Below are positions 1 through 64,000 of a DNA stretch of 64,000 nt, one piece after another; position 1 is the first letter of the stretch; each line of letters starts with the position of its first letter. The notes under the pieces are model-generated. The model was given only the letters and a program-made list of their open reading frames with translations. It was not told the origin of the DNA and did not search any database. This stretch comes from Arthrobacter sp. MN05-02 (GTDB lineage: Bacteria > Actinomycetota > Actinomycetes > Actinomycetales > Micrococcaceae), in the NCBI GenBank assembly GCA_004001285.1, contig AP018697.1, positions 62,001-126,000 on the forward strand, in the 5' to 3' direction. The position numbers were made by a program, and so were the translations under genes.

Positions 1-1
1 G

Positions 2-211
2 GTGGGCGCCGGGGACTCCTTCATGGCGGCCCTCGTGGGATTCCTCGTGGATCTCGAACTGGACGGCGCCCATCGCCGCGACGAGCTGCGCCGAATCAAC
101 CTCGGGCAGCTGACGGACCTGCTGCAGTACGCGGCCCGGGCCGCGGCCATCACGGTCTCCCGTGCGGGCGCCAATCCGCCCACCCGGGAGGAGATGGCGC
201 GCCGGGCCTGA
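2..211 (+). CDS. PfkB-family carbohydrate kinase, C-terminal fragment
   Basis: The reading frame enters from the left edge, so only the last 69 residues are visible. It opens on VGAGDSFMAALV, the PfkB signature 2 that forms the anion hole and carries the catalytic Asp (GAGDS) of ribokinase/fructokinase-type sugar kinases. The rest is the helical C-terminus, with AAAITVSRAGANPP typical of fructokinases. The enzyme would phosphorylate a sugar with ATP in the cytoplasm; the sugar cannot be told without the N-terminal lid. The stop lies 36 bases before the PEBP gene, so the two may be co-transcribed. Confidence 0.85.
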   Translation: MGAGDSFMAALVGFLVDLELDGAHRRDELRRINLGQLTDLLQYAARAAAITVSRAGANPPTREEMARRA

Positions 212-247
212 CCCGAACGATCCACGACGACCTCCAGGAGCACACCG

Positions 248-775
248 ATGACCCGCGACCCCTACGCAGACCTTCCGCAGGTACCCGAGTTCGAGCTGAC
301 CAGCGAGGACATCACGCACCAGGAGCGGCTCGACACCGCGCAGGCGTCCGGCGTCATGGGGGCCGGCGGCCGGGACGAGTCCCCGCAGCTGCGCTGGAGC
401 GGCTTCCCGGACGGCACCAGGAGCTTCGCGGTGACGGTCTACGACCCGGATGCGCCGACGGCCGGCGGATTCTGGCACTGGGCTGTCGCCGACCTGCCGG
501 TCACCACCACGTCGCTGCCCGCCGGAGCCGGCACGGAGGGCTCCGGGATGCTCCCGGACGGTGCGGTGCAGCTCCGGAACGACGCCGGATTCGCCGGCTT
601 CCTCGGTGCCGCCCCGCCCGCGGGCCATGGCCCGCACCACTACCACGTCGTGGTGCACGCCGTGGACGTCGAGTCGCTGGGCGTCCCGGCGGATGCGACG
701 CCCGCCTCCCTCGGGTTCGCCCTGTTCTCGCACACGCTCGGCCGCGCCCGGCTGATCGGCACGTTCGAGCAGTAG
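248..775 (+). CDS. YbhB/YbcL (PEBP/RKIP-like) family protein
   Basis: A 175-residue cytoplasmic protein of the phosphatidylethanolamine-binding/Raf-kinase-inhibitor-like family. The two ligand-pocket motifs are present: YDPDAP at residues 65-70 followed by GGFWHWAV, and GHGPHHYH near residue 128. Length agrees with bacterial YbhB/YbcL proteins (about 160-180). A good AGGAG lies at 235-240 before the ATG. No signal peptide is seen. The role of bacterial members is not settled; small-anion or lipid-headgroup binding is family knowledge, not visible here. Confidence 0.88.
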
Positions 776-840
776 CCGTCCTGCCGGTGGCCCCCGCGCC
801 GCCGGTAGGGTGGGAGTCAAGGAAACGAAGGAGTCAGCGA

Positions 841-1649
841 TGCGCCTCGTGGCGAGTGACATGGACGGGACCGTCATCGGTCACGACGGCAGGATGAGCG
901 AACGGACGGTACGGGCGTTCCGCGCGTGCGTCGAGGCCGGGGTCGACGTCGTGTTCGTCACGGGCCGTCCGCCGCGCTGGCTGCAGCCGCTCCGGGACCA
1001 GCTCGGCCACACCGGGACCGTCATCTGCTCCAACGGCGCCCTGACGTACGACCTCGAGGCGGAGCGCGTCCTCGACGCGAAGCTCCTGAAGCCCGAGGAC
1101 GTCTATGCCGCACGCGACATCATCCGGGGACTCTTCCCGGCGGCGACCTTCGCGGCCGAGACGGTGTCCGGCTTCCACCTCGAGTCGGGTTTCGGCGACG
1201 CCGCCACCTCCGAGCTGCTCGGCGGGATCACCGCGCAGCCGTTCGAGGAGTCGCTGCCGGGCGAGGACGTCGTCAAGTTCCTCTCCCGGGAGCGGAACGT
1301 CTCACCCGACGACTTCCTGGCGGCCGTCCGTCCCGCCGTCGCGCACCTCGTCTCGACGACGCACTCCGCTCCCACCATCGCGCTGCTGGAGATGGCGGTC
1401 CCGGACATCGACAAGTCCGTGACGCTCGCCCGCTACGCCGCGGAGCGGGGCATCGATGCCGCCGACGTCGTGGCCTTCGGCGACATGCCCAACGATGTCC
1501 AGATGCTGGGCTGGGCGGGCCAGGGGTACGCCATGGCCTCCGGGCACCCCGACGCGCTCGCCGCCGCGAACCTCGTGGCGCCGCCGTTCGACGAGGACGG
1601 AGTGGCACAGGTGCTGGAGGAACGGCTTGCGGCGCTTCGCACGGCCTGA
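841..1649 (+). CDS. HAD-superfamily hydrolase, Cof-like
   Basis: A 269-residue cytoplasmic phosphatase of HAD class IIB. Motif I is DMDGT (residues 7-11; D7 nucleophile, D9 acid/base), motif II is VTGRPP, and motif IV is FGDMPNDVQML near residue 213 with the Mg-binding Asp pair. Cof-type enzymes dephosphorylate sugar phosphates or similar metabolites; the substrate is unknown. The ATG at 841 is chosen over an upstream in-frame start because AAGGAG lies at 828-833 and a -10-like TAGGGT at 806-811 puts the transcript start near 818. The end overlaps the start of the next gene. Confidence 0.88.
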
Positions 1650-2454
1650 CGCGGGCCGCTTCCCCTATCTCGACAACCGGTCCGCCCTCCGACCGGACGG
1701 CCTGCCGCTCGCGCTGTCCCACCGCGGTTTCGCGCCCGACGGCGGGGAGAACACGATGGCCGCCTTCGAACGCGCCGTGGAGCTCGGTTTCCGATACCTC
1801 GAGATCGACGTCCGCGCCTCGAGCGACGGGGTGGTGATGGTCTTCCACGACGGGGACCTCGGCCGGGTGGCCGGCGTCGGCGGCCCGATCGCGGCGCGTA
1901 CGGCGCTGGACCTGGGGGCCCTGTCGATCGGAGGACACGGCGGTATCCCGACCCTCGAGGCCGTCCTGGTGCGGTGGCCGCGGCTGCGCCTGAACATCGA
2001 CGTGAAGAGCGACGACTGCGTGCGACCCTTCGCCGAGCTCGTGAACCGCCTGGGTGTCCACGACCGCGTGCTCGTCGCGTCCTTCTCCGACCGTCGGCGG
2101 CTCGCGGTACTGCGCCTGCTCGAGAGGCCGACGGCGTCCTCCGCCGGCATGGCGGTCAACACCCTGGTGAAGCTGCTCGCCCCGCTCGGGCTGGCTGGAG
2201 CGGTCGCACGCATCGCCCGGGTCCAGGCGCTGCAGGTCCCCGAGACCTACCGTGGCGTGCGCGTGGTGACGGGCCGTTTCCTCCGCGCCTGTCGGGCGGC
2301 GGGACTCCAGGTCCACGTGTGGACCATCAACGAGCGCTCGGAGATGGACCGGCTGCTGGATCTCGGCGCCGACGGCCTCGTGTCCGACGCCGCCGATGTC
2401 CTCGCCGCCTGCATGGCGGCCCGATCCGCCTGGCCGCAGGGCCATCCGGCCTGA
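1627..2454 (+). CDS. glycerophosphodiester phosphodiesterase
   Basis: A 275-residue GDPD-family enzyme, expected to split glycerophosphodiesters into glycerol-3-phosphate and an alcohol. The GDPD signature is clear: SHRG near residue 31, GENTMAAF, EIDVRASSDG, and the catalytic-loop FHDGDL; near the end HVWTINERSEMDRLLDLGADG is the family's C-terminal motif. The start is TTG at 1627: GGAGG at 1616-1620 sits six bases before it, and the conserved SHRG follows at the normal distance. It overlaps the HAD gene by 23 bases, so the two are translationally coupled. No signal peptide, so probably cytoplasmic. Confidence 0.87.
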   Translation: MRRFARPDAGRFPYLDNRSALRPDGLPLALSHRGFAPDGGENTMAAFERAVELGFRYLEIDVRASSDGVVMVFHDGDLGRVAGVGGPIAARTALDLGALSIGGHGGIPTLEAVLVRWPRLRLNIDVKSDDCVRPFAELVNRLGVHDRVLVASFSDRRRLAVLRLLERPTASSAGMAVNTLVKLLAPLGLAGAVARIARVQALQVPETYRGVRVVTGRFLRACRAAGLQVHVWTINERSEMDRLLDLGADGLVSDAADVLAACMAARSAWPQGHPA

Positions 2455-2467
2455 CACCGGACATGCA

Positions 2468-2503
2468 GGAGCCCGGTCGCGGCCACACCCGCGACCGGGC
2501 TCC
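2468..2503 (+). terminator. hairpin terminator after the phosphodiesterase gene
   Basis: A perfect 15-bp inverted repeat (2468-2482 with 2489-2503) with a 6-base loop, 14 bases after the stop of the glycerophosphodiesterase. There is no long T-run, as is common in high-GC actinobacteria. Confidence 0.75.
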
Positions 2504-2561
2504 CTCGGTATCGGTGCGCCGGTCGGGGTATCGCGCCCTCGGCCGGTCCACCGAGCCTGAT

Positions 2562-2596
2562 TCCTGCAGCGCCTCCCCCGGGGAGGCGCTGCAGGA
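2562..2596 (-). terminator. hairpin terminator after the arabinanase gene
   Basis: A perfect 16-bp inverted repeat (2562-2577 with 2581-2596) separated by three bases, immediately after the stop of the leftward GH43 gene. With the hairpin at 2468-2503 it insulates two convergent transcripts. Confidence 0.75.
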
Positions 2597-2597
2597 G

Positions 2598-4052
2598 TTA
2601 CCGGCGGCCCTTGCCCTTGCCGGGCTTCGGGTCCACGGTCAGTTCCACGGCGTCGGTGCTCACCGAACCATGGGGATTGGAGAAGGTGGCCCGGAACAGG
2701 CGGCCGTCGTCGGCAGCGGAGGCCTTCTTGACCTCGGCGGTCGAGGAGTACGCGCCGTCCGCGGTCCGCTCCGCCTTCTGGGTGACATCGGCAGACTGCC
2801 AGGTGGCGCCGTCGTCGTCGGAACTCTCCCAGACCGCCACAGGCTCGGGAGTTCCGGTGGCACTCGCCGTCAGACCGGCCTTGTGCCCGTCGCGGACCGT
2901 GATGGCTGCGGGGGACGTGACCAGTTCTGGCAGTCCGACCGTCTGGTCGACGGTGGGCCAGCCGTCCTCCCAGCCCATCTTCTGCAGGCCGAGGGTCGGG
3001 GCGTACGCGTTGGACCGGTCGTAGTAGTGGAATGCCAGGTAGTCGCCGAAGACCGACTGCCCGCCGAGGCCGTTCATGGCGCCGTGCGATTCCATGAGGA
3101 TGCTCCCGCCGCCACCGAGCATGTCGCGCCCGTCCTTGTCCAGGTAGGGGCCGGTGACGGACTCCGAACGGCCGACAGCGATCTTGTAGGTCGAGTCCGC
3201 GCCGCGGCAGCAGAAGTCGAACGAGGTGAACAGGTAGTAGTAGCCGTCGCGGTGCATGATGTAGGGCGCCTCGATGGGGTTGCCCGGAAGGAAGCGGTCC
3301 GCGATGTTGACCGTTCGGGACTGCCAGTCCTCCACCGGCTTGCCGGTGGGCCACTCGAGCGGCACCAGGAAGATCCCGTACCAGAAGGACCCGATCGACA
3401 TGTAGGGGTTGCCGTCCGCGTCTTCCACGATCCCGGCATCGATGGCGTTGAAGGTCTTGCCGGGATTGCTCGGATCCAGCCCCGTGACGGGTGATTCGAC
3501 GACGACGCCCTGGTCCACCCACTCGTAGTCCGGATCCTCCGGGTCCAGCGTGGTGTTGGTCGCCAGCGCGGTGAGGGAGTTGTTGCCACCGAATCGGGAT
3601 GCCGAGTAGTAAAGGTAGTAGGTGCCGTCGTTCTCGTAGATCTCCGGCGCCCAGAGGTTCTCCGGGAGGGTGCCGCCGGAGAAGTGATCGTCGATCCAGG
3701 CGGGGATCCGGTCCCAGACGGTTCCGGCGTACTCCCAGGTGGTGCCCTCGTCGTGCGAGGACCAGATCTGGATGGTGCCGCCGTTCTCACGGGCGAGGAG
3801 CCCCGTGGAGTAGACGTACCAGGTACCGTCGTCGTCGATGACCAGGGCCGGGTCGTGGATGGGGCTCGTCCCGCCGACCACCGACTTGCCGCCCACCAGG
3901 TCGTCGAGGCTGGTCGCCGACTGCTGCGGAAGGGCGGATCCGGTCCTCGGCTCCGCTGTCGCGGGCGCCGCCGAGGTGGTGAGGGCGAGGGCCAGGGCCG
4001 CGGCGAGGATTCCGGCGGAGCGCGACCAGGGCTTGCTACGTGACGTCATCAT
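2598..4052 (-). CDS. secreted GH43 arabinan endo-1,5-alpha-L-arabinosidase
   Basis: A 484-residue exported glycoside hydrolase. The N-terminus has basic residues, a hydrophobic stretch (AGILAAALALALTTSAAPA) and an Ala-x-Ala-type cleavage region, a Sec signal peptide. The GH43 five-bladed propeller follows: SPIHDPALV holds the catalytic base Asp, LWAPEIY and IEAPYIM the expected acid-region signature. The last 80 or so residues resemble an Ig-like domain (WESSDDDGATW) ending in a basic tail. The ATG at 4052 lies seven bases after AAAGGA; an adjacent GTG at 4055 is possible. It probably releases arabino-oligosaccharides outside the cell. Operator-like repeats sit just upstream. The exact GH43 subfamily is inferred. 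Confidence 0.85.
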   Translation of the reverse strand: MMTSRSKPWSRSAGILAAALALALTTSAAPATAEPRTGSALPQQSATSLDDLVGGKSVVGGTSPIHDPALVIDDDGTWYVYSTGLLARENGGTIQIWSSHDEGTTWEYAGTVWDRIPAWIDDHFSGGTLPENLWAPEIYENDGTYYLYYSASRFGGNNSLTALATNTTLDPEDPDYEWVDQGVVVESPVTGLDPSNPGKTFNAIDAGIVEDADGNPYMSIGSFWYGIFLVPLEWPTGKPVEDWQSRTVNIADRFLPGNPIEAPYIMHRDGYYYLFTSFDFCCRGADSTYKIAVGRSESVTGPYLDKDGRDMLGGGGSILMESHGAMNGLGGQSVFGDYLAFHYYDRSNAYAPTLGLQKMGWEDGWPTVDQTVGLPELVTSPAAITVRDGHKAGLTASATGTPEPVAVWESSDDDGATWQSADVTQKAERTADGAYSSTAEVKKASAADDGRLFRATFSNPHGSVSTDAVELTVDPKPGKGKGRR

Positions 4053-4101
4053 CACGCGGTCCTTTCGGAGGGAGAGGAACGGGCAGCAACCCTGCGGCCC
4101 G

Positions 4102-4129
4102 TTTACATCGTTGTCTACATCGTTGTAGA
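4102..4129 (-). promoter_or_regulatory. tandem LacI-type operator-like sites upstream of the arabinanase
   Basis: The 10-mer ACATCGTTGT occurs twice, at 4105-4114 and 4117-4126, exactly 12 bases apart. The second copy lies in the palindrome TCTACA-TCGT-TGTAGA (4114-4129), whose other strand reads TCTACA-ACGA-TGTAGA with the central CG typical of LacI/GalR-family operators. It is about 50-75 bases upstream of the arabinanase start, the right place for sugar-responsive repression. No regulator gene is adjacent. Confidence 0.55.
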
Positions 4130-4170
4130 ACAGTCGCACGGCTCCGTGGTGGCCGTCAAGGAGGGAAGTG

Positions 4171-5184
4171 CTAGGACGCCGGACCGGCACCCAGCACGGG
4201 GTCGGTCAGGGTCCGCAGGTAGTGCAGGGCGGCGGGGGCATAGGTGCGCATCGAGTCGTCGTCGGCGTACACCAGCAGGCGCAGCCACGAACCGTACCGG
4301 TGCACCCCGGCCAGGGCCAGGGCGGGCTCGACGGCGGCCCGCAGCTCCGGCAGGGGAGCGTAGCCGGTCCACCGTTCCAGGTAGGCGGTGACCACTGCCT
4401 GGATGCGAGGATCGTCCGGCGCCGCGCGCCACTGTTCGCGCATCCGGGTGAGCGGCACGAGCAACGCGCTGAAGGGGTGCGCCCAGTAGGAGTCCGCGAA
4501 GTCGAAGAACCGCAGTGGACCGGTGCTCGTCCCGGGCAGGAAGCAGTTCCGGGGATGCAGGTCGTTGTGGTCGAGGGAGAGGGGGACGGCGACGCTGCGC
4601 AGGACCTCGACCGCCGAGTGGATGGCCGGCAGGCGTCCGACGACGCCGTCCGCCTCCTCCGCGGAGAGGTACAGCGGATGTCCGGCCGGCAGGCCCGTGT
4701 GGAGCAGGAGCTGGTTCTCGACGAAGTTGGCGGCCACTTCCGGATTCATGAGGACCAGGCCGGCCTGGGAGAGCCGCTCGCCGTGCGGGGCGACGAGCTG
4801 TTGCAGGTCGGCGAAGTCGCCCGTGATGCGGGCCCACACGCAAGGGTCGTCGGAGCCCAGGGTGTCCAGGGTCGCACCGTGGTCGGCGGTGAGCATCCAG
4901 CCCCTGGACGGCTCGACGGCCAGGGGCGCGGCGACGTGGTCCGGGGCGAGTTCGCCCAGCAGCGACAGGAGGGACGCCTCCGCGAGCTGCCCGAGGTTGT
5001 TCTCCTTGAACCACAGGGTCCCGTGGTCCGTGGGGACGGTCAGCTGGGTCGACCAGAAGCGGATGCGCGGCTGCTCCGCCGGTCCCAGCCGCGAGACACC
5101 GAGATTCTCGAGGACGAGGTCGATCCACTGCTCCGCCTGCTGCCGCCACTCGGGAGAGGCCCAGACCTCGCGGGGAGACGTCAT
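4171..5184 (-). CDS. aminoglycoside-phosphotransferase-fold kinase
   Basis: A 337-residue APH/choline-kinase-like protein. The catalytic loop is LDHNDLHPRNCF (the HxDxxxxN Brenner motif) and the Mg-binding motif is FFDFADSYWAHPF, at the usual spacing. The N-lobe is divergent, with FWSTQLTVPTDHGTLWFKEN containing the likely ATP-contacting Lys. Such proteins in actinobacteria phosphorylate small molecules; calling this an antibiotic-resistance gene would not be justified. No strong ribosome site precedes the ATG. It lies between the arabinanase and the permease, all leftward, but each neighbour seems to have its own signals. Confidence 0.8.
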   Translation of the reverse strand: MTSPREVWASPEWRQQAEQWIDLVLENLGVSRLGPAEQPRIRFWSTQLTVPTDHGTLWFKENNLGQLAEASLLSLLGELAPDHVAAPLAVEPSRGWMLTADHGATLDTLGSDDPCVWARITGDFADLQQLVAPHGERLSQAGLVLMNPEVAANFVENQLLLHTGLPAGHPLYLSAEEADGVVGRLPAIHSAVEVLRSVAVPLSLDHNDLHPRNCFLPGTSTGPLRFFDFADSYWAHPFSALLVPLTRMREQWRAAPDDPRIQAVVTAYLERWTGYAPLPELRAAVEPALALAGVHRYGSWLRLLVYADDDSMRTYAPAALHYLRTLTDPVLGAGPAS

Positions 5185-5243
5185 CGGGCGCTGCGGATGA
5201 TGGAGGAGCGGACCATGGACCTCATTCTCGCATCGCCCGGGAC

Positions 5244-6572
5244 TCAGCCGAGCTTCGAGGGCCTGCTGCCGTGGTCGCTGGATTCGAGGTCGTCCGGACC
5301 CGCGACGTGCTCGCTGCCGCGGGCACGGGCGATCGCCGTCATGCCGTGGAAGATGAGGAGCGCGGCGGCGGTCCCGAGGGCGATCCCGGCGAAGGTGAGA
5401 TCACCGATCGTCCAGGTGAAGTCCGCGATGCCCACGACCAGGGCGACCCCCGCCGTCGACAGGTTGATCGGGTTGGAGAAGTCGACCTGGTTCTGCACCC
5501 AGATCCGGACACCGAGGATGCCGATCATCCCGTAGAGCACCACGCCCGCACCCCCGAGCACGCCGGCGGGGACCGTGGCGATCAGGGCGCCGAACTTCGG
5601 GAACAGGCTCAGGAGGATCGCGACGATACCGGCCACCCAGTAGGCCGCCGTCGAGTAGACACGCGACGCCGCCATGACGCCGATGTTCTCGGCGTACGTG
5701 GTGGTGCCCGAACCACCGCCGGCGCCGGCGATCATGGTGGCCAGGCCGTCCGCCATCAGGGCCCGTCCGGTCAGAGGATCCAGGTCCCGGTCCGTCATCG
5801 CAGCCACGGATTTCACGTGGCCGATGTTCTCGGCCACGAGCACGAGCACCACGGGGACGAAGAGGCCGACGACGGACAGGTGGAACTCCGGTGCCGCGAA
5901 GTCCGGCAGTCCGACCCAGGCCGCGTCCCGGATCGCCGCGAAGTCGACCTCGCCCCGGATCATGGCGACGACGTAGCCGGCGAGGACGCCGACGAGGATG
6001 GAGAGCCGCCCGAGGATGCCCTTGAAGAGCACGGTGACCAGCAGGATCGCGATCACCGTCACGAGTGCGGTGAGCGGAGCCTGCTCGAAGCTCGCCTTGG
6101 CCGTCGGCGCGAGGTTGAGGCCGATCAGGGCCACGATGGCACCCGTCACGATCGGGGGCATGGCCACCTGGATCCAGCGCGCGCCGGCGGTGTGGACGAT
6201 GAACCCGATGATCGCCAGGGCCGCACCGGCCAGGATGATGCCGCCGAGGGCACCGGCCGCGCCGTGCTGCGTCTGCGCGGCGGCGATCGGTGCGATGAAG
6301 GCGAAGCTCGAACCGAGGTAGCTCGGCACCCTTCCGGCCGTGATGACCAGGAACAGGATCGTCCCGATGCCCGAGAACAGCAGTGTGGTCGACGGCGGGA
6401 ATCCGGTGATGAGCGGGACGAGGAATGTCGCACCGAACATCGCCACGACGTGCTGCGCCCCGATGCCGATGGTCCTGGGCCAGCTGAGGCGTTCCTCGGG
6501 CGCGACGAACCCGCCCGCAGCCACGTTCCTGCCGTCCCCGTGGAGGGTCCAGCCGATTCCTCGTGCACTCAT
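5244..6572 (-). CDS. NCS2-family nucleobase:cation symporter (uracil/xanthine permease)
   Basis: A 442-residue integral membrane protein with about 12-14 hydrophobic segments. QHVVAMFGATFLVPLITGFPPSTTLLFSGIGT is split over the first two helices and is the nucleobase-transporter signature; VLVAENIGHVKSV carries the substrate-contacting Glu of UraA-type transporters, and GGSGTTTYAENIGVMAASRVYST is the conserved helix-10 motif. It imports uracil or a related base with protons. The ATG at 6572 has GGAAGG about nine bases upstream and precedes MSARGIGW; an upstream frame extension has no family similarity. No riboswitch-like structure is seen in the 100-base leader. Confidence 0.88.
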   Translation of the reverse strand: MSARGIGWTLHGDGRNVAAGGFVAPEERLSWPRTIGIGAQHVVAMFGATFLVPLITGFPPSTTLLFSGIGTILFLVITAGRVPSYLGSSFAFIAPIAAAQTQHGAAGALGGIILAGAALAIIGFIVHTAGARWIQVAMPPIVTGAIVALIGLNLAPTAKASFEQAPLTALVTVIAILLVTVLFKGILGRLSILVGVLAGYVVAMIRGEVDFAAIRDAAWVGLPDFAAPEFHLSVVGLFVPVVLVLVAENIGHVKSVAAMTDRDLDPLTGRALMADGLATMIAGAGGGSGTTTYAENIGVMAASRVYSTAAYWVAGIVAILLSLFPKFGALIATVPAGVLGGAGVVLYGMIGILGVRIWVQNQVDFSNPINLSTAGVALVVGIADFTWTIGDLTFAGIALGTAAALLIFHGMTAIARARGSEHVAGPDDLESSDHGSRPSKLG

Positions 6573-6671
6573 GGGTATGCCTTCCGGGGATGGTCGAGGG
6601 TTCCGGGAAATCCTATCCGCAGCACATGACCGGGATGTTACGTTGCTTGGAATCGAGGGAAGGGCACAGGG

Positions 6672-7526
6672 ATGGTATCTCCGATCCGGGGACGCACCGT
6701 GCTGGTCACGGGCGCGGGCAGGGGCATGGGCAGGCTCTACGCCGAACGGGCGGCCAGGGAGGGAGCGGCCGCCGTCGTCCTCTGGGACGTCGACGGGCGA
6801 GTACTCGAGGAGGTGGTCGCCGGCCTGGCATCGACCACGGCGACCGTGCACAGCTACGTGGTCGATGTCGCGTCGGTGGAGTCGATCCGGTCAGCGGCCG
6901 ATGCCGTCCTGGGCGACGTCGGAGTGCCGGACGTCCTCGTGAACAACGCCGGGATCGTCCGCGGGAAGTACTTCTGGGAACACGACCACGCCGCGGACAT
7001 CGACCTCACGCTGCAGGTGAACACCGCCGGGCCCATGCACGTCACGCGTGCCTTCCTCCCGGCGATGATGCAGCGCGGCACGCCCGCGAGGATCCTCAAC
7101 GTGGCCTCGGCCGCCGGGACCCTCGCCGTGCCCCGCATGAGCGTGTATGCGGCGTCGAAATGGGCCGTGATCGGCTGGAGCGATTCCCTGCGCCTCGAAC
7201 TGGCGTCGACCGGTTCCCCGATCACCGTCACCACGCTCATCCCCAGCTACATCAGGACCGGCATGTTCGAGGGAGCCCGCGGCCCGCTGATGACTCCCCT
7301 GATGGAACCGGACCACGTGGTGGACAGGGCCTGGCGGGGGATGCTCGCCGGCAGGGCGCGCGTCCAGCTGCCGTGGACCGTGCAGCTCGCCGGCACCCTC
7401 CGCAACGTGTTGCCGCAGCCCGTGTGGGATGTCGTCGCGGGGCGGGTCTTCCGGGTGTACAGCTCGATGGAGCACTTCACGGGACGCCCCGGTGCTCCCG
7501 CCGATCGGAAGGAAGGCACCACATGA
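6672..7526 (+). CDS. short-chain dehydrogenase/reductase
   Basis: A 284-residue classical SDR. The cofactor loop TGAGRGMG is at residues 13-20, NNAG at 91-94, the catalytic Ser at 146 and YAASK at 159-163, all correctly spaced. The Asp following the second strand (LWDVD) suggests NAD(H) preference. The C-terminal 60 residues are longer than the minimal SDR and contain hydrophobic stretches, as in SDRs acting on lipophilic substrates. The stop overlaps the next gene's ATG by four bases (ATGA), so it is co-translated with the aldehyde dehydrogenase: an alcohol-to-aldehyde-to-acid route is a reasonable inference. Confidence 0.88.
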   Translation: MVSPIRGRTVLVTGAGRGMGRLYAERAAREGAAAVVLWDVDGRVLEEVVAGLASTTATVHSYVVDVASVESIRSAADAVLGDVGVPDVLVNNAGIVRGKYFWEHDHAADIDLTLQVNTAGPMHVTRAFLPAMMQRGTPARILNVASAAGTLAVPRMSVYAASKWAVIGWSDSLRLELASTGSPITVTTLIPSYIRTGMFEGARGPLMTPLMEPDHVVDRAWRGMLAGRARVQLPWTVQLAGTLRNVLPQPVWDVVAGRVFRVYSSMEHFTGRPGAPADRKEGTT

Positions 7527-8890
7527 GCGCCGCAGGACTCCTCGCCGACCAGCGCCGGTACTTCGGGACGGGGGTGACCCGTACGGCCGGGTGGCGGCGT
7601 GACCAGCTGCGCGCGCTCCTCCGGCTGCTGGCCGAACGCGAGGACGAACTGACGGGCGCCCTGGAGGAGGACCTCGGCAAGAGCCGGACGGAGGGTTTCC
7701 TCTCCGAGGTCGTCGTGGTGCGGGCGGAAGCGCGCTACGCCCTGAAGCACCTGGACCGCTGGATGGCGCCGGAGAGGATCGCCGTCCCGGGCGGCCTGCA
7801 GCCGGGCCGCGCCTGGTCGCAGGCCAGGCCCCTCGGCGTCGTCCTGATCATCGGGCCCTGGAACTATCCGCTGAATCTGGTGCTGGCGCCGCTCGTCGGG
7901 GCGCTCGCGGCGGGCAACACGGCGGTGCTCAAACCCAGCGAGCTCGCGGCCGCGACCTCCCGGGTGCTCGCGCGCCTCGTGCCGGAGTACCTGGACCGGG
8001 AGGCCGTCGCCGTCGTCAAGGGGGGAGTCGAGGTGAGCACCGACCTGCTCGCGCAGCCGTTCGACCACGTGTTCTACACGGGTGGTGAGCGCGTGGGGAG
8101 GATCGTGATGAAGGCCGCGGCCGAATACCTGACGCCGGTGACCCTCGAGCTGGGCGGCAAGTCACCGGCCGTCGTCGTCGGCGGGGACCTGCGCACCGCG
8201 GCCCGCCGGATCGCCCACGGGAAGTTCCTCAACGCCGCCCAGACGTGCGTGGCGCCCGACTACGTCCTGACCACACCGGCGGCCGCACCCATCCTCGCCG
8301 ATGCGCTCGCGGCTGCCGTCCGGGACTTCTACGGCAGCGATCCGAGCACCTCGGGCGATTACGGCCGGATCATCAACGAGCACCACTTCGACCGTCTCGT
8401 GGGCCTGCTGGACGGGGGCACCGTGGTCTCCGGCGGCCGGCACGAGCGCGCGGAGCGGTACATCGAGCCGACCGTCCTGCGCGATGTCGATCCGGGCTCC
8501 GCGCTCATGCAGGAGGAGATCTTCGGTCCGCTGCTGCCGATCCTCGAGGTCGGGGACCTGGACGAGGCGATCCGGTTCATCGGCGCGCGGCCCCACCCGC
8601 TGGCCGCCTACCTGTTCAGCGACCGCGAGGAGCACCTGCGCGAGTTCACGGACCGGGTGCAGGCGGGCGGGCTGGCCCACAACGCCTGCACCATCCAGCT
8701 CGCGGTGCCGGGGCTGCCGTTCGGGGGCGTGGGTGCGAGCGGCACCGGCAGCTACCACGGGCGCCAGTCGTTCGTGACCTTCAGCCATGTGCAGCCGGTG
8801 TTCTCCAAGCCTTCCCGCCTGGACACGCTGCGCCTCGCGTATCCACCCTTCGGGCCGGTCAAGCGGAGGCTGCTGCGCAGGCTCCTCTGA
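7523..8890 (+). CDS. aldehyde dehydrogenase, class 3-like
   Basis: A 455-residue NAD(P)-dependent aldehyde dehydrogenase, short like the class 3/fatty-aldehyde/coniferyl-aldehyde group. Cofactor-site GPWNYPLNL is near residue 113, the general base lies in LELGGKSP (E209) and the nucleophile in NAAQTCVAPDYVL (C242), 33 residues later as expected. The C-terminus keeps LPFGGVGASGTGSYHG and FSHVQPVF. GGAAGG precedes the ATG, which overlaps the SDR stop. It would oxidise hydrophobic or aromatic aldehydes to acids in the cytoplasm; the physiological substrate is not visible. Confidence 0.9.
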   Translation: MSAAGLLADQRRYFGTGVTRTAGWRRDQLRALLRLLAEREDELTGALEEDLGKSRTEGFLSEVVVVRAEARYALKHLDRWMAPERIAVPGGLQPGRAWSQARPLGVVLIIGPWNYPLNLVLAPLVGALAAGNTAVLKPSELAAATSRVLARLVPEYLDREAVAVVKGGVEVSTDLLAQPFDHVFYTGGERVGRIVMKAAAEYLTPVTLELGGKSPAVVVGGDLRTAARRIAHGKFLNAAQTCVAPDYVLTTPAAAPILADALAAAVRDFYGSDPSTSGDYGRIINEHHFDRLVGLLDGGTVVSGGRHERAERYIEPTVLRDVDPGSALMQEEIFGPLLPILEVGDLDEAIRFIGARPHPLAAYLFSDREEHLREFTDRVQAGGLAHNACTIQLAVPGLPFGGVGASGTGSYHGRQSFVTFSHVQPVFSKPSRLDTLRLAYPPFGPVKRRLLRRLL

Positions 8891-8896
8891 GTCCCG

Positions 8897-10528
8897 TCAG
8901 CTGATGACGCCATCCACCAGGGCCTTCGCCTCGGCCTGCACCTGCTTCAGGTGCTCCTCGCCCCGGAAGGACTCCGCGTAGATCTTGTAGACGTCCTCGG
9001 TTCCCGACGGACGCGCGGCGAACCAGGCGTTCTCGGTGGTGACCTTCAGGCCGCCCACGGGGGCGCCGTTGCCCGGTGCCTCGGTCAGGCGGGCGGTGAT
9101 CTCCTCGCCGGCGAGGGTCGTGGCGGTGACGTCCGACGGCGAGAGCCTGCCCAGGGCCGCCTTCTGCTCGCGCGTCGCCGCGGCGTCGATCCGCGCGTAG
9201 ACGGGGGCGCCGAACCGCTCGGTCAGCCCGGCGTAGTGCTGCGAGGGGGTCTTCCCGGTGACGGCGGTGATCTCCGAGGCCAGGAGGGCCAGCAGGATGC
9301 CGTCCTTGTCGGTGCTCCAGGGCGTGCCGTCGTGGCGGAGGAAGGACGCGCCCGCGGATTCCTCGCCACCGAAGGCGAGGTCGCCGGTCAGCAGTCCGGG
9401 CACGAACCACTTGAAGCCCACGGGGACCTCCTGCAGCACGCGGCCGAGGTCGAGGGCCACGCGGTCGATGATCGACGACGACACGAGGGTCTTGCCGATC
9501 ACGGCGTCGGCGCGCCAGTTGGGACGGTTGGCGTAGAGGTACTGGATGGCGACGGCGAGATAGTGGTTCGGGTTCATCAGGCCCGCATCCGGCGTGACGA
9601 TGCCGTGGCGGTCCGCGTCGGCGTCGTTGCCCGTGGCGATGTCGAACTCGGAGGCCCGCCCGATGAGCGATGCCATGGCGGACGGCGACGAGCAGTCCAT
9701 GCGGATCTTCTCGTCCCAGTCCAGGGTCATGAACGCCCACTGCGGATCGACGGTCGGATTGACCACGGTGAGGTTGAGGTTGTGCCGCTCGCCGATGGCG
9801 CCCCAGTAGTCGACGGACGCACCGCCCATCGGGTCCGCACCGATGTGGACGTTCGCCGACCGGATGGCGTCGAGGTCCAGGACCGCGGGGAGGTCGTCGA
9901 TGTACTGCTGCAGGAAGTCGTAGCTGCCGATGCCCTCGGCGGTGCGGGCCCGCGCGATCGGCATGCGCCGGACGTCCCGCAGTCCACCTTCCAGCAGGTC
10001 GTTGGCGCGGTTCGCGATCCAGGTCGTCGCGTCCGAGTCGGCGGGACCGCCGTGCGGAGGGTTGTACTTGAAGCCGCCGTCGCCCGGAGGGTTGTGCGAG
10101 GGCGTGATGACGATGCCGTCCGCCTGCTCGGTCTTGGCCGCGTTGTAGGTGAGGATCGCGTGGGAGACGGCGGGGGTGGGTGTGTAGGCGCCGCGTGCGT
10201 CGACGAGGACCGTGACCCCGTTGGCCGCGAGGACCTCGAGGGCGGTGTTCTGCGCCGGCTCCGAGAGCGCGTGCGTGTCCTTGCCCATGAACAGGGGACC
10301 GGTGATGCCCTGACCGGCGCGGTACTCGACGATCGCCTGGGTGATCGCCGCGATGTGCCCCTCGTTGAAGGACGACTTCAGGGACGAACCGCGGTGGCCC
10401 GAGGTGCCGAAGGCCACCCGCTGCGCGGGGTCCTGGAGGTCGGGTGTGAGCTCGAAATACGCGTCGAGGAGCTTGGTCACGTCTACGAGGTCGCTGGGAA
10501 GGGCAACAGTGCCCGCTCGGTTAGCCAT
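8897..10528 (-). CDS. pgm: phosphoglucomutase, alpha-D-glucose-phosphate specific
   Basis: A 543-residue enzyme that interconverts glucose 1-phosphate and glucose 6-phosphate. The phosphoserine loop is [11 protein letters not shown] with S144, the Mg-binding loop is [10 protein letters not shown], the sugar-binding loop is [10 protein letters not shown] and the phosphate-binding end is [13 protein letters not shown]: all four active-site elements of the alpha-D-phosphohexomutases. Length matches the Pgm subgroup (about 545), not the shorter phosphomannomutases. It ends seven bases from the convergent aldehyde dehydrogenase. The ATG stands six bases after CATGCT on this strand, a leaderless-type arrangement. 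Confidence 0.93.
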
Positions 10529-10610
10529 GGCCCCAGCATGCCAAAGAACTCGTCCGATTACACCCGTCGGCGGGCTCGCGGCGGGTGTGGTGGCGGACGC
10601 GGCCCACGGG

Positions 10611-10638
10611 TTGCCCGTACGCCGGTCATCAGTAAGCT
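10611..10638 (+). promoter_or_regulatory. candidate sigma-70-type promoter for the small acidic gene
   Basis: TTGCCC (10611-10616) and TAAGCT (10633-10638) are 16 bases apart, giving a start near 10645 and a leader of about 40 bases that ends in GGAAGG before the ATG at 10688. Confidence 0.4.
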
Positions 10639-10687
10639 GAGTATCAGCACCCAGCCAGGGGGCAGACGCATTCCGGAAGGCATCACC

Positions 10688-10855
10688 ATGAGCGAGAACT
10701 CCAGCGACAACCCAGCCGCCGACCCCGAGGAGCAGGGCGCGGAGGAGGCCGGCAAGCCCGAGGAGCAGGACGCGGGCGGCTACGGCGGGCCCGGCACCGA
10801 GGACGAGATCGCTCCGGACTTCGAGGCGGACAACGACGGCGGTTCCGGCGACTGA
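10688..10855 (+). CDS. small acidic protein, function unknown
   Basis: A 55-residue polypeptide with no Cys, His, Trp or hydrophobic core, rich in Glu, Asp, Gly and Pro ([18 protein letters not shown]), so probably disordered and cytoplasmic. It is supported as a gene by GGAAGG at 10675-10680, an upstream promoter candidate and a hairpin right after the stop. I do not recognise a family. In style it resembles the 115-residue acidic protein at 19240-19587, which also has a GGY turn and short acidic blocks. Confidence 0.6.
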
Positions 10856-10862
10856 CGCCCGT

Positions 10863-10890
10863 CGGTCGGGCCTCGGGCGGGGCCCGACCG
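10863..10890 (+). terminator. hairpin terminator after the small acidic gene
   Basis: A 10-bp perfect inverted repeat (10863-10872 with 10881-10890), loop of eight bases, eight bases after the stop. It ends just before the -10 of the glycerate kinase gene. Confidence 0.6.
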
Positions 10891-10895
10891 CCCGC

Positions 10896-10901
10896 TAGGG
10901 T
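10896..10901 (+). promoter_or_regulatory. -10 hexamer of a leaderless start (glycerate kinase)
   Basis: TAGGGT stands six bases before the GTG at 10908, and there is no ribosome-binding site, so the transcript should begin at or next to the start codon. Confidence 0.5.
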
Positions 10902-10907
10902 GGACGG

Positions 10908-12099
10908 GTGACCACGCCAGCGCACCAGCGCCCGCTCAAGATCGTCCTCGCCCCCGATTCCCTCAAGGGCAGCCTTCCCGCAGCGGAGGCTGCCTTCGCC
11001 ATGTCCGCGGGGGTCCGCGCGGCGGCGTCCCGGCTCGGCCATCCCGTACCCCACGTGGTCCTGGCCCCGCTCGCCGACGGCGGTGAAGGGACACTGGACG
11101 CGCTCCTCACCGCCTGGTCCGCCGAGGCGCGGACCGCCGCCTGCCACGACGCGGCCGGCCGCGCGCGCACGGCGCGCTACGGTATCTCGACGACCGGAGG
11201 TCACGGGAACACCGGTGCGGGGCGTCCTGGAGGCTGCGGAGGCCAACGGCCTGCCCCTCGTCGCCGACCTCCCCCTCGATGCGCTCACGGCCACCAGCTT
11301 CGGCGTCGGTGAGATCGCGGCACAGCTGCTCGACGACGGCGCGGAGGAGATCCTGCTCTGCATCGGCGGTTCCGCGACGACGGACGGCGGGACGGGCCTG
11401 CTCTCCGCCCTCGGTGCCCGTTTCCTCGACGCCGACGGCGATCCCCTGCCGCCGGGCGGAGGAGCACTCGCGGCCCTGGCGACCATCGACACCACCCACC
11501 TCCACCCGCGCTCCCGCGACGTCCGCTGGCGCATCGCGGTCGACGTCGACAACCCCCTGTGCGGGCCCCGCGGCGCCGCGGCCGTCTTCGGACCGCAGAA
11601 GGGCGCGACGCCGGACGACGTCACCGTCCTCGATCTCGGCCTGGCGCACCTCGCCGCCGTCGTGGGCGCGGTGTCCGGCATCGACATGCTCGAGGTCCCC
11701 GGGCCGGGGGCGGCCGGGGGCCTGCCCGCCGTGCTCGTCCCGTTGCTGGGAGCGGAGATCGTCCCCGGGTCCGCCCTGGTGGCCGACGCCGTCGGACTGG
11801 CCGGCGCGCTCGCGGACGCCGATCTCGTCCTGACGGGTGAGGGGTCCTTCGACTCGCAGTCGCTGGGCGGCAAGGTGGTGCAGGCCGTGGTGGAGAACGC
11901 CCCGGCGACCTGCGCCGTCGTCGCCGTCGCCGGGCGCGTGCAGCTCACGGCCGCGCAGGTGCAGGGCGCCGGGCTGGCGGGCGCGTTCTCGATCGCCACC
12001 GGTCCCATGGTGCTCGACGAGCTGATCCGGGACGCCGGGATGCTGATGGAGGATGCGGCCGCGCAGGTGTACGGCGTCTTCGCGGCCGGCCGGGGCTAG
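10908..12099 (+). pseudogene. glycerate kinase, one frameshift
   Basis: Together the two frames encode a complete glycerate 2-kinase (about 395 residues) that phosphorylates D-glycerate. Frame one runs from GTG 10908 with IVLAPDSLKGSL and LADGGEGTLDA; frame two resumes at GVLEAAEANGLPLV and contains CIGGSATTDGGTGLLSALG, FGPQKGAT and LTGEGSFDSQSLGGK. The break is at the G-run 11219-11222: with three Gs instead of four the text reads GNTGAGVLEAAEANGL without interruption. One extra base in a homopolymer is therefore the whole defect. The stop shares CTAG with the stop of the convergent acyl-CoA ligase. Could be a sequencing error. Confidence 0.85.
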
Positions 12100-13619
12100 A
12101 CCCTGATCTCGCGCTTGAGGATCTTGCCGGTGGGTCCCTTCGGCAGGGCGTCCACCAGCACTACGCGGCGCGGGTACTTGTAGGCCGCGATCCGGTCCTT
12201 CGCGAAGTCGACGATCTCGGCCGCGAGTGCCTCGCGGGCACCGTCGTCGGCCGGGGTGTGTTCGGCCTTGATGCCGACGACCGCCACGATCTCCTCGCCG
12301 TGCAGGTCGTCCGGCACGCCGATGACGGCGGCCTCGGCCACGGCGGGGTGCTCGTACAGGACCTCCTCCACCTCGCGGGGGTAGATGTTGTAGCCGCCGC
12401 GGAGGATCACGTCCTTCTTGCGGTCCACGATGAAGATGAGGCCGTCCTCGTCGAAGCGGGCGAGGTCGCCGGTGCGGAACCAGCCGTCGGGGATGGCCGC
12501 CGCCGTGGCGTCCGCGTTCTCCCAGTACCCCTTCATGACGCAGTGGCCGCGCACGGCGAGCTCGCCGACCTCGCCCTGCGCCACCTCGTCGCCCAGGGCG
12601 TCGAGCATCCGCACCTCGACGCCGTCCACCGGGGTGCCGATGGATCCGGGCTTGCGCAGGTGCCCCACCCGGTTGAAGCTGACGATCGGTGAGGTCTCCG
12701 ACAGCCCGTAGCCCTCCAGCAGGTCCGCGCCGAAGACCCGCTCGAATTCGTGCAGGACCTCCACGGGCAGCGCCGATCCACCGGAGACGGCCACGCGGAC
12801 GGAGGACAGGTCCGTGCCGGCGACGTCCGGGTGGCGCAGCATCGCGATGTACATGGTGGGGACGCCCTCGAAGATGGTGACGCGGTCGCGAGCGATGATC
12901 TCCAGTGCCTTCCCGGGCTCGAAGCGCGGCAGGAGTGTGACCGTGGCTCCGGTGAGGACGGCCGCGTTGAGCGCGCAGGTCTGCCCGAAGATATGGAAGA
13001 ACGGCAGGCCGCCGAAGAGCACCTCGCCCTCGGCGGTGCCCATGAGGTCGCGGGAGATCTCGGTGTTACGGGAGAGGTTGGCGTGGGAGAGGGTGGCGCC
13101 CTTGGGGCGGCCGGTGGTGCCCGAGGTGTAGAGGACCACGGCGGTCTCCTCGCCGTCGAGGTCGACGACGCCGGGGGTGGGCTCGGCGGCCGAGACGCGG
13201 TGCATGAAGGCGGAGTTGTCCACGGGGATCACGCTCACGGGATCGCCGGTCTCGGCGCCGGAGGCCTCGGCGCCGGCCTGCGCCTCGGCGAGGATGCCCT
13301 CCCAGGCGAAGACGAGCCTCGCGCCCGAGTTCGTCAGGTGGTAGGCGACCTCGCGGCCCCTGAGCAGCGGATTGAGGGGCACGACGACGGCGCCCGCCCG
13401 CAGGACCCCGTAATAGACGAATGCCATCTGGGGGATATTCGGCATGACGAGCGCCACGCGGTCCCCCCGCTGCACGCCCTGTTCGGTGAGGATCGTCGCG
13501 ACCTTCTGGCTGAGTGCCTCGAGCACCCCGAAGGTGACCTCGACGTCGTCGAGCTTGATGGCCACGGCCGAGGGGCTCCTCGTCGCGGTGGCCACGAGGT
13601 TGTCGGCGAGGTTCGGCAC
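12096..13619 (-). CDS. long-chain fatty acid-CoA ligase (AMP-forming)
   Basis: A 507-residue member of the ANL adenylating enzymes. The P-loop is LYTSGTTGRPKGATLSH, the adenine motif is GYGLSETSP, the hinge follows in GWFRTGDLARFDEDGLIFIVDRKKD and the C-terminal catalytic Lys is in GPTGKILKREI. It activates a carboxylic acid with ATP and joins it to CoA; FadD-like long-chain acids are the likely substrates but chain length cannot be read off. GTG 13619 is preferred: AAAGGAG lies a few bases upstream, and family similarity begins at PNLADNLVATA. An upstream in-frame extension to 13712 is not conserved. Confidence 0.88.
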   Translation of the reverse strand: MPNLADNLVATATRSPSAVAIKLDDVEVTFGVLEALSQKVATILTEQGVQRGDRVALVMPNIPQMAFVYYGVLRAGAVVVPLNPLLRGREVAYHLTNSGARLVFAWEGILAEAQAGAEASGAETGDPVSVIPVDNSAFMHRVSAAEPTPGVVDLDGEETAVVLYTSGTTGRPKGATLSHANLSRNTEISRDLMGTAEGEVLFGGLPFFHIFGQTCALNAAVLTGATVTLLPRFEPGKALEIIARDRVTIFEGVPTMYIAMLRHPDVAGTDLSSVRVAVSGGSALPVEVLHEFERVFGADLLEGYGLSETSPIVSFNRVGHLRKPGSIGTPVDGVEVRMLDALGDEVAQGEVGELAVRGHCVMKGYWENADATAAAIPDGWFRTGDLARFDEDGLIFIVDRKKDVILRGGYNIYPREVEEVLYEHPAVAEAAVIGVPDDLHGEEIVAVVGIKAEHTPADDGAREALAAEIVDFAKDRIAAYKYPRRVVLVDALPKGPTGKILKREIRV

Positions 13620-13714
13620 GCGATCTCCTTTGATCTCCAGCACGCTGCTGCAACGGACGGTACGGAAGTTACCGGTCGGTAGAAGTCTGTGCGATGGGCG
13701 CCGCGCACGCAACA

Positions 13715-13743
13715 GGACCCGCCCGGAGCTGCCGGGCGGGTCC
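13715..13743 (-). terminator. hairpin terminator after the POT transporter gene
   Basis: A perfect 12-bp stem (13715-13726 with 13732-13743) with a 5-base loop, 45 bases beyond the transporter stop. It separates that unit from the acyl-CoA ligase on the same strand. Confidence 0.7.
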
Positions 13744-13787
13744 CGTCGGTTCCTGAGGCCGCATCGGCCCCGGGCGGTGCGGGGGAC

Positions 13788-15251
<1,464 letters not shown>

Positions 15252-16696
15252 TCACTCCATGGTGCCACCGGGCGCAGGGGGAGTAAATTCACGATCCTCC
15301 TGGCGCAGGGCCTCGATCTGGGCGGTCACGGCGAGCAGCTGGGCCTCCTCGCCGGGGCGTCCGATGAGCTGCACACTCATCGACAGGCCGTCAGGCAGGC
15401 GCAGTGTGGGGACGGTCACGGCGGGCAGGCCGCAGACGTTCACCATCGACGTGAAGGGCGAGTACCGGCACTGCCGGAGGTAGTCGGTGTCGCCGTCGGC
15501 ATCGGTGTACCAGCCGAGGGGCCGCGGTGTCATGGCGACGGCGGGGGGTCAGGATCATGTCGAAGCCGGAGTACTGCCCGATGGTGTCCTGCTCGAACTG
15601 CCGCAGGACGTCGACGGCGGCCGCGAGGTCCGCGGCACTGCGGCCCAGGGCGCGGCGGCGCAGCACGCGCGTGATGTCCGTCAGCCGGTCCTCGCGCCCG
15701 TCGGGGATCGGCGCGGTGGCGAGGCCGGCCGTCCAGACGAGCTGGAACGCGTCGTGGTAGCGGCGGTCGTAGGTGAGGTCCGCGTCGACGACGTCGTGCC
15801 CGGCCTGCTGCAGCCGGCGGATCCCGGCGGCGAAGGCATCGGTGGCGGCGCTGTCCAGGCCGATGTCCATCGCGCCGGAGAAGGGGGAGGCCGTGCTGAC
15901 GCCGATACGGAAGCGGCCCTCGGCCCGCAGCGCGGCGTCGGTGAAGGTCCCGGGATAGCGGGACGCCGCACTCGTGGGTGGGCCGGTAGTTCGGCTCCCG
16001 CACGAGGGCATCGAGCATCAGCCCGGCGTCCACGGCCGAGCGGGCGAGCGGGCCGGCGACGACGAACTGGCCGAGGTCCGCCTGTCCCGAGCCCGACGGC
16101 ACGCGGCCGCGGTTCGGTTTGAGGCCCACCAGCCCGGTCGCCGCCGCAGGGATGCGGATGGAGCCCCCGCCGTCGGTGCCGGGCGCGAACGGGATCATCC
16201 CGGCGGCCACCGCGGCGGCGCTGCCGCCCGACGAGCCGGCCGGGCTGAGGCGACGGTCCAGGGGGTTGCGGGCCGGCGGGGCGATCCGGTTCTCGCTGTA
16301 GCAGCTCAGCCCGAACTCGGGGACCTGGGTCTTGCCTAGGCTGATGGCCCCGGCCCGGCGCAGCACCGACGCCAGTGGCGCGTCCTTCTCGGCGACGGCG
16401 TGGTCGAGGGCCGCCGTGCCCAGGGTGGTCCTCACTCCGGCGACGTCGGTGAGGTCCTTGTGTGCCAGGGGCACGCCGTGGAGCGGGCCGAGGGCCACCC
16501 CGGACGCACGCAGCCGGTCGGCATGGTCGGCGGCCCGCAGGGCGTCGTCGTGGGTCACGGTGAGGAAGGAACCGAGGTCGGGGTTGAGGGTGTCGATGCG
16601 CCGGAGGAAGTGCTCGGTGACCTCGCGGGCGCTGACGGCGCCGCGCGCCAGCGCGTCCCGGAGGGTGAGTGCGGAGAGTTCGTGGAGTTCGCTCAT
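15252..16696 (-). pseudogene. amidase-signature enzyme, two frameshifts
   Basis: Three frames together give a full amidase (about 480 residues). The first has the catalytic Lys in PLAHKDLTDVAG and the signature GSSGGSAAAVAAGMIPFAPG with the Ser-cisSer pair, ending in REPNYRP. The second resumes at TSAASRYPGTFTDAALRAEG, the third at AMTPRPLGWYTD. Break 1 is a duplicated TGGG (15975-15982, plus strand); break 2 is a run of six Gs (15543-15548) where five restore ILTPAVAMTPRPLG. It would hydrolyse an amide to acid and ammonia. Coupled to the peptide transporter, it suggests uptake and breakdown of a peptide or amide; both genes are broken. Confidence 0.82.
15975..15982. repeat. 4-bp tandem duplication in the amidase gene
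   Basis: TGGG is present twice in tandem. Removing one copy restores the amidase frame exactly, so this is the likely lesion. Confidence 0.75.
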
Positions 16697-16843
16697 GGGT
16701 TCCCAATCAAAGGCGGGCGGTTCCGGGTCCCGCCGCGCCATGGGCCCGGGAAGAAACGGCAAGGACAACTATAGGAGCCGTCACCCCGCCCGGTGCGGTC
16801 GTAGCAATGGCGGCACCCCACCGGCCCGTGCGAAGGTAGGCGC

Positions 16844-17170
16844 ATGAGCGAACCCCAGAACGTACCGGTGACAGCCGTGCCCGACGACGCGCGGATCCTC
16901 GACGTGCGCGAGGACTACGAGTGGGAGGCGGGCCACGTCGACGGCGCACTGCACATCCCGCTCGACCAGCTTCCCGCCCGGCTCGGCGAACTGGACCCGG
17001 ACGAGGACCTGCACGTCATCTGCCGCAGTGGTGGCCGATCGCAGCGTGCCGCCCAGTGGCTCGAGGGCAACGGCTACACGGCGGTCAACGTCAGCGGTGG
17101 CATGGGTGCCTGGCTCGAGGCCGGCAAGCCCATGGTGTCCGAGACTGGCAGCGAGCCGACCGTCCTGTGA
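16844..17170 (+). CDS. rhodanese-like domain protein
   Basis: A single-domain rhodanese of 108 residues. ILDVREDYEWEAGHVDGALHIPL is the split entry motif (CH2A-type) and ICRSGGRSQRAA holds the active-site Cys with a six-residue loop, as in sulfurtransferases. It would carry persulfide sulfur or serve thiosulfate/thiol sulfur transfer in the cytoplasm. Its TGA overlaps the GTG of pheA by four bases, so both are translated from one message; there is no obvious metabolic link. Confidence 0.9.
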   Translation: MSEPQNVPVTAVPDDARILDVREDYEWEAGHVDGALHIPLDQLPARLGELDPDEDLHVICRSGGRSQRAAQWLEGNGYTAVNVSGGMGAWLEAGKPMVSETGSEPTVL

Positions 17171-18099
17171 CGCGGTCCGATTCCTACGCGTACCTGGGCC
17201 CGGAGGGGACCTTCACGGAAGCCGCGCTGCTCCAGGTGCCGGGAGCGGAGGAGGCACGTCGCGTCCCGGCGTCGACGGTCGGCGCGGCGCTCGACGCCGT
17301 CCGCTCCGGAACCGTGGACGCGGCGATGGTGCCCATCGAGAACTCCGTGGAGGGCGGGGTCAGCGCCACGCTCGACGCCATCGCCGTGGGTGAGCCGCTG
17401 CGGATCCTGCGCGAGGAGCTCGTACCGATCACGTTCGTGCTGGCCGCCCGTCCGGGGACGCCGCTCGACGCCGTCCGCCGCATCGCCACCCACGGCCACG
17501 CCTGGGCGCAGTGCCGCAACTGGGTCGACAGTCACGTACGCGATGCGGAATACTTTCCGGCATCGTCGACCGCCGCCGCCGCCTACGGGCTGACCGACGG
17601 CGACGCCGGGTACGACGCCGCCATCTGCTCCCCCCTCGTCGCCGGGCGCCTCGGACTCGCGGTCCTGGCGGCCGACATCGGGGATGTCAGCGACGCCGTC
17701 ACCCGTTTCGTGCTGGTGGGCAGGCCGGACGCCCTGCCGCCGCGCACCGGGGCCGACAAGACCACCCTCGTGATCCCCCTGCCCGACGACCACCCGGGTG
17801 CGCTGATGCAGATCCTCGACCAGTTCGCGGCGCGCGGCGTCAACCTGAGCCGCATCGAGTCCAGGCCCACGGGCCATTTCCTCGGGGACTACTTCTTCAG
17901 CGTCGACGCTGACGGCCACGTCGAGGACGCCCGCGTGGCCGACGCCCTCAAGGGGCTGCACCGGATCAGTCCGGGCCTGCGCTTCCTCGGATCCTACGCC
18001 CGTGCCGACCGCCGCACCCCCGCCGTGGAACGCCACACGTCCGACGACGCCTTCGGTGCAGCCGATGCCTGGCTCGACGGGATCACCGGAGGCCGATAG
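17167..18099 (+). CDS. pheA: prephenate dehydratase
   Basis: A 310-residue enzyme converting prephenate to phenylpyruvate in phenylalanine synthesis. The catalytic domain starts with AYLGPEGTFTEAALL, continues through IENSVEGGVSATLD and ends in the active-site TRF (DAVTRFVLVG). An ACT domain follows (about residues 200-285), with GALMQILDQFA and ESRPTGHFLGDYFF; the ESRP motif is the phenylalanine-binding site for feedback inhibition. The GTG at 17167 overlaps the rhodanese stop; a longer upstream frame is only the shadow of that gene. It is monofunctional, with no chorismate mutase domain, as usual in actinobacteria. Confidence 0.92.
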   Translation: MTRSDSYAYLGPEGTFTEAALLQVPGAEEARRVPASTVGAALDAVRSGTVDAAMVPIENSVEGGVSATLDAIAVGEPLRILREELVPITFVLAARPGTPLDAVRRIATHGHAWAQCRNWVDSHVRDAEYFPASSTAAAAYGLTDGDAGYDAAICSPLVAGRLGLAVLAADIGDVSDAVTRFVLVGRPDALPPRTGADKTTLVIPLPDDHPGALMQILDQFAARGVNLSRIESRPTGHFLGDYFFSVDADGHVEDARVADALKGLHRISPGLRFLGSYARADRRTPAVERHTSDDAFGAADAWLDGITGGR

Positions 18100-18178
18100 C
18101 GGGGGCGCAGCGGAGGGACCAAAAGCACAGTAGGCTTACTATCGAAGGTCCTCCTCCCACCGAAGGCTGGTTCCCACG

Positions 18179-19153
18179 ATGGCTCGATTGCGCCGCAGCA
18201 ACACGCGCAGGCCCGGTATCACCCGCCGCCGCCACGGCAAGGGTTTCAGCTACCGCGCCCCGAACGGCGAGCTGCTGCAGGACCGCGACGAGATCGAGCG
18301 CATCCGGGACCTCGTGATCCCGCCGGCATGGAAGGACGTGTGGATCGCGCCCTATCCGAACGGGCACGTCCAGGCGATCGGCACGGACGACGCCGGGCGG
18401 CGCCAGTACATGTACCACCCGGCCTGGCGTGAGCAGAAGGACCGCGAGAAGTTCGACCGCGCCCTGGACTTCGGGGCGAAGCTGCCGAGCGCCCGCCGGG
18501 CCATCACCCAGCACCTGCGCAGCGAGGGCGTGACGAGGGAACGCGCCTTCGCTGCGGCGCTGCGGATCGTCGACGCCGGGGCGCTGAGGATCGGGTCCGC
18601 CCAGTACGCCGAGGCGAACGGTTCCTTCGGCGTCACGACCCTCCTCGTGGAGCACTGCACGATCGAGGGCGAGACCATCACCTTCGACTTCCCCGGGAAG
18701 AGCGGGCAGCACTGGGAGACTCGGCTCGAGGACGAGGACCTCGCCGACGCACTGCGGCCCATGATGGAGCGCGAGGACGCCGACACGGTGCTCGCCTACC
18801 AGACGGACGACGGCAAGTGGCACCACGTGGACGGCTCCCTGCTCAACGAATTCCTCCGGCAGGTGACCGGCGGCCCGTTCACGGCGAAGGACTTCCGGAC
18901 CTGGCAGGCCACCGTCGTCGCGGCCATGGCGCTGGCCAAGGAGGACCTGAAGGCGACGAGCCGCACGGCCCGCCAGAAGGCGGTGTCGGCGACCATGAAG
19001 GCTGTCGCCGACCACCTCGGCAACACGCCGACCGTCGCCAGGAGCTCGTACGTCGATCCGAGGCTCGTGGACCGGTTCATGAGCGGCGAGGTCATCCCCA
19101 TCACCACCTACTCCGCCTCGGAGAAGGCCGTGCAGGAACTCCTGCGGGACTGA
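18179..19153 (+). CDS. DNA topoisomerase IB (poxvirus type)
   Basis: A 324-residue eukaryote/poxvirus-like topoisomerase IB, which relaxes DNA through a 3-prime phosphotyrosine. The N-terminal DNA-binding domain has GFSYRAPNGELLQDRDEIERI split over two strands and IPPAWKDVWIAPYPNGH. Catalytic residues follow: RERAFAAALRIVD, GKSG, the FTAKDFRTWQAT motif with the catalytic Arg, and the nucleophile Y291 in ARSSYVDPRLVD. Length fits bacterial TopIB. TACTAT (18137-18142) upstream could serve as a -10. It is followed on the same strand by an acidic protein gene. Confidence 0.92.
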   Translation: MARLRRSNTRRPGITRRRHGKGFSYRAPNGELLQDRDEIERIRDLVIPPAWKDVWIAPYPNGHVQAIGTDDAGRRQYMYHPAWREQKDREKFDRALDFGAKLPSARRAITQHLRSEGVTRERAFAAALRIVDAGALRIGSAQYAEANGSFGVTTLLVEHCTIEGETITFDFPGKSGQHWETRLEDEDLADALRPMMEREDADTVLAYQTDDGKWHHVDGSLLNEFLRQVTGGPFTAKDFRTWQATVVAAMALAKEDLKATSRTARQKAVSATMKAVADHLGNTPTVARSSYVDPRLVDRFMSGEVIPITTYSASEKAVQELLRD

Positions 19154-19239
19154 CCGGCGCATTTCCAACCATCCCGCCGGTCAGTACGCTGGCAGCGGGC
19201 GCCCAACGAGGAGCGCATCCTTCGACGAAAGGAAGCATC

Positions 19240-19587
19240 ATGACCGAGAACGCTCATGGAGGACACATCGTGAACCCCAACGAGGGTGACGGCTCGACGT
19301 CGGATCCCAACTGGCAGGGCGATGCGGGCGACCAGGGGAACGACGTCCGCTTCGCCGAGGAGCAGGCCCTCATCAACGAGCAGGCCGGCCGCGCCGACCG
19401 CGACCCGTCGGAGACCGTCGACGCCTCCGAGCAGGAGGGCCACTACACCAGCTCGGAGCCCGCCGGAGCCTCCGGTGGCTACACCTCGTCGCAGGACCCG
19501 GCCGAGGAGGGCGAGTACACCGACACGGACAAGCCCCTCGTCGACGAGCCGGAGGGCCAGGGCGAGTACACGGACCGCGACCGCTAG
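19240..19587 (+). CDS. acidic, repeat-containing protein of unknown function
   Basis: A 115-residue hydrophilic protein with no hydrophobic segment and no Cys, dominated by Glu, Asp, Gly, Ser and Thr. The second half has a loose repeat around Tyr-Thr: GHYTSSEP, GGYTSSQDP, GEYTDTDKP and GEYTDRDR at 13-19-residue spacing. AAAGGA at 19228-19233 precedes the ATG well. I recognise no family; the composition suggests a disordered, possibly stress-related cytoplasmic protein. It may be co-transcribed with topoisomerase IB, whose stop is 86 bases upstream. It shares style with the acidic gene at 10688. Confidence 0.6.
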   Translation: MTENAHGGHIVNPNEGDGSTSDPNWQGDAGDQGNDVRFAEEQALINEQAGRADRDPSETVDASEQEGHYTSSEPAGASGGYTSSQDPAEEGEYTDTDKPLVDEPEGQGEYTDRDR

Positions 19588-19599
19588 GACGGACCGCCC

Positions 19600-20745
19600 C
19601 TAGGGCCGGCGCAGGACCCGCTGCACGCCCTGCTGCCACCTCCGGTGCCGGTCGGGCCGCGGCAGCACCGAGGAACCCGATGGTCCGGGAGCCGACACCG
19701 GCACCCGGACCATCAGTGCGTCCGGGTCCACCCGGGCGGTCAGCGAGGTGATGGAACCGGAGGGATCGCCGTCGAGCTGGGTGGCGATCGGATCGGCTGA
19801 CCAGACGGTCACCTCCCTGGCGCGGTAGTAGCTGATCACCGGGATGACGCCACGGTGCCGGGAGAGGATCTTCGCGGCCATCCAGGTCCAGCCGAGCAGG
19901 CTGCGGGGGCTCAGCACCACGACATCGAGGTAGCCGTCGTCGATCACGGCGTCGGGCACGAAGTCCACCCCCGCCGGCAGCTTGCCGCAGTTCGCCACGA
20001 GGAGGCTGCGGACCTTCCTGCTCTGCGGCGGCTGTCCGTCGAGGCTGATCGAGATGCGCCGGCGCCTGCCGGGCAGGTGGCGCACCCCGGCCTCGCTGTA
20101 GGCGAGCCAGCCGAACTTCTCCTTCAGGTCCTGCTTCGCGTCGGCCACCACGCTCGCGTCGAAGCCCACCCCGCCCATGACGAGGAACGGGTGCTCCGAC
20201 ACCACCTCGCTGCGGTCGTTGCGCAGACTGATCCGGGCCATGTCGATGCGCCGCTCGGAGCCGTGCAGGGCGAGCCGGAGGCAGCCCGCGATGTCGTTGT
20301 ACGGCAGGCCGAGGTTCCGGACGAGCAGGTTCCCGGTCCCGAGGGGCAGCAGGCCGAGCGCGGCGGGCTGGTGCGCGAGTTCCTGCGCCACGGCACGCAC
20401 CGTGCCGTCGCCGCCGGCCGCGATGACGACGTCGGCCCCCGCCGCCAGTGCCTGCGCGGCCTGCCCCGTGCCCGGATCCTCGATGGTGGTCTCGAGGATC
20501 AGCGGGGGTTCCCAGCCCGCGTCCGAGCACGCCTGCTCCACGAGGGCCCGCGTCGCGTCGGCCTGGAGCTTCGAGGGATTGAGCACGAGTGCCACGCGCT
20601 GCGGGCCCTCCGCCACCGCCGTCGGCTCGTGGACGGAGGCGGTGGGGGTACGGGTCTGCTGCAGCCGCCGGACGGACCAGTACGTCTGGAGGGACGCGAC
20701 GGCGGCGGACGCCGCGGCGGTTCCGGCAAGCAGTTTGCGGCGCAT
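19600..20745 (-). CDS. diacylglycerol/sphingosine-kinase-type lipid kinase
   Basis: About 381 residues. After an N-terminal hydrophobic stretch (KLLAGTAAASAAVASLQ), which may anchor the protein, comes the DAGK catalytic domain: RVALVLNPSKLQ, then VVIAAGGDGTVRAVAQEL with the GGDGT nucleotide motif, and LGLLPLGTGNLLVRNLGLPY. The C-terminal beta-sandwich has VMGGVGFDASVV and DDGYLDVVVLSP. It phosphorylates a membrane lipid such as diacylglycerol. ATG 20745 follows TATTCT by eight bases in a leaderless arrangement; the ATG at 20751 is the alternative. It faces serS divergently. Confidence 0.87.
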   Translation of the reverse strand: MRRKLLAGTAAASAAVASLQTYWSVRRLQQTRTPTASVHEPTAVAEGPQRVALVLNPSKLQADATRALVEQACSDAGWEPPLILETTIEDPGTGQAAQALAAGADVVIAAGGDGTVRAVAQELAHQPAALGLLPLGTGNLLVRNLGLPYNDIAGCLRLALHGSERRIDMARISLRNDRSEVVSEHPFLVMGGVGFDASVVADAKQDLKEKFGWLAYSEAGVRHLPGRRRRISISLDGQPPQSRKVRSLLVANCGKLPAGVDFVPDAVIDDGYLDVVVLSPRSLLGWTWMAAKILSRHRGVIPVISYYRAREVTVWSADPIATQLDGDPSGSITSLTARVDPDALMVRVPVSAPGPSGSSVLPRPDRHRRWQQGVQRVLRRP

Positions 20746-20753
20746 GGTCATCC

Positions 20754-20759
20754 AGAATA
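20754..20759 (-). promoter_or_regulatory. -10 hexamer of a leaderless start (lipid kinase)
   Basis: On the minus strand TATTCT stands eight bases before the ATG at 20745 and only two before the ATG at 20751; it therefore favours the inner start. Confidence 0.4.
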
Positions 20760-20800
20760 GCCGCACGGCCACCGCGGGCGGCCGTGCCGCCGGGTTTGGG

Positions 20801-20806
20801 TAGTCT
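20801..20806 (+). promoter_or_regulatory. -10 hexamer of a leaderless start (serS)
   Basis: TAGTCT stands exactly six bases before the GTG of serS and no Shine-Dalgarno sequence is present. Confidence 0.5.
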
Positions 20807-20812
20807 TGACGG

Positions 20813-22093
20813 GTGATCGACGTCAACGACCTCCGCCTGAATCCCGAGCAGTTCCGAGCATCGCAGCGCGCCCGCAGGGCGGATGAGTCCCTCGTCGACG
20901 CCGTCCTCGCGGCGGACACGACGCGGCGGGAGTCCGTGACGGCCTACGAGACGCTGCGCGCCGAGCAGAACGCCTTCGGCAAGCGGGTGGCCCAGGCCAG
21001 GGGCGAGGAGAAGCAGGCCCTCCTGGCCGAGGTCAAGGAGCTCGCGGCGTCCGTCAAGGCCGCCGCGGCACGCTCCGAGGAGGCCAAGGCCGAGCAGGAG
21101 ACGCTCCTGCGCAGGCTGCCGAACCTCGTGCAGGACGGCGTCCCCGAGGGCGGCGAGGACGACTACGTCGTGCTGAAGAAGGTCGGCACGCCGCGGGACT
21201 TCGAGGCCGAGGGTTTCGAGCCCCGCGACCACCTCGAGATCGGCGAGCTGATCGGCGCGATCGACATGGAGCGCGGCGCCAAGGTGTCCGGTTCGCGCTT
21301 CTACTTCCTGAAGGGCGTCGGAGCCCGCCTCGAGCTCGCCCTGCTGCAGATGGCCCTCGACCAGGCGATCCGTGCCGGTTTCACCCCGATGATCACCCCC
21401 ACCCTGGTGCGGCCGGAGACCATGCAGGGTACCGGCTTCGACATCGCCCACGACGCCGAGATCTACCGGCTCGAGGCGGACGACCTGTACCTCGTGGGCA
21501 CGTCCGAGGTGGCGTTGGCCGGGTACCACTCGGACGAGATCCTCGACCTCGGCGCGGGTCCGGTCCGGTACGCCGGCTGGTCCTCCTGCTACCGCCGCGA
21601 GGCCGGGTCCCACGGCAAGGACACGCGCGGCATCATCCGCGTGCACCAGTTCAACAAGGTCGAGATGTTCACCTACACGACCGTCGAGGACGCCGCCGCG
21701 GAGCACGAGCGCATGCTCGCCTGGGAGGAGGAGATGCTCGCGAAGGTGGAGCTGCCGTACCGCGTCATCGACACGGCGGCCGGCGACCTCGGGATGTCCG
21801 CCGCGCGGAAGTTCGACTGCGAGGCATGGGTCCCCACCCAGGGGGACTACCGTGAGCTGACCTCGACGTCGAACTGCACCACCTTCCAGGCCCGGCGGCT
21901 GAACATCCGCGAGCGCCAGGAAGGGGAGGGCCAGAAGGGGACGCGCGCCGTCGCCACCCTGAACGGGACGCTGGCGACCACCCGCTGGATCGTGGCGATC
22001 CTCGAGCACCACCAGAACCCGGACGGTTCCGTCACCGTGCCGGCGGCGCTGCGGCCCTATCTTAACGGACTGGAAACACTTCCGGTACTGTGA
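20813..22093 (+). CDS. serS: seryl-tRNA synthetase
   Basis: A 426-residue class II aminoacyl-tRNA synthetase that charges tRNA-Ser. The N-terminal 110 residues are the long helical arm (coiled coil, [20 protein letters not shown]) that grips the tRNA variable arm. Motif 1 lies around [16 protein letters not shown], motif 2 is [17 protein letters not shown], and motif 3 is in [27 protein letters not shown] contributes to the serine site. Length and arrangement are normal. The GTG start follows the -10 hexamer by six bases. Confidence 0.95.
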
Positions 22094-22111
22094 GCGCCGT
22101 CCTACCAGGGC

Positions 22112-22137
22112 TTCAGTGAGGTCTGGTTCACTGAACC
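22112..22137 (+). promoter_or_regulatory. overlapping palindromes before the HAD gene
   Basis: GGTTCA-C-TGAACC (22125-22137) is a perfect palindrome that abuts the ATG at 22138. Its left arm also pairs with TTCAGTGA at 22112-22119 (complement of TCACTGAA at 22129-22136). Either an operator or mutually exclusive RNA hairpins covering the start could be formed. Confidence 0.4.
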
Positions 22138-22974
22138 ATGAGTACTTTGAGCGATGCCGGCATCGATGACCGGCAGGAGAACAGGAAGCACCACCTCATC
22201 GCCCTCGACGTCGACGGCACCCTCGTGGATCACGAGGGGTCGATGACCGAAGAGGTGCGGGACGCCGCGCGGGCCGTCATCGAAGCCGGGCACGACGTCA
22301 TCATCGCGACGGGCCGGTCCCTCGGGGCCACCCTCCCCGTGATCGGGCTCCTCGGTATCACGCGCGGTTTCGCGGTCTGCTCCAACGGCGGGGTCACGCT
22401 GCGGATCGACGCGGCGCTGCCGGAGGGGTTCGAGGTCCTCGAACGCGTCACCTTCGATCCGCGACCCGCCCTCACCGCACTCCGCGAGCGCCTCCCTTCC
22501 GCCAAGTACGCGCTCGAGGACGACCGCGGCCGGTTCCTGTCGACGGAGAGCTTCCAGGACGCGAGCTTCGGTTCCGAGGCGCAGAGCGTCGGCTTCGAGG
22601 AGATGCTCGAGAGCCGTGCCGTGCGTGTCGTGGTGTTCAGCACCGACAGTTCGGCCGACGAGTTCGGGAACGCCGTCGCGTCGATCGGGCTGCACGGGGT
22701 GACCTACTCCGTGGGGTGGACCGCGTGGCTGGACATCGCCGCCTCGGGCGTCACGAAGGCCAGCGCCCTGGAGGCCCTCCGGCAGCGCCTCGGAACCGAC
22801 CGCAGCCTCACGGTCGCCGTCGGCGACGGCCGGAACGACATCGAGATGCTCGAGTGGGCCGGTCGCGGGGTCGCCATGGGGCAGGCACCCGAGGAGGTCC
22901 GTTCGGCGGCTTCGGAGGTCACGGGCAGCGTGTACGACGACGGCGCCGCGAAGGTCCTGCGCTCGATCGTCTGA
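22138..22974 (+). CDS. HAD-superfamily hydrolase, Cof type
   Basis: A 278-residue HAD class IIB phosphatase. Motif I is LDVDGTLVD, motif II IATGRSLG, motif III GVTKASALEALRQRLG and motif IV VAVGDGRNDIEMLEWAG, the classic Cof/YwpJ pattern, ending in GSVYDDGAAKVLRSIV. A flavin- or sugar-phosphate substrate is typical of the family. It is a distant relative of the HAD protein at 841-1649. It starts 44 bases after serS; no good ribosome site is seen because palindromic sequence occupies the leader. Confidence 0.88.
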   Translation: MSTLSDAGIDDRQENRKHHLIALDVDGTLVDHEGSMTEEVRDAARAVIEAGHDVIIATGRSLGATLPVIGLLGITRGFAVCSNGGVTLRIDAALPEGFEVLERVTFDPRPALTALRERLPSAKYALEDDRGRFLSTESFQDASFGSEAQSVGFEEMLESRAVRVVVFSTDSSADEFGNAVASIGLHGVTYSVGWTAWLDIAASGVTKASALEALRQRLGTDRSLTVAVGDGRNDIEMLEWAGRGVAMGQAPEEVRSAASEVTGSVYDDGAAKVLRSIV

Positions 22975-22978
22975 TCCG

Positions 22979-23608
22979 TCAGTACGCCAGGGCCGCCTCG
23001 GGCAGTGATGCCGGTCCGTGTGTGAGGTCCAGCAGGCGGGCTGCTGCGGGCCGCGTGGCCCACTCCTCCAGCCAGTGCGAGCGGACGACGGCGCGGCTCA
23101 CGGCCTGCGTGGTGATGCCGAGTTCCTGCGCGACGTACTTCTGCTGCCCGCGGGCACCCGGCGTCATGAGGTCCAGCACTGCCCACTCCGCGTCCGTCCG
23201 CGTGTAGACGATCTGCCCGAGCAGTCGGAGCACCGCCTCGGCCTCGGCTGCGATCCCGCCGTCGGGTCCCTCGACCGCGAGGGGGATCCGCTCGCCGGTC
23301 TTCCGGGCCCGGTCGACCGCGCGGCGCGCGTACACGAGGCCGTAGCCCTGCGCGTCCACGAGCCGCTCGGGGACCGGGGGCGTGAGGCCGCCGACGCCGA
23401 TCCCCACGTGCCAGCGCCGGTAGCGGAGGGCCTGCAGCGCGGCGTCGACGGCCGTGGACGCCGCATCCACGACGCCCTGCACCTCGTCACCGACGGAGCG
23501 CTGGAACGGGATCACGGTCGGGTGATGGCGCAGGACCCTGAGGAGGTCCCCGACCAGGTCCCCGGCCTCACGCGAGTCGCGCTGGTTGATGGTCAGGACG
23601 TAGTGCAT
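22979..23608 (-). CDS. SatD/MarR-like putative DNA-binding regulator
   Basis: A 209-residue protein. The N-terminal part (residues 1-110) begins YVLTINQRDSREAGDLVGDL and contains PFQRSVGDEVQGVVD and WHVGIGVGG, a pattern I associate with SatD-type proteins, which in turn recall nucleotide-cyclase-fold domains. The C-terminal 80 residues include QKYVAQELGITTQAVSRAVV, a helix-turn-helix. So it probably binds DNA and may sense a ligand with its N-domain; neither target nor ligand is known. The ATG stands six bases after CATACT. Confidence 0.6.
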   Translation of the reverse strand: MHYVLTINQRDSREAGDLVGDLLRVLRHHPTVIPFQRSVGDEVQGVVDAASTAVDAALQALRYRRWHVGIGVGGLTPPVPERLVDAQGYGLVYARRAVDRARKTGERIPLAVEGPDGGIAAEAEAVLRLLGQIVYTRTDAEWAVLDLMTPGARGQQKYVAQELGITTQAVSRAVVRSHWLEEWATRPAAARLLDLTHGPASLPEAALAY

Positions 23609-23614
23609 GGCCCC

Positions 23615-23620
23615 AGTATG
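23615..23620 (-). promoter_or_regulatory. -10 hexamer of a leaderless start (SatD-like gene)
   Basis: CATACT on the minus strand ends six bases before the ATG at 23608, with no Shine-Dalgarno sequence between. Confidence 0.4.
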
Positions 23621-23704
23621 GGGGACCGGCCGCCGAAAACAACGTCTTCCGGTTGATCGGGCCGGTCAGCGCCCGACGGCGCCTGCGGAGGAGCCCACGG
23701 GAAC

Positions 23705-23740
23705 GCAGGAGCTCCCGCCGTCCCCGGCGGGAGCTCCTGC
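23705..23740 (-). terminator. hairpin terminator after ppa
   Basis: A perfect 15-bp stem (23705-23719 with 23726-23740) and a 6-base loop, ten bases beyond the ppa stop. Confidence 0.75.
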
Positions 23741-23750
23741 AGGGGACGTC

Positions 23751-24317
23751 CTAGCGGCCCTCGGGGGTCTCCGTGGCGTTCTTCGCCTCCACGTCGACGG
23801 AGCGGCCCTGCGGTTCGTCCTGCGCGCTGCCCTCGCCGATCTCCTGGAAGCGCTTCAGCGACGCCTCGACCTCGGCCTCGGCCTCCTCGCGCCCCGCCCA
23901 GTCGGCGGCCTCGACCCACTTGCCCGGCTCGAGGTCCTTGTACTTCGTGAAGAAGTGCTTGATCTCGTCGAGCAGGAAGTCCGAGACGTCGGACAGGTCC
24001 CGGATGTGGTCGAACCGGGGATCCACGGGGACGCACAGCACCTTCGCGTCCCCGCCGCCGTCGTCCGTCATGTTGAAGACGCCGATCGGGCGCGACTCGA
24101 CGAGCACGCCCGGGATGAGGTCGAAGTCCTGCAGCAGGACGAGCGCGTCCAGCGGGTCGCCGTCCTCGCCGAGCGTGTTCTCGAAGTAGCCGTAGTGCGT
24201 GGGGTACTGCATGGCCGTGAAGAGGACGCGGTCGAGGCGCAGCCGGTGGGTGTCGTGGTCGATCTCGTACTTGACGCGCGACCCCTTCGGGATCTCGATG
24301 GTGACGTCGAGCTTCAT
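23751..24317 (-). CDS. ppa: inorganic pyrophosphatase
   Basis: A 188-residue family I soluble pyrophosphatase, which hydrolyses pyrophosphate to drive biosynthesis. [12 protein letters not shown] near residue 52 is the D-x-D-P-x-D metal signature; [14 protein letters not shown] and [21 protein letters not shown] complete the active site. The core ends near residue 165; the last 20 or so residues ([21 protein letters not shown]) are an acidic tail longer than in the typical actinobacterial enzyme (about 160-170). The gene is divergent from dacB, with a 173-base shared region that holds no clear -35 element. Confidence 0.93.
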
Positions 24318-24490
24318 GGCAACTCCTGTGGCTAGGTGCGGTGGCAGCCGGTGGCCGCGCCCTCCGATGGAGGGCCGCCCAACCGGTCTACTGTTTCATT
24401 CGTCAGCCCTAACATATCGGTCGGCCGCCGCTACCGGAGCATTTCCCCGTGGTTTCGGCACTGTCCCGCCGGACCTTGCGAAAGGACACC

Positions 24491-25918
24491 ATGAAGCGCC
24501 CGCTCCGCCTGCTGACCGGTCTCCTCCTGGTCCTGGTGATGGTGGGGATCGCCGTACCCCTGGCCATGTACCTGACTCCCCGGGTCCTGGCCGTGTCCGA
24601 TCCCGCTCCTTCCGCGCCTCCCGTCACTCCCGCCCCGCAGGTGCCGCCGACGGCGGTCCCCCTGCCCGACGTCGTGACCCCCCTCTCCCCGGCGGCGCCG
24701 GCCCCGGAGCCCGCGGTCCTCGGCCCGCGACTGGACGCCGCCCTGGCGATCCCGGGTTCCGGAAGCTTCGCGGGCACCGTCATCGACTCCGCGGACGGTA
24801 CCGTGCTCTACGCGAGGGACGCAGACCGCCCGCAGCCCCCGGCATCGAACATCAAACTCCTCACCGCCGTCGCGGCCATGACCTTCGGCCGGCCGGACCA
24901 GGTGCTGGAGACGACGGTCCTCTCCTCCGGGACCGCGCCCGGAACTCTCTACCTGCGTGGCGGCGGTGACGTCCTCCTCGGCTCCGGTCCCTCGGACCCG
25001 GACGCCGTCGTCGGGCGCGCAGGCCTCGCCACCCTCGCCGCCGACACGGCCGCCGCCCTGCCCGACGGCTCCGGCCCCTACAGCGTCCACCTCGACGACT
25101 CCCTCTTCGCCGGTGCCACCCTCAACCCGACCTGGGCGGACGGCGACGTCCAGGCGGGGGAGGTCGCGCCGGTCCACGCGCTCGCCGTCAACTCGGCGTG
25201 GCTTGAGGAAGGCAGGACCGGAGGGCCGCGATCCCAGGACGCCGCGCTCGACGCCGCCCGCACGTTCACCGCCGCGCTCGTGGCAGCAGCCGGGGACCGC
25301 GGGATCGCGGTGGGCCCCGATGTCCAGCGCCAGGTGGCTCCCGAGGACGCCGAGACCGTCGCCGCCGTCGCCTCCGCGCCGCTGGAGGAGCAGATGCGCC
25401 ACATGCTCGAGATCTCCGACAACTACCTGGCCGAGGCCCTGGCGCGCATCGCCGCGCTCGAGAGCGGACGGCCGGCATCCTTCGGCGGAGCCACCGAGGC
25501 GATCACCGCTGCGGCCGTCCGCCTCGGCGTACTCCGGCAGGGGCTGAGCGTCGGCGACGCAGCAGGGCTGTCCGTCCGCAACGCCGTGTCCCCGGCGCAA
25601 CTCGCCCAGCTGGTCCGCGGCACCACCACGTCGCAGGAGCCCGGCCTCGCCGCCGTCGCACGATCGCTCCCCGTCGCCGGCCTGACCGGGACGCTGGCGG
25701 CACGGTTCACCGCCGAGGACGGTGCCGGCGCGGGGACCGTCCGCGCGAAGACCGGGACCCTCAATGCCGTCACCGGGCTCACGGGGCACGTCGTCACCGC
25801 CGACGGCCGCCTGCTCGTCTTCTCCTTCCTCGCCTCCGGACTCGACGGCACCACCGCGGAGGCGCGCGCCGCGGCGGACGGCGCGGCCGCACTGCTCGCG
25901 GGATGCGGCTGCCGCTGA
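24491..25918 (+). CDS. dacB: D-alanyl-D-alanine carboxypeptidase/endopeptidase, PBP4 type
   Basis: A 475-residue class C penicillin-binding protein that trims peptidoglycan cross-links outside the cell. An N-terminal signal/anchor (LLTGLLLVLVMVGIAVPLAM) is followed by a Pro/Ala-rich linker (residues 40-75). The three catalytic motifs are SNIK (S119, K122), SDN (309-311) and KTG (420-422), with the large inserted domain between motifs 1 and 2 that defines PBP4/DacB. The ATG lies four bases after AAAGGACACC begins its purine block (AAAGGA at 24481-24486). Length is normal for actinobacteria. Confidence 0.9.
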   Translation: MKRPLRLLTGLLLVLVMVGIAVPLAMYLTPRVLAVSDPAPSAPPVTPAPQVPPTAVPLPDVVTPLSPAAPAPEPAVLGPRLDAALAIPGSGSFAGTVIDSADGTVLYARDADRPQPPASNIKLLTAVAAMTFGRPDQVLETTVLSSGTAPGTLYLRGGGDVLLGSGPSDPDAVVGRAGLATLAADTAAALPDGSGPYSVHLDDSLFAGATLNPTWADGDVQAGEVAPVHALAVNSAWLEEGRTGGPRSQDAALDAARTFTAALVAAAGDRGIAVGPDVQRQVAPEDAETVAAVASAPLEEQMRHMLEISDNYLAEALARIAALESGRPASFGGATEAITAAAVRLGVLRQGLSVGDAAGLSVRNAVSPAQLAQLVRGTTTSQEPGLAAVARSLPVAGLTGTLAARFTAEDGAGAGTVRAKTGTLNAVTGLTGHVVTADGRLLVFSFLASGLDGTTAEARAAADGAAALLAGCGCR

Positions 25919-25985
25919 GCCGGTGCGGGCGGACCCTGCCCGTTCTCCGGGAGCCGCCGTCGGCAGGATGTGATCGAATAGGCGC

Positions 25986-27125
25986 ATGTCCAGGAACGAG
26001 TCCGCAACACCCCGTCCGCAGCTGGTCAACTGGGACGTCGCGACCTCCACCGCGGCATCCCTGACCCCTGCCGGACCCACCATGACGCCCGCGGACATCG
26101 CCCGCGCCGTCCAGAACATGCGCGAGCTCGCCGATGCGTCCGTCGGCCATGTCCACGCCATCTCCCGGCTCGACGCCGCGCGGGACCTGCGGGATTCCGA
26201 GCTGCTCGTCGTCGACCGCGCGACGTGGTCGAGGGCCAACTCGCAGAGCTTCCGCACGCTCATGGAACCTGCCCTCGACCAGCTCGCGGCGTCCCGTCCC
26301 GAGGTCCTGAGGTCGGCGTCCCTCGCTCTCGGCGGGACGGTCACGGGGGCGCAGCTCGGTGCCATCCTGGCGTTCCTCTCGAGCAAGGTCCTGGGCCAGT
26401 ACGATCCGTTCGTGCCGTCGCGCAACGGGCAGGGCGGGCGGCTGATGCTCGTGGCACCCAACATCATCTCGGTCGAGCGGGAACTGAACGTGGACCCGTC
26501 CGACTTCCGGCTGTGGGTGTGCCTCCACGAGCAGACGCACCGCGTCCAGTTCGCCGCGGCCCCCTGGCTGAAGGACCACATGACGAACTCGATCGGTCAG
26601 CTGACGTCCGGGCTGATGGACAAGGCGGACACCGTCTCGGAGCGCCTCGGGGCGGCCGTGAAGAACATCGCGGCGGGCAGGGCGCGTGCCCGCGGGGAGG
26701 GCCCGGCGGGGGACGCCCTGCCGTCGCAGGACGTGGGCGTGCTGTCGATCCTCCAGGACCCGGACGACAAGGCGCGCCTGTCCCACCTCACCGCCGTCAT
26801 GAGCCTGCTCGAGGGCCACGCGAACGTGGTGATGGACGGTGTGGACGGGAGCATCGTGCCGTCGGTCAAGACCATCCGCCGCCGTTTCAACGCCCGGGGG
26901 AAGTCCCGCGGGCCGCTCGAGAAGGTTCTCCGGCAGCTTCTGGGACTGGATGCGAAGATGCGCCAGTACAGCGACGGCTCGAGATTCGTGCGCCGTGTCG
27001 TCAGCCAGACGGGCATGGAGGGCTTCAACGCGGTCTGGGAGTCGGCCTCGCACCTGCCCACCGAGCGCGAGATCCACGCCGCCGACGAGTGGATCGACAG
27101 GATGAGCCTCCGCCGTCATGGCTAG
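25986..27125 (+). CDS. zinc-dependent metalloprotease, DUF2342 family
   Basis: A 379-residue protein with the zinc motif HEQTH at residues 181-185 in WVCLHEQTHRVQFAAAPWL and a downstream EGHANVVMDGVDG that supplies further ligands. It corresponds to the actinobacterial DUF2342/F420-associated metalloprotease group; a role in F420 synthesis is only a database association. No signal peptide is visible, so it is probably cytoplasmic. The end overlaps tilS by eight bases, a coupling I know as conserved in Actinobacteria. The true substrate is unknown. Confidence 0.85.
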   Translation: MSRNESATPRPQLVNWDVATSTAASLTPAGPTMTPADIARAVQNMRELADASVGHVHAISRLDAARDLRDSELLVVDRATWSRANSQSFRTLMEPALDQLAASRPEVLRSASLALGGTVTGAQLGAILAFLSSKVLGQYDPFVPSRNGQGGRLMLVAPNIISVERELNVDPSDFRLWVCLHEQTHRVQFAAAPWLKDHMTNSIGQLTSGLMDKADTVSERLGAAVKNIAAGRARARGEGPAGDALPSQDVGVLSILQDPDDKARLSHLTAVMSLLEGHANVVMDGVDGSIVPSVKTIRRRFNARGKSRGPLEKVLRQLLGLDAKMRQYSDGSRFVRRVVSQTGMEGFNAVWESASHLPTEREIHAADEWIDRMSLRRHG

Positions 27126-28248
27126 GCGCCCCCGGCTGCTTCCCGCCGTCGGGACCGCGCGCAACCTGCTCGAGGCGAGCCTGGCGGGGCTCCTGGCGGA
27201 TCCGGTACGGCAGGATCGTGCAGATCCCGCCTCGTCGGATGCCCGTGACGACAGGACCGCCCGGGACCTGCCGCTGGTGCTCGTCGCGTGCAGCGGCGGA
27301 CCGGATTCGCTGGCCCTGGCGGCCGTCGCGGCGCACTTCGCACACGCGGGCCGCTGTCGCGTCGGGGCCGTCGTCGTCGACCACGGGCTGCAGGCCGGCA
27401 GTGCGCGGACGGCCGCGGCCGCCGGCGCCGCACGCGAACTCGGCCTCGACCCCGTCGAGGTGCAGCGCGTCGCCGTCGAGCGCGAGGGCATGGGGCCGGA
27501 AGCGGCGGCCAGGACCGCGCGGTATGCGGCGCTCGACGACGCCGCCGCGCGGCTCGGAGCCGCCGCCGTGCTGCTCGGACACACCCTCGACGACCAGGCG
27601 GAACAGGTGCTGCTCGGGCTGGCGCGCGGTTCCGGCACACGCTCGCTCGCCGGGATGCCCGCACGCCGTGGCCGCTACGTCCGCCCGTTCCTCGAACTCC
27701 GCCGCTCGGACACCGAGGCGATCTGTGCCTTCTACGGGCTCGACCCCTGGCACGACCCCACGAACCTCGATCCGGCGTACGCCCGGTCACGGGTCCGCGC
27801 CGAGGTGCTGCCGTTCCTCGAGGAGCAGCTCGGCCCGGGCATCGCCCGGGCGCTGTCCCGGACCGCACGCATCCTCGGGCAGGACGCGGACCACCTCGAA
27901 CGCCTGAGCGCCGAGGCCTACGAACAGCTCCGGAGGATCGGCGACGGCGGGATCCTGCTGTCCGAGGAAGGGCTGAGGGCCCTGCCCGCGGCCCTGAGGC
28001 AGCGGGTTCTCGCCCTCGCCGCGCTGGAACTCGGGGCCTTCCAGCCGAGCTCCGAACGCCTCCGCGCAGCCGAGTCCCTGCTCGAGAGGAAGGGTTCCGC
28101 CGGTCCGGTGCAGCTGGGCGGGAAGGTGAGCGTCCACCGCCAGGTGCGGGGACGGGCGGTTCTCCGGGGAGAGCCGAGCTATGGCAATCTTGTCCTTAGA
28201 AGCAATGGCCCCGGCGTGAAGCAGTCGCGCCGTCCAACCCAGGAGTAA
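27118..28248 (+). CDS. tilS: tRNA(Ile)-lysidine synthase
   Basis: A 376-residue N-type ATP pyrophosphatase that converts C34 of the AUA-reading tRNA-Ile to lysidine, so the tRNA reads AUA rather than AUG. The PP-loop is SGGPDS at residues 59-64; VDHGLQAGSARTA, LGHTLDDQAEQVLLGLARGSG and RPFLELRRSDTEAIC are the further family motifs. A shortened C-terminal domain, as in actinobacteria, follows. An N-terminal extension of about 50 residues precedes the PP-loop. It overlaps the metalloprotease and is followed four bases later by hpt. Confidence 0.92.
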   Translation: MARRPRLLPAVGTARNLLEASLAGLLADPVRQDRADPASSDARDDRTARDLPLVLVACSGGPDSLALAAVAAHFAHAGRCRVGAVVVDHGLQAGSARTAAAAGAARELGLDPVEVQRVAVEREGMGPEAAARTARYAALDDAAARLGAAAVLLGHTLDDQAEQVLLGLARGSGTRSLAGMPARRGRYVRPFLELRRSDTEAICAFYGLDPWHDPTNLDPAYARSRVRAEVLPFLEEQLGPGIARALSRTARILGQDADHLERLSAEAYEQLRRIGDGGILLSEEGLRALPAALRQRVLALAALELGAFQPSSERLRAAESLLERKGSAGPVQLGGKVSVHRQVRGRAVLRGEPSYGNLVLRSNGPGVKQSRRPTQE

Positions 28249-28981
28249 TCGGTGGATTCCAACGACGTCCAGTCAGATCTCAAGCACGTCCTCTACACCA
28301 GGGAAGAGATCCAGCAGCGGATCGACGAGCTGGCCCAGCAGATCGATGCCGACTACCAGGGCCGGGACATCCTCCTCGTGGGTGTCCTGAAGGGCGCGGT
28401 GATGGTCATGGCGGACCTCGCCCGCGCACTCCACTCCCACATCACCATGGACTGGATGGCGGTCTCCTCCTACGGCTCGGGGACGCAGTCCTCCGGCGTG
28501 GTCCGGATCCTGAAGGACCTCGAGACCGATCTCATGGGCAAGCACGTCCTGATCGCCGAGGACATCATCGATTCCGGCCTGACGCTGTCCTGGCTCAAGG
28601 CGAACCTCCTGTCCCGCGGACCCGCCTCGGTCGAGATCTGCACCCTGCTGCGCAAGCCGGACGCCGCGAAGGTCGATATCGACGTCAAATACGTGGGCTA
28701 CGACATCCCCAACGAATTCGTGGTCGGCTACGGCCTCGATTTCGCGGAGAAGTACCGCAACCTCGATTTCATCGGCACCCTGGCGCCGCACGTCTACGAA
28801 TTGGAATTCCCCCTCGCCGCGTGCGGGGAGTACGCCAAGAGGGAACTATTGCCACAATCCGCACGTGGTGGATCTCGGACGGTGTATATGTTGAGGTGCT
28901 CCACGGGCACCCATGCAGCAGTGCGCCCGCACACTTTTACTTGCATCAGCAGGAGGGACAGGGCTTGCTGCCCTGAGACGT

Positions 28982-31039
<2,058 letters not shown>

Positions 31040-31108
31040 TCCCGCAGGAGTACGCCGCCGGCCAGTGGGCCGGAAGCGAGCAGTGTCCGAAGAAGGGGTG
31101 GAAGAGCT

Positions 31109-31726
31109 GTGACTGATTTCGACGACGAGGTAGTGGAAGCCGCGCTGGAAGCCACCGGTTCCCCCGTGGACCAGGTCCGCATCCAGCGGGCGGTCCGGGA
31201 GATCCTGGCGGCGATCGGTGAGGACCCGGATCGCGACGGCCTGCTCGAGACGCCCAGGCGGGTGGCGAAGGCGTACGCGGAGATGTTCGCGGGGCTGCAC
31301 CAGGATGCCAGCGACGTGCTGTCCACCTCGTTCGACCTGAACCACCAGGAACTCGTGCTGGTGAAGGACATCCCGTTCTACTCCACGTGCGAGCACCACC
31401 TGGTGCCGTTCCACGGAACGGCCCACATCGGCTACATCCCGTCCGAGGAGGGCCGCGTGACCGGCCTGAGCAAGCTCGCGCGGCTCGTGGAGGTCTACGC
31501 CCGGCGCCCCCAGGTCCAGGAACGGCTGACCACGCAGATCGTCGATGCGATGATGGAGCACCTGAAGCCCAAGGGAGCGATCGTCGTCATCGAATGCGAA
31601 CACATGTGCATGTCGATGCGCGGCGTGCGGAAACCCGGCGCCAAGACCGTGACGTCCGCCGTACGCGGCCAGATCCGTGAGACGGCGACGCGTGCCGAGG
31701 CCATGAGCCTCATACTCGGAAGGTAG
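31109..31726 (+). CDS. folE: GTP cyclohydrolase I
   Basis: A 205-residue enzyme making dihydroneopterin triphosphate from GTP, the first folate step. The zinc ligands are C94 and H97 in [13 protein letters not shown] and a Cys in [32 protein letters not shown] and the GTP-binding [20 protein letters not shown] are conserved. The GTG start follows ftsH by 69 bases; a purine-rich GAAGGGGTGGAAGAG serves as ribosome site. First of the contiguous folE-folP-folB-folK set. Confidence 0.95.
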
Positions 31727-31732
31727 GACCCC

Positions 31733-32641
31733 ATGGATTCTCTCGCTGCAGCGCCCGGGACAGGGCCGGCGACCTCGCCGCTGCCCGTCCTCCGGCCGGT
31801 CCGGGTGGCAAAGGCGGTCGGGGACCTGCCGGCGGACCGCGCCGTCGTCCTGGGGATCCTGAACGTCACTCCGGACTCCTTCAGCGACGGCGGCAGGTAC
31901 GCCACCACCGACGACGCCATCGGTCACGGCCTCCGCATGCACTACGCGGGTGCGGACATCATCGACGTCGGTGGGGAGTCGACCCGCCCGAACGCCCACC
32001 AGGTGCCGATCGAGGAGGAGCTGGCCCGCGTCCTCCCGGTAGTGAAGGCCCTCGTGAAGGCCGGAGCCCTGGTCAGCATCGACACCATGCACGCCGAGAC
32101 CGCGCGGCAGGCGCTGGATGCCGGTGCCGCGATCGTCAACGACATCTCGGGCGCCGGCTTCGATCCCGCCATGCCGGCACTCGTCGCGGAGCGCAACGTG
32201 CCCTACGTCCTGACCCACCGGAGGGGCACGGCCGCGACGATGGACGGCCTGGCCACCTACGGCGACGTCGTCGCGGAGGTTACCGCGGAACTGGTCGGAC
32301 TGCGCGACCGCTTCACGGCCGCCGGGGTCGCCGCCGAGCAGATCATCCTCGATCCGGGACTCGGCTTCGCGAAGACCGACGAGCACAACTGGGCGATCCT
32401 GCGGAACCTCGACGCCTTCACCGGGCTGGGACACCGCGTGCTCGTCGGTGCCTCCCGCAAGCGGTTCCTGGGTACCCTCCTGACCTCGGCGGGCAGGGCG
32501 GCAGCGCCCGGGGAGCGCGATTCCGCCTCACTCGCGGTCGCGACCCTGGCCGCCGCCGCCGGCGCCTGGGGCGTCCGCGTGCATGATCCTGCCGCGACGC
32601 TCGACGCCGTCAAGGTCGCCGCCGCCGGCGCCCGACGGTGA
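31733..32641 (+). CDS. folP: dihydropteroate synthase
   Basis: A 302-residue TIM-barrel enzyme that joins p-aminobenzoate to the pterin diphosphate; target of sulfonamides. Signatures are GILNVTPDSFSDGG, DIIDVGGESTRPN, VSIDTMHAETARQAL, INDISGAGFDP-type VNDISGAG, and LDPGLGFAKT; near the end GASRKRFLG binds the pterin pyrophosphate. It begins six bases after folE and its stop overlaps the GTG of folB (GTGA). The first 25 residues are a divergent extension. Confidence 0.95.
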   Translation: MDSLAAAPGTGPATSPLPVLRPVRVAKAVGDLPADRAVVLGILNVTPDSFSDGGRYATTDDAIGHGLRMHYAGADIIDVGGESTRPNAHQVPIEEELARVLPVVKALVKAGALVSIDTMHAETARQALDAGAAIVNDISGAGFDPAMPALVAERNVPYVLTHRRGTAATMDGLATYGDVVAEVTAELVGLRDRFTAAGVAAEQIILDPGLGFAKTDEHNWAILRNLDAFTGLGHRVLVGASRKRFLGTLLTSAGRAAAPGERDSASLAVATLAAAAGAWGVRVHDPAATLDAVKVAAAGARR

Positions 32642-33045
32642 ACGGCGTCCCCGTGCCGGGCAGGCCCGGTTCACCCTCCGGGCTCCTGGACACGGTGGTA
32701 CTCACCGGCATCACCACCAAGGGATATCACGGCGTCTTCGACCACGAGCGCCGGAACGGCCAGCCATTCGCGGTGGACCTCGTGCTCCACCTCGACCTGC
32801 AGCCCGCGGGGACCAGCGACGACCTCGCCAGGACGGCGCACTACGGGGAGCTCGCCGAACTGGTGCACGGCATCATCGGCGGGAAGCCCTTCGACCTCAT
32901 CGAGGCCCTCGCCGAGACGATCGCCTCGGCGGTCCTGGCCGCGTTCCCCGTCGCCGCCGTCGACGTGACCGTCCACAAGCCGAAGGCGCCCATCGAGGTG
33001 CCGTTCGGCGATGTCGCCGTGACGCTGCGGCGGAGCCGGGCATGA
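32638..33045 (+). CDS. folB: dihydroneopterin aldolase
   Basis: A 135-residue enzyme releasing glycolaldehyde from dihydroneopterin. LTGITTKGYHGVFDHERRNGQ contains the conserved Tyr-His and Glu region (split here by family consensus), DDLARTAHYGELAELVHGII and FDLIEALAETIASAVL are typical, and VTVHKPKAPIEVPFGDVAVT carries the catalytic Lys. The GTG at 32638 overlaps the folP stop by four bases, and the TGA overlaps the folK ATG in the same way. Confidence 0.93.
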   Translation: MNGVPVPGRPGSPSGLLDTVVLTGITTKGYHGVFDHERRNGQPFAVDLVLHLDLQPAGTSDDLARTAHYGELAELVHGIIGGKPFDLIEALAETIASAVLAAFPVAAVDVTVHKPKAPIEVPFGDVAVTLRRSRA

Positions 33046-33533
33046 GCACCGTCCGGTCGGTCCTCGCTCTGGGCAGCAACCTCGGAGCCAGCAGCGACAC
33101 CCTGGTGCTCGCCGTCGCCGACCTCGTCGATTCCGAGCACGTGCGGCTCCACGCCGTCTCGCCCGTGGTGCGGACGAAGCCGGTGGGAGGCCCGGAGCAG
33201 CCCGACTACCTCAACATGGTGATCGAGGTGGAGACGGACCTCGGACCGTACGAGCTCCTCGCGCACTGCCAGTCCGTCGAGGACACCCACCACCGGAAAC
33301 GTACGGTGCGCTGGGGGCCGCGCACGCTCGACGTCGACATCATCACGTACGGAGCGTGGACCTCCGACGACGACGCGCTGACGATCCCGCACCCCCGCGC
33401 CGCATCCCGCGCGTTCGTCCTGCAGCCGTGGGCCTGGATGGACCCCGGGGCGGAACTGGGCGGCCGGCCCGTCGCCGGACTCGCCGCGCAGGCCGCCGAC
33501 CTTGCGGGCCTGGTGCCCTTCGAGGGAGTCTAG
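33042..33533 (+). CDS. folK: 2-amino-4-hydroxy-6-hydroxymethyldihydropteridine diphosphokinase
   Basis: A 163-residue HPPK that pyrophosphorylates hydroxymethyl-dihydropterin. LALGSNLG at the N-terminus, YLNMVIEVETDLGPYELL, and the signature RWGPRTLDVDIITYG with the Mg-binding DxD are present, followed by IPHPRAASRAFVLQP. The ATG (33042) overlaps the folB TGA. It completes the folate block in the usual actinobacterial order and is followed six bases later by the DUF3180 gene. Confidence 0.95.
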   Translation: MSTVRSVLALGSNLGASSDTLVLAVADLVDSEHVRLHAVSPVVRTKPVGGPEQPDYLNMVIEVETDLGPYELLAHCQSVEDTHHRKRTVRWGPRTLDVDIITYGAWTSDDDALTIPHPRAASRAFVLQPWAWMDPGAELGGRPVAGLAAQAADLAGLVPFEGV

Positions 33534-33539
33534 GACGCT

Positions 33540-34025
33540 GTGAGCACCCTTCGGTTCCGCTGGTTGGCCCTGGTGGGCGTGCTGGCCGGACTCGCCGGCT
33601 GGTCGGCCAACTGGCTCGCGACCCGCAACGGCTACGGCACCCCGACCCTGCCGCTGACGTCCCTCGTCACCACGGCGGTGATTCTCGGCATCACCCTGGT
33701 CTTCGGGCGCCGCGTGCTCCGGTGGCGCAACGGCGACCGCGACCGGCCCCTCGATCCGATCCTCGCCACCCGCACCCTCGTCCTCGCGCAGGCCTGTGCG
33801 TACGCGGGGGCGCTCAGCCTCGGCTGGCACGCGGGGATCCTGGTGGACCAGGTGGCACTCCTGGCGGTGCGCTCCACCACGGCACCCCTGTGGGGGTCCG
33901 TGGCACTCATGGTGGGCGGGATCCTGATGATTGTGGTGGGATTGGTCGTCGAGAGCTTCTGCAGACTTCCGCCCGACGACGACGGCACGGGCGCGCCGGG
34001 CTCCATCGAGGGGGAATATGCGTAG
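33540..34025 (+). CDS. DUF3180 membrane protein
   Basis: A 161-residue protein with four predicted membrane helices, roughly residues 5-25, 35-55, 78-105 and 118-145, and a short charged tail (PPDDDGTGAPGSIEG). Gene position right after folK and the helix pattern match the actinobacterial DUF3180 family, whose function is unknown. The GTG start follows folK by six bases and the end overlaps the next gene, so it belongs to the fol transcript. Confidence 0.82.
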   Translation: MSTLRFRWLALVGVLAGLAGWSANWLATRNGYGTPTLPLTSLVTTAVILGITLVFGRRVLRWRNGDRDRPLDPILATRTLVLAQACAYAGALSLGWHAGILVDQVALLAVRSTTAPLWGSVALMVGGILMIVVGLVVESFCRLPPDDDGTGAPGSIEGEYA

Positions 34026-34533
34026 GGAACCGATCGACCCGTCCGGGCTCGAGTGGTCCAGGGTGTCACCGAAGTACCTGCGCGTCCGGCTGCTCGGCTG
34101 GCTCATCGGGTCGGTGGTCTGGCTCGTCCTGGCGAGTGTCCCGCTGGTCCTCCGCCTCACGGGTCTCTGGAACTCGTTCCCGCCGCCGGTGATCGCCTGG
34201 GGGCTCCCCGCCGTCGTGCTGGTCATCGCCGCGTGGCGGGGCGTGCTGCTGCCCCGGCAGGTCGCCGCGATCGGCTATGCCGAGCGCGACGACGACCTCC
34301 TGGTCCGCCAGGGCGTCTTCTTCCAGCGCACCATGGTGGTCCCGTACGGCCGCATGCAGTACGTCGACGTCGCCGTCGGGCCGCTCGAGCGCGCGTTCGG
34401 GATCTGCACGCTCAAGCTCCACACGGCGTCCCCCGCCACGAACGCCCTGATCCCCGGCCTGCCCTCCGAGGAGGGCACGAGGCTGCGCGAGCAGCTGTCT
34501 GCGCGGGGAGAAGCTCGGTTGGCCGGGCTGTGA
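34018..34533 (+). CDS. bacterial PH-domain membrane protein (YdbS-like)
   Basis: A 171-residue protein with two membrane helices (about 28-50 and 57-75) followed by one bPH2/DUF304 domain: IGYAERDDDLLVRQGVFFQR, VVPYGRMQYVDVAVGPLERAF and GICTLKLHTASP. It corresponds to YdbS of the YdbS-YdbT pair; known members are membrane proteins of uncertain function, with a Bacillus pair linked to resistance to membrane-active compounds. The ATG lies inside the end of the DUF3180 gene and the TGA overlaps the next GTG. Confidence 0.82.
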   Translation: MRREPIDPSGLEWSRVSPKYLRVRLLGWLIGSVVWLVLASVPLVLRLTGLWNSFPPPVIAWGLPAVVLVIAAWRGVLLPRQVAAIGYAERDDDLLVRQGVFFQRTMVVPYGRMQYVDVAVGPLERAFGICTLKLHTASPATNALIPGLPSEEGTRLREQLSARGEARLAGL

Positions 34534-36227
34534 CGGCCCCGCCCGGCTCCTCCGGCGACCTCCCCGCGGCTCCCGCCCCGGACGGTCCGGAGGCCACCGC
34601 TCCGGCTGCCGACACCTGGCATCGGGTCCACTTCATCTCCCCGCTGGTGCGCGGCTGGATCGCGCTCGTCGCCATCCTCTACTTCGTGGGCAGGGACTGG
34701 TTCGAGGGCCTGTTCAGCGGCGGCCCACGGGAGCGGGGTCCCCTGCCCGAGGGCATCGGCCTGCTGGTGGCCGGGGGGATCGTGCTCGGCGTCGTGGTGG
34801 TGATCGCGGCCGCCTTCCTCGTCTCGTGGTACTTCACGCGCTACCAGGTGACGGCCGAGCACGTGCGCGTCCACTCCGGCGTCGTGTTCCGGCAGCAGCG
34901 GCAGGCACGCCTCGACCGGGTGCAGGCCATCGACATCGTGCAGCCCTTCCTCGCCAGGATCTTCGGGCTCGCGGAGCTCAAGTTCGAGGTGGCCGATGCA
35001 GGGGAGTCCGCGGTCCGGCTCGCGTTCCTGAAGCTGGCCGACGCCCGCAGGCTGCGCGCGACGATCCTCGCCCGCGCGGCAGGCGTGGACCCGGACCCGG
35101 AGCACCCGGAGGAGTCCGTCGAGGCGCCCGAGCGTGAGGTGGTCGCCATCCCGCCCGCGCGCGTCGTCGGAGCAGCCGTCCTCTCGGGGACCACCGTGGC
35201 GCTGGTCGTGGCCGCCGCCGTCGTCACCACGCTCGGAGTGGTCCTGGAGACGCCGATCATCGCGACGTCCTTCATCCCCATCCTCATCGGCGTCGTCGGC
35301 GCCTACTGGTCGGCCCTCAACACGGGCTACAACTTCCGCGCAGCGACGTCCCCGGACGGCATCCGAATGCGCTACGGACTGCTGGACACGCGCTCGCAGA
35401 CGGTACCGCCGGGACGCGTGCAGGCCCTGAGCATCCTGCAGTCACCGCTGTGGCGGTTGAAGGGCTGGTACCGCGTCACCGTGAACGTCGCGGGCTACGG
35501 GGCGTCGGTCTCGAGCGAGGGACAGGCACGTGCGACGCTCCTCCCCGTCGGCACCCGCGACGAGGTGCTGCAGATCCTCGCCCTCGTGCTGCCCGATCCC
35601 GGGACGCCGCGTCCGGTCGAGGTGTTCACCGCGGGCATGGCAGGCCGGGACGGCGACGAGGGCTTCGTCACCACCCCGCGCCGGGCCCGGTGGCTGGCAC
35701 CCCTCGCCTGGCGGCGCAACGGCTTCGTCGGAACGCGGACGGCACTGCTCATGCGCTCCGGCGTGCTGTGGCGCCAGCTCGTCGTCGTGCCGCACGAGCG
35801 GACCCAGTCGCTCTCGATCGAGCAGGGCCCCGTGGACCGGCGCTTCCGCGTCTCGAACCTGCAGTTCCAGACGACGCCCGGCCCGGTCAGTCCGCGGGTC
35901 CTCCTCGCGGACTCGGCCACGGCCTGGGAGCTCTTCCACGGTCAGGCCGCCCGCGCTGCCGAGGCCCGGCGCCGCAGCGGCCCCGAGCAGTGGATGAAGC
36001 CCGTCCCCGGCGCGCCCCCCGCGGCAGCCACCGGGGACACCGGGGACACCGGGGACACCGGGGACGCGGGGGACGCGGAGGACGCCGGGCAGACCCGGCC
36101 CGGCGACGCCGGGACGCCGCAGGACGCTGCGCGGCCGGCTCCCGGCGTCCGGGACGTGATGCCCGAGGTGCCGCTCTACGCGCCCGCGACCGACGGGACG
36201 GAGGAGCCCGCCGATGGCCGGCGCTGA
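34530..36227 (+). CDS. triple PH-domain membrane protein (YdbT-like)
   Basis: A 565-residue membrane protein, partner of the preceding gene. Two helices (about 50-65 and 70-95) precede a bPH2 domain starting near residue 100 (YFTRYQVTAEHVRVHSG); a second helix pair (about 210-260) precedes another domain near 266 (YNFRAATSPDGIRMRYG); a third domain begins near 397 (NGFVGTRTALLMRSG). Each has the family R-x-Q/T-x-L/I-x-I strand (DRVQAIDI, GRVQALSI, ERTQSLSI). The tail from residue 500 is low complexity and includes the tandem TGD repeat. The GTG overlaps the upstream stop. Function unknown; a surface or membrane-stress role is a guess. Confidence 0.82.
   Translation: MTAPPGSSGDLPAAPAPDGPEATAPAADTWHRVHFISPLVRGWIALVAILYFVGRDWFEGLFSGGPRERGPLPEGIGLLVAGGIVLGVVVVIAAAFLVSWYFTRYQVTAEHVRVHSGVVFRQQRQARLDRVQAIDIVQPFLARIFGLAELKFEVADAGESAVRLAFLKLADARRLRATILARAAGVDPDPEHPEESVEAPEREVVAIPPARVVGAAVLSGTTVALVVAAAVVTTLGVVLETPIIATSFIPILIGVVGAYWSALNTGYNFRAATSPDGIRMRYGLLDTRSQTVPPGRVQALSILQSPLWRLKGWYRVTVNVAGYGASVSSEGQARATLLPVGTRDEVLQILALVLPDPGTPRPVEVFTAGMAGRDGDEGFVTTPRRARWLAPLAWRRNGFVGTRTALLMRSGVLWRQLVVVPHERTQSLSIEQGPVDRRFRVSNLQFQTTPGPVSPRVLLADSATAWELFHGQAARAAEARRRSGPEQWMKPVPGAPPAAATGDTGDTGDTGDAGDAEDAGQTRPGDAGTPQDAARPAPGVRDVMPEVPLYAPATDGTEEPADGRR
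36030..36065. repeat. 9-bp minisatellite, four perfect units
   Basis: ACCGGGGAC is repeated four times without error, then decays into GCGGGGGAC and GCGGAGGAC units up to about 36083. In frame it encodes TGD-TGD-TGD-TGD-AGD-AED in the disordered tail of the PH-domain protein. Length is a multiple of three, so unit gain or loss would not shift the frame. Confidence 0.9.
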
Positions 36228-37167
36228 CGCATCCCGCCGACCGGGACGGCTCGGCGTCGGCATCGTGGGCGCGGGAAGGGTGGGAGCCGTCCTCGGTGCG
36301 GCCCTGCGGTCGGCGGGCCACGCCGTCGTCGGAGTAGCAGCCGTCTCCGAGGCGAGCCGTGAACGCGCCGAGAACCTGCTGCCCGGGGTTCCCGTCCTCG
36401 AGGTCCCCGACATCATCGAGCGCGCGGAACTCGTGCTGCTGACGGTGCCCGACGACGCCCTGCCCACGCTGGTCGAAGGGCTCGCCCAGCTCGGGGTGTG
36501 GCAGGCGGGGCAGCTCGTGGTGCACACCTCCGGCCGCTACGGGACCGCCGTGCTGGGCCCCGCACGCGCGGCCGGCGCCATCCCCCTGGCCATCCATCCC
36601 GCCATGACCTTCACCGGTATGAGCCTGGACCTCGGGCGCCTGCCGGACAGCATGTTCGGCATCACCGCCCCGTCCGCCGTGCTGCCCATCGCGCAGGCAC
36701 TCGTCGTGGAGATGGGAGCGGAGCCGGTCGTCATCGAGGAGTAGTCCCGGGCGCTGTACCACGCGGCCCTCGCGCACGCCTCGAACCACCTGGTGACGAT
36801 CGCCGCGCAGTCCGCACAGCTCCTCGCCGACCTCGGCGTCCAGCATCCCGACCGCATGCTGGGCCCGCTCATGAAGGCATCGCTCGAGAACGCCCTGTCC
36901 TCGGGCGAGAGTGCACTGACCGGACCGGTGGCACGCGGTGACGCCGGGACCGTCCGCGCGCACCGTGCGGCCCTCGAGGCGCACGACGCCCCCGACACCC
37001 GCCAGGCCTACCTCGGCATGGCCCGCGCCACCGCGCTGCGCGCGCTCGAGCGGGGCGTCCTGTCGCCGGCGCAGGGCGAGGCGATCCTCGCCGCGCTCGC
37101 GGATGTCCCCGGCGGGAGCGGGCCTCCCCGCCCGCCGCAGGACGGCGCGTCCGGCCCGCCGCCCTGA
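36214..37167 (+). pseudogene. DUF2520 Rossmann-fold oxidoreductase with an in-frame stop
   Basis: One frame encodes a full DUF2520/NADP-oxidoreductase coenzyme F420-dependent-like protein of about 317 residues. The N-half has LGVGIVGAGRVGAVLGAALR (NAD(P)-binding), LLTVPDDALPTLVEGL and PLAIHPAMTFTGM; the C-half continues with ALYHAALAHASNHLVTIAAQ and a helical domain with LMKASLENAL. Between them codon 36742-36744 is TAG (VVIEE-stop-SRALYH). Both halves are well conserved and in register, so the lesion is a single base change, not an indel. Located between the PH-domain genes and panC, its usual place. Function unknown; ketopantoate-reductase-like roles have been suggested by context. Confidence 0.82.
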
Positions 37168-37232
37168 CCTCTCCCGACCCGACCCACCCCGCCGCGCGGC
37201 GGCACCACATCCACTTCCTCGAAGGACCTCCC

Positions 37233-38159
37233 GTGACCCCGACCGGCACCACCCGCCCGGCCACCCCGCTCCTCGTCCCCACCCCTGCCGAGCTCCGGAC
37301 CGCCACCTCGGCGCTCCTGGACCGGGCGGCCGCCCGCAGCGGGGCCGACGGCCCGCCGTCGCTCGGCCTCGTCCCCACCATGGGCGGCCTGCACGAGGGG
37401 CACGCCGCACTCGCGCGGACGGCGCGGGCAGCCGACGACGTCGTCGTGGCGTCCGTCTTCGTCAATCCCCTGCAGTTCGGCGACCCGGCGGACCTCGACC
37501 GCTATCCGCGCACACTCGACGAGGACCTGCGGCTCCTGGGCGGGTGCGGGGTCGACGTCGTCTTCGCCCCCTCCGTCGAGGACATGTACCCGGGCGGGGA
37601 ACCCTCGGTCCGGGTCAGCGCCGGACGGATGGGCGAGGTGCTCGAGGGGGCATCGCGGCCCGGCCACTTCGACGGCATGCTGACGGTCGTCGCGAAGCTG
37701 CTGAACCTCGGGATGCCCGGCACCACGGCGGAGTACCGCGCGTATTTCGGCGAGAAGGACGCGCAGCAGCTCGCACTCATCCGCCGGATGGTGCTCGACC
37801 TCGACGTACCCGTGCGCATCGAGGGCGTGCCGATCGTCCGCGACGCCGACGGGCTGGCGCTCTCGAGCCGGAACCGTTTCCTCGGTCCCGCTGAGCGTGA
37901 CGCGGCGCTGGTGCTCTCACGCGTGCTCCGCGGGCTGAGCGACACCGCCCGCCGGGGCGCACCACCCGACCTCGCCCGTGCACGCGCCGAGATAGCGTCC
38001 GAGGAGCTGGTGGAGCTCGACTACCTCGAGGTCGTGGACCCGTCGTCGTTCGCCGTCGTCGGGGACGCCGCCGGGTCGCGCCAGGCGCTCGCCGTCGTCG
38101 CGGCCAGGGTCGGCGCGGTGCGCCTGATCGACAACACCTTCCTGCCGGTCGTGGGCTGA
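37233..38159 (+). CDS. panC: pantothenate synthetase (pantoate-beta-alanine ligase)
   Basis: A 308-residue enzyme that joins pantoate and beta-alanine via a pantoyl adenylate. [16 protein letters not shown] contains the HIGH-type nucleotide motif, [20 protein letters not shown] the pantoate site, [17 protein letters not shown] and [11 protein letters not shown] the KMSKS-equivalent. The GTG at 37233 is preceded by GAAGGA at 37220-37225. An N-terminal extension of about 35 residues precedes the core, within the family range. The gene follows the DUF2520 gene as in other actinobacteria. Confidence 0.93.
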
Positions 38160-38193
38160 GGCACACCGGCACCCGGCGCCCGGCAGGGAGCCG

Positions 38194-38199
38194 TAAACT
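38194..38199 (+). promoter_or_regulatory. -10 hexamer near the lysS start
   Basis: TAAACT stands eight bases before the GTG at 38208, which suggests a leaderless or nearly leaderless transcript. The same stretch contains TTG 38199, which has GGGAG eight bases upstream; the two signals support different starts. Confidence 0.45.
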
Positions 38200-38207
38200 T
38201 GTCTTCC

Positions 38208-39719
38208 GTGACCCACGACGACATCCTCCCCGCGGAAGACCTCAACGAGCAGATGCGCTTCCGGCTGCAGAAGCGGGCGGCCCTGCTCGACGCCGGCACC
38301 GAGGCCTACCCGGTCAAGCCGGAGCGGACGCACTCGCTCGGCGAGGTGCGGGTGCGGGAGCAGTTCGGCGACCTCCCCACGGGAGAGTCGAGCGGCCGGC
38401 AGGTCGCCGTCGTCGGACGCGTCGTCTTCCTCCGCAACTCGGGCAAGCTGTGCTTCGCGACGCTTCAGGAGGGGGACGGCACCCGGCTCCAGGTCATGCT
38501 GAGCCTCGCGGAGATCGGCCCGGACCGCCTCGCCGACTGGAAGGCGCTCGTCGACCTCGGCGACCATGTCCAGGTGCACGGCGAGGTCATCAGTTCACGG
38601 CGCGGCGAACTCTCCGTGATGGCGGACTCCTGGGCCATGGCATCGAAGGCGCTCCGCCCGCTGCCCACGCTGCACGCGGGCGTCAACGAGGAGACGCGCG
38701 TCCGGCAGCGCTACGTGGACCTGATGGTCCGCGAGGAGGCCCGGCAGATGGTCCGCACCCGCGCCGCGATCACGCGGACCCTCCGCGAGACGCTCAACCG
38801 CCATGACTACATCGAGGTCGAGACGCCCATCCTCCAGCTCGTCCACGGCGGAGCGACGGCCCGGCCGTTCGAGACCCACCTCAACGCCTTCGACCAGAAG
38901 ATGACGCTCCGCATCGCCCTGGAGCTGTACCTGAAACGTGCCGTCGTCGGCGGGATCGACCGCGTCTACGAGATCGGCCGGATCTTCCGCAACGAGGGCG
39001 TCGACTCCACGCACAGCCCCGAGTTCACGATGCTCGAGTGCTACGAGGCCTACGCCGACCAGTTCGTGATGGCGGACCGCATGAAGGAGATGATCCTCGC
39101 CTGTGCCGATCTGCTGGGATCGCGCACCATCGAGACCGCGAAGGGCACGATCGACCTCGACGGCGAGTGGGCGTGGCTCGGCGTCTATCCCGGTCTCTCT
39201 CCTCCGCGGTGGGCCAGGAGGTCACGCCGGACACCGGCCTCGAGGAGCTGCGGTCGATCGCGGAACGCCACGAGGTCTCGCTGGATCCGGCCTGGGGCGC
39301 GGAGAAGGTGGTGCTCGAGCTCTTCTCCGAGATCGTGGAGCCGACGCTCATCCAGCCGACCTTCGTCTACGACTACCCACCGTCGGCGCAGCCGCTCGCC
39401 CGGACCCACCGCGAGGACCCGCGGCTGATCGAGGCATGGGACCTCATCATCGGGGGGATGGAACGCGGCACGGCCTTCTCCGAACTCATCGACCCGGTGA
39501 TCCAGCGTGAGCGCCTCACCGAGCAGTCGCGACAGGCCGCGGCCGGAGACGACGAGGCCATGCAGCTGGACGAGGACTTCCTGCGGGCCCTCGAATACGG
39601 GGCCCCGCCGATGGGCGGTATCGGTCTCGGAATCGATCGGCTCGTGATGCTTTTTCACGAACGTCGGAATTCGCGAGTCCATCCTCTTCCCGATTCTCAA
39701 GCCCGAGGCGGGGCAGTAG
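38208..39719 (+). pseudogene. lysS: lysyl-tRNA synthetase, two frameshifts
   Basis: The three frame segments together give a complete class II LysRS (about 502 residues) that charges tRNA-Lys. Segment 1 has the OB-fold tRNA-binding domain and motif 2 in YEIGRIFRNEGVDSTHSPEF; it breaks after LGVYPGLS. Segment 2 resumes at SAVGQEVTPDTGLEELR and holds motif 3, PPMGGIGLGIDRLVMLF. Segment 3 is the last 20 residues to GQ-stop. Break 1 is one extra TC in TCTCTCTC (39194-39201); break 2 is one extra T in TTTTT (39651-39655). The sum is +3. Start at GTG 38208 (TTG 38199 possible). Loss of this gene should be lethal without a second copy, so error must be considered. Confidence 0.88.
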
Positions 39720-39721
39720 CG

Positions 39722-39919
39722 GTGGAATATGTAGCGGTCCTCCTGCCGTCAGCCTGCTTGGCAGTGCTTTTCTACTTCGCGATCAAGGCCATATTCAATG
39801 CCGACCGCGCCGAACGCGAGGCGCTGGCACGTGCCGAGGAAATGCAGGACGTCGAGGACGCGAGGAACCGCGAGGCCGCGCGGCAAAAGAATGACGGCCA
39901 GGAAATCGATCCGAGTTAG
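39722..39919 (+). CDS. small single-pass membrane protein
   Basis: A 65-residue protein starting with GTG three bases after the lysS stop. Residues 3-23 (YVAVLLPSACLAVLFYFAIKA) form one membrane helix; the remainder is a charged, probably helical tail (RAEREALARAEEMQDVEDARN). A small membrane protein of this kind follows lysS in related Arthrobacter genomes to my knowledge, which supports it as a real gene. Function unknown. Confidence 0.65.
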   Translation: MEYVAVLLPSACLAVLFYFAIKAIFNADRAEREALARAEEMQDVEDARNREAARQKNDGQEIDPS

Positions 39920-40006
39920 GAATGCTCTTCTTTTGACCTCGATTCATGAATGCCCCATACTAATTCCTGGGGCATTGATATCGAGGAACTGAATAAGGAG
40001 AGCATT

Positions 40007-40336
40007 GTGGCGCAGAAGGTAAAGATCATTCTCATCGATGACATCGACGGCGGGGAAGCCGACGAAACCGTGCGCTTCGGCCTCGACGGCGTGCAGTACG
40101 AGATCGACCTCTCGGAGACGCATGCCTCGGAACTCCGCGCGACCCTCGCCGAGTACGTCGGGGCCGCCCGTCGCAGCAACTCCGCGAAGCAGCAGCGCCC
40201 GAGCGCTCCGGCCGCCTCGCGCAACCAGGAAGCCGCCCAGATCCGCGAATGGGCCAAGGAGAACGGCTACAACGTCTCCTCCCGTGGCCGCGTGAACAGC
40301 GAGATCGTCGAGGCCTACCGCGCCGCCCAGCGCTGA
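40007..40336 (+). CDS. lsr2: Lsr2-family nucleoid-associated protein
   Basis: A 109-residue H-NS-like xenogeneic silencer that coats and bridges AT-rich DNA. The N-terminal dimerisation domain begins AQKVKIILIDDIDGGEADE and includes VRFGLDGVQYEIDLSE; a Ser/Ala/Pro linker leads to the DNA-binding domain with IREWAKENGYNVSSRGRVNS, where R93-G94-R95 is the minor-groove hook. The GTG is fixed by AAGGAG at 39995-40000, six bases upstream. Flanking sequence is more AT-rich than the rest of the window, as is usual at Lsr2 autoregulated promoters. Confidence 0.93.
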   Translation: MAQKVKIILIDDIDGGEADETVRFGLDGVQYEIDLSETHASELRATLAEYVGAARRSNSAKQQRPSAPAASRNQEAAQIREWAKENGYNVSSRGRVNSEIVEAYRAAQR

Positions 40337-40349
40337 CCACCACTACCCG

Positions 40350-40375
40350 ACGCCGGAGGGGAAGCCCTCCGGCGT
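40350..40375 (+). terminator. hairpin terminator after lsr2
   Basis: An 11-bp perfect stem (40350-40360 with 40365-40375), 4-base loop, followed by TATCT. It lies 14 bases after the lsr2 stop. Confidence 0.75.
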
Positions 40376-40459
40376 TATCTCGCCTGTGGCGAACACGCAC
40401 CCAAAGCACATGCCGTACCCGTAGCATCGAATTACGCGTTAGCTAGGAGTGTGTGTCTC

Positions 40460-42967
40460 ATGTTTGAGAGATTTACAGATCGTGCCCGTCGAGTTGTCGT
40501 GTTGGCCCAGGAAGAGGCCCGCATGCTCAACCACAACTACATCGGCACCGAGCACATCCTGCTTGGCCTGATCCACGAGGGCGAGGGTGTCGCCGCCAAG
40601 GCCCTGGAGTCGCTCAGCATCTCGCTGGGTGCCGTGAGGGAGCAGGTTCAGGAGATCATCGGGCAGGGCCAGCAGGCCCCGTCCGGTCACATCCCCTTCA
40701 CCCCCCGGGCCAAGAAGGTACTGGAGCTCTCCCTGCGGGAAGCACTCCAGCTCGGCCACAACTACATCGGTACCGAGCACATCCTGCTCGGTCTCATCCG
40801 CGAGGGTGAGGGCGTCGCCGCGCAGGTCCTCGTGAAGCTCGGCGCAGACCTCAACCGTGTCCGCCAGCAGGTCATCCAGCTGCTGTCCGGCTACCAGGGC
40901 AAGGAGCCGGCTGCCGCCGGCGGTCCGCAGCAGGAGGGAACTCCCGCCGGCTCGGTGGTGCTGGACCAGTTCGGCCGCAACCTGACGCAGGCGGCGCGCG
41001 AGTCGAAGCTCGATCCCGTCATCGGGCGCGAGTCCGAGATGGAGCGCGTCATGCAGGTGCTCTCCCGACGTACCAAGAACAATCCCGTCCTGATCGGTGA
41101 GCCCGGTGTCGGCAAGACCGCCGTCGTCGAGGGCCTCGCCCAGGCGATCGTCCGCGGCGACGTCCCGGAGACCATCAAGGACAAGCAGCTGTACACGCTG
41201 GACCTCGGGTCCCTCGTGGCCGGCTCGCGGTACCGCGGCGACTTCGAGGAGCGGCTGAAGAAGGTCCTCAAGGAGATCCGTACCCGCGGCGACATCATCC
41301 TGTTCATCGACGAGATCCACACCCTCGTCGGCGCAGGTGCCGCCGAGGGTGCCATCGACGCCGCATCGATCCTGAAGCCCATGCTCGCCCGTGGTGAACT
41401 CCAGACCATCGGCGCCACCACGCTGGACGAGTACCGCAAGCACATCGAGAAGGACGCCGCGCTCGAGCGCCGTTTCCAGCCGATCCAGGTCGCCGAGCCC
41501 TCCGTGGCCCACGCGATCGAGATCCTCAAGGGCCTGCGCGACCGTTACGAGGCGCACCACCGCGTGTCCATCACGGACGGTGCCCTGTCGAGCGCGGCGA
41601 CGCTGGCCGAGCGCTACATCTCGGACCGGTTCCTGCCGGACAAGGCGATCGACCTCATCGACGAGGCGGGGGCGCGCCTGCGCATCCGCCGGATGACCGC
41701 GCCGCCGGAGCTCAAGGAGATCGACGAGCGGATTGCGAACGTCAAGCGCGAGAAGGAGTCGGCCATCGACTCCCAGGACTTCGAGGGTGCTGCCGCGCTG
41801 CGCGACAAGGAGCAGAAGCTCCACGACGAGCGCAGCGACAAGGAGCGCCGCTGGAAGTCCGGCGGGCTGGACGACATCGCCGAGGTGGATGAGGAACTCA
41901 TCGCCGAGGTGCTCGCGAACTCCACCGGCATCCCCGTGTTCAAGCTGACCGAGGCCGAGTCCTCGCGACTGCTGAACATGGAGGCCGAACTGCACAAGCG
42001 GGTCATCGGACAGAACGAGGCCATCAAGGCGATCTCGCAGGCCATCCGCCGCACGCGCGCCGGCCTCAAGGACCCGAAGCGTCCGGGTGGCTCCTTCATC
42101 TTCGCCGGCCCCACGGGTGTCGGTAAGACGGAGCTCGCCAAGGCCCTCGCGGAGTTCCTGTTCGGCGAGGAGGATGCCCTGATCACCCTCGACATGTCCG
42201 AGTACTCCGAGAAGCACACCGTCTCGCGGCTTTTCGGTGCCCCTCCGGGCTACGTGGGCTACGAGGAGGGCGGCCAGCTGACCGAGAAGGTCCGCCGCAA
42301 GCCGTTCTCCGTGGTGCTGTTCGACGAGGTGGAGAAGGCGCACGCCGATCTCTTCAACTCGCTCCTGCAGATCCTCGAGGACGGCCGCCTGACGGACAGC
42401 CAGGGCCGCATGGTGGACTTCAAGAACACGGTGATCATCATGACCACCAACCTCGGGACACGCGACATCTCGAAGGGCGTCATGACGGGCTTCCAGTCCG
42501 GCTCCGACACCCAGACGAGCTACAACCGGATGAAGGCGAAGGTGCAGGAGGAGCTCAAGCAGCATTTCCGCCCGGAGTTCCTCAACCGCGTCGACGACAC
42601 CGTGGTGTTCCCGCAGCTCACCCAGGACGAGATCGTCCAGATCGTGGACCTGTTCCTCGAGCGCCTGAGCCGCCGGATGGCGGACAAGGGCATGACGATC
42701 GAGCTCACCCCCGCGGCCAAGGTGCTCCTTGCGACCCGCGGTTACGATCCCGCGATGGGTGCCCGGCCGCTGCGCCGCACCATCCAGCGCGAGATCGAGG
42801 ACCAGCTGTCGGAGAAGATCCTCTTCGGCGAGCTGAAGTCGGGAGAGCGCGTCGACGTCGACGTCGAGGGCGAGGGCGTGGATGCGCGCTTCACCTTTGT
42901 CGGACACGGTGCTCCCAAGGAACTGGAGGATGCGCCGGCCGCTCTCGAGGCCACCGTCCCCGAGTAG
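40460..42967 (+). CDS. clpC: ATP-dependent chaperone-protease ATPase ClpC
   Basis: An 835-residue Hsp100 unfoldase that feeds ClpP. Two Clp-N repeats ([16 protein letters not shown] and [16 protein letters not shown]) are at residues 20-40 and 95-115. AAA module 1 has GEPGVGKT near residue 213; the central UVR/coiled-coil region ([14 protein letters not shown]) is near 440; AAA module 2 has GPTGVGKT near 550. The ClpP-contact loop and C-terminal D2 domain complete a normal-length protein. The ATG at 40460 gives [25 protein letters not shown] is ten bases upstream. TAGCAT at 40422-40427 is a possible -10. Confidence 0.95.
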
Positions 42968-42995
42968 TACCGGCAGCACGCACCGCACGGCATTC

Positions 42996-43028
42996 CGGAA
43001 CCCGCCCTGGTCACCAGGGCGGGTTCCG
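42996..43028 (+). terminator. long hairpin terminator after clpC
   Basis: A 33-base near-perfect palindrome, arms 42996-43011 and 43013-43028 around a single base. It lies 28 bases after the clpC stop and can act in either direction. Confidence 0.75.
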
Positions 43029-43135
43029 CCGTCGTGGGGCCAGGGGCCCGTAGGACGATGGGTGCCTTCAGCAACGGAATTCTTCCCTGAGTGAACGGTT
43101 GTGACCGGGGCCACACACGGTGGTAGAGATGACGC

Positions 43136-45168
43136 ATGACCACCCCTTTCTCATCGCTCGATGACTTCGTCGCCCTGCCGCGCCTCAGCGGCCTCGTCCT
43201 CGACCGGACGGGCACGCGCCTCGTGACGTCCGTCGCGACCCTCGACTCCAAGAAGACCGCCTATCGGACCGCACTGTGGGAGGTCGACCCTGCGGGCGAG
43301 CAGCCCGCGCGGCGCCTCACGCAGGGCGCGGCAGGGGAGTCGGGCGCCGTGTTCCTCGCCAGCGGCGACCTGCTCTTCACCTCGGCACGCCCCGACCCGG
43401 AGGACGCGGACGGCGAGAAGCGTGCCGCGCTGTGGCGTCTTCCGGCCGTGGGCGGTGAGGCGTCCCTGCTCCTGACCCGCGACGGCGGTGTCGCAGGCGT
43501 GGCCACGGCCGACGCGGCCGACGTCGTGGTCGTCACCGCGAACGCGCTGGCCGGTTCCGCGAACGAGGAGGACGACGCCGAGCGCCGCAAGGTGCGCAAG
43601 GAGGCAGGAGTCGCTGCCATCCTGCACGACGGCTACCCGGTGCGCTACTGGGACGCCGACCTCGGGCCGGACGAGCCGCGGTACTTCGGCCTGCAGGGAC
43701 TCGACGACGACGGCGGGCGGGCGCTCGAGGACCTCGCCCCCCTCCGTGCGCGGAGGCCTGCGGGACGCCCACCCCGTGCTCAGCCCCGACGGATCGACGC
43801 TCTTCACGGCCCTCACCGTGCCCGAGGAACGCGGCTCCCAGCGCACGGTGCTCGCCCGTGTGGACCTGGCCACGCGGGAACTCACCGTCCTGCTGGACGA
43901 CCGCGACAGCGACTACTCGCCCGGTCCCGTCAGCCCCGACGGCCGCCACCTCGCCGTCGTGAAGGACCGGCGCACCACGGTGGAGCTCGCGCCCGCCACC
44001 AGCCTGCTGCTGCTCCCCCTCGAGGGCGGGGAGCCGACGCCGCTGGCCGGCGACTGGGATCGCTGGCCGTCCCCTGCCGCGTGGCTGCCCGACGGCTCGG
44101 CCCTCGTCGTGACGGCCGACGACGACGGCGCGGCGCCGGTCTTCGTGATCGACGTCGCCACGGGGGTGGTGCGGCGGGTGACGGAGGATGCGGCGGCATA
44201 CTCCGACGTGCAGGTTTCCCCGGACGGGGCCACCGCCTACGCGCTGCGCAGCTCGTACCTGTTCCCGGCGGAGGCGGTGCGGATCGACCTCGCCTCCGGC
44301 GCCACCGAGCGCCTGCGCAATCCGGCGGAGCGCCCCGCACTGCCCGGCACGCTCGAGCGCATCGAATCCGTGGGGGAGGACGGACAGCCGGTGAAGTCGT
44401 GGCTCGTGCTCCGTGCTCCCCGAGGGCGCCTCCGAGGAGTCGCCCGCGCCCGCACTGCTGTGGATCCACGGCGGGCCGATCGGTTCGTGGAATGCGTGGA
44501 CATGGCGCTGGTCGCCGTGGATCATGGCTGCACGCGGGTACGCGGTCCTCCTGCCGGACCCGGCGCTGTCCACGGGGTACGGGCAGCACATGGTGGACCG
44601 CGGCTGGGGGCGGTGGGGCGGCGCACCGTATACCGACCTCATGGCGGCGACGGACGACCTGGTGGCGCGGAAGGACATCGACGAGACCCGCGTGGCGGCG
44701 ATGGGCGGCAGTTTCGGCGGCTACATGGCGAACTGGGTCGCCGGGCACACGGACCGCTTCGCAGCCATCGTGACCCACGCGAGCCTGTGGTCGCTGGACC
44801 AGTTCGGCCCCACCACGGATGCCGCCTTCTACTGGGAGCGGGAGATGACCCCCGAGGCCAGGGAGGAGAACTCGCCGCACCACCACGTGGGGGAGATCCG
44901 TACCCCCATGCTCGTCATCCACGGCGACAAGGACTACCGGGTGCCGATCGGCGAGGGCCTGCGGCTCTGGTACGAGCTGCTGTCGAAGTCGCAGCTGCCG
45001 GCCGATGCCGAGGGCCGGACGCCCCACCGCTTCCTCTACTTCCCGGACGAGAACCACTGGATCCTCAAGCCCCAGCATGCCCGGATCTGGTACGGGGTCG
45101 TCGAGGCCTTCCTGGCGTCGCACGTCCTCGGTGAGGAGCGGGAGCTGCCCGCCGAGCTGGGCCTGTAG
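43136..45168 (+). pseudogene. S9-family prolyl oligopeptidase, two frameshifts
   Basis: The three frames give a cytoplasmic S9C acylaminoacyl-peptidase-like enzyme of about 675 residues. The N-terminal beta-propeller spans segment 1 (MTTPFSSLDDFVALPRL) and segment 2, which resumes at SVRGGLRDAHPVLSPDGST. The alpha/beta-hydrolase domain is in segment 3: WIHGGPIGSWNAW, the nucleophile in AAMGGSFGGYMANW, the Asp in IHGDKDYRVP and the His in PDENHWIL. Break 1 is six Cs at 43737-43742 where five restore EDLAPSVRGGL; break 2 is a 7-bp tandem duplication at 44406-44419. Apart from these the protein looks functional. Confidence 0.85.
44406..44419. repeat. 7-bp tandem duplication in the S9 peptidase gene
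   Basis: GTGCTCC is present twice without a gap. Deleting one copy gives SWLVLPEGASEESPAP in a single frame, so this duplication is the lesion. Confidence 0.8.
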
Positions 45169-45192
45169 GGGTGCGGGCGGGGCGGCGCTTTG

Positions 45193-45198
45193 TAGAGT
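45193..45198 (+). promoter_or_regulatory. -10 hexamer of a leaderless start (argA)
   Basis: TAGAGT stands seven bases before the ATG at 45206; no ribosome-binding site is present. Confidence 0.5.
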
Positions 45199-45205
45199 GG
45201 GTCGA

Positions 45206-45715
45206 ATGACCTTCCCCTTCACCATCCGCCCCGCCCGCACCTCCGACGTCCCGGCCATCAAGTCGCTGGTCGAACCCCTCGCCGAGGAGCGCATCCTGAT
45301 GGCCAAGGAGACGGTGGCGTACTACGAGGGCCTGCCCGAGTTCCGCATCGCGGAGTCCGACGGCGGTGAGGTGCTCGGCTGCGGGGCGCTGCACATCATG
45401 TGGGAGGACCTCGCGGAGGTCCGCACGCTGGCGACCTCGCCTGCCGCCCGCGGCCGCGGCGTCGGGCACGCGCTGGTCGAGGGACTGCTCGAGGAGGCGC
45501 GTGCCTTCGGGGTGAGCCGGGTGTTCTGCCTGACCTTCGAGGTGGAGTTCTTCCGGCGCCACGGTTTCGAGGTCATGGCCGACCAGTCCGCCGTCGATCC
45601 GCAGATCTACTCGGAACTCCTGCGGTCCCATGACGAGGGCGTCGCGGAGTTCCTCGACCTGGCGCGGGTGAAGCCGAACACGCTCGGCAATACCCGCATG
45701 ATCAGGCAGCTCTGA
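45206..45715 (+). CDS. argA: amino-acid N-acetyltransferase (short ArgA type)
   Basis: A 169-residue GNAT protein that closely follows the single-domain N-acetylglutamate synthase of actinobacteria (Mycobacterium Rv2747): ARTSDVPAIKSLV, LGCGALHIMWEDLAEVRTLA, the acetyl-CoA loop ARGRGVGHALVEGLL, RVFCLTFEVEFFRRHGFEV and the ending VKPNTLGNTRM. It lacks the amino-acid-kinase domain of classical ArgA. It makes N-acetylglutamate for arginine synthesis. The ATG at 45206 is favoured by family length and by the -10 hexamer seven bases upstream; a longer frame reads through the peptidase gene. Confidence 0.87.
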   Translation: MTFPFTIRPARTSDVPAIKSLVEPLAEERILMAKETVAYYEGLPEFRIAESDGGEVLGCGALHIMWEDLAEVRTLATSPAARGRGVGHALVEGLLEEARAFGVSRVFCLTFEVEFFRRHGFEVMADQSAVDPQIYSELLRSHDEGVAEFLDLARVKPNTLGNTRMIRQL

Positions 45716-45838
45716 AGCGGGAAGGTTCGCTTTCCGCCGCCGGAGGAGGATAAGGTAAGACGACTTAGCATCTCCCCGGAGCTGCTGGCACGCCACCGGT
45801 ACCGGTGGCCGAACACCGAGTCGAAGGAGGTCCGCATC

Positions 45839-46015
45839 ATGGGACTGGATGACAAGATCGGGAACAAGGGCGAAGGCCTGGGCGGCAAGATCAAGGAAGG
45901 TCTGGGCAAGGCGACCGACAACGAGAACCTGGAGGCCGAGGGCCACAAGGACCAGGCCAGCTCGAACCTCAAGGACGCCGGCGAGAACGTCAAGGACGCC
46001 TTCAAGCGCGACTGA
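45839..46015 (+). CDS. CsbD-family stress protein
   Basis: A 58-residue hydrophilic helical protein, MGLDDKIGNKGEGLGGKIKE followed by a Gly/Lys/Asp-rich repeat-like body (DNENLEAEGHKDQASSNLKD) and a C-terminal ENVKDAFKR. This matches the CsbD family, abundant stress-induced small proteins of unknown mechanism. AAGGAGG at 45824-45830 is a strong ribosome site eight bases from the ATG. A hairpin follows, so it is a monocistronic unit. Confidence 0.85.
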   Translation: MGLDDKIGNKGEGLGGKIKEGLGKATDNENLEAEGHKDQASSNLKDAGENVKDAFKRD

Positions 46016-46054
46016 TGCAGCATCGGCCTGCCGGTGAACCCGCAGGCCGGACCA

Positions 46055-46094
46055 CCTGAGGGAGGGCGCCCGGGATCCTGGCCCTTCCCTCAGG
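46055..46094 (+). terminator. hairpin terminator after the CsbD gene
   Basis: Arms 46055-46067 and 46081-46094 pair over 13 bp with one bulged base; loop 13 bases. It begins 40 bases after the stop. Confidence 0.6.
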
Positions 46095-46236
46095 CGTCTC
46101 CCCCAAGGGACGGCTGCGCCGGTCGCCTATAGGCAGCGGCAGGAACGGGCGGTAACGTGGCCAATGGCCGGGGTGGTCCAGGGAATGCGGGCTGCAGGCT
46201 GTCAGAGTGTCCGTTCGCAGCCAAGGAGCAGCCGTC

Positions 46237-47238
46237 GTGAAGAAGCTCATCAATGACCCCAGGGCCGTGGTCGACGAGTCGGTCGAAGGATTCGGCATCG
46301 CACATGCCGACCTCGTGACCGTCCACCCGAACCCCCTCTTCATCACTCGCAGGGACGCACCCGTCCAGGGCAAGGTGGGCATCGTCTCCGGAGGCGGCAG
46401 CGGACACGAACCACTCCACGCCGGTTTCGTGGGACGCGGGATGCTCGACGCCGCGGTGCCGGGAGCGGTCTTCACCTCACCGACGCCGGACCAGATCATC
46501 CCCGCGACGTCCGCGGTCGACGGCGGTGCCGGCGTCCTGCACATCGTCAAGAACTACACGGGCGACGTCCTCAACTTCGAGACGGCGGCGGAGATGGCGG
46601 AGGCGGACGGCGTTCCCGTGCGTTCGGTCCTCGTGGACGACGACGTCGCCGTCGAGGACTCCCTGTACACGGCGGGCCGGCGCGGCGTCGGTGGGACCGT
46701 CTTCGTCGAGCGGATCGCGGGCGCCGCGGCGGAACGGGGTGACGATCTGGACGGCGTCGCGGGCGTGGCCCAGCGCGTCGTCGACGGCGTCCGCTCGATG
46801 GGCGTCGCCCTCGCCGCATGCACCGTCCCGCACGCGGGAGTGCCCAGCTTCGACCTGGCGGAGGACGAGATCGAGATCGGGATCGGCATCCACGGGGAGC
46901 CCGGACGGCACCGGATCGCGCTGGAGGACGCCGACGGCATCACGCAGCGGCTCCTCGATCCCATCGTCGCCGACCTTCGGCTGGCCTCGGGGGACAGGAC
47001 CCTCGTGATGGTCAACGGGATGGGCGGGACGCCCGCGAGCGAGCTCTACATCGTCTTCCGGAAGGTCGCGCAACTGCTCGACGAGCTCGGCGTCACGATC
47101 GAGCGGTCCCTCGTGGGCAACTACATCACTGCCCTCGAGATGCAGGGGGCTTCCCTGACCGTCCTGCGCGTCGACGACGAGATGCTCGAGCTGTGGGACT
47201 CCCCGGTCCACACCGCCGCCCTGCGCTGGGGGGTCTGA
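46237..47238 (+). CDS. dhaK: dihydroxyacetone kinase, DhaK subunit
   Basis: A 333-residue substrate-binding subunit of the PTS-dependent dihydroxyacetone kinase. [19 protein letters not shown] binds the substrate and phosphate, and GIGIHGEPG near residue 219 holds the His that binds dihydroxyacetone as a hemiaminal. [12 protein letters not shown] and [14 protein letters not shown] are typical. The GTG at 46237 has AAGGAG eight bases upstream (46223-46228); an upstream GTG at 46207 lacks one. It heads the dhaK-dhaL-dhaM operon. Confidence 0.93.
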
Positions 47239-47240
47239 GG

Positions 47241-47891
47241 ATGGTGCAGCCCCTCGACACCGCCTGGACCGTCCGCTGGATCCAGGAGACGGCACGCGTC
47301 GTCGCCGAGAACCGCGCCCTGCTGATCGACCTCGACCGGGTGATCGGTGACGCGGACCACGGGGAGAACCTGGACCGGGGCTTCAGCGCGGTCGTCGCGA
47401 AGCTCGACGCCGGGGACGCCCCCGGTACGCCCGCGGCCGTCCTCAAGCAGGTCGCCATGACCCTGATGTCCACGGTGGGCGGCGCCGCCGGACCGTTGTA
47501 CGGCACGGCCTTCCTCCGTGCCGCGACCTCCCTCGGTGACGCCGGCGAGGTGGACGCCGCAGGGGTGGCTGCAATGATCAGGGCCGCCCGTGACGGCATC
47601 GTCGCCCGCGGCAAGGCCGAGGTGGGCGACAAGACGATGGTGGATGCCTGGACGCCGGCCACCGAATCGGCGGAGACCGCGGCCCAGGCGGGAGCCACCC
47701 CGCCCGAGGTGCTCGCGGCGGCCGCCAACGCCGCCCATGCAGGGGCCGTGGCCACCGAACCGCTGATCGCCCGCAAGGGCAGGGCCAGCTACCTCGGCGA
47801 GCGCAGTGCAGGACACCGGGATCCTGGTGCGGTGTCCACAGCGCTGATCCTGCAGGCCGCCTCCGAGGCCGCCGGAGGAGAGGTCGCATGA
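47241..47891 (+). CDS. dhaL: dihydroxyacetone kinase, DhaL subunit
   Basis: A 216-residue nucleotide-binding subunit with the Mg-chelating GDADHGENLDRG near residue 34, TLMSTVGGAAGPLYGTAFL and VGDKTMVDAW. In PTS-type systems DhaL holds ADP permanently and receives phosphate from DhaM, then phosphorylates dihydroxyacetone on DhaK. The ATG begins three bases after the dhaK stop region and the TGA overlaps the dhaM ATG by four bases. ARKGRASYLGERSAGHRDPG near the end is a family marker. Confidence 0.93.
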   Translation: MVQPLDTAWTVRWIQETARVVAENRALLIDLDRVIGDADHGENLDRGFSAVVAKLDAGDAPGTPAAVLKQVAMTLMSTVGGAAGPLYGTAFLRAATSLGDAGEVDAAGVAAMIRAARDGIVARGKAEVGDKTMVDAWTPATESAETAAQAGATPPEVLAAAANAAHAGAVATEPLIARKGRASYLGERSAGHRDPGAVSTALILQAASEAAGGEVA

Positions 47892-48631
47892 GCGTCGGAC
47901 TGGTCATCGTCTCGCACAGCGAGAAGATCGCCGAGGGGGTCGTCGAGCTCGCAGCGCAGATGGCGCCCGACGTCGTCCTCGTGGCTGCGGGCGGCGCGGC
48001 GGACGGCAGCGGACCGGCGCGCATCGGCACGAGCTTCGACCTCGTGCAGGCCGCGATCGAGCGGGCGTCGGGGGGCGACGGCGTGGTGGTCCTGACGGAC
48101 CTCGGCTCGGCCGTCATGACCGCCGAGATGGTGCTCGAGTTCCTCGACCCCGAGACCCGGAACACGGTGCGTCTCGCCCAGGCCGCCCTCGTCGAAGGGG
48201 CCGTCGCCGCAGCCGTGCAGGCGCAGGGGGGATCATCCCTCGACGACGTCGTGCGGGCGGCCGAGGGCGCCGTCGTCTCCGTCCGGCCCGAGGAGTTCGA
48301 GCCCTTCGTGAGCCATGGCGCCGCAGCACCCGGTCATGGTGCCGGGCAGGACGGGCCGCCGTCCTCGGGAGCGACGGTGAGCGGCTCCTGGACCCTGCCG
48401 AACCAGATGGGGCTGCATGCCCGCCCTGCCGCATCCCTCGCCGCGGGGCTCGCCGACCTCGACGCCGAGGTGATCGTGAACGGCGTCGACGGCAAGTCGG
48501 TGATGCTCCTGATGAGCCTCGGTCTGGGGCAGGGCCGGACGATCACCGTCGAGGCCAGCGGCCCCGACGCGCAGGCGGCCGTGGACTTCGTCGGCCAGGC
48601 GGTCGAGTCGGGGTTCGGCGAACCGGCCTGA
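47888..48631 (+). CDS. dhaM: dihydroxyacetone kinase phosphotransferase DhaM with fused HPr domain
   Basis: A 247-residue two-domain protein. Residues 1-135 are the EIIA-Man-like DhaM domain (VGLVIVSHSEKIAEG, with the phosphorylated His at 10, and VVLTDLGSAVMTAEM). After a Gly/Ala/Pro linker, residues 160-245 are an HPr domain: NQMGLHARPAASL holds the phospho-His, and GVDGKSVMLLMSLGLGQG replaces the regulatory-Ser region. E. coli DhaM additionally carries an EI-like domain; here it is absent, so free Enzyme I must supply phosphate. The last gene of the dha operon. Confidence 0.9.
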   Translation: MSVGLVIVSHSEKIAEGVVELAAQMAPDVVLVAAGGAADGSGPARIGTSFDLVQAAIERASGGDGVVVLTDLGSAVMTAEMVLEFLDPETRNTVRLAQAALVEGAVAAAVQAQGGSSLDDVVRAAEGAVVSVRPEEFEPFVSHGAAAPGHGAGQDGPPSSGATVSGSWTLPNQMGLHARPAASLAAGLADLDAEVIVNGVDGKSVMLLMSLGLGQGRTITVEASGPDAQAAVDFVGQAVESGFGEPA

Positions 48632-48659
48632 TCCGTCGGGCGTCCTCCGCCGTCCCGCA

Positions 48660-48691
48660 GCCTCCTGGCCGGGCGGCCTCCTAGCCGGGCA
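48660..48691. repeat. degenerate 16-bp tandem duplication at the mutY end
   Basis: Units 48660-48675 and 48676-48691 (GCCTCCTGGCCGGGCG and GCCTCCTAGCCGGGCA) differ at two positions. The second contains the mutY stop codon (TAG on the minus strand at 48681-48683); the first carries the corresponding CCA and lies beyond the gene. Confidence 0.65.
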
Positions 48692-49700
48692 GCCGGAGGC
48701 CCGCCTCGGTCTCCTCGGCGAGGCCGTCCGCCAGCAGCCCGGCGAGGGCGCGTTCGAGCTGCTCGGTGGGCGCCTGCAGGCCGTGCAGGGTGGCGAGCGG
48801 GCCCGCGTGTCCGGCGAGGGCCGGGACATTGACGGGTACCCCGATGCCGGGGTCGGCGGGGGTCCGCATCAGGATCGGTCGTGCCACGGGGCTGTCGGCG
48901 TGCCGCAGCACGGCGACGATGGCGCCGCGGACCTGCCGGTCGGTGCCCGCCCATGACTGGCCCTTGGGCACGTACTCGGGAGCGGGACGCCCGGCGGCGA
49001 CCCAGGCACAGGCGTCGATGACCGGGCATGCGGCGCAGAGCGGTGCCCGCGCAGTGCAGACCACGGCCCCCAGCTCCATCACCGCGGCGTTCCACTGCAC
49101 GGACAGCGCGTCGTCGACGGGCAGGAGGGCCACCGCCCGCCTCGTCTCCGCCGCCGTCAGCACCGGCGCGGGGAGGGCGGTTCCGCCGACGAGGCGCGCA
49201 TGCACGCGACGGATGTTCGTGTCGACGACGGTCTCGCGGCGGCCGAAGGCGAAGGCGGCCACGGCGGCGGCGGTGTAGGTGCCGACGCCGGGCAGGGAGA
49301 GGAGCTCGTCGTACGTGGCGGGTACCTCGCCGGCGTGAGAGGCGACGATCGCCGTGGCCGCGGCATGGAGGCGCAGCGCCCGGCGCGGATAGCCGAGGCG
49401 GCCCCAGTGGCGCACGGCCGCACCCGATGGCTCGGCGGCGAGGTGGGCCGGCGTGGGCCAGCGCTCCAGCCACTCCCGCCATACGGGGAGTACGCGTACC
49501 ACCGGTGTCTGCTGCAGCATGACCTCGCTGACGAGGATGCCCCAGGCCGAGCATCCGGGATCCCGCCAGGGCAGGTCCCGGGCATTCTCCCGGAACCAGT
49601 CCGTCACCCGCAGGTGGAGGTCCGGGGGTACCGCGTCGGCCCGTCCCGCAGCGCTCGACGTGTCTCCGGGTCCGGGAGGTGTTCCGTTGCCGGGGTTCAT
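48681..49700 (-). CDS. mutY: A/G-specific adenine glycosylase
   Basis: A 339-residue base-excision enzyme that removes A paired with 8-oxoG. SEVMLQQTPVVRV contains the catalytic Glu, LPGVGTYTAAAVAAFAFG is the helix-hairpin-helix, VVDTNIRRVHARL holds the catalytic Asp, and C-x6-C-x2-C-x5-C in CTARAPLCAACPVIDAC ligates a 4Fe-4S cluster. The C-terminal NUDIX-like domain is present but short. The ATG at 49700 is preferred since AGGAG lies six bases upstream; ATG 49718 is an alternative. It is divergent from the next membrane protein gene. Confidence 0.92.
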   Translation of the reverse strand: MNPGNGTPPGPGDTSSAAGRADAVPPDLHLRVTDWFRENARDLPWRDPGCSAWGILVSEVMLQQTPVVRVLPVWREWLERWPTPAHLAAEPSGAAVRHWGRLGYPRRALRLHAAATAIVASHAGEVPATYDELLSLPGVGTYTAAAVAAFAFGRRETVVDTNIRRVHARLVGGTALPAPVLTAAETRRAVALLPVDDALSVQWNAAVMELGAVVCTARAPLCAACPVIDACAWVAAGRPAPEYVPKGQSWAGTDRQVRGAIVAVLRHADSPVARPILMRTPADPGIGVPVNVPALAGHAGPLATLHGLQAPTEQLERALAGLLADGLAEETEAGLRLPG

Positions 49701-49775
49701 GGGATGCTCCTGGGTCATTGTCGTGAATACTCTAGCCACCGGCGTGGTGCCGGGAAGAATGCGAGCGGCCGTCCC

Positions 49776-49781
49776 TAGCCT
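49776..49781 (+). promoter_or_regulatory. -10 hexamer of a leaderless start
   Basis: TAGCCT stands six bases before the ATG at 49788; there is no Shine-Dalgarno sequence. Confidence 0.5.
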
Positions 49782-49787
49782 TGATGG

Positions 49788-50549
49788 ATGGCATCTACGG
49801 GCGGGCACGGCACGGGCAGGCGAACAGGCGGCAGGCGGGGACCCAGCCCCGCCATGTACCGCCGACGGCGGCTGGCGGTGGTCCTCCTGGCGTTCCTGGT
49901 GGTCGCAGTGCTCGCCGTCGGAGCGATCGCGCTGGTCGGCGTGCTCGGCCGCGGTGCCGATGCAGCGGGTGGCGGGACACCCGCGCCCGCCACGGCGTCG
50001 GCCGTTCCCCCGACGGCGTCGACCGCACCGTCGAGTCCGCCGTCGAGCGCGGCCCCGTCGAGCGCGGCCCCGCCGAGTGCGGCTCCGACCCCGACCGCTT
50101 CGCCCACCCCATCTGCTCCCACGCCGAGTGCAACGACCGCCCGACCCTCTGCCGGCGCTGCTGCCGCCGGCTGTGCAGCCGACGTGACGGTCGCGGCGGA
50201 GACCGACGAGAAGGCCTACGGCCCGGACGAGGACCCGGTGCTGTCCCTGGTGGTCCGCAACGAGGGGACGGAGCCCTGCACGGTCAACGTCGGGACCTCG
50301 CAGATGGAGTTCGTCCTGACCCGCGCGGACGAGCGCGTGTTCTCCTCGATCGACTGCCAGCAGTCCTCCCAGGACCTCCAGCGCACCATCGCACCGGGCG
50401 GCGAGGAGCGCGCCACCTTCGAGTGGTCACGCAAGCGCAGTGTCCCGGGATGCACCCCTGTCGATCAGGACCCTGCGGCCGGAGGCTACACCCTGACCAC
50501 GAGGCTCGGGGCGAGGAGCAGCGATCCCGTGGAGTTCACACTCCAGTAG
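49788..50549 (+). CDS. membrane-anchored protein of unknown function
   Basis: A 253-residue protein. A basic N-terminus (GRRTGGRRGPSPAMYRRRR) precedes one membrane helix (about 28-52, LAVVLLAFLVVAVLAVGAIA); a Pro/Ser/Thr/Ala-rich linker (55-120, with SAAPSSAAPPSAAPTP) leads to an external domain of about 125 residues with four or five Cys (GCAADVTV, EPCTVNVG, DCQQSS, PGCTPV) and beta-rich character. The external part resembles the immunoglobulin-like domains found in secreted actinobacterial proteins; I cannot name the family. The position between mutY and disA is recurrent in relatives. Type II orientation. Confidence 0.7.
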   Translation: MASTGGHGTGRRTGGRRGPSPAMYRRRRLAVVLLAFLVVAVLAVGAIALVGVLGRGADAAGGGTPAPATASAVPPTASTAPSSPPSSAAPSSAAPPSAAPTPTASPTPSAPTPSATTARPSAGAAAAGCAADVTVAAETDEKAYGPDEDPVLSLVVRNEGTEPCTVNVGTSQMEFVLTRADERVFSSIDCQQSSQDLQRTIAPGGEERATFEWSRKRSVPGCTPVDQDPAAGGYTLTTRLGARSSDPVEFTLQ

Positions 50550-50615
50550 GTCCTCCGCGGCGCTGCGGGCAGACCCGAGTCCTGCGCACCGTCCAACCGC
50601 ACCCGGCATCGGCCG

Positions 50616-51692
50616 TCACATGAAGCGGTCGAGGAGGCTCGTCTCGGCGATCCGCGAGAGGCCCTCACGGACGGTGCGCGCCCGCTGCTCGCCGATGCCG
50701 TCCACCGCCATGAGGTCCTCGATGTTCGCGGCCATGAGGTTCTGCAGTCCGTCGAAGTGCTCCACCAGGCGGTTGGCGACGGCCGGCGGAACGGCTTTGA
50801 TGCCCGACAGCAGCCGGAAGCCCTTCGGCTGGATGACGGCCTCGAGGGAGTCGACCGACGGATTGAAGCCGAGCACGCTGGCGATGGTGCCGAGGTCGAT
50901 GAGATCCGTGGAGCTGAAGCCCTGCAGGGTGGCCACGCGCTCGTCGAGCGGAGCGGTGCTGGAGCCGAGGTCCATGTAGTCGCGCAGCACCATCTCGCTG
51001 CCGGGTCCGAGGCCGGTCGTGAGTTCCTCCACCTGCAGGGACAGCAGGCGGCCGTCGACCCCGAGTTCCAGCACGTACTGGGAGATCTCCTCCGAGATCC
51101 TGCGGACCATCTCCTGGCGCTGCAGCGTCACGGCGACGTCCCGGACGGTCACCATGGCCTCGATCTCGAGGGCCGAGAGCGAGTTCGTGACCTGGTCGAG
51201 GCGAGCACGATAGCGCTCGAGCGTGGCGAGGGCCTGGTTGGCACGTGCGAGGACCGGTTCGGAACCCTCCAGCACGTGACGGAGCCCGTCGATGTAGAGG
51301 GCGATGATCTGCATGGACTGGCTGACGCTGATCACGGGCAGGCCCGTCTGCTTCGCCACGCGCTCGGCCGTACGGTGCCGGGTGCCGGATTCCTGGGTCT
51401 CGATGGTGTGGTCCGCTACGAGCTGCACCGCAGCCCGCAGGATACGGCTCGCGTCCTTGTCGCACACGATCGCACCGTCCATCTTCGCCAGTTCGCGCAG
51501 GCGGGTCGGTGAGAACTCGATGCCGATGTCGAAGCCGCCCGAGCAGATCGAATCCACCGTGCGGTCGAAGCCGAGCACGATCAGCGCACCCGTGCGTCCC
51601 CTCAGGATTCGCTCAAGACCGTCCCGCAACTGGGTCCCCGGGGCTACTCTGGCGAGGGTGGCTTTGAGCGAGTCCTCCGGACTGCGAACCAT
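50616..51692 (-). CDS. disA: DNA integrity scanning protein, diadenylate cyclase
   Basis: A 358-residue enzyme that makes c-di-AMP while scanning DNA. The DAC domain has the DGA motif (LAKMDGAIVCDKDASRIL, about residue 72) and the RHR motif (GTRHRTAERVAKQTG, about 105), both essential for catalysis. A linker helical domain is followed by a C-terminal helix-hairpin-helix module (MAVDGIGEQRARTVREGL) that binds branched DNA. GAAAGGA lies six to ten bases before the ATG. A -10-like element (TAGTAT or TATTAT on the minus strand near 51805-51812) sits in the 215-base spacer to radA. Confidence 0.94.
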   Translation of the reverse strand: MVRSPEDSLKATLARVAPGTQLRDGLERILRGRTGALIVLGFDRTVDSICSGGFDIGIEFSPTRLRELAKMDGAIVCDKDASRILRAAVQLVADHTIETQESGTRHRTAERVAKQTGLPVISVSQSMQIIALYIDGLRHVLEGSEPVLARANQALATLERYRARLDQVTNSLSALEIEAMVTVRDVAVTLQRQEMVRRISEEISQYVLELGVDGRLLSLQVEELTTGLGPGSEMVLRDYMDLGSSTAPLDERVATLQGFSSTDLIDLGTIASVLGFNPSVDSLEAVIQPKGFRLLSGIKAVPPAVANRLVEHFDGLQNLMAANIEDLMAVDGIGEQRARTVREGLSRIAETSLLDRFM

Positions 51693-51908
51693 GGGCCTAT
51701 CCTTTCACCGCCCGCGCTGTTGAAGGCCCGGCGCAGTCGGGCGGCTGCCGTCGAGCCTCGGACGGCAGTCAACGGCCGCGGGTCTAGCCGCGCAGCCGAT
51801 CATAATACTACTGGCGCGCGGGAAATCCTCCGTACCGGCCGTCGTCGCAGATGGGTAACACTCCGCCGGGCCGTCCCGTCCGGCTCGCAGCGGCCCGGGC
51901 CTCGCTGC

Positions 51909-53294
51909 CTAGAACAGGAGGGCCAGGGCCTCGGCGAGTGTCGATACCTCCCGCACGGAGAAGCCCTTCGGTACGGGTCCCGTCCCGCCGGGCGACGCCG
52001 GGACGATCGCGTGCGTGAAACCGAGCCGCTCCGCCTCCTGGATGCGTCGGCCGATGCCGGGCACCGGGCGCACCTCCCCGGCCAGTCCCACCTCGCCGAA
52101 CGCGATGAGCCGGGCGGGCAGGGGGTGGTCGGTCTTCGCGGATGCGATGGCCAGGGCGACGGCGAGGTCCGTCGCGGGCTCGGTCAGGCGGACGCCGCCG
52201 ACCGTCGCGACGTAGCTGTCGTCCTTGGAGAGGCTGACCGATGCGCGACTCTGCAGCACGGCCAGCAGCATGGCGACACGCGAGCTGTCCAGGCCGCTCG
52301 TCGCCCGCCGCGGCTGGGAGTTGGCCGACTCCGCCAGCAGCGCCTGGACCTCCGCCAGCAGGGGGCGCCTGCCCTCGAGGGTGACGGTGATGCATGTCCC
52401 GGACACCGGGTCCTTGGTCCGCGACACGAAGAGCCCGCTGGGGTCGGCGAGGCCCTCGATCCCGCCGTCCGTCAGGTCGAAGCAACCCACTTCGTCCGTG
52501 GGGCCGTACCGGTTCTTGACCGCGCGCAGGAGGCGCAGCCGGGAGTGACGCTCGCCTTCGAACTGGCAGACGACGTCCACGAGGTGTTCGAGCAGCCTCG
52601 GACCGGCGATGGAGCCGTCCTTGGTCACGTGCCCGACGAGCAGTGTGGTCATCCCCCGAGCCTTCGCGGCCCCGATGAGTGATGCAGCGACCTCCCGGAC
52701 CTGGGTGACGCCCCCGGCGCTCCCGTCCACCGCCGCACTGCTGAGCGTCTGGACGGAGTCGACGATCAGCAGCGCGGGATCGAGCGTCTCCACCTGGCCG
52801 AGGGCCTGGCCGAGATCGGTCTCCGCGCTGAGGTAGAGGGAATCGGCGACGGCGTCGATACGGTCGGCGCGGAGCTTCACCTGGGCTGCGGACTCCTCGC
52901 CCGTGACGTAGAGGACGTCCTTGCCGAGCCGTGCCACGCGCGCCGCGACGTCGAGCAGCAGGGTGGACTTCCCGACGCCGGGTTCCCCGGCGAGCAGGAT
53001 CACGGCGCCGGGCACCAGCCCGCCGCCGAGCACACGATCCAGCTCGTCGATCTTCGTCGGCTGGAATCCGGACAGGGTGGCGTCGACCTCGGCGATGCGC
53101 CGCGCCGGCGTCGTCACGGCCGTGGCCGCGGTGGTGCGGGCTGCCACCTGGCCGGTCTCCTCCACGGTCCCCCAGGCCTGGCACTCACCACACCGGCCCA
53201 CCCACTTCGCCGTCGTCCAGCCACACTCCGCGCAGCGGTAGTTGGGTGCGTTGCTGCGGCTCGCGCGGGTGGCAGGGGAGGTCTTCGTGGCCAT
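51909..53294 (-). CDS. radA: DNA repair protein RadA
   Basis: A 461-residue RecA-like branch-migration helicase for recombination intermediates. The N-terminal C4 zinc finger is CAECGWTTAKWVGRCGEC. The ATPase has Walker A in AGEPGVGKSTLLL near residue 105 and Walker B LLIVDSVQTL. The RadA-specific motif is present as KNRYGPTDEVG, with Tyr in place of the commoner Phe of KNRFG. The C-terminal Lon-like domain follows (DLAVALAIASAK, AFGEVGLAGEVRPV). Start ATG 53294 is six bases after TAGCCT. In other bacteria RadA binds DisA and dampens its cyclase, consistent with the neighbouring gene. Confidence 0.94.
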   Translation of the reverse strand: MATKTSPATRASRSNAPNYRCAECGWTTAKWVGRCGECQAWGTVEETGQVAARTTAATAVTTPARRIAEVDATLSGFQPTKIDELDRVLGGGLVPGAVILLAGEPGVGKSTLLLDVAARVARLGKDVLYVTGEESAAQVKLRADRIDAVADSLYLSAETDLGQALGQVETLDPALLIVDSVQTLSSAAVDGSAGGVTQVREVAASLIGAAKARGMTTLLVGHVTKDGSIAGPRLLEHLVDVVCQFEGERHSRLRLLRAVKNRYGPTDEVGCFDLTDGGIEGLADPSGLFVSRTKDPVSGTCITVTLEGRRPLLAEVQALLAESANSQPRRATSGLDSSRVAMLLAVLQSRASVSLSKDDSYVATVGGVRLTEPATDLAVALAIASAKTDHPLPARLIAFGEVGLAGEVRPVPGIGRRIQEAERLGFTHAIVPASPGGTGPVPKGFSVREVSTLAEALALLF

Positions 53295-53300
53295 TGCTTC

Positions 53301-53306
53301 AGGCTA
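53301..53306 (-). promoter_or_regulatory. -10 hexamer of a leaderless start (radA)
   Basis: On the minus strand TAGCCT stands six bases before the radA ATG, without a ribosome site. Confidence 0.5.
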
Positions 53307-53357
53307 CCTGCGGGCACCGACAGAGCCGGCCCTGCGCCGGCCTTCCGACCGTGCCCG

Positions 53358-54485
53358 TCAGAGCCGGGGCAGGTAGTCGGCCGCGTCCTCGTGCGAGAGT
53401 CCTGTCGCCTCGAGCAGATCCACGACGAGCGGGCGGAGGAGGAGTACGAGGCCCTCGCCCTCGAGGCGGCTGATGCCGAGCGTCTCGGGGTGGAGGTCGG
53501 TGGCGACGGCCGCCAGGTCGTTGCGTGCCTGCCGCAGGTTGAGGCGGCGCTCGGCGGAGTCCCGGGCGGACAGGGCGCGGGACAGCACGTCGACGGCGTC
53601 CGCCGTGTCCTCCAGTGATTGGCCGAGGGCTTCGATGGCCTCGTCGGTCAGCGCGGCATGATTGATGGCGGAGGTCAGTCGGCGGGAGAAGACACGGCTG
53701 TTGCGGATGGCGAGGTCGATCGATTCCACGGCGCTCCGCAGGGACCCGAGCTCATCGCGGTGCCGCCGGTAGGCGGGGGAGATGCGGGCGACCTCCTGCG
53801 CCGCCTTCATGCTGCCGGTCAGGCTGTCGAGCTGCGCCTGGCAGCTCCGGGCCCGGACCAGCGCATGCCAGGCCAGGGTCGAATCGCTCGTGCGGAGTGC
53901 GGCGGCACTGTCGCGGAGCACCCCGGACAGTTCACCCAGGAGGCCGCGGACGTTCGTCTTCGGCTCGCGGCGGGGATCACGTGGCAGCAGCATGGTGATC
54001 GCCAGCGCGAAGAGACCACCCACGATCGCGTCGACGCTGCGGGTGAACGGTCCGCCCTGCGGCGCCGGCAGCAGCACCACGAGCAGGGACTGCAGGCCGA
54101 GCTGGGTGGTGAAGATGGTGCCGCTGTCCAGGAAGCGGGCCAGCAGGATCGAGATGAACAGGACGACGGCGGCCTGCCAGAGGCCGGTGCCGAAGAGGGT
54201 GAGCAGGAGGTCGCCCACCGAGATGCCGAGCGTGCAGCCGATCGCCACCTCGAGCACCCGGCGGACGCGGGGATCACGCGAGAAACCCAGGGAGATCATC
54301 GACGATGTCGCGGCGAACAGCGGACCGTTGTGCCCGAGGACCTCTTCCGCGAAGGCGTAGGCCCCGACCGCGCACACTGTCATCTGCACGGCGGCCACCA
54401 CCGAGCCGGAACTGCGCTTGAGTCCCGTGCGGGAGCGCTTGCGCAGGAAGCCGAGGGCGGCGGAGACTCCCTGGCGCGGCGGCAT
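53358..54485 (-). CDS. FUSC/aromatic-acid-exporter-like membrane protein
   Basis: A 375-residue protein. The first 165 residues contain about five or six membrane helices (VVAAVQMTVCAVGAYAFAEE, LEVAIGCTLGISVGDLLLTL, VVLFISILLARFLDSGT, LLVVLLPAPQGG, IVGGLFALAITMLLPRDP), then a long cytoplasmic helical domain of about 200 residues. This is the pattern of the FUSC/ArAE_1 (DUF939) family of putative exporters. The substrate is unknown. The ATG is six bases after TAGACT on the minus strand. It is divergent from pstS but shows no PHO box of its own. Confidence 0.78.
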   Translation of the reverse strand: MPPRQGVSAALGFLRKRSRTGLKRSSGSVVAAVQMTVCAVGAYAFAEEVLGHNGPLFAATSSMISLGFSRDPRVRRVLEVAIGCTLGISVGDLLLTLFGTGLWQAAVVLFISILLARFLDSGTIFTTQLGLQSLLVVLLPAPQGGPFTRSVDAIVGGLFALAITMLLPRDPRREPKTNVRGLLGELSGVLRDSAAALRTSDSTLAWHALVRARSCQAQLDSLTGSMKAAQEVARISPAYRRHRDELGSLRSAVESIDLAIRNSRVFSRRLTSAINHAALTDEAIEALGQSLEDTADAVDVLSRALSARDSAERRLNLRQARNDLAAVATDLHPETLGISRLEGEGLVLLLRPLVVDLLEATGLSHEDAADYLPRL

Positions 54486-54491
54486 GGCTCC

Positions 54492-54497
54492 AGTCTA
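54492..54497 (-). promoter_or_regulatory. -10 hexamer of a leaderless start (FUSC gene)
   Basis: TAGACT (minus strand) stands six bases before the ATG at 54485, without a Shine-Dalgarno sequence in the leader. Confidence 0.5.
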
Positions 54498-54571
54498 GGA
54501 GGTGCTGCGGAGGGAGGCTCTCGTCTCCTGCTCCGGTCCCGGACCGCCCTGCGGGGCAATGGACCCGCGCT

Positions 54572-54593
54572 GTTCACTTTCCGTTCATGTCGC
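54572..54593 (+). promoter_or_regulatory. PHO box upstream of pstS
   Basis: Two adjoining 11-base direct repeats, GTTCACTTTCC and GTTCATGTCGC, fit the actinobacterial PhoP box. A weaker third GGTCA unit at 54596 lies slightly out of phase. TAGCTT at 54621-54626 is a candidate -10, which puts the boxes just upstream of the -35 position, as for PhoP-activated promoters. PhoR-PhoP control of pstS under phosphate limitation is therefore expected. Confidence 0.75.
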
Positions 54594-54630
54594 CCGGTCA
54601 GTCTCTTTACCTGCACTGCCTAGCTTCGAG

Positions 54631-54652
54631 GATGTACAAGAACGCGTACATC
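54631..54652 (+). other. inverted repeat in the pstS leader
   Basis: GATGTAC (54631-54637) pairs with GTACATC (54646-54652) around an 8-base loop. It falls at or right after the predicted transcript start and about 57 bases before the pstS GTG. It could be a 5-prime stabilising hairpin or an operator. Confidence 0.4.
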
Positions 54653-54708
54653 TCTACCGAGTGCCATTCGTGCACCGATGAACACATCCCTGGAAGGGGC
54701 AAGAAAAC

Positions 54709-55830
54709 GTGAAGGCTCTTCGCTTTGGCCGCGCTGCGGCAGTTATCTCGGTAGCTGCGCTGGCGCTCACCGCCTGTGGTTCCGACAACGCCACCGGCGA
54801 GCCGGCAGCAGCCGCCGGGGAATCGTCCTCGGCCGCAGGCACGGCCGTGACCGGCACCCTCACCGGGATCGGCGCCTCGTCGCAGAACTCCGCGATGGAA
54901 GCCTGGAAGACCGGCTTCGAATCCGCCAACGAGGGTGCCATGGTGCAGTACTCGCCGGACGGATCCGGCGCGGGCCGCAAGGCGTTCCTGAGCGGCGGCG
55001 CGCAGTTCGCCGGCTCGGACGCCTACCTGAAGGACGAGGAGATGACCGAGGCCGTCGAGGTCTGCGGACCGGACGGTGCGCTGAACATCCCCGCGTACAT
55101 CTCCCCGATCGCGATCGCCTTCAACCTCGGGGACGTCACCGACCTGAACCTCGACGCCCCCACCATCGCGAAGATCTTCAAGAAGGAGATCACCACCTGG
55201 AACGATCCCGCGATCGCCTCCCAGAACGAGGGCGTCGAACTGCCCGACACCCCGATCACCGTGGTGCACCGCTCGGACGAGTCCGGCACCACCGAGAACT
55301 TCGTCGACTACCTCGCCGCTGCGGCTCCGGCCGACTGGACCTACGAGGTGGAGGGCGCCTGGCCTGCCGACCTGCAGTCCGAGAACGCCAAGGGCACTTC
55401 GGGCGTCGTCCAGACGGTCACCTCGACCGATGGCGCCATCACCTACGCCGACGCCTCCGCCGTCGGGGACCTCGGCACGGCCAAGGTCAAGGTCGGCGAG
55501 GAGTACACCGAGATCAGCTCCGACGCCGCGGCCAAGGCCGTCGAGGTCGCGGTACCCGTCGAAGGCCGCTCCGAGCTGGACATGTCGCTCCAGCTCGAGC
55601 GGGACACCACCGAGTCCGGCGCCTACCCCGTCGTCCTCGTCAGCTACCACGTCTACTGCACGTCCTACGACAGCCAGGAGACCGTCGACCTCGTGAAGGC
55701 CTTCGGTTCCTACGTCATCAGCGAGGACGGCCAGGCGGAGGCCGAGGCTTCCGCCGGCAACGCCCCGCTGTCGGAGTCGCTGCGCGAGAAGGCGCAGACG
55801 GCCATCGACTCCATCAAGGTCGCCTCCTGA
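54709..55830 (+). CDS. pstS: phosphate ABC transporter, substrate-binding lipoprotein PstS
   Basis: A 373-residue lipoprotein that binds phosphate outside the membrane. The signal peptide ends in the lipobox LTAC (residues 20-23, lipidated C23). The phosphate-site motifs are GIGASSQNSAMEAW, DGSGAGRKAFLSGGAQFAGSD (loop split over two strands), VVHRSDESGTTENF and KGTSGVVQTV. The linker after C23 is Ala/Ser-rich. GTG 54709 has GGAAGGGG at 54692-54699. First gene of pstSCAB. Confidence 0.95.
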   Translation: MKALRFGRAAAVISVAALALTACGSDNATGEPAAAAGESSSAAGTAVTGTLTGIGASSQNSAMEAWKTGFESANEGAMVQYSPDGSGAGRKAFLSGGAQFAGSDAYLKDEEMTEAVEVCGPDGALNIPAYISPIAIAFNLGDVTDLNLDAPTIAKIFKKEITTWNDPAIASQNEGVELPDTPITVVHRSDESGTTENFVDYLAAAAPADWTYEVEGAWPADLQSENAKGTSGVVQTVTSTDGAITYADASAVGDLGTAKVKVGEEYTEISSDAAAKAVEVAVPVEGRSELDMSLQLERDTTESGAYPVVLVSYHVYCTSYDSQETVDLVKAFGSYVISEDGQAEAEASAGNAPLSESLREKAQTAIDSIKVAS

Positions 55831-55975
55831 TCAAGGCTCCCGGGTCCCGTCTGGTCTAATGGAGACCGGACGGGACCGTCCGCCGTTCACGGCTGGAATC
55901 AGCAGGAACCTTCCACCTCGGTCCGGCAACCGGGCCGTTCCTGCACCTGAAATCGACCGCCTGGAAGGCAAAGAC

Positions 55976-56908
55976 GTGTCAACCAACTCGCTGAAAGCGT
56001 CGACGGATCGAGGTCGCGCAGGCGACAAGATCTTCTCCGGCATCTCCCTCACCGCCGGCGTCCTGATCCTGGCAGTGCTCTTCAGCGTCGCAGTGTTCCT
56101 GCTCGTGCAGGCCGCACCGACCTTCACCGCCGACCCCGCCGAGGTCACCGGCGGCAACGGCTTCGCCGCCTACATCCTGCCGATCGTCATCGGGACCATC
56201 GTGGCGGCGGCGATCGCCCTGCTGATCGCGACGCCCGTGGGCATCGCCGTCGCCCTCTTCATCTCGCATTACGCCCCGCGCAGGCTTGCACGGGCCTTCG
56301 GGTACGTCGTCGACCTGCTCGCGGCCATCCCGTCGGTGATCTACGGCGCTTGGGGCTACATCGTCCTCGCGCCGCAGCTCGCCAGGGTCTACACCTGGCT
56401 CGCCGAGAACCTCGGCTGGATCCCGATCTTCGCGGGACCAGCCAGCCAGACGGGCAAGACCATGCTGACGGCCGGGATCGTGCTGGCGGTCATGGTCATC
56501 CCGATCATCACCTCGCTCAGCCGGGAGATCTTCCTCCAGACCCCCAACCTCCACGAGGAGGCCGCGCTCGCGATGGGAGCCACGCGCTGGGAGATGGTCC
56601 GCATGGCCGTCCTGCCCTTCGCCCGGCCGGGGATCATCAGCGCCACGATGCTCGGTCTCGGCCGCGCGCTCGGGGAGACGATGGCCGTGGCCCTGGTCCT
56701 CTCACCCGGTGCGCTCGTGGCGAGCCTCGTGAAGTCGGGCAACCAGACCATCGCCGCCGAGATCGCCCTGAACTTCCCCGAGGCCTTCGGGCTCCGGCTC
56801 AACGAACTGATCGCCGCGGGCCTCGTGCTCTTCGTCATCACGCTGATCGTCAACATGATCGCCCGGTTCATCATCACCCGGCACAAAGAATTCTCGGGAG
56901 CTAACTGA
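55976..56908 (+). CDS. pstC: phosphate ABC transporter permease PstC
   Basis: A 310-residue inner membrane subunit with six predicted helices. The coupling-helix EAA motif is HEEAALAMGATRWEMVRMAVLP, split by the conserved Gly; AIPSVIYGAWGYIVLAPQL and GLGRALGETMAVALVL are PstC markers. GTG 55976 is chosen because GGAAGG (55963-55968) lies seven bases upstream and the product begins STNSLKAS; an earlier in-frame ATG at 55859 belongs to spacer. It ends one base before pstA. Confidence 0.92.
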   Translation: MSTNSLKASTDRGRAGDKIFSGISLTAGVLILAVLFSVAVFLLVQAAPTFTADPAEVTGGNGFAAYILPIVIGTIVAAAIALLIATPVGIAVALFISHYAPRRLARAFGYVVDLLAAIPSVIYGAWGYIVLAPQLARVYTWLAENLGWIPIFAGPASQTGKTMLTAGIVLAVMVIPIITSLSREIFLQTPNLHEEAALAMGATRWEMVRMAVLPFARPGIISATMLGLGRALGETMAVALVLSPGALVASLVKSGNQTIAAEIALNFPEAFGLRLNELIAAGLVLFVITLIVNMIARFIITRHKEFSGAN

Positions 56909-56909
56909 T

Positions 56910-58019
56910 ATGGCAGCGAACCAGACGCTTCAGCGTCGCCAGTCCCAGCTCACGCGCGGGCACCTGCCCTCGTACGCCGTGTGGGTCGTCCTGGCGGCCT
57001 CGGTGGTCCTCGGCGCCGCACTGGCCTCCCTGATCGGCTTCAGCGTGGTCGGCTGGGCGATCATCTCGGCGATCGTCTTCGTCCTCGCGGCCACCCCTCG
57101 TCACCGCCGTCGCGGAGGGCGAGCGCAAGGCCAAGGACCGGTTCGTCACCTTCCTCGTGTACGGCGCCTTTTTGGTCGCGCTTCTCCCGCTGATCTCGGT
57201 GATCTGGACGGTGCTCGAACGGGGCGTGCCGGGGCTCAGCTACAACTTCCTCTTCACGTCGATGAACGGCGTGACCGGCGCCGTGGACAACGACGCCGTG
57301 GAGGGTGGGACGCCCGTGCTGGGCGGTGCCTACCACGCAGTGCTCGGCACGCTCCAAATCACGCTCTGGGCCACGCTGATCTCGGTGCCGATCGGCCTGC
57401 TCACCGCCGTGTACCTCGTGGAATACGGCTCCGGGAAGACCCTCACCAAGGCCATCACCTTCTTCGTGGACGTCATGACCGGCATCCCGTCGATCGTCGC
57501 GGGCCTCTTCGCCGCGGCCCTCTTCACCCTGCTGTTCGGACCCGGGACGCGGACGGGCTTCGTCGCCGCCGTCGCCCTGTCCGTCCTCATGATCCCCGTG
57601 GTGGTGCGCTCCACCGAGGAGATGCTCAAGATCGTGCCCAACGAGCTCCGCGAGGCGTCCTACGCCCTCGGCGTGCGGAAGTGGCGCACCATCACGAAGG
57701 TGGTCATCCCGACGGCGATCTCCGGTATCGCCTCCGGCGTAACCCTCTCGATCGCGCGCGCGTGATCGGCGAGACCGCACCTATCCTTGTAACGGCGGGC
57801 TTCGCGAGCTCCATCAACTGGAACGTCTTCAGCGGATGGATGAGCACCTTCCCCACCTTCATCTACTACCAGATCCTGACGCCGACCTCCCCGACCTCGC
57901 CGGATCCGAGTACCCAGCGAGCCTGGGCCGCCGCCCTCCTGCTGATCCTCATGGTGATGCTGCTGAACCTGGTCGCCCGCCTCGTCGCCCGCATCTTCGC
58001 CCCCAAGACCAGCCGCTGA
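56910..58019 (+). pseudogene. pstA: phosphate ABC transporter permease PstA, two frameshifts
   Basis: The three frame segments form a full PstA (about 369 residues, six helices after a short N-terminal pair). Segment 1 starts MAANQTLQRRQSQLTRGHLP; segment 2 includes GLSYNFLFTSMNGVTGAV, GIPSIVAGLFAAALF and the EAA loop REASYALGVRKWRTITKVV; segment 3 is VIGETAPILVTAGF to the end. Break 1 is CCCC at 57095-57098: with three Cs it reads LAATLVTAVAEGERK. Break 2 is (CG)5 at 57753-57762: with four units it reads LSIARVIGETAP. The net change is +3. The intact pst operon around it argues for a recent lesion or an error. Confidence 0.87.
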
Positions 58020-58049
58020 CCACGCGCGGTAACAACCGATAAGGAAGCA

Positions 58050-58829
58050 ATGTCCAAGCGAATCGACGTCAAGGACCTGAACGTCTACTACAGCAAGTTC
58101 CTTGCCGTGGAGGACGTCAACATCAACATCGAAGCCCGTTCGGTGACGGCGTTCATCGGTCCGTCGGGCTGCGGCAAGTCGACGTTCCTCCGCACCCTGA
58201 ACCGCATGCACGAGGTCATCCCGGGCGCCCGCGTGGAGGGCGAGGTGCTGCTCGACGGCGACAACCTGTACGACACCGCGGTGGACCCCGTGACCGTACG
58301 CGGACAGATCGGCATGGTCTTCCAGCGCCCCAACCCGTTCCCGACCATGTCCATCCGCGACAACGTGCTGGCAGGCGTCAAGCTCAACAACAAGCGCATG
58401 AGCAAGTCCGACGGCGACGACCTCGTCGAGAAGTCGCTGCGCGGCGCGAACCTCTGGAACGAGGTCAAGGACCGCCTGGACCGCCCCGGGTCCGGGCTGT
58501 CCGGCGGCCAGCAGCAGCGCCTGTGCATCGCCCGGGCCATCGCGGTCTCGCCGCAGGTGATCCTGATGGACGAGCCCTGCTCGGCCCTGGATCCCATCTC
58601 CACGCTGGCCATCGAGGACCTCATCAACGAGCTCAAGGCCGACTACACCGTGGTGATCGTGACCCACAACATGCAGCAGGCGGCCCGTGTCTCGGACAAG
58701 ACGGCGTTCTTCAACATCGCCGGCACGGGCAAGCCCGGCAAGCTCATCGAGTACGGCGACACCACCACGATCTTCAACAAGCCCGCCGTGAAGGCCACCG
58801 AGGACTACGTCTCGGGTCGCTTCGGATAG
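58050..58829 (+). CDS. pstB: phosphate ABC transporter ATPase PstB
   Basis: A 259-residue ABC ATPase powering phosphate import. Walker A is GPSGCGKST at residues 37-45, the Q-loop is [13 protein letters not shown], the signature LSGGQQQR begins at residue 150, Walker B is [13 protein letters not shown] and the H-loop [34 protein letters not shown] near the C-terminus is PstB-like. It begins 30 bases after pstA with AAGGAAG as ribosome site. No phoU follows; instead a hairpin pair and the convergent pitA. Confidence 0.95.
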
Positions 58830-58832
58830 CAG

Positions 58833-58890
58833 GAACCGCCCGGGCGGCGGTTCGACGGCGGCGACGGCGGCTCCCACGGGGCCGCCGTCG
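58833..58890. terminator. double hairpin between convergent pstB and pitA
   Basis: Hairpin one pairs 58833-58840 with 58846-58853; hairpin two pairs 58862-58871 with 58881-58890, both perfect. They begin four bases after the pstB stop and can terminate both transcripts. Confidence 0.65.
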
Positions 58891-58961
58891 TCGTTCCCCC
58901 TCCGGACGCGTCGGCGGACCACCCGGGAGCGGGGCCTGCCGCACGGCGCGGGCGGCGCCGG

Positions 58962-59972
58962 TTACAGCAGCGGGCTGAGCGCCAGGAAGAAGACGGCCCC
59001 CAGCAGCGCGGTGACGGGTGCAGTCCAGAGCCAGACCGCGAGGATGCGCACCACGCGGGGCCGCTGGACGGACGCGAAGCGCTGGTTGGCGCCGGCTCCG
59101 ACGATCGCGGACGTCATCGTGTGCGTGCTCGAGAGCGGGAAGTGCAGCGAGATGGCGCCGATGAACAGCATCGCCGAGCTCACGCCCTGTGCCGTCATAC
59201 CGCGCAGCGGGTCGATGTGGACCAGCCGGTTGCCGAGGGTGTGCGTGATGCGCCAGCCGCCGAACAGGGAGCCGCAGGCCAGCAGCCCGGCGGCGAAGAG
59301 CTGGACCCACAGGGGCATGTCGGATCCGGTCGCGTACCCCGAGCCCACGAGTGCCAGCAGGATGACGGCCATGGTCCGCTGGCCGTCCTGCAGCCCGTGC
59401 CCGAGGGCGAAGGCCGCGGCCAGCACCGACTGCGCCATGCGGTTGCCGCGGTTCACCTTCGCGGGGGAGCCGTGCCGCAGCAGCCAGGTCGCCGGGAACA
59501 CCGCGGCGTACGCCAGGAGGTAGGCGACGACCGGCGACAGGACGAGGGGCAGCACGATCTGCAGCAGCAGCGTCTCTCCGGCCCCGCTCATCGCCGGGCC
59601 CCTCGCCAGCTGCGATGCCGCACCCGCGCCGATGATCCCGCCGAGCAACGCGTGGGTCGACGACGACGGTTTGCCCCGGTACCAGGTGAAGACACCCCAG
59701 ATGCCGGCCGCGAGCAGGGCGGCGACGAGGATGCCGAGGCCCGTCGGGCCCGGCGGGAGGCCGATGCCCGCATCCGTGAAGAAGAGCGCGAGAGAGGTGC
59801 TGAGCAGCGCGCCCACCAGGTTGAAGGAAGCGGCGAGCAGGACGGCGACGGTCGGGGTGAGCGCCCGGGTCCGCACGGCGGTCGCCACGGAGTTCGAGAC
59901 GTCGTGGAAGCCGTTGAGGAAGGCGAAGCCGCCTGCGGCGACGACCACCACACCGAGGAGGAGGGGCTCCAC
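58962..59972 (-). CDS. pitA: low-affinity inorganic phosphate transporter, PiT family
   Basis: A 336-residue membrane protein with about ten helices. The two PiT signature copies are GFAFLNGFHDVSNSVATAV near the N-terminus and QSVLAAAFALGHGLQDGQRT in the second half; KPSSSTHALLGGIIGAG and LSSTHTMTSAIVGAGAN are the further repeated motifs of the inverted duplication. It would import metal-phosphate complexes with protons. The GTG start follows the DUF47 stop without a gap (TAGGTG), so both are co-translated. Confidence 0.93.
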   Translation of the reverse strand: MEPLLLGVVVVAAGGFAFLNGFHDVSNSVATAVRTRALTPTVAVLLAASFNLVGALLSTSLALFFTDAGIGLPPGPTGLGILVAALLAAGIWGVFTWYRGKPSSSTHALLGGIIGAGAASQLARGPAMSGAGETLLLQIVLPLVLSPVVAYLLAYAAVFPATWLLRHGSPAKVNRGNRMAQSVLAAAFALGHGLQDGQRTMAVILLALVGSGYATGSDMPLWVQLFAAGLLACGSLFGGWRITHTLGNRLVHIDPLRGMTAQGVSSAMLFIGAISLHFPLSSTHTMTSAIVGAGANQRFASVQRPRVVRILAVWLWTAPVTALLGAVFFLALSPLL

Positions 59973-60590
59973 CTACGATTCCTTGACGAGGATGGTGCCC
60001 ACCTGGGTGGCGACCCTCCGGATGTCCTTGGTGACGTCGACGAGCTGGTTCGCCACGTCGCGGTGCCGCGCATAGACGAGGGGCTTGTGGTCGTTCAGGA
60101 GTTCGGCGCACCAGCTGCGATGCGTGCGCTCGGCGCGCCGGGCCAGCCGGAGGATCTCGATCCAGTACTCCTCGAGGTCCTCCATGGAATTCAGGCGCTG
60201 CATGGCGACGGCGGTGAGTTCGGCCTGCCGGTTGATGACCTCGAGCTGGTCGGCGGCCCGCTGGCTCAGCTTGCTCAGCTTGTACAGGGCGATCAGCTCA
60301 CCGGCGCCGTCGAGCTTCTCGATGGCCTCGTTGAGGAGCCGGGACAGCGCGTAGAGGTCCTCGCGGGGTAGCGGGTTGATGAAGGACGTCCGCATGGACG
60401 TCAGGAGGGCGAAGTGCAGGTCCGTCGATGCCGATTCGTGCTGGTGCAGCTCCTCCGACAGGCGGTCGTACTCGGAGGTGGAGGCGCCGAGGATGGCGGA
60501 CATCGTCCCGACGCCGAGCACGAGCTGCCGGGCCATGCGGGAGAGGAGTTCGAGGCCAGCGTTCTCCTCGGGGAAGAGGCGTAGTTTCAC
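59973..60590 (-). CDS. DUF47/PhoU-like protein partner of PitA
   Basis: A 205-residue all-helical cytoplasmic protein of the DUF47 (YkaA/Pit accessory) family: LRLFPEENAGLELLSRMARQ, ELHQHESASTDLHFALLTSM with PhoU-like metal-binding Glu/Asp, NPLPREDLYALSRLLNEAIE and a C-terminal RDVANQLVDVTKDIRRVATQ. Such proteins are regularly encoded before pit genes and are thought to control PitA activity. GTG 60590 is taken because similarity starts at KLRLFPEE and AGGAAG precedes it; a frame extension to 60659 is not conserved. Confidence 0.88.
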   Translation of the reverse strand: MKLRLFPEENAGLELLSRMARQLVLGVGTMSAILGASTSEYDRLSEELHQHESASTDLHFALLTSMRTSFINPLPREDLYALSRLLNEAIEKLDGAGELIALYKLSKLSQRAADQLEVINRQAELTAVAMQRLNSMEDLEEYWIEILRLARRAERTHRSWCAELLNDHKPLVYARHRDVANQLVDVTKDIRRVATQVGTILVKES

Positions 60591-60804
60591 GGAGTCTTCC
60601 TCGGAGGATATGAAGGAGTCAGCGGTCCGGTCGGGGCCGCGCTGCGTAATGGCGGGCAAAGTAGTGGCGCCGAACCGGGTACGCCTCTCGGCGGAAGGCC
60701 GCTCGAAGCGGCTGAGTGTTGAAGCCCGGGGGTTCCACGGTCCGACGCCGTGTTAAGTCTTGCCTTCCCCGGAGCCGCTGTCAACATCGCCGGCGGCAGG
60801 AGGT

Positions 60805-61452
60805 TCAGTCGAGCTCTCCGCGCCGCCAGGATGCCGCCGCGTGCTCGAGATCCTCCGCGGTCTTGATGAGCTGGTGCGAATTGCGCGTCAGTTTCGACGC
60901 GTGGGGACCGTTGGCGAGTTCGGCGTCGTCCGCGTGGTTCGCCTGACCGAGGGCGACGACGCGGCAGAACGCGGCGAACCGTTCGAGCGCGACGTCGAAG
61001 TCACCCTCGAACGCTCCGGAGAGGATGGTGTTCGCCATGGTGGTCATCTCCGTGGCGCCGGGCGGCTCGGCGACCCCGGCGACGACCTTGGACACCTGGG
61101 CCACCTCCTTGCCCGATGCGAAGTAGGCGGCGATGCGCTCCGGGTTCTGCTGCGTGGCTGCGCGGAGCGCGTACAGGCGCCAGAGCGCTCCCGGGAGGAA
61201 GCGGGCGGGGCTCTCCGCCCACATCTCCGCGATGGCCTCGAGGCCCTGCTGGTCGGCGAGTTCGACGAGGCGGCGCGTCACGTCGGGATCCTCGGCGTCG
61301 CGCCCGTGGTGCACCAGTGCATGGGCCGCCATGTGCGCCGCCTCGGACACGCGCGAGGGATCGACGCCACCCGCGAAGACCTCGAAGTCCGCGGGAGCGA
61401 AGGGCTTCGGCTTGTGGGGCCGCGGGCTGTTGTTGGTGTATTCGCCGTCCAT
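60805..61452 (-). CDS. conserved actinobacterial protein, function unknown
   Basis: A 215-residue soluble protein starting MDGEYTNNSPRPHKPKPFAP. It is mostly helical, with VSEAAHMAAHALVHHGRDAE, LYALRAATQQNPERIAAYF and a run of Ala-rich helices; no catalytic motif, Cys or membrane segment is evident. Similar Arthrobacter proteins are, as far as I recall, sometimes labelled RNA polymerase subunit beta, which the sequence does not support. The ATG is six bases after TATCCT, a leaderless arrangement. It ends 214 bases before the DUF47 gene; that spacer holds no gene. Confidence 0.75.
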   Translation of the reverse strand: MDGEYTNNSPRPHKPKPFAPADFEVFAGGVDPSRVSEAAHMAAHALVHHGRDAEDPDVTRRLVELADQQGLEAIAEMWAESPARFLPGALWRLYALRAATQQNPERIAAYFASGKEVAQVSKVVAGVAEPPGATEMTTMANTILSGAFEGDFDVALERFAAFCRVVALGQANHADDAELANGPHASKLTRNSHQLIKTAEDLEHAAASWRRGELD

Positions 61453-61458
61453 GGAACG

Positions 61459-61464
61459 AGGATA
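61459..61464 (-). promoter_or_regulatory. -10 hexamer of a leaderless start (unknown gene)
   Basis: On the minus strand TATCCT stands six bases before the ATG at 61452. CAGGAG lies further upstream and overlaps the hexamer, so it is too far to be the ribosome site for this start. Confidence 0.45.
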
Positions 61465-61596
61465 CTCCTGCGGAATTTCGGGCCGGAAGGCAGGGCTGCC
61501 GCGCTGTCCCCGGGGCAGGAGCGATTGCGATAAAGTTAGCGGGTCATCGCGCCTGCACGGCGGCATCCTCGGATCCGTCGGTCGGGCAGGTGTGGC

Positions 61597-61670
61597 GGGC
61601 CCTTAGCTCAGTTGGCTAGAGCAACGGACTTTTAATCCGTGGGTCGTGGGTTCGAGCCCCACAGGGCCCA
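61597..61670 (+). tRNA. tRNA-Lys (UUU)
   Basis: Full cloverleaf: acceptor GGGCCCT (61597-61603) with AGGGCCC (61663-61669), D-arm with AGCTCAGTTGG, anticodon stem ACGGA/TCCGT around loop CTTTTAA with anticodon TTT at 61631-61633, and T-loop GGTTCGAGCCC. The discriminator is A61670; the following CCT shows that the 3-prime CCA is not fully encoded. It decodes AAA/AAG lysine codons, and is the only tRNA in the window. Confidence 0.96.
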
Positions 61671-61677
61671 CCTCTGC

Positions 61678-61722
61678 ACGACGGAAGGACTTCGGGAACG
61701 CATCCCGGGGTCCTTCCGTCGT
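61678..61722. terminator. bidirectional hairpin between tRNA-Lys and the ZIP gene
   Basis: A 13-bp perfect outer stem (61678-61690 with 61710-61722) encloses a second small stem. It starts eight bases after the tRNA and ends next to the stop of the leftward ZIP gene, so it can serve both. Confidence 0.75.
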
Positions 61723-62478
61723 CTATCCGGCGAGCTCGTGGACCACGAACGCCGTGAGGAAGCCGAGCGCTGCGATGAGTCCCGTAAGCATATGCTGCCG
61801 CTCGAACGCTTCGGGGATCATGGTGTCGGCCACCATCGCGAGGATCGCCCCGGCGGCGATGGCCGTGATGAAGGCGACCGTCACGCCCGAGGCGCCCGCC
61901 AGCAGCGAGTACCCGGCGAGGGCCGAGAGGCCCGAGGCCAGCGCGATGCCGCCCCACAGCCCGAAGACATAGCGGGGGCCGCGCCCCGCGTTCTTCATCC
62001 CGGCGGTGCTCGAGAGCCCCTCGGGCACGTTCGAGATGAAGATCGCGACCAGCACGGCGGGGTTCACGGCGCCGCCCGCCACGAGTCCGAGCCCGAGGAC
62101 CACGGATTCCGGGATGCCGTCGAGCAGCGCCCCGAGCGCGATGGCGTTGCCGCTGCCGGCGGCCTCGCTCTCGGAGGGCTGCCGGCCGCCCGAACGCTTG
62201 CGGTGCTGGGCGCCCCGCCGGGCCAGGAGGGCGTTCGCTCCGACGTACACCACTGACCCCACGAGGAAGCCGAGCGCCGTGGGTACCAACCCGCCCGTCT
62301 CCTGCGCCTCGCCGACGAGTTCGAAGGCGAGGGCCGAGATCAGCACTCCCGCGCCGAAGGCCATCACGAAGGACACGACCCGCGGCGGCACGTTCCATCT
62401 CCAGGCGATGGCCGACCCCACGAGCAGGGCTCCACCGGCGACGGCACCCCAGCCGAAGGCCTGCAGCTCCAGCGGCAC
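61723..62478 (-). CDS. ZIP-family divalent metal transporter
   Basis: A 251-residue membrane protein with eight predicted helices and a basic/His-containing loop (RRGAQHRKRSGG) after helix three. IALGALLDGIPESVVLGLGL is the helix-IV metal motif (Asp and Glu in place of the usual His), and ISNVPEGLSSTAGMKNAG the helix-V motif. It matches the ZIP/GufA-like group that imports zinc or related metals. GTG 62478 has AAGGAGG six bases upstream. Its stop directly abuts the shared hairpin. Confidence 0.87.
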   Translation of the reverse strand: MPLELQAFGWGAVAGGALLVGSAIAWRWNVPPRVVSFVMAFGAGVLISALAFELVGEAQETGGLVPTALGFLVGSVVYVGANALLARRGAQHRKRSGGRQPSESEAAGSGNAIALGALLDGIPESVVLGLGLVAGGAVNPAVLVAIFISNVPEGLSSTAGMKNAGRGPRYVFGLWGGIALASGLSALAGYSLLAGASGVTVAFITAIAAGAILAMVADTMIPEAFERQHMLTGLIAALGFLTAFVVHELAG

Positions 62479-62680
62479 GGGTGCCTCCTTCCGGTGCACA
62501 CGGCACGACGACGAAAAACCTGGCCCAGCCTGACACAGGACGCGGACGGGTGCACGGACGGCCCGGACCGAAGAGGGCATTGACGCGTCGGCTCCGCTCG
62601 TCTGCACTGGTAGGAGGAGCAACCCGACGACGGGCCGAATGACCGACGCGGGTCAGCTGCACGAGAGCAGGAGGAATCCC

Positions 62681-63304
62681 GTGGACGTCGCTGCCATGAC
62701 CGGAAGCCTGGCCGCCTGCGCCGTCATGGCGGCCGCCGCCGCCGTGACCGGCTGGCGGATCGACGCGGCCTCCCGCCGTGACGCGGGAGCGGACGACTAT
62801 TTCTGGATAGCCTTCGGCGGCATCGTCGTGATCGCGGGTGGGGGCGTCGCGGCGGCGACGATGAGCGGCGCGGGAGCCCTGCTGGCCGTCCTGACCGGGG
62901 TCGGTGCCTGCGCTGCGGCCGCGGCCTGGGCCTGGCGCCGGCACGCGCAGCGGGCCCGGGCCGCACGGGAATCGGCGCACTCGGCTGCCTGGGGTGAGCT
63001 GCGCCGCCACGACGCGATCATCCGGCAGTGGGCCGACTACGACGTCGACCCCGCGAAGGCGATCCGGTACCCCGCGATGCACGATCCGGGCCACCCCGCC
63101 GCGCGGCCGGTCGTCCGCGCCCTGCGGGCGGCGGGCGACGAAGGGAACCCGGAGTCGGGCGGCCGGAGGGACGGCCGGGACCTGCAGCGCTATGCGGATG
63201 CGGTGGCGCGGCTGGAGCGCACCTTCGACGCCGCCGAACGGGAACTGGGTGAGCTGGGGACGCGGCGCCCGGCACGCCATCGGGAGGCCTCAGGTCGGTT
63301 TTGA
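62681..63304 (+). CDS. membrane protein of unknown function
   Basis: A 207-residue protein with two or three N-terminal membrane helices (about residues 5-25, 42-62 and 66-82: MTGSLAACAVMAAAAAVTGW, FWIAFGGIVVIAGGGVAAAT, GALLAVLTGVGACAAAAAWA), then a charged cytoplasmic part with helices (QRARAARESAHSAAWGELRR, YADAVARLERTFDAAERELG). GTG 62681 is preferred because AGGAGG lies six bases before it; an in-frame ATG at 62639 lacks such a site. No family recognised. Confidence 0.65.
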   Translation: MDVAAMTGSLAACAVMAAAAAVTGWRIDAASRRDAGADDYFWIAFGGIVVIAGGGVAAATMSGAGALLAVLTGVGACAAAAAWAWRRHAQRARAARESAHSAAWGELRRHDAIIRQWADYDVDPAKAIRYPAMHDPGHPAARPVVRALRAAGDEGNPESGGRRDGRDLQRYADAVARLERTFDAAERELGELGTRRPARHREASGRF

Positions 63305-63424
63305 ATCGTTACATCCCGACCGGTCGCGGACGGCGCTGCGCCACTAGGCTTGAGTTCCAGGGATGAACCACCGGGGTTGCTGTCCATTCGACGGCATGGC
63401 CCACGAGTGAGGAAGGGGGGAGAC

Positions 63425-64000
63425 GTGCGGGTGCTGTCGCGATTCTCAGCGGGCCTGATGGCCGTTTCCCTGCTCGTCGCCGTCGCCCCTGCCGCCCTCG
63501 CGGGTCCTGCGGACGACACCCGGAGCATGATCCCGGACGCCGGCCAGGGTGCAGGGCAGAGCGTCCGCTTCGCCACCTACAACGCAAGCCTCAACCGTTC
63601 GACGCCCGGCGGGCTCGTCCAGGACCTGAGTACGCCCGGCGACACCCAGGCGCGCGCCATCGCCGAGGTGGTGCAGATCAACCGGCCCGACGTGGTCCTC
63701 ATCAATGAGTTCGACTACGCACCGGGCAACAGGGCCGCCGACCTCTTCGACCGGAACTACCTCCGCGTGGGCCAGAACGGCAAGGCTCCCGTGGACTACC
63801 CCTACATGTACACGGCGCCATCCAACACGGGCGTACCCAGCGGTTACGACCTCAATGACGACGGCACGGTCGGCGGACCCGATGACGCCCTCGGCTTCGG
63901 AGCGTTCGAGGGCCAGTACGGCATGGTGATCTACTCGAAGTACCCCATCCAGACCGGAGCGGTGCGGACGTTCCAGGACTTCCTCTGGAAGGACATGCCC
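63425..64000 (+). CDS. secreted endonuclease/exonuclease/phosphatase-family protein, N-terminal part
   Basis: The frame starts at GTG 63425, after GAAGGGGGAG, and runs off the right edge (192 residues seen). A signal peptide (LMAVSLLVAVAPAALA) is followed by VRFATYNASLNRSTPGG, the N-terminal Asn strand of the EEP fold, and then VVLINEFDYAPGNRAADLF with the metal-binding Glu. Residues 142-153 (DLNDDGTVGGPD) form an EF-hand-like calcium loop, D-x-N-x-D-G with Asp at position 12. YGMVIYSKYPI is the next EEP strand. It is probably an extracellular nuclease or phosphodiesterase. Confidence 0.8.
   Translation, partial: MRVLSRFSAGLMAVSLLVAVAPAALAGPADDTRSMIPDAGQGAGQSVRFATYNASLNRSTPGGLVQDLSTPGDTQARAIAEVVQINRPDVVLINEFDYAPGNRAADLFDRNYLRVGQNGKAPVDYPYMYTAPSNTGVPSGYDLNDDGTVGGPDDALGFGAFEGQYGMVIYSKYPIQTGAVRTFQDFLWKDMP

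Follow-up and report, generated by a model that had tools for sequence, protein, structure and literature searches.

The stretch of the Arthrobacter sp. MN05-02 genome that we analysed (64,000 nt, bases 62001–126000 of contig 1; the genome totals 3,643,424 bp and comprises 2 contigs), here called the window, contains several genes that are split between reading frames. In the original prediction, made from the sequence alone, nine such breaks were each read as the gain of one unit of a short tandem repeat. The question raised by this locus is whether the extra units arose in the living cell or were written into the sequence during its assembly. We conclude that the breaks are almost certainly errors of some kind, and that the extra units are most likely consensus errors of the assembly, of a joining or consensus kind, rather than mutations in a living cell.

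Sequences compared

The window was aligned to the matching regions of same-genus genomes, designated below by G-codes, and of Arthrobacter sp. RIT-PI-e, which provided the one named locus with a similar protein. The closest relative is G009, which is 95% identical in the piece spanning the site at window position 15975. For a larger sample, 1.2 Mb of contig 1 (2688434–3488433 and 1–400000) was compared with stretches of G006; 617,183 bp of it aligned, of which 550,720 bp are G006 CDS (518 pieces). Counts from this sample depend on the one reference, G006, and on a simple ORF caller based on G+C by codon position, and some of the chosen CDS are too long. One CDS, which bears a -4 change at window 797, opens ahead of the real gene with a start that looks out of frame, and a -8 change at window 45717 lies just beyond the end of the ORF at 45005–45715; both rows are kept in the 1.2-Mb counts. 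Frame changes were excluded if a flank had fewer than 60 aligned bases, if identity was 78% or less, or if at least 25 bases lay between the flanks, and in one comparison these filters reduced 76 events to 44. The completeness of the MN05-02 assembly is 96.41%; of 34 genomes in the genus, 27 reach 99–100%.

Frame changes in the window

The sites are listed in Table 1. Eight of the nine predicted sites carry one additional tandem unit, of 1, 2, 4 or 7 bp, in comparison with every relative that could be aligned across them, and the mixture of unit lengths in the original prediction was correct. The ninth site, at 11219, had been misplaced. The G4 run at this position is kept in 3 of 4 aligned relatives, the exception being G020, and the local net change upstream of it is -2 relative to 3 of the 4 and -1 relative to G003. 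We observed that the second frame of this glycerate kinase gene resembles the relatives from TGTPVRG onward, that is, over a segment that begins upstream of the G4 run and includes it, which places the break in the interval given in Table 1. The change could be a -2, or a +1 accompanied by one codon fewer.

Table 1. Frame changes and associated in-frame change in the window, with window coordinates
Gene	Unit and change	Position	Strand	Support and remarks
Glycerate kinase	Frame change	about 11190..11204	+	Alignment, protein comparison, family match; originally placed at 11219
Amidase	G6, +1	15543..15548	-	5 of 5 relatives; family match
Amidase (same gene)	TGGG x2, +4	15975..15982	-	6 of 6 relatives, including the closest, G009
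lysS	GTGCGG x2, in-frame +6	38346..38357	+	Very high support; absent from the original prediction
lysS	TC x4, +2	39194..39201	+	4 of 4 relatives
lysS	T5, +1	39651..39655	+	4 of 4 relatives
S9-peptidase-like (presumed)	C6, +1	43737..43742	+	3 of 3 relatives
S9-peptidase-like (presumed)	GTGCTCC x2, +7	44406..44419	+	3 of 3 relatives
pstA	C4, +1	57094..57097	+	5 of 5 relatives; family match; originally given as 57095
pstA	CG x5, +2	57753..57762	+	5 of 5 relatives

The eight confirmed sites and the in-frame +6 of lysS fall in four genes. In lysS, the +2 and +1 changes sum to +3 and the frame is lost only between them; the +1 and +2 changes of pstA likewise sum to +3. NCBIfam families were assigned for glycerate kinase, amidase, lysyl-tRNA synthetase (LysRS) and PstA. 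The remaining gene we take to be S9-peptidase-like from the protein of a relative, and its broken window ORF, which was the only form scanned, gave no NCBIfam family match.

Two further features of the window may be recorded here. Positions 36029–36089 hold a tandem array of CACCGGGGA, in 6.8 copies. In G009, the sequences flanking the segment from 14251 to 15775 are separated by about 77 kb (3380433 and 3457563), so that one of the two genomes has been rearranged or misassembled here or has received an insertion.

Gains and losses within and beyond the window

It had been claimed that no deletion occurs among the breaks, and this proved too strong. Frame-breaking gains and losses in the window numbered 9 and 4 relative to G023, 6 and 0 relative to G020, and 7 and 1 relative to G003, respectively. 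The wider count against G006 gave 66 gains and 16 losses in the 1.2-Mb sample, so that losses exist but are unequal in number. The predicted direction thus holds in that most changes are gains; its uniformity was overstated, as losses are present both in the window and in the larger sample. The gains in CDS that are open in G006 (550,720 bp) comprise 44 of +1, 13 of +2, 4 of +4, 2 of +5, and one each of +7, +8 and +11.

As a background, G023, G020, G003, G029 and RIT-PI-e were compared with G006, and 5 gains and 5 losses were found in 239,178 bp, which scales to about 11.5 gains and about 11.5 losses per 550 kb; G009 was left out of this count because the pieces that it has in common with MN05-02 (about 10 kb and 7 kb) were too short. 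The gains in the window exceed this background. In the 1.2-Mb sample, losses in MN05-02 are therefore near the background rate, and the excess consists almost entirely of gains. The reverse count, that is, changes of G006 within MN05-02 ORFs of the 1.2-Mb sample, gave 17 gains and 43 losses, and is no independent control because many of these ORFs span MN05-02 gains. Some of the losses in MN05-02 lie near gains (3059727, at 538 bp; 3098888, at 534 and 116 bp; 3109268, at 855 bp), and three -1 losses, 67 and 305 bp apart, fall within a single gene (3260138–3260510). These observations suggest either that bases were occasionally dropped as well or that one reference, G006, is insufficient.

Nature of the extra units

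An exact tandem unit is the best explanation of 57 of the 65 gains shorter than 10 bp, and not of the other 8; the +11 gain was excluded from this test. Among the +1 gains, 31 of 39 fall in a run that was already at least 2 long, compared with 44.5% of random bases, and with the gained base included the runs measure 2 (8 cases), 3 (9), 4 (11), 5 (7) and 6 (4). No strand bias was seen in the base gained at the +1 sites, which on the coding strand is C in 19 cases, G in 16, A in 3 and T in 1. At window 46206, near the start of a gene that is presumably DhaK-like, there is a +1 relative to G006 that is not a tandem unit and may be a start-site difference.

Distribution of the breaks among genes

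A break is present in 46 of the 489 aligned genes, including pta and the gene for xylose isomerase. The broken genes are as conserved as the rest: median amino-acid identity is 0.886 for the 46 and 0.890 for the 443 without a break (P = 0.88). We also compared the location of frame-changing tandem gains in the two genomes. For MN05-02, 74 such gains fall in partner CDS and 33 outside, versus 21 and 27 for G006, where the aligned DNA behind the counts is 584,028 bp coding and only 28,922 bp non-coding. Nearly all of the MN05-02 excess is thus in genes and has not been purged from coding DNA, whereas ordinary genomes purge such indels from their genes. Recent pseudogenes would be expected to be limited to dispensable, less conserved genes; instead, lysS and pta are broken and a link to conservation is lacking. 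Independence of gene importance, as observed here, is what would be expected of assembly errors.

The break in lysS also bears on this. A search of the genome for a second lysS found none, and the gene in the window is the only LysRS gene found. When 32 genomes were searched for LysRS, the cut-off was passed by 29, and not by MN05-02, G009 and G038; among the 20 other same-genus genomes, 19 have LysRS above the cut-off, the exception being G009. In MN05-02, the search returned both fragments of the gene in the window together with distant class II matches, which correspond to one intact 603-aa frame that was taken as AspRS, and nothing above the cut-off for class I LysRS. Certain genomes within the order do have a second LysRS-like gene, as does, in partial form, G013 of the genus (G013:C193:20876-21688, on a separate contig of a genome listed at 4% contamination), and it is possible that MN05-02 has a second copy that was not assembled. 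With lysS split between two frames and no other LysRS gene found, it is hard to see how every break could be real; breaks that a living cell could not tolerate are to be expected of assembly errors. In G009 (89% complete, one contig), only part of lysS lies in one frame (G009:C1:172572-173426), and this genome is perhaps another flawed assembly.

Paired spacing of the gains

The positions of the gains relative to each other were informative. Successive distances between all tandem gains include 35 at 251–939 bp, 11 of them at 627–695 bp, none at 50–240 bp, and three below 50 bp (19, 21 and 48 bp); the absence of distances at 50–240 bp has P = 2.8e-4 under a flat density. Frame-breaking gains gave 15 successive distances shorter than 1000 bp, compared with a mean of 4.6 and a maximum of 12 in 2000 random placements. 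A tandem gain is present 240–960 bp away from 41 of the 57 frame-breaking gains, and 30–240 bp away from 1 of the 57, while 16 are partnerless. The gains of G006 itself included no pair at 250–950 bp. To judge detection, single units and pairs were planted in the sequence: 93 of 124 single units were detected, and both sites were detected for 21 of 36 pairs planted at 70–200 bp and 12 of 26 at 300–650 bp. Recovery of close pairs was thus no poorer than that of wider pairs, and the gap at 50–240 bp is no blind spot of detection.

The gain coordinates have no common period (for periods of 150–1200, phase coherence is 0.355 at best, compared with a random mean of 0.357), although a drifting period is possible. 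Errors at polishing-window boundaries, which would be expected to produce a common coordinate period, received no support from this comparison. Patches might be expected to differ inside in coverage, composition or accuracy; the interiors of 36 pairs showed no difference in G+C, and the mismatch rate near gains was not raised. With no signal in G+C, mismatches or period, we infer the existence of patches from the spacing alone.

Origin of the extra units

The arrangement could be accounted for if the assembly contained patches of about 250–950 bp, each a gap fill, a small contig or a locally rebuilt piece, that had been joined to their neighbours. At each join a few bases would be written twice, leaving a tandem unit of 1–8 bp, and the two seams of one patch would appear as a pair of gains. 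A join in which one piece was retained to its very end and the other was added from the point where the alignment stopped would give gains, chiefly at repeats. The units do tend to fall in homopolymers and short repeats, where an alignment at a seam would stop early; random seams alone, however, would not give the homopolymer preference of the +1 gains, and this is a point against seams. Further points against them are the pair interiors, which do not stand out, the 16 partnerless gains, the 8 gains not best explained by a tandem unit, the three distances below 50 bp and the losses. Doubling of 1–8 bases without regard to conservation, without added mismatches and at both ends of stretches of 250–950 bp fits the seams of patches. 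Moreover, seams would be expected to give pairs at patch-like distances and hardly any closer, which is the pattern that we found. We put the chance that seams are the exact mechanism at about even, and the joining step is one that we infer. For the broader reading, an artefact of read correction or assembly, which the original prediction had offered as the rival to slippage, the support comes from the gain excess, the mostly tandem units, the conservation-blind breaks, lysS, the pair spacing and the lowered completeness.

Assembly error could also have arisen without seams, as residual sequencing or base-calling indels left in poorly covered patches, and we consider this unlikely. The enrichment of +1 gains in homopolymers, the clustering of gains and the absence of a link to gene conservation agree with such an origin, and some raw long reads are insertion-rich. 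Residual errors, however, should also fall 50–240 bp apart, where we found 0 distances versus 35 at 240–960 bp, and should bring extra mismatches, of which none were seen. Tandem units of 4–8 bp are, to our knowledge, not a usual read error, and homopolymer error in long reads consists mostly of lost bases, which is not what the 66 gains and 16 losses show. The direction is also opposite to that of a long-read assembly described in the Kastor paper, with mostly false deletions (1708 deletions and 900 insertions; PMC12007338).

The original prediction offered slippage in vivo as a possible cause, given that Actinobacteria generally lack MutS/MutL; the broken genes would then be recent pseudogenes. 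Our observations do not support this, and we regard it as very unlikely. The search for repair genes went both ways. MutS was not found in MN05-02, as the suggestion presumed, and this favours slippage; NucS, however, is intact there as a 234-aa open frame and occurs in every one of the 33 genomes sampled from the genus, whereas a mismatch-repair mutator would be expected to have lost NucS, or MutS where MutS is native. Two published accounts could be cited in favour of slippage. M. smegmatis NucS leaves 1–2 bp indels unrepaired, its inactivity on small indels being the normal state (PMC11551767), and DinB2 produces -1 and +1 frameshifts in runs (PMC10159617); by the latter account, however, slippage should yield losses too. 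Also on this side are the in-frame stops caused by substitution, which number 11 in 20,672 codons of broken genes versus 54 in 157,135 codons of the others, as counts without a significance test. Against slippage, the gain excess is absent in G023, G020, G003, G029 and RIT-PI-e, which belong to the same genus or near it; genes are broken irrespective of their conservation; the only lysS found is broken, and the viability of the strain without another LysRS argues against a real break; and the minimum spacing of about 250 bp between gains is left unexplained.

The gains might alternatively be real and very recent, if staggered breaks, paired 250–950 bp apart, had been filled in and rejoined in non-growing cells so that short tandem duplications arose in a burst across the genome, but this is more doubtful still. 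Least credible is phase variation, with contingency loci that were in the off state in the colony sequenced, which would account for repeat-unit changes within coding DNA but not for repeats that are very short (C3, T4, or a single TGGG or GTGCTCC in relatives) or for affected genes that include lysS, pstA and pta.

Consensus errors at seams remain our preferred reading: most likely no biology underlies this pattern, and we regard it as an artefact of assembly whose signature is unusual. Should the errors go unflagged, about a tenth of the conserved genes in the sample (46/489), lysS among them, would enter the annotation as pseudogenes, and one might take the genome for that of a slippage mutator. 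The paired spacing provides a simple test for the same type of error in other assemblies.

Comparison with known systems

MN05-02 resembles simple-repeat phase variation in that frames are switched through changes in unit number, but its sites are without long repeats and housekeeping genes are broken. It resembles mutators without mismatch repair in the changes in tandem-unit length and in the failure to find MutS, and differs from them in its intact NucS, common to the genus, and in gains that are not purged from genes. It also resembles the indel errors that fragment genes in long-read and hybrid bacterial assemblies, with many frame breaks, enrichment in homopolymers and lower marker completeness. 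Yet, unlike the long-read profile of PMC12007338, in which false deletions predominate, MN05-02 has mostly gains, some of them in units of 4–8 bp, and these are paired at 251–939 bp.
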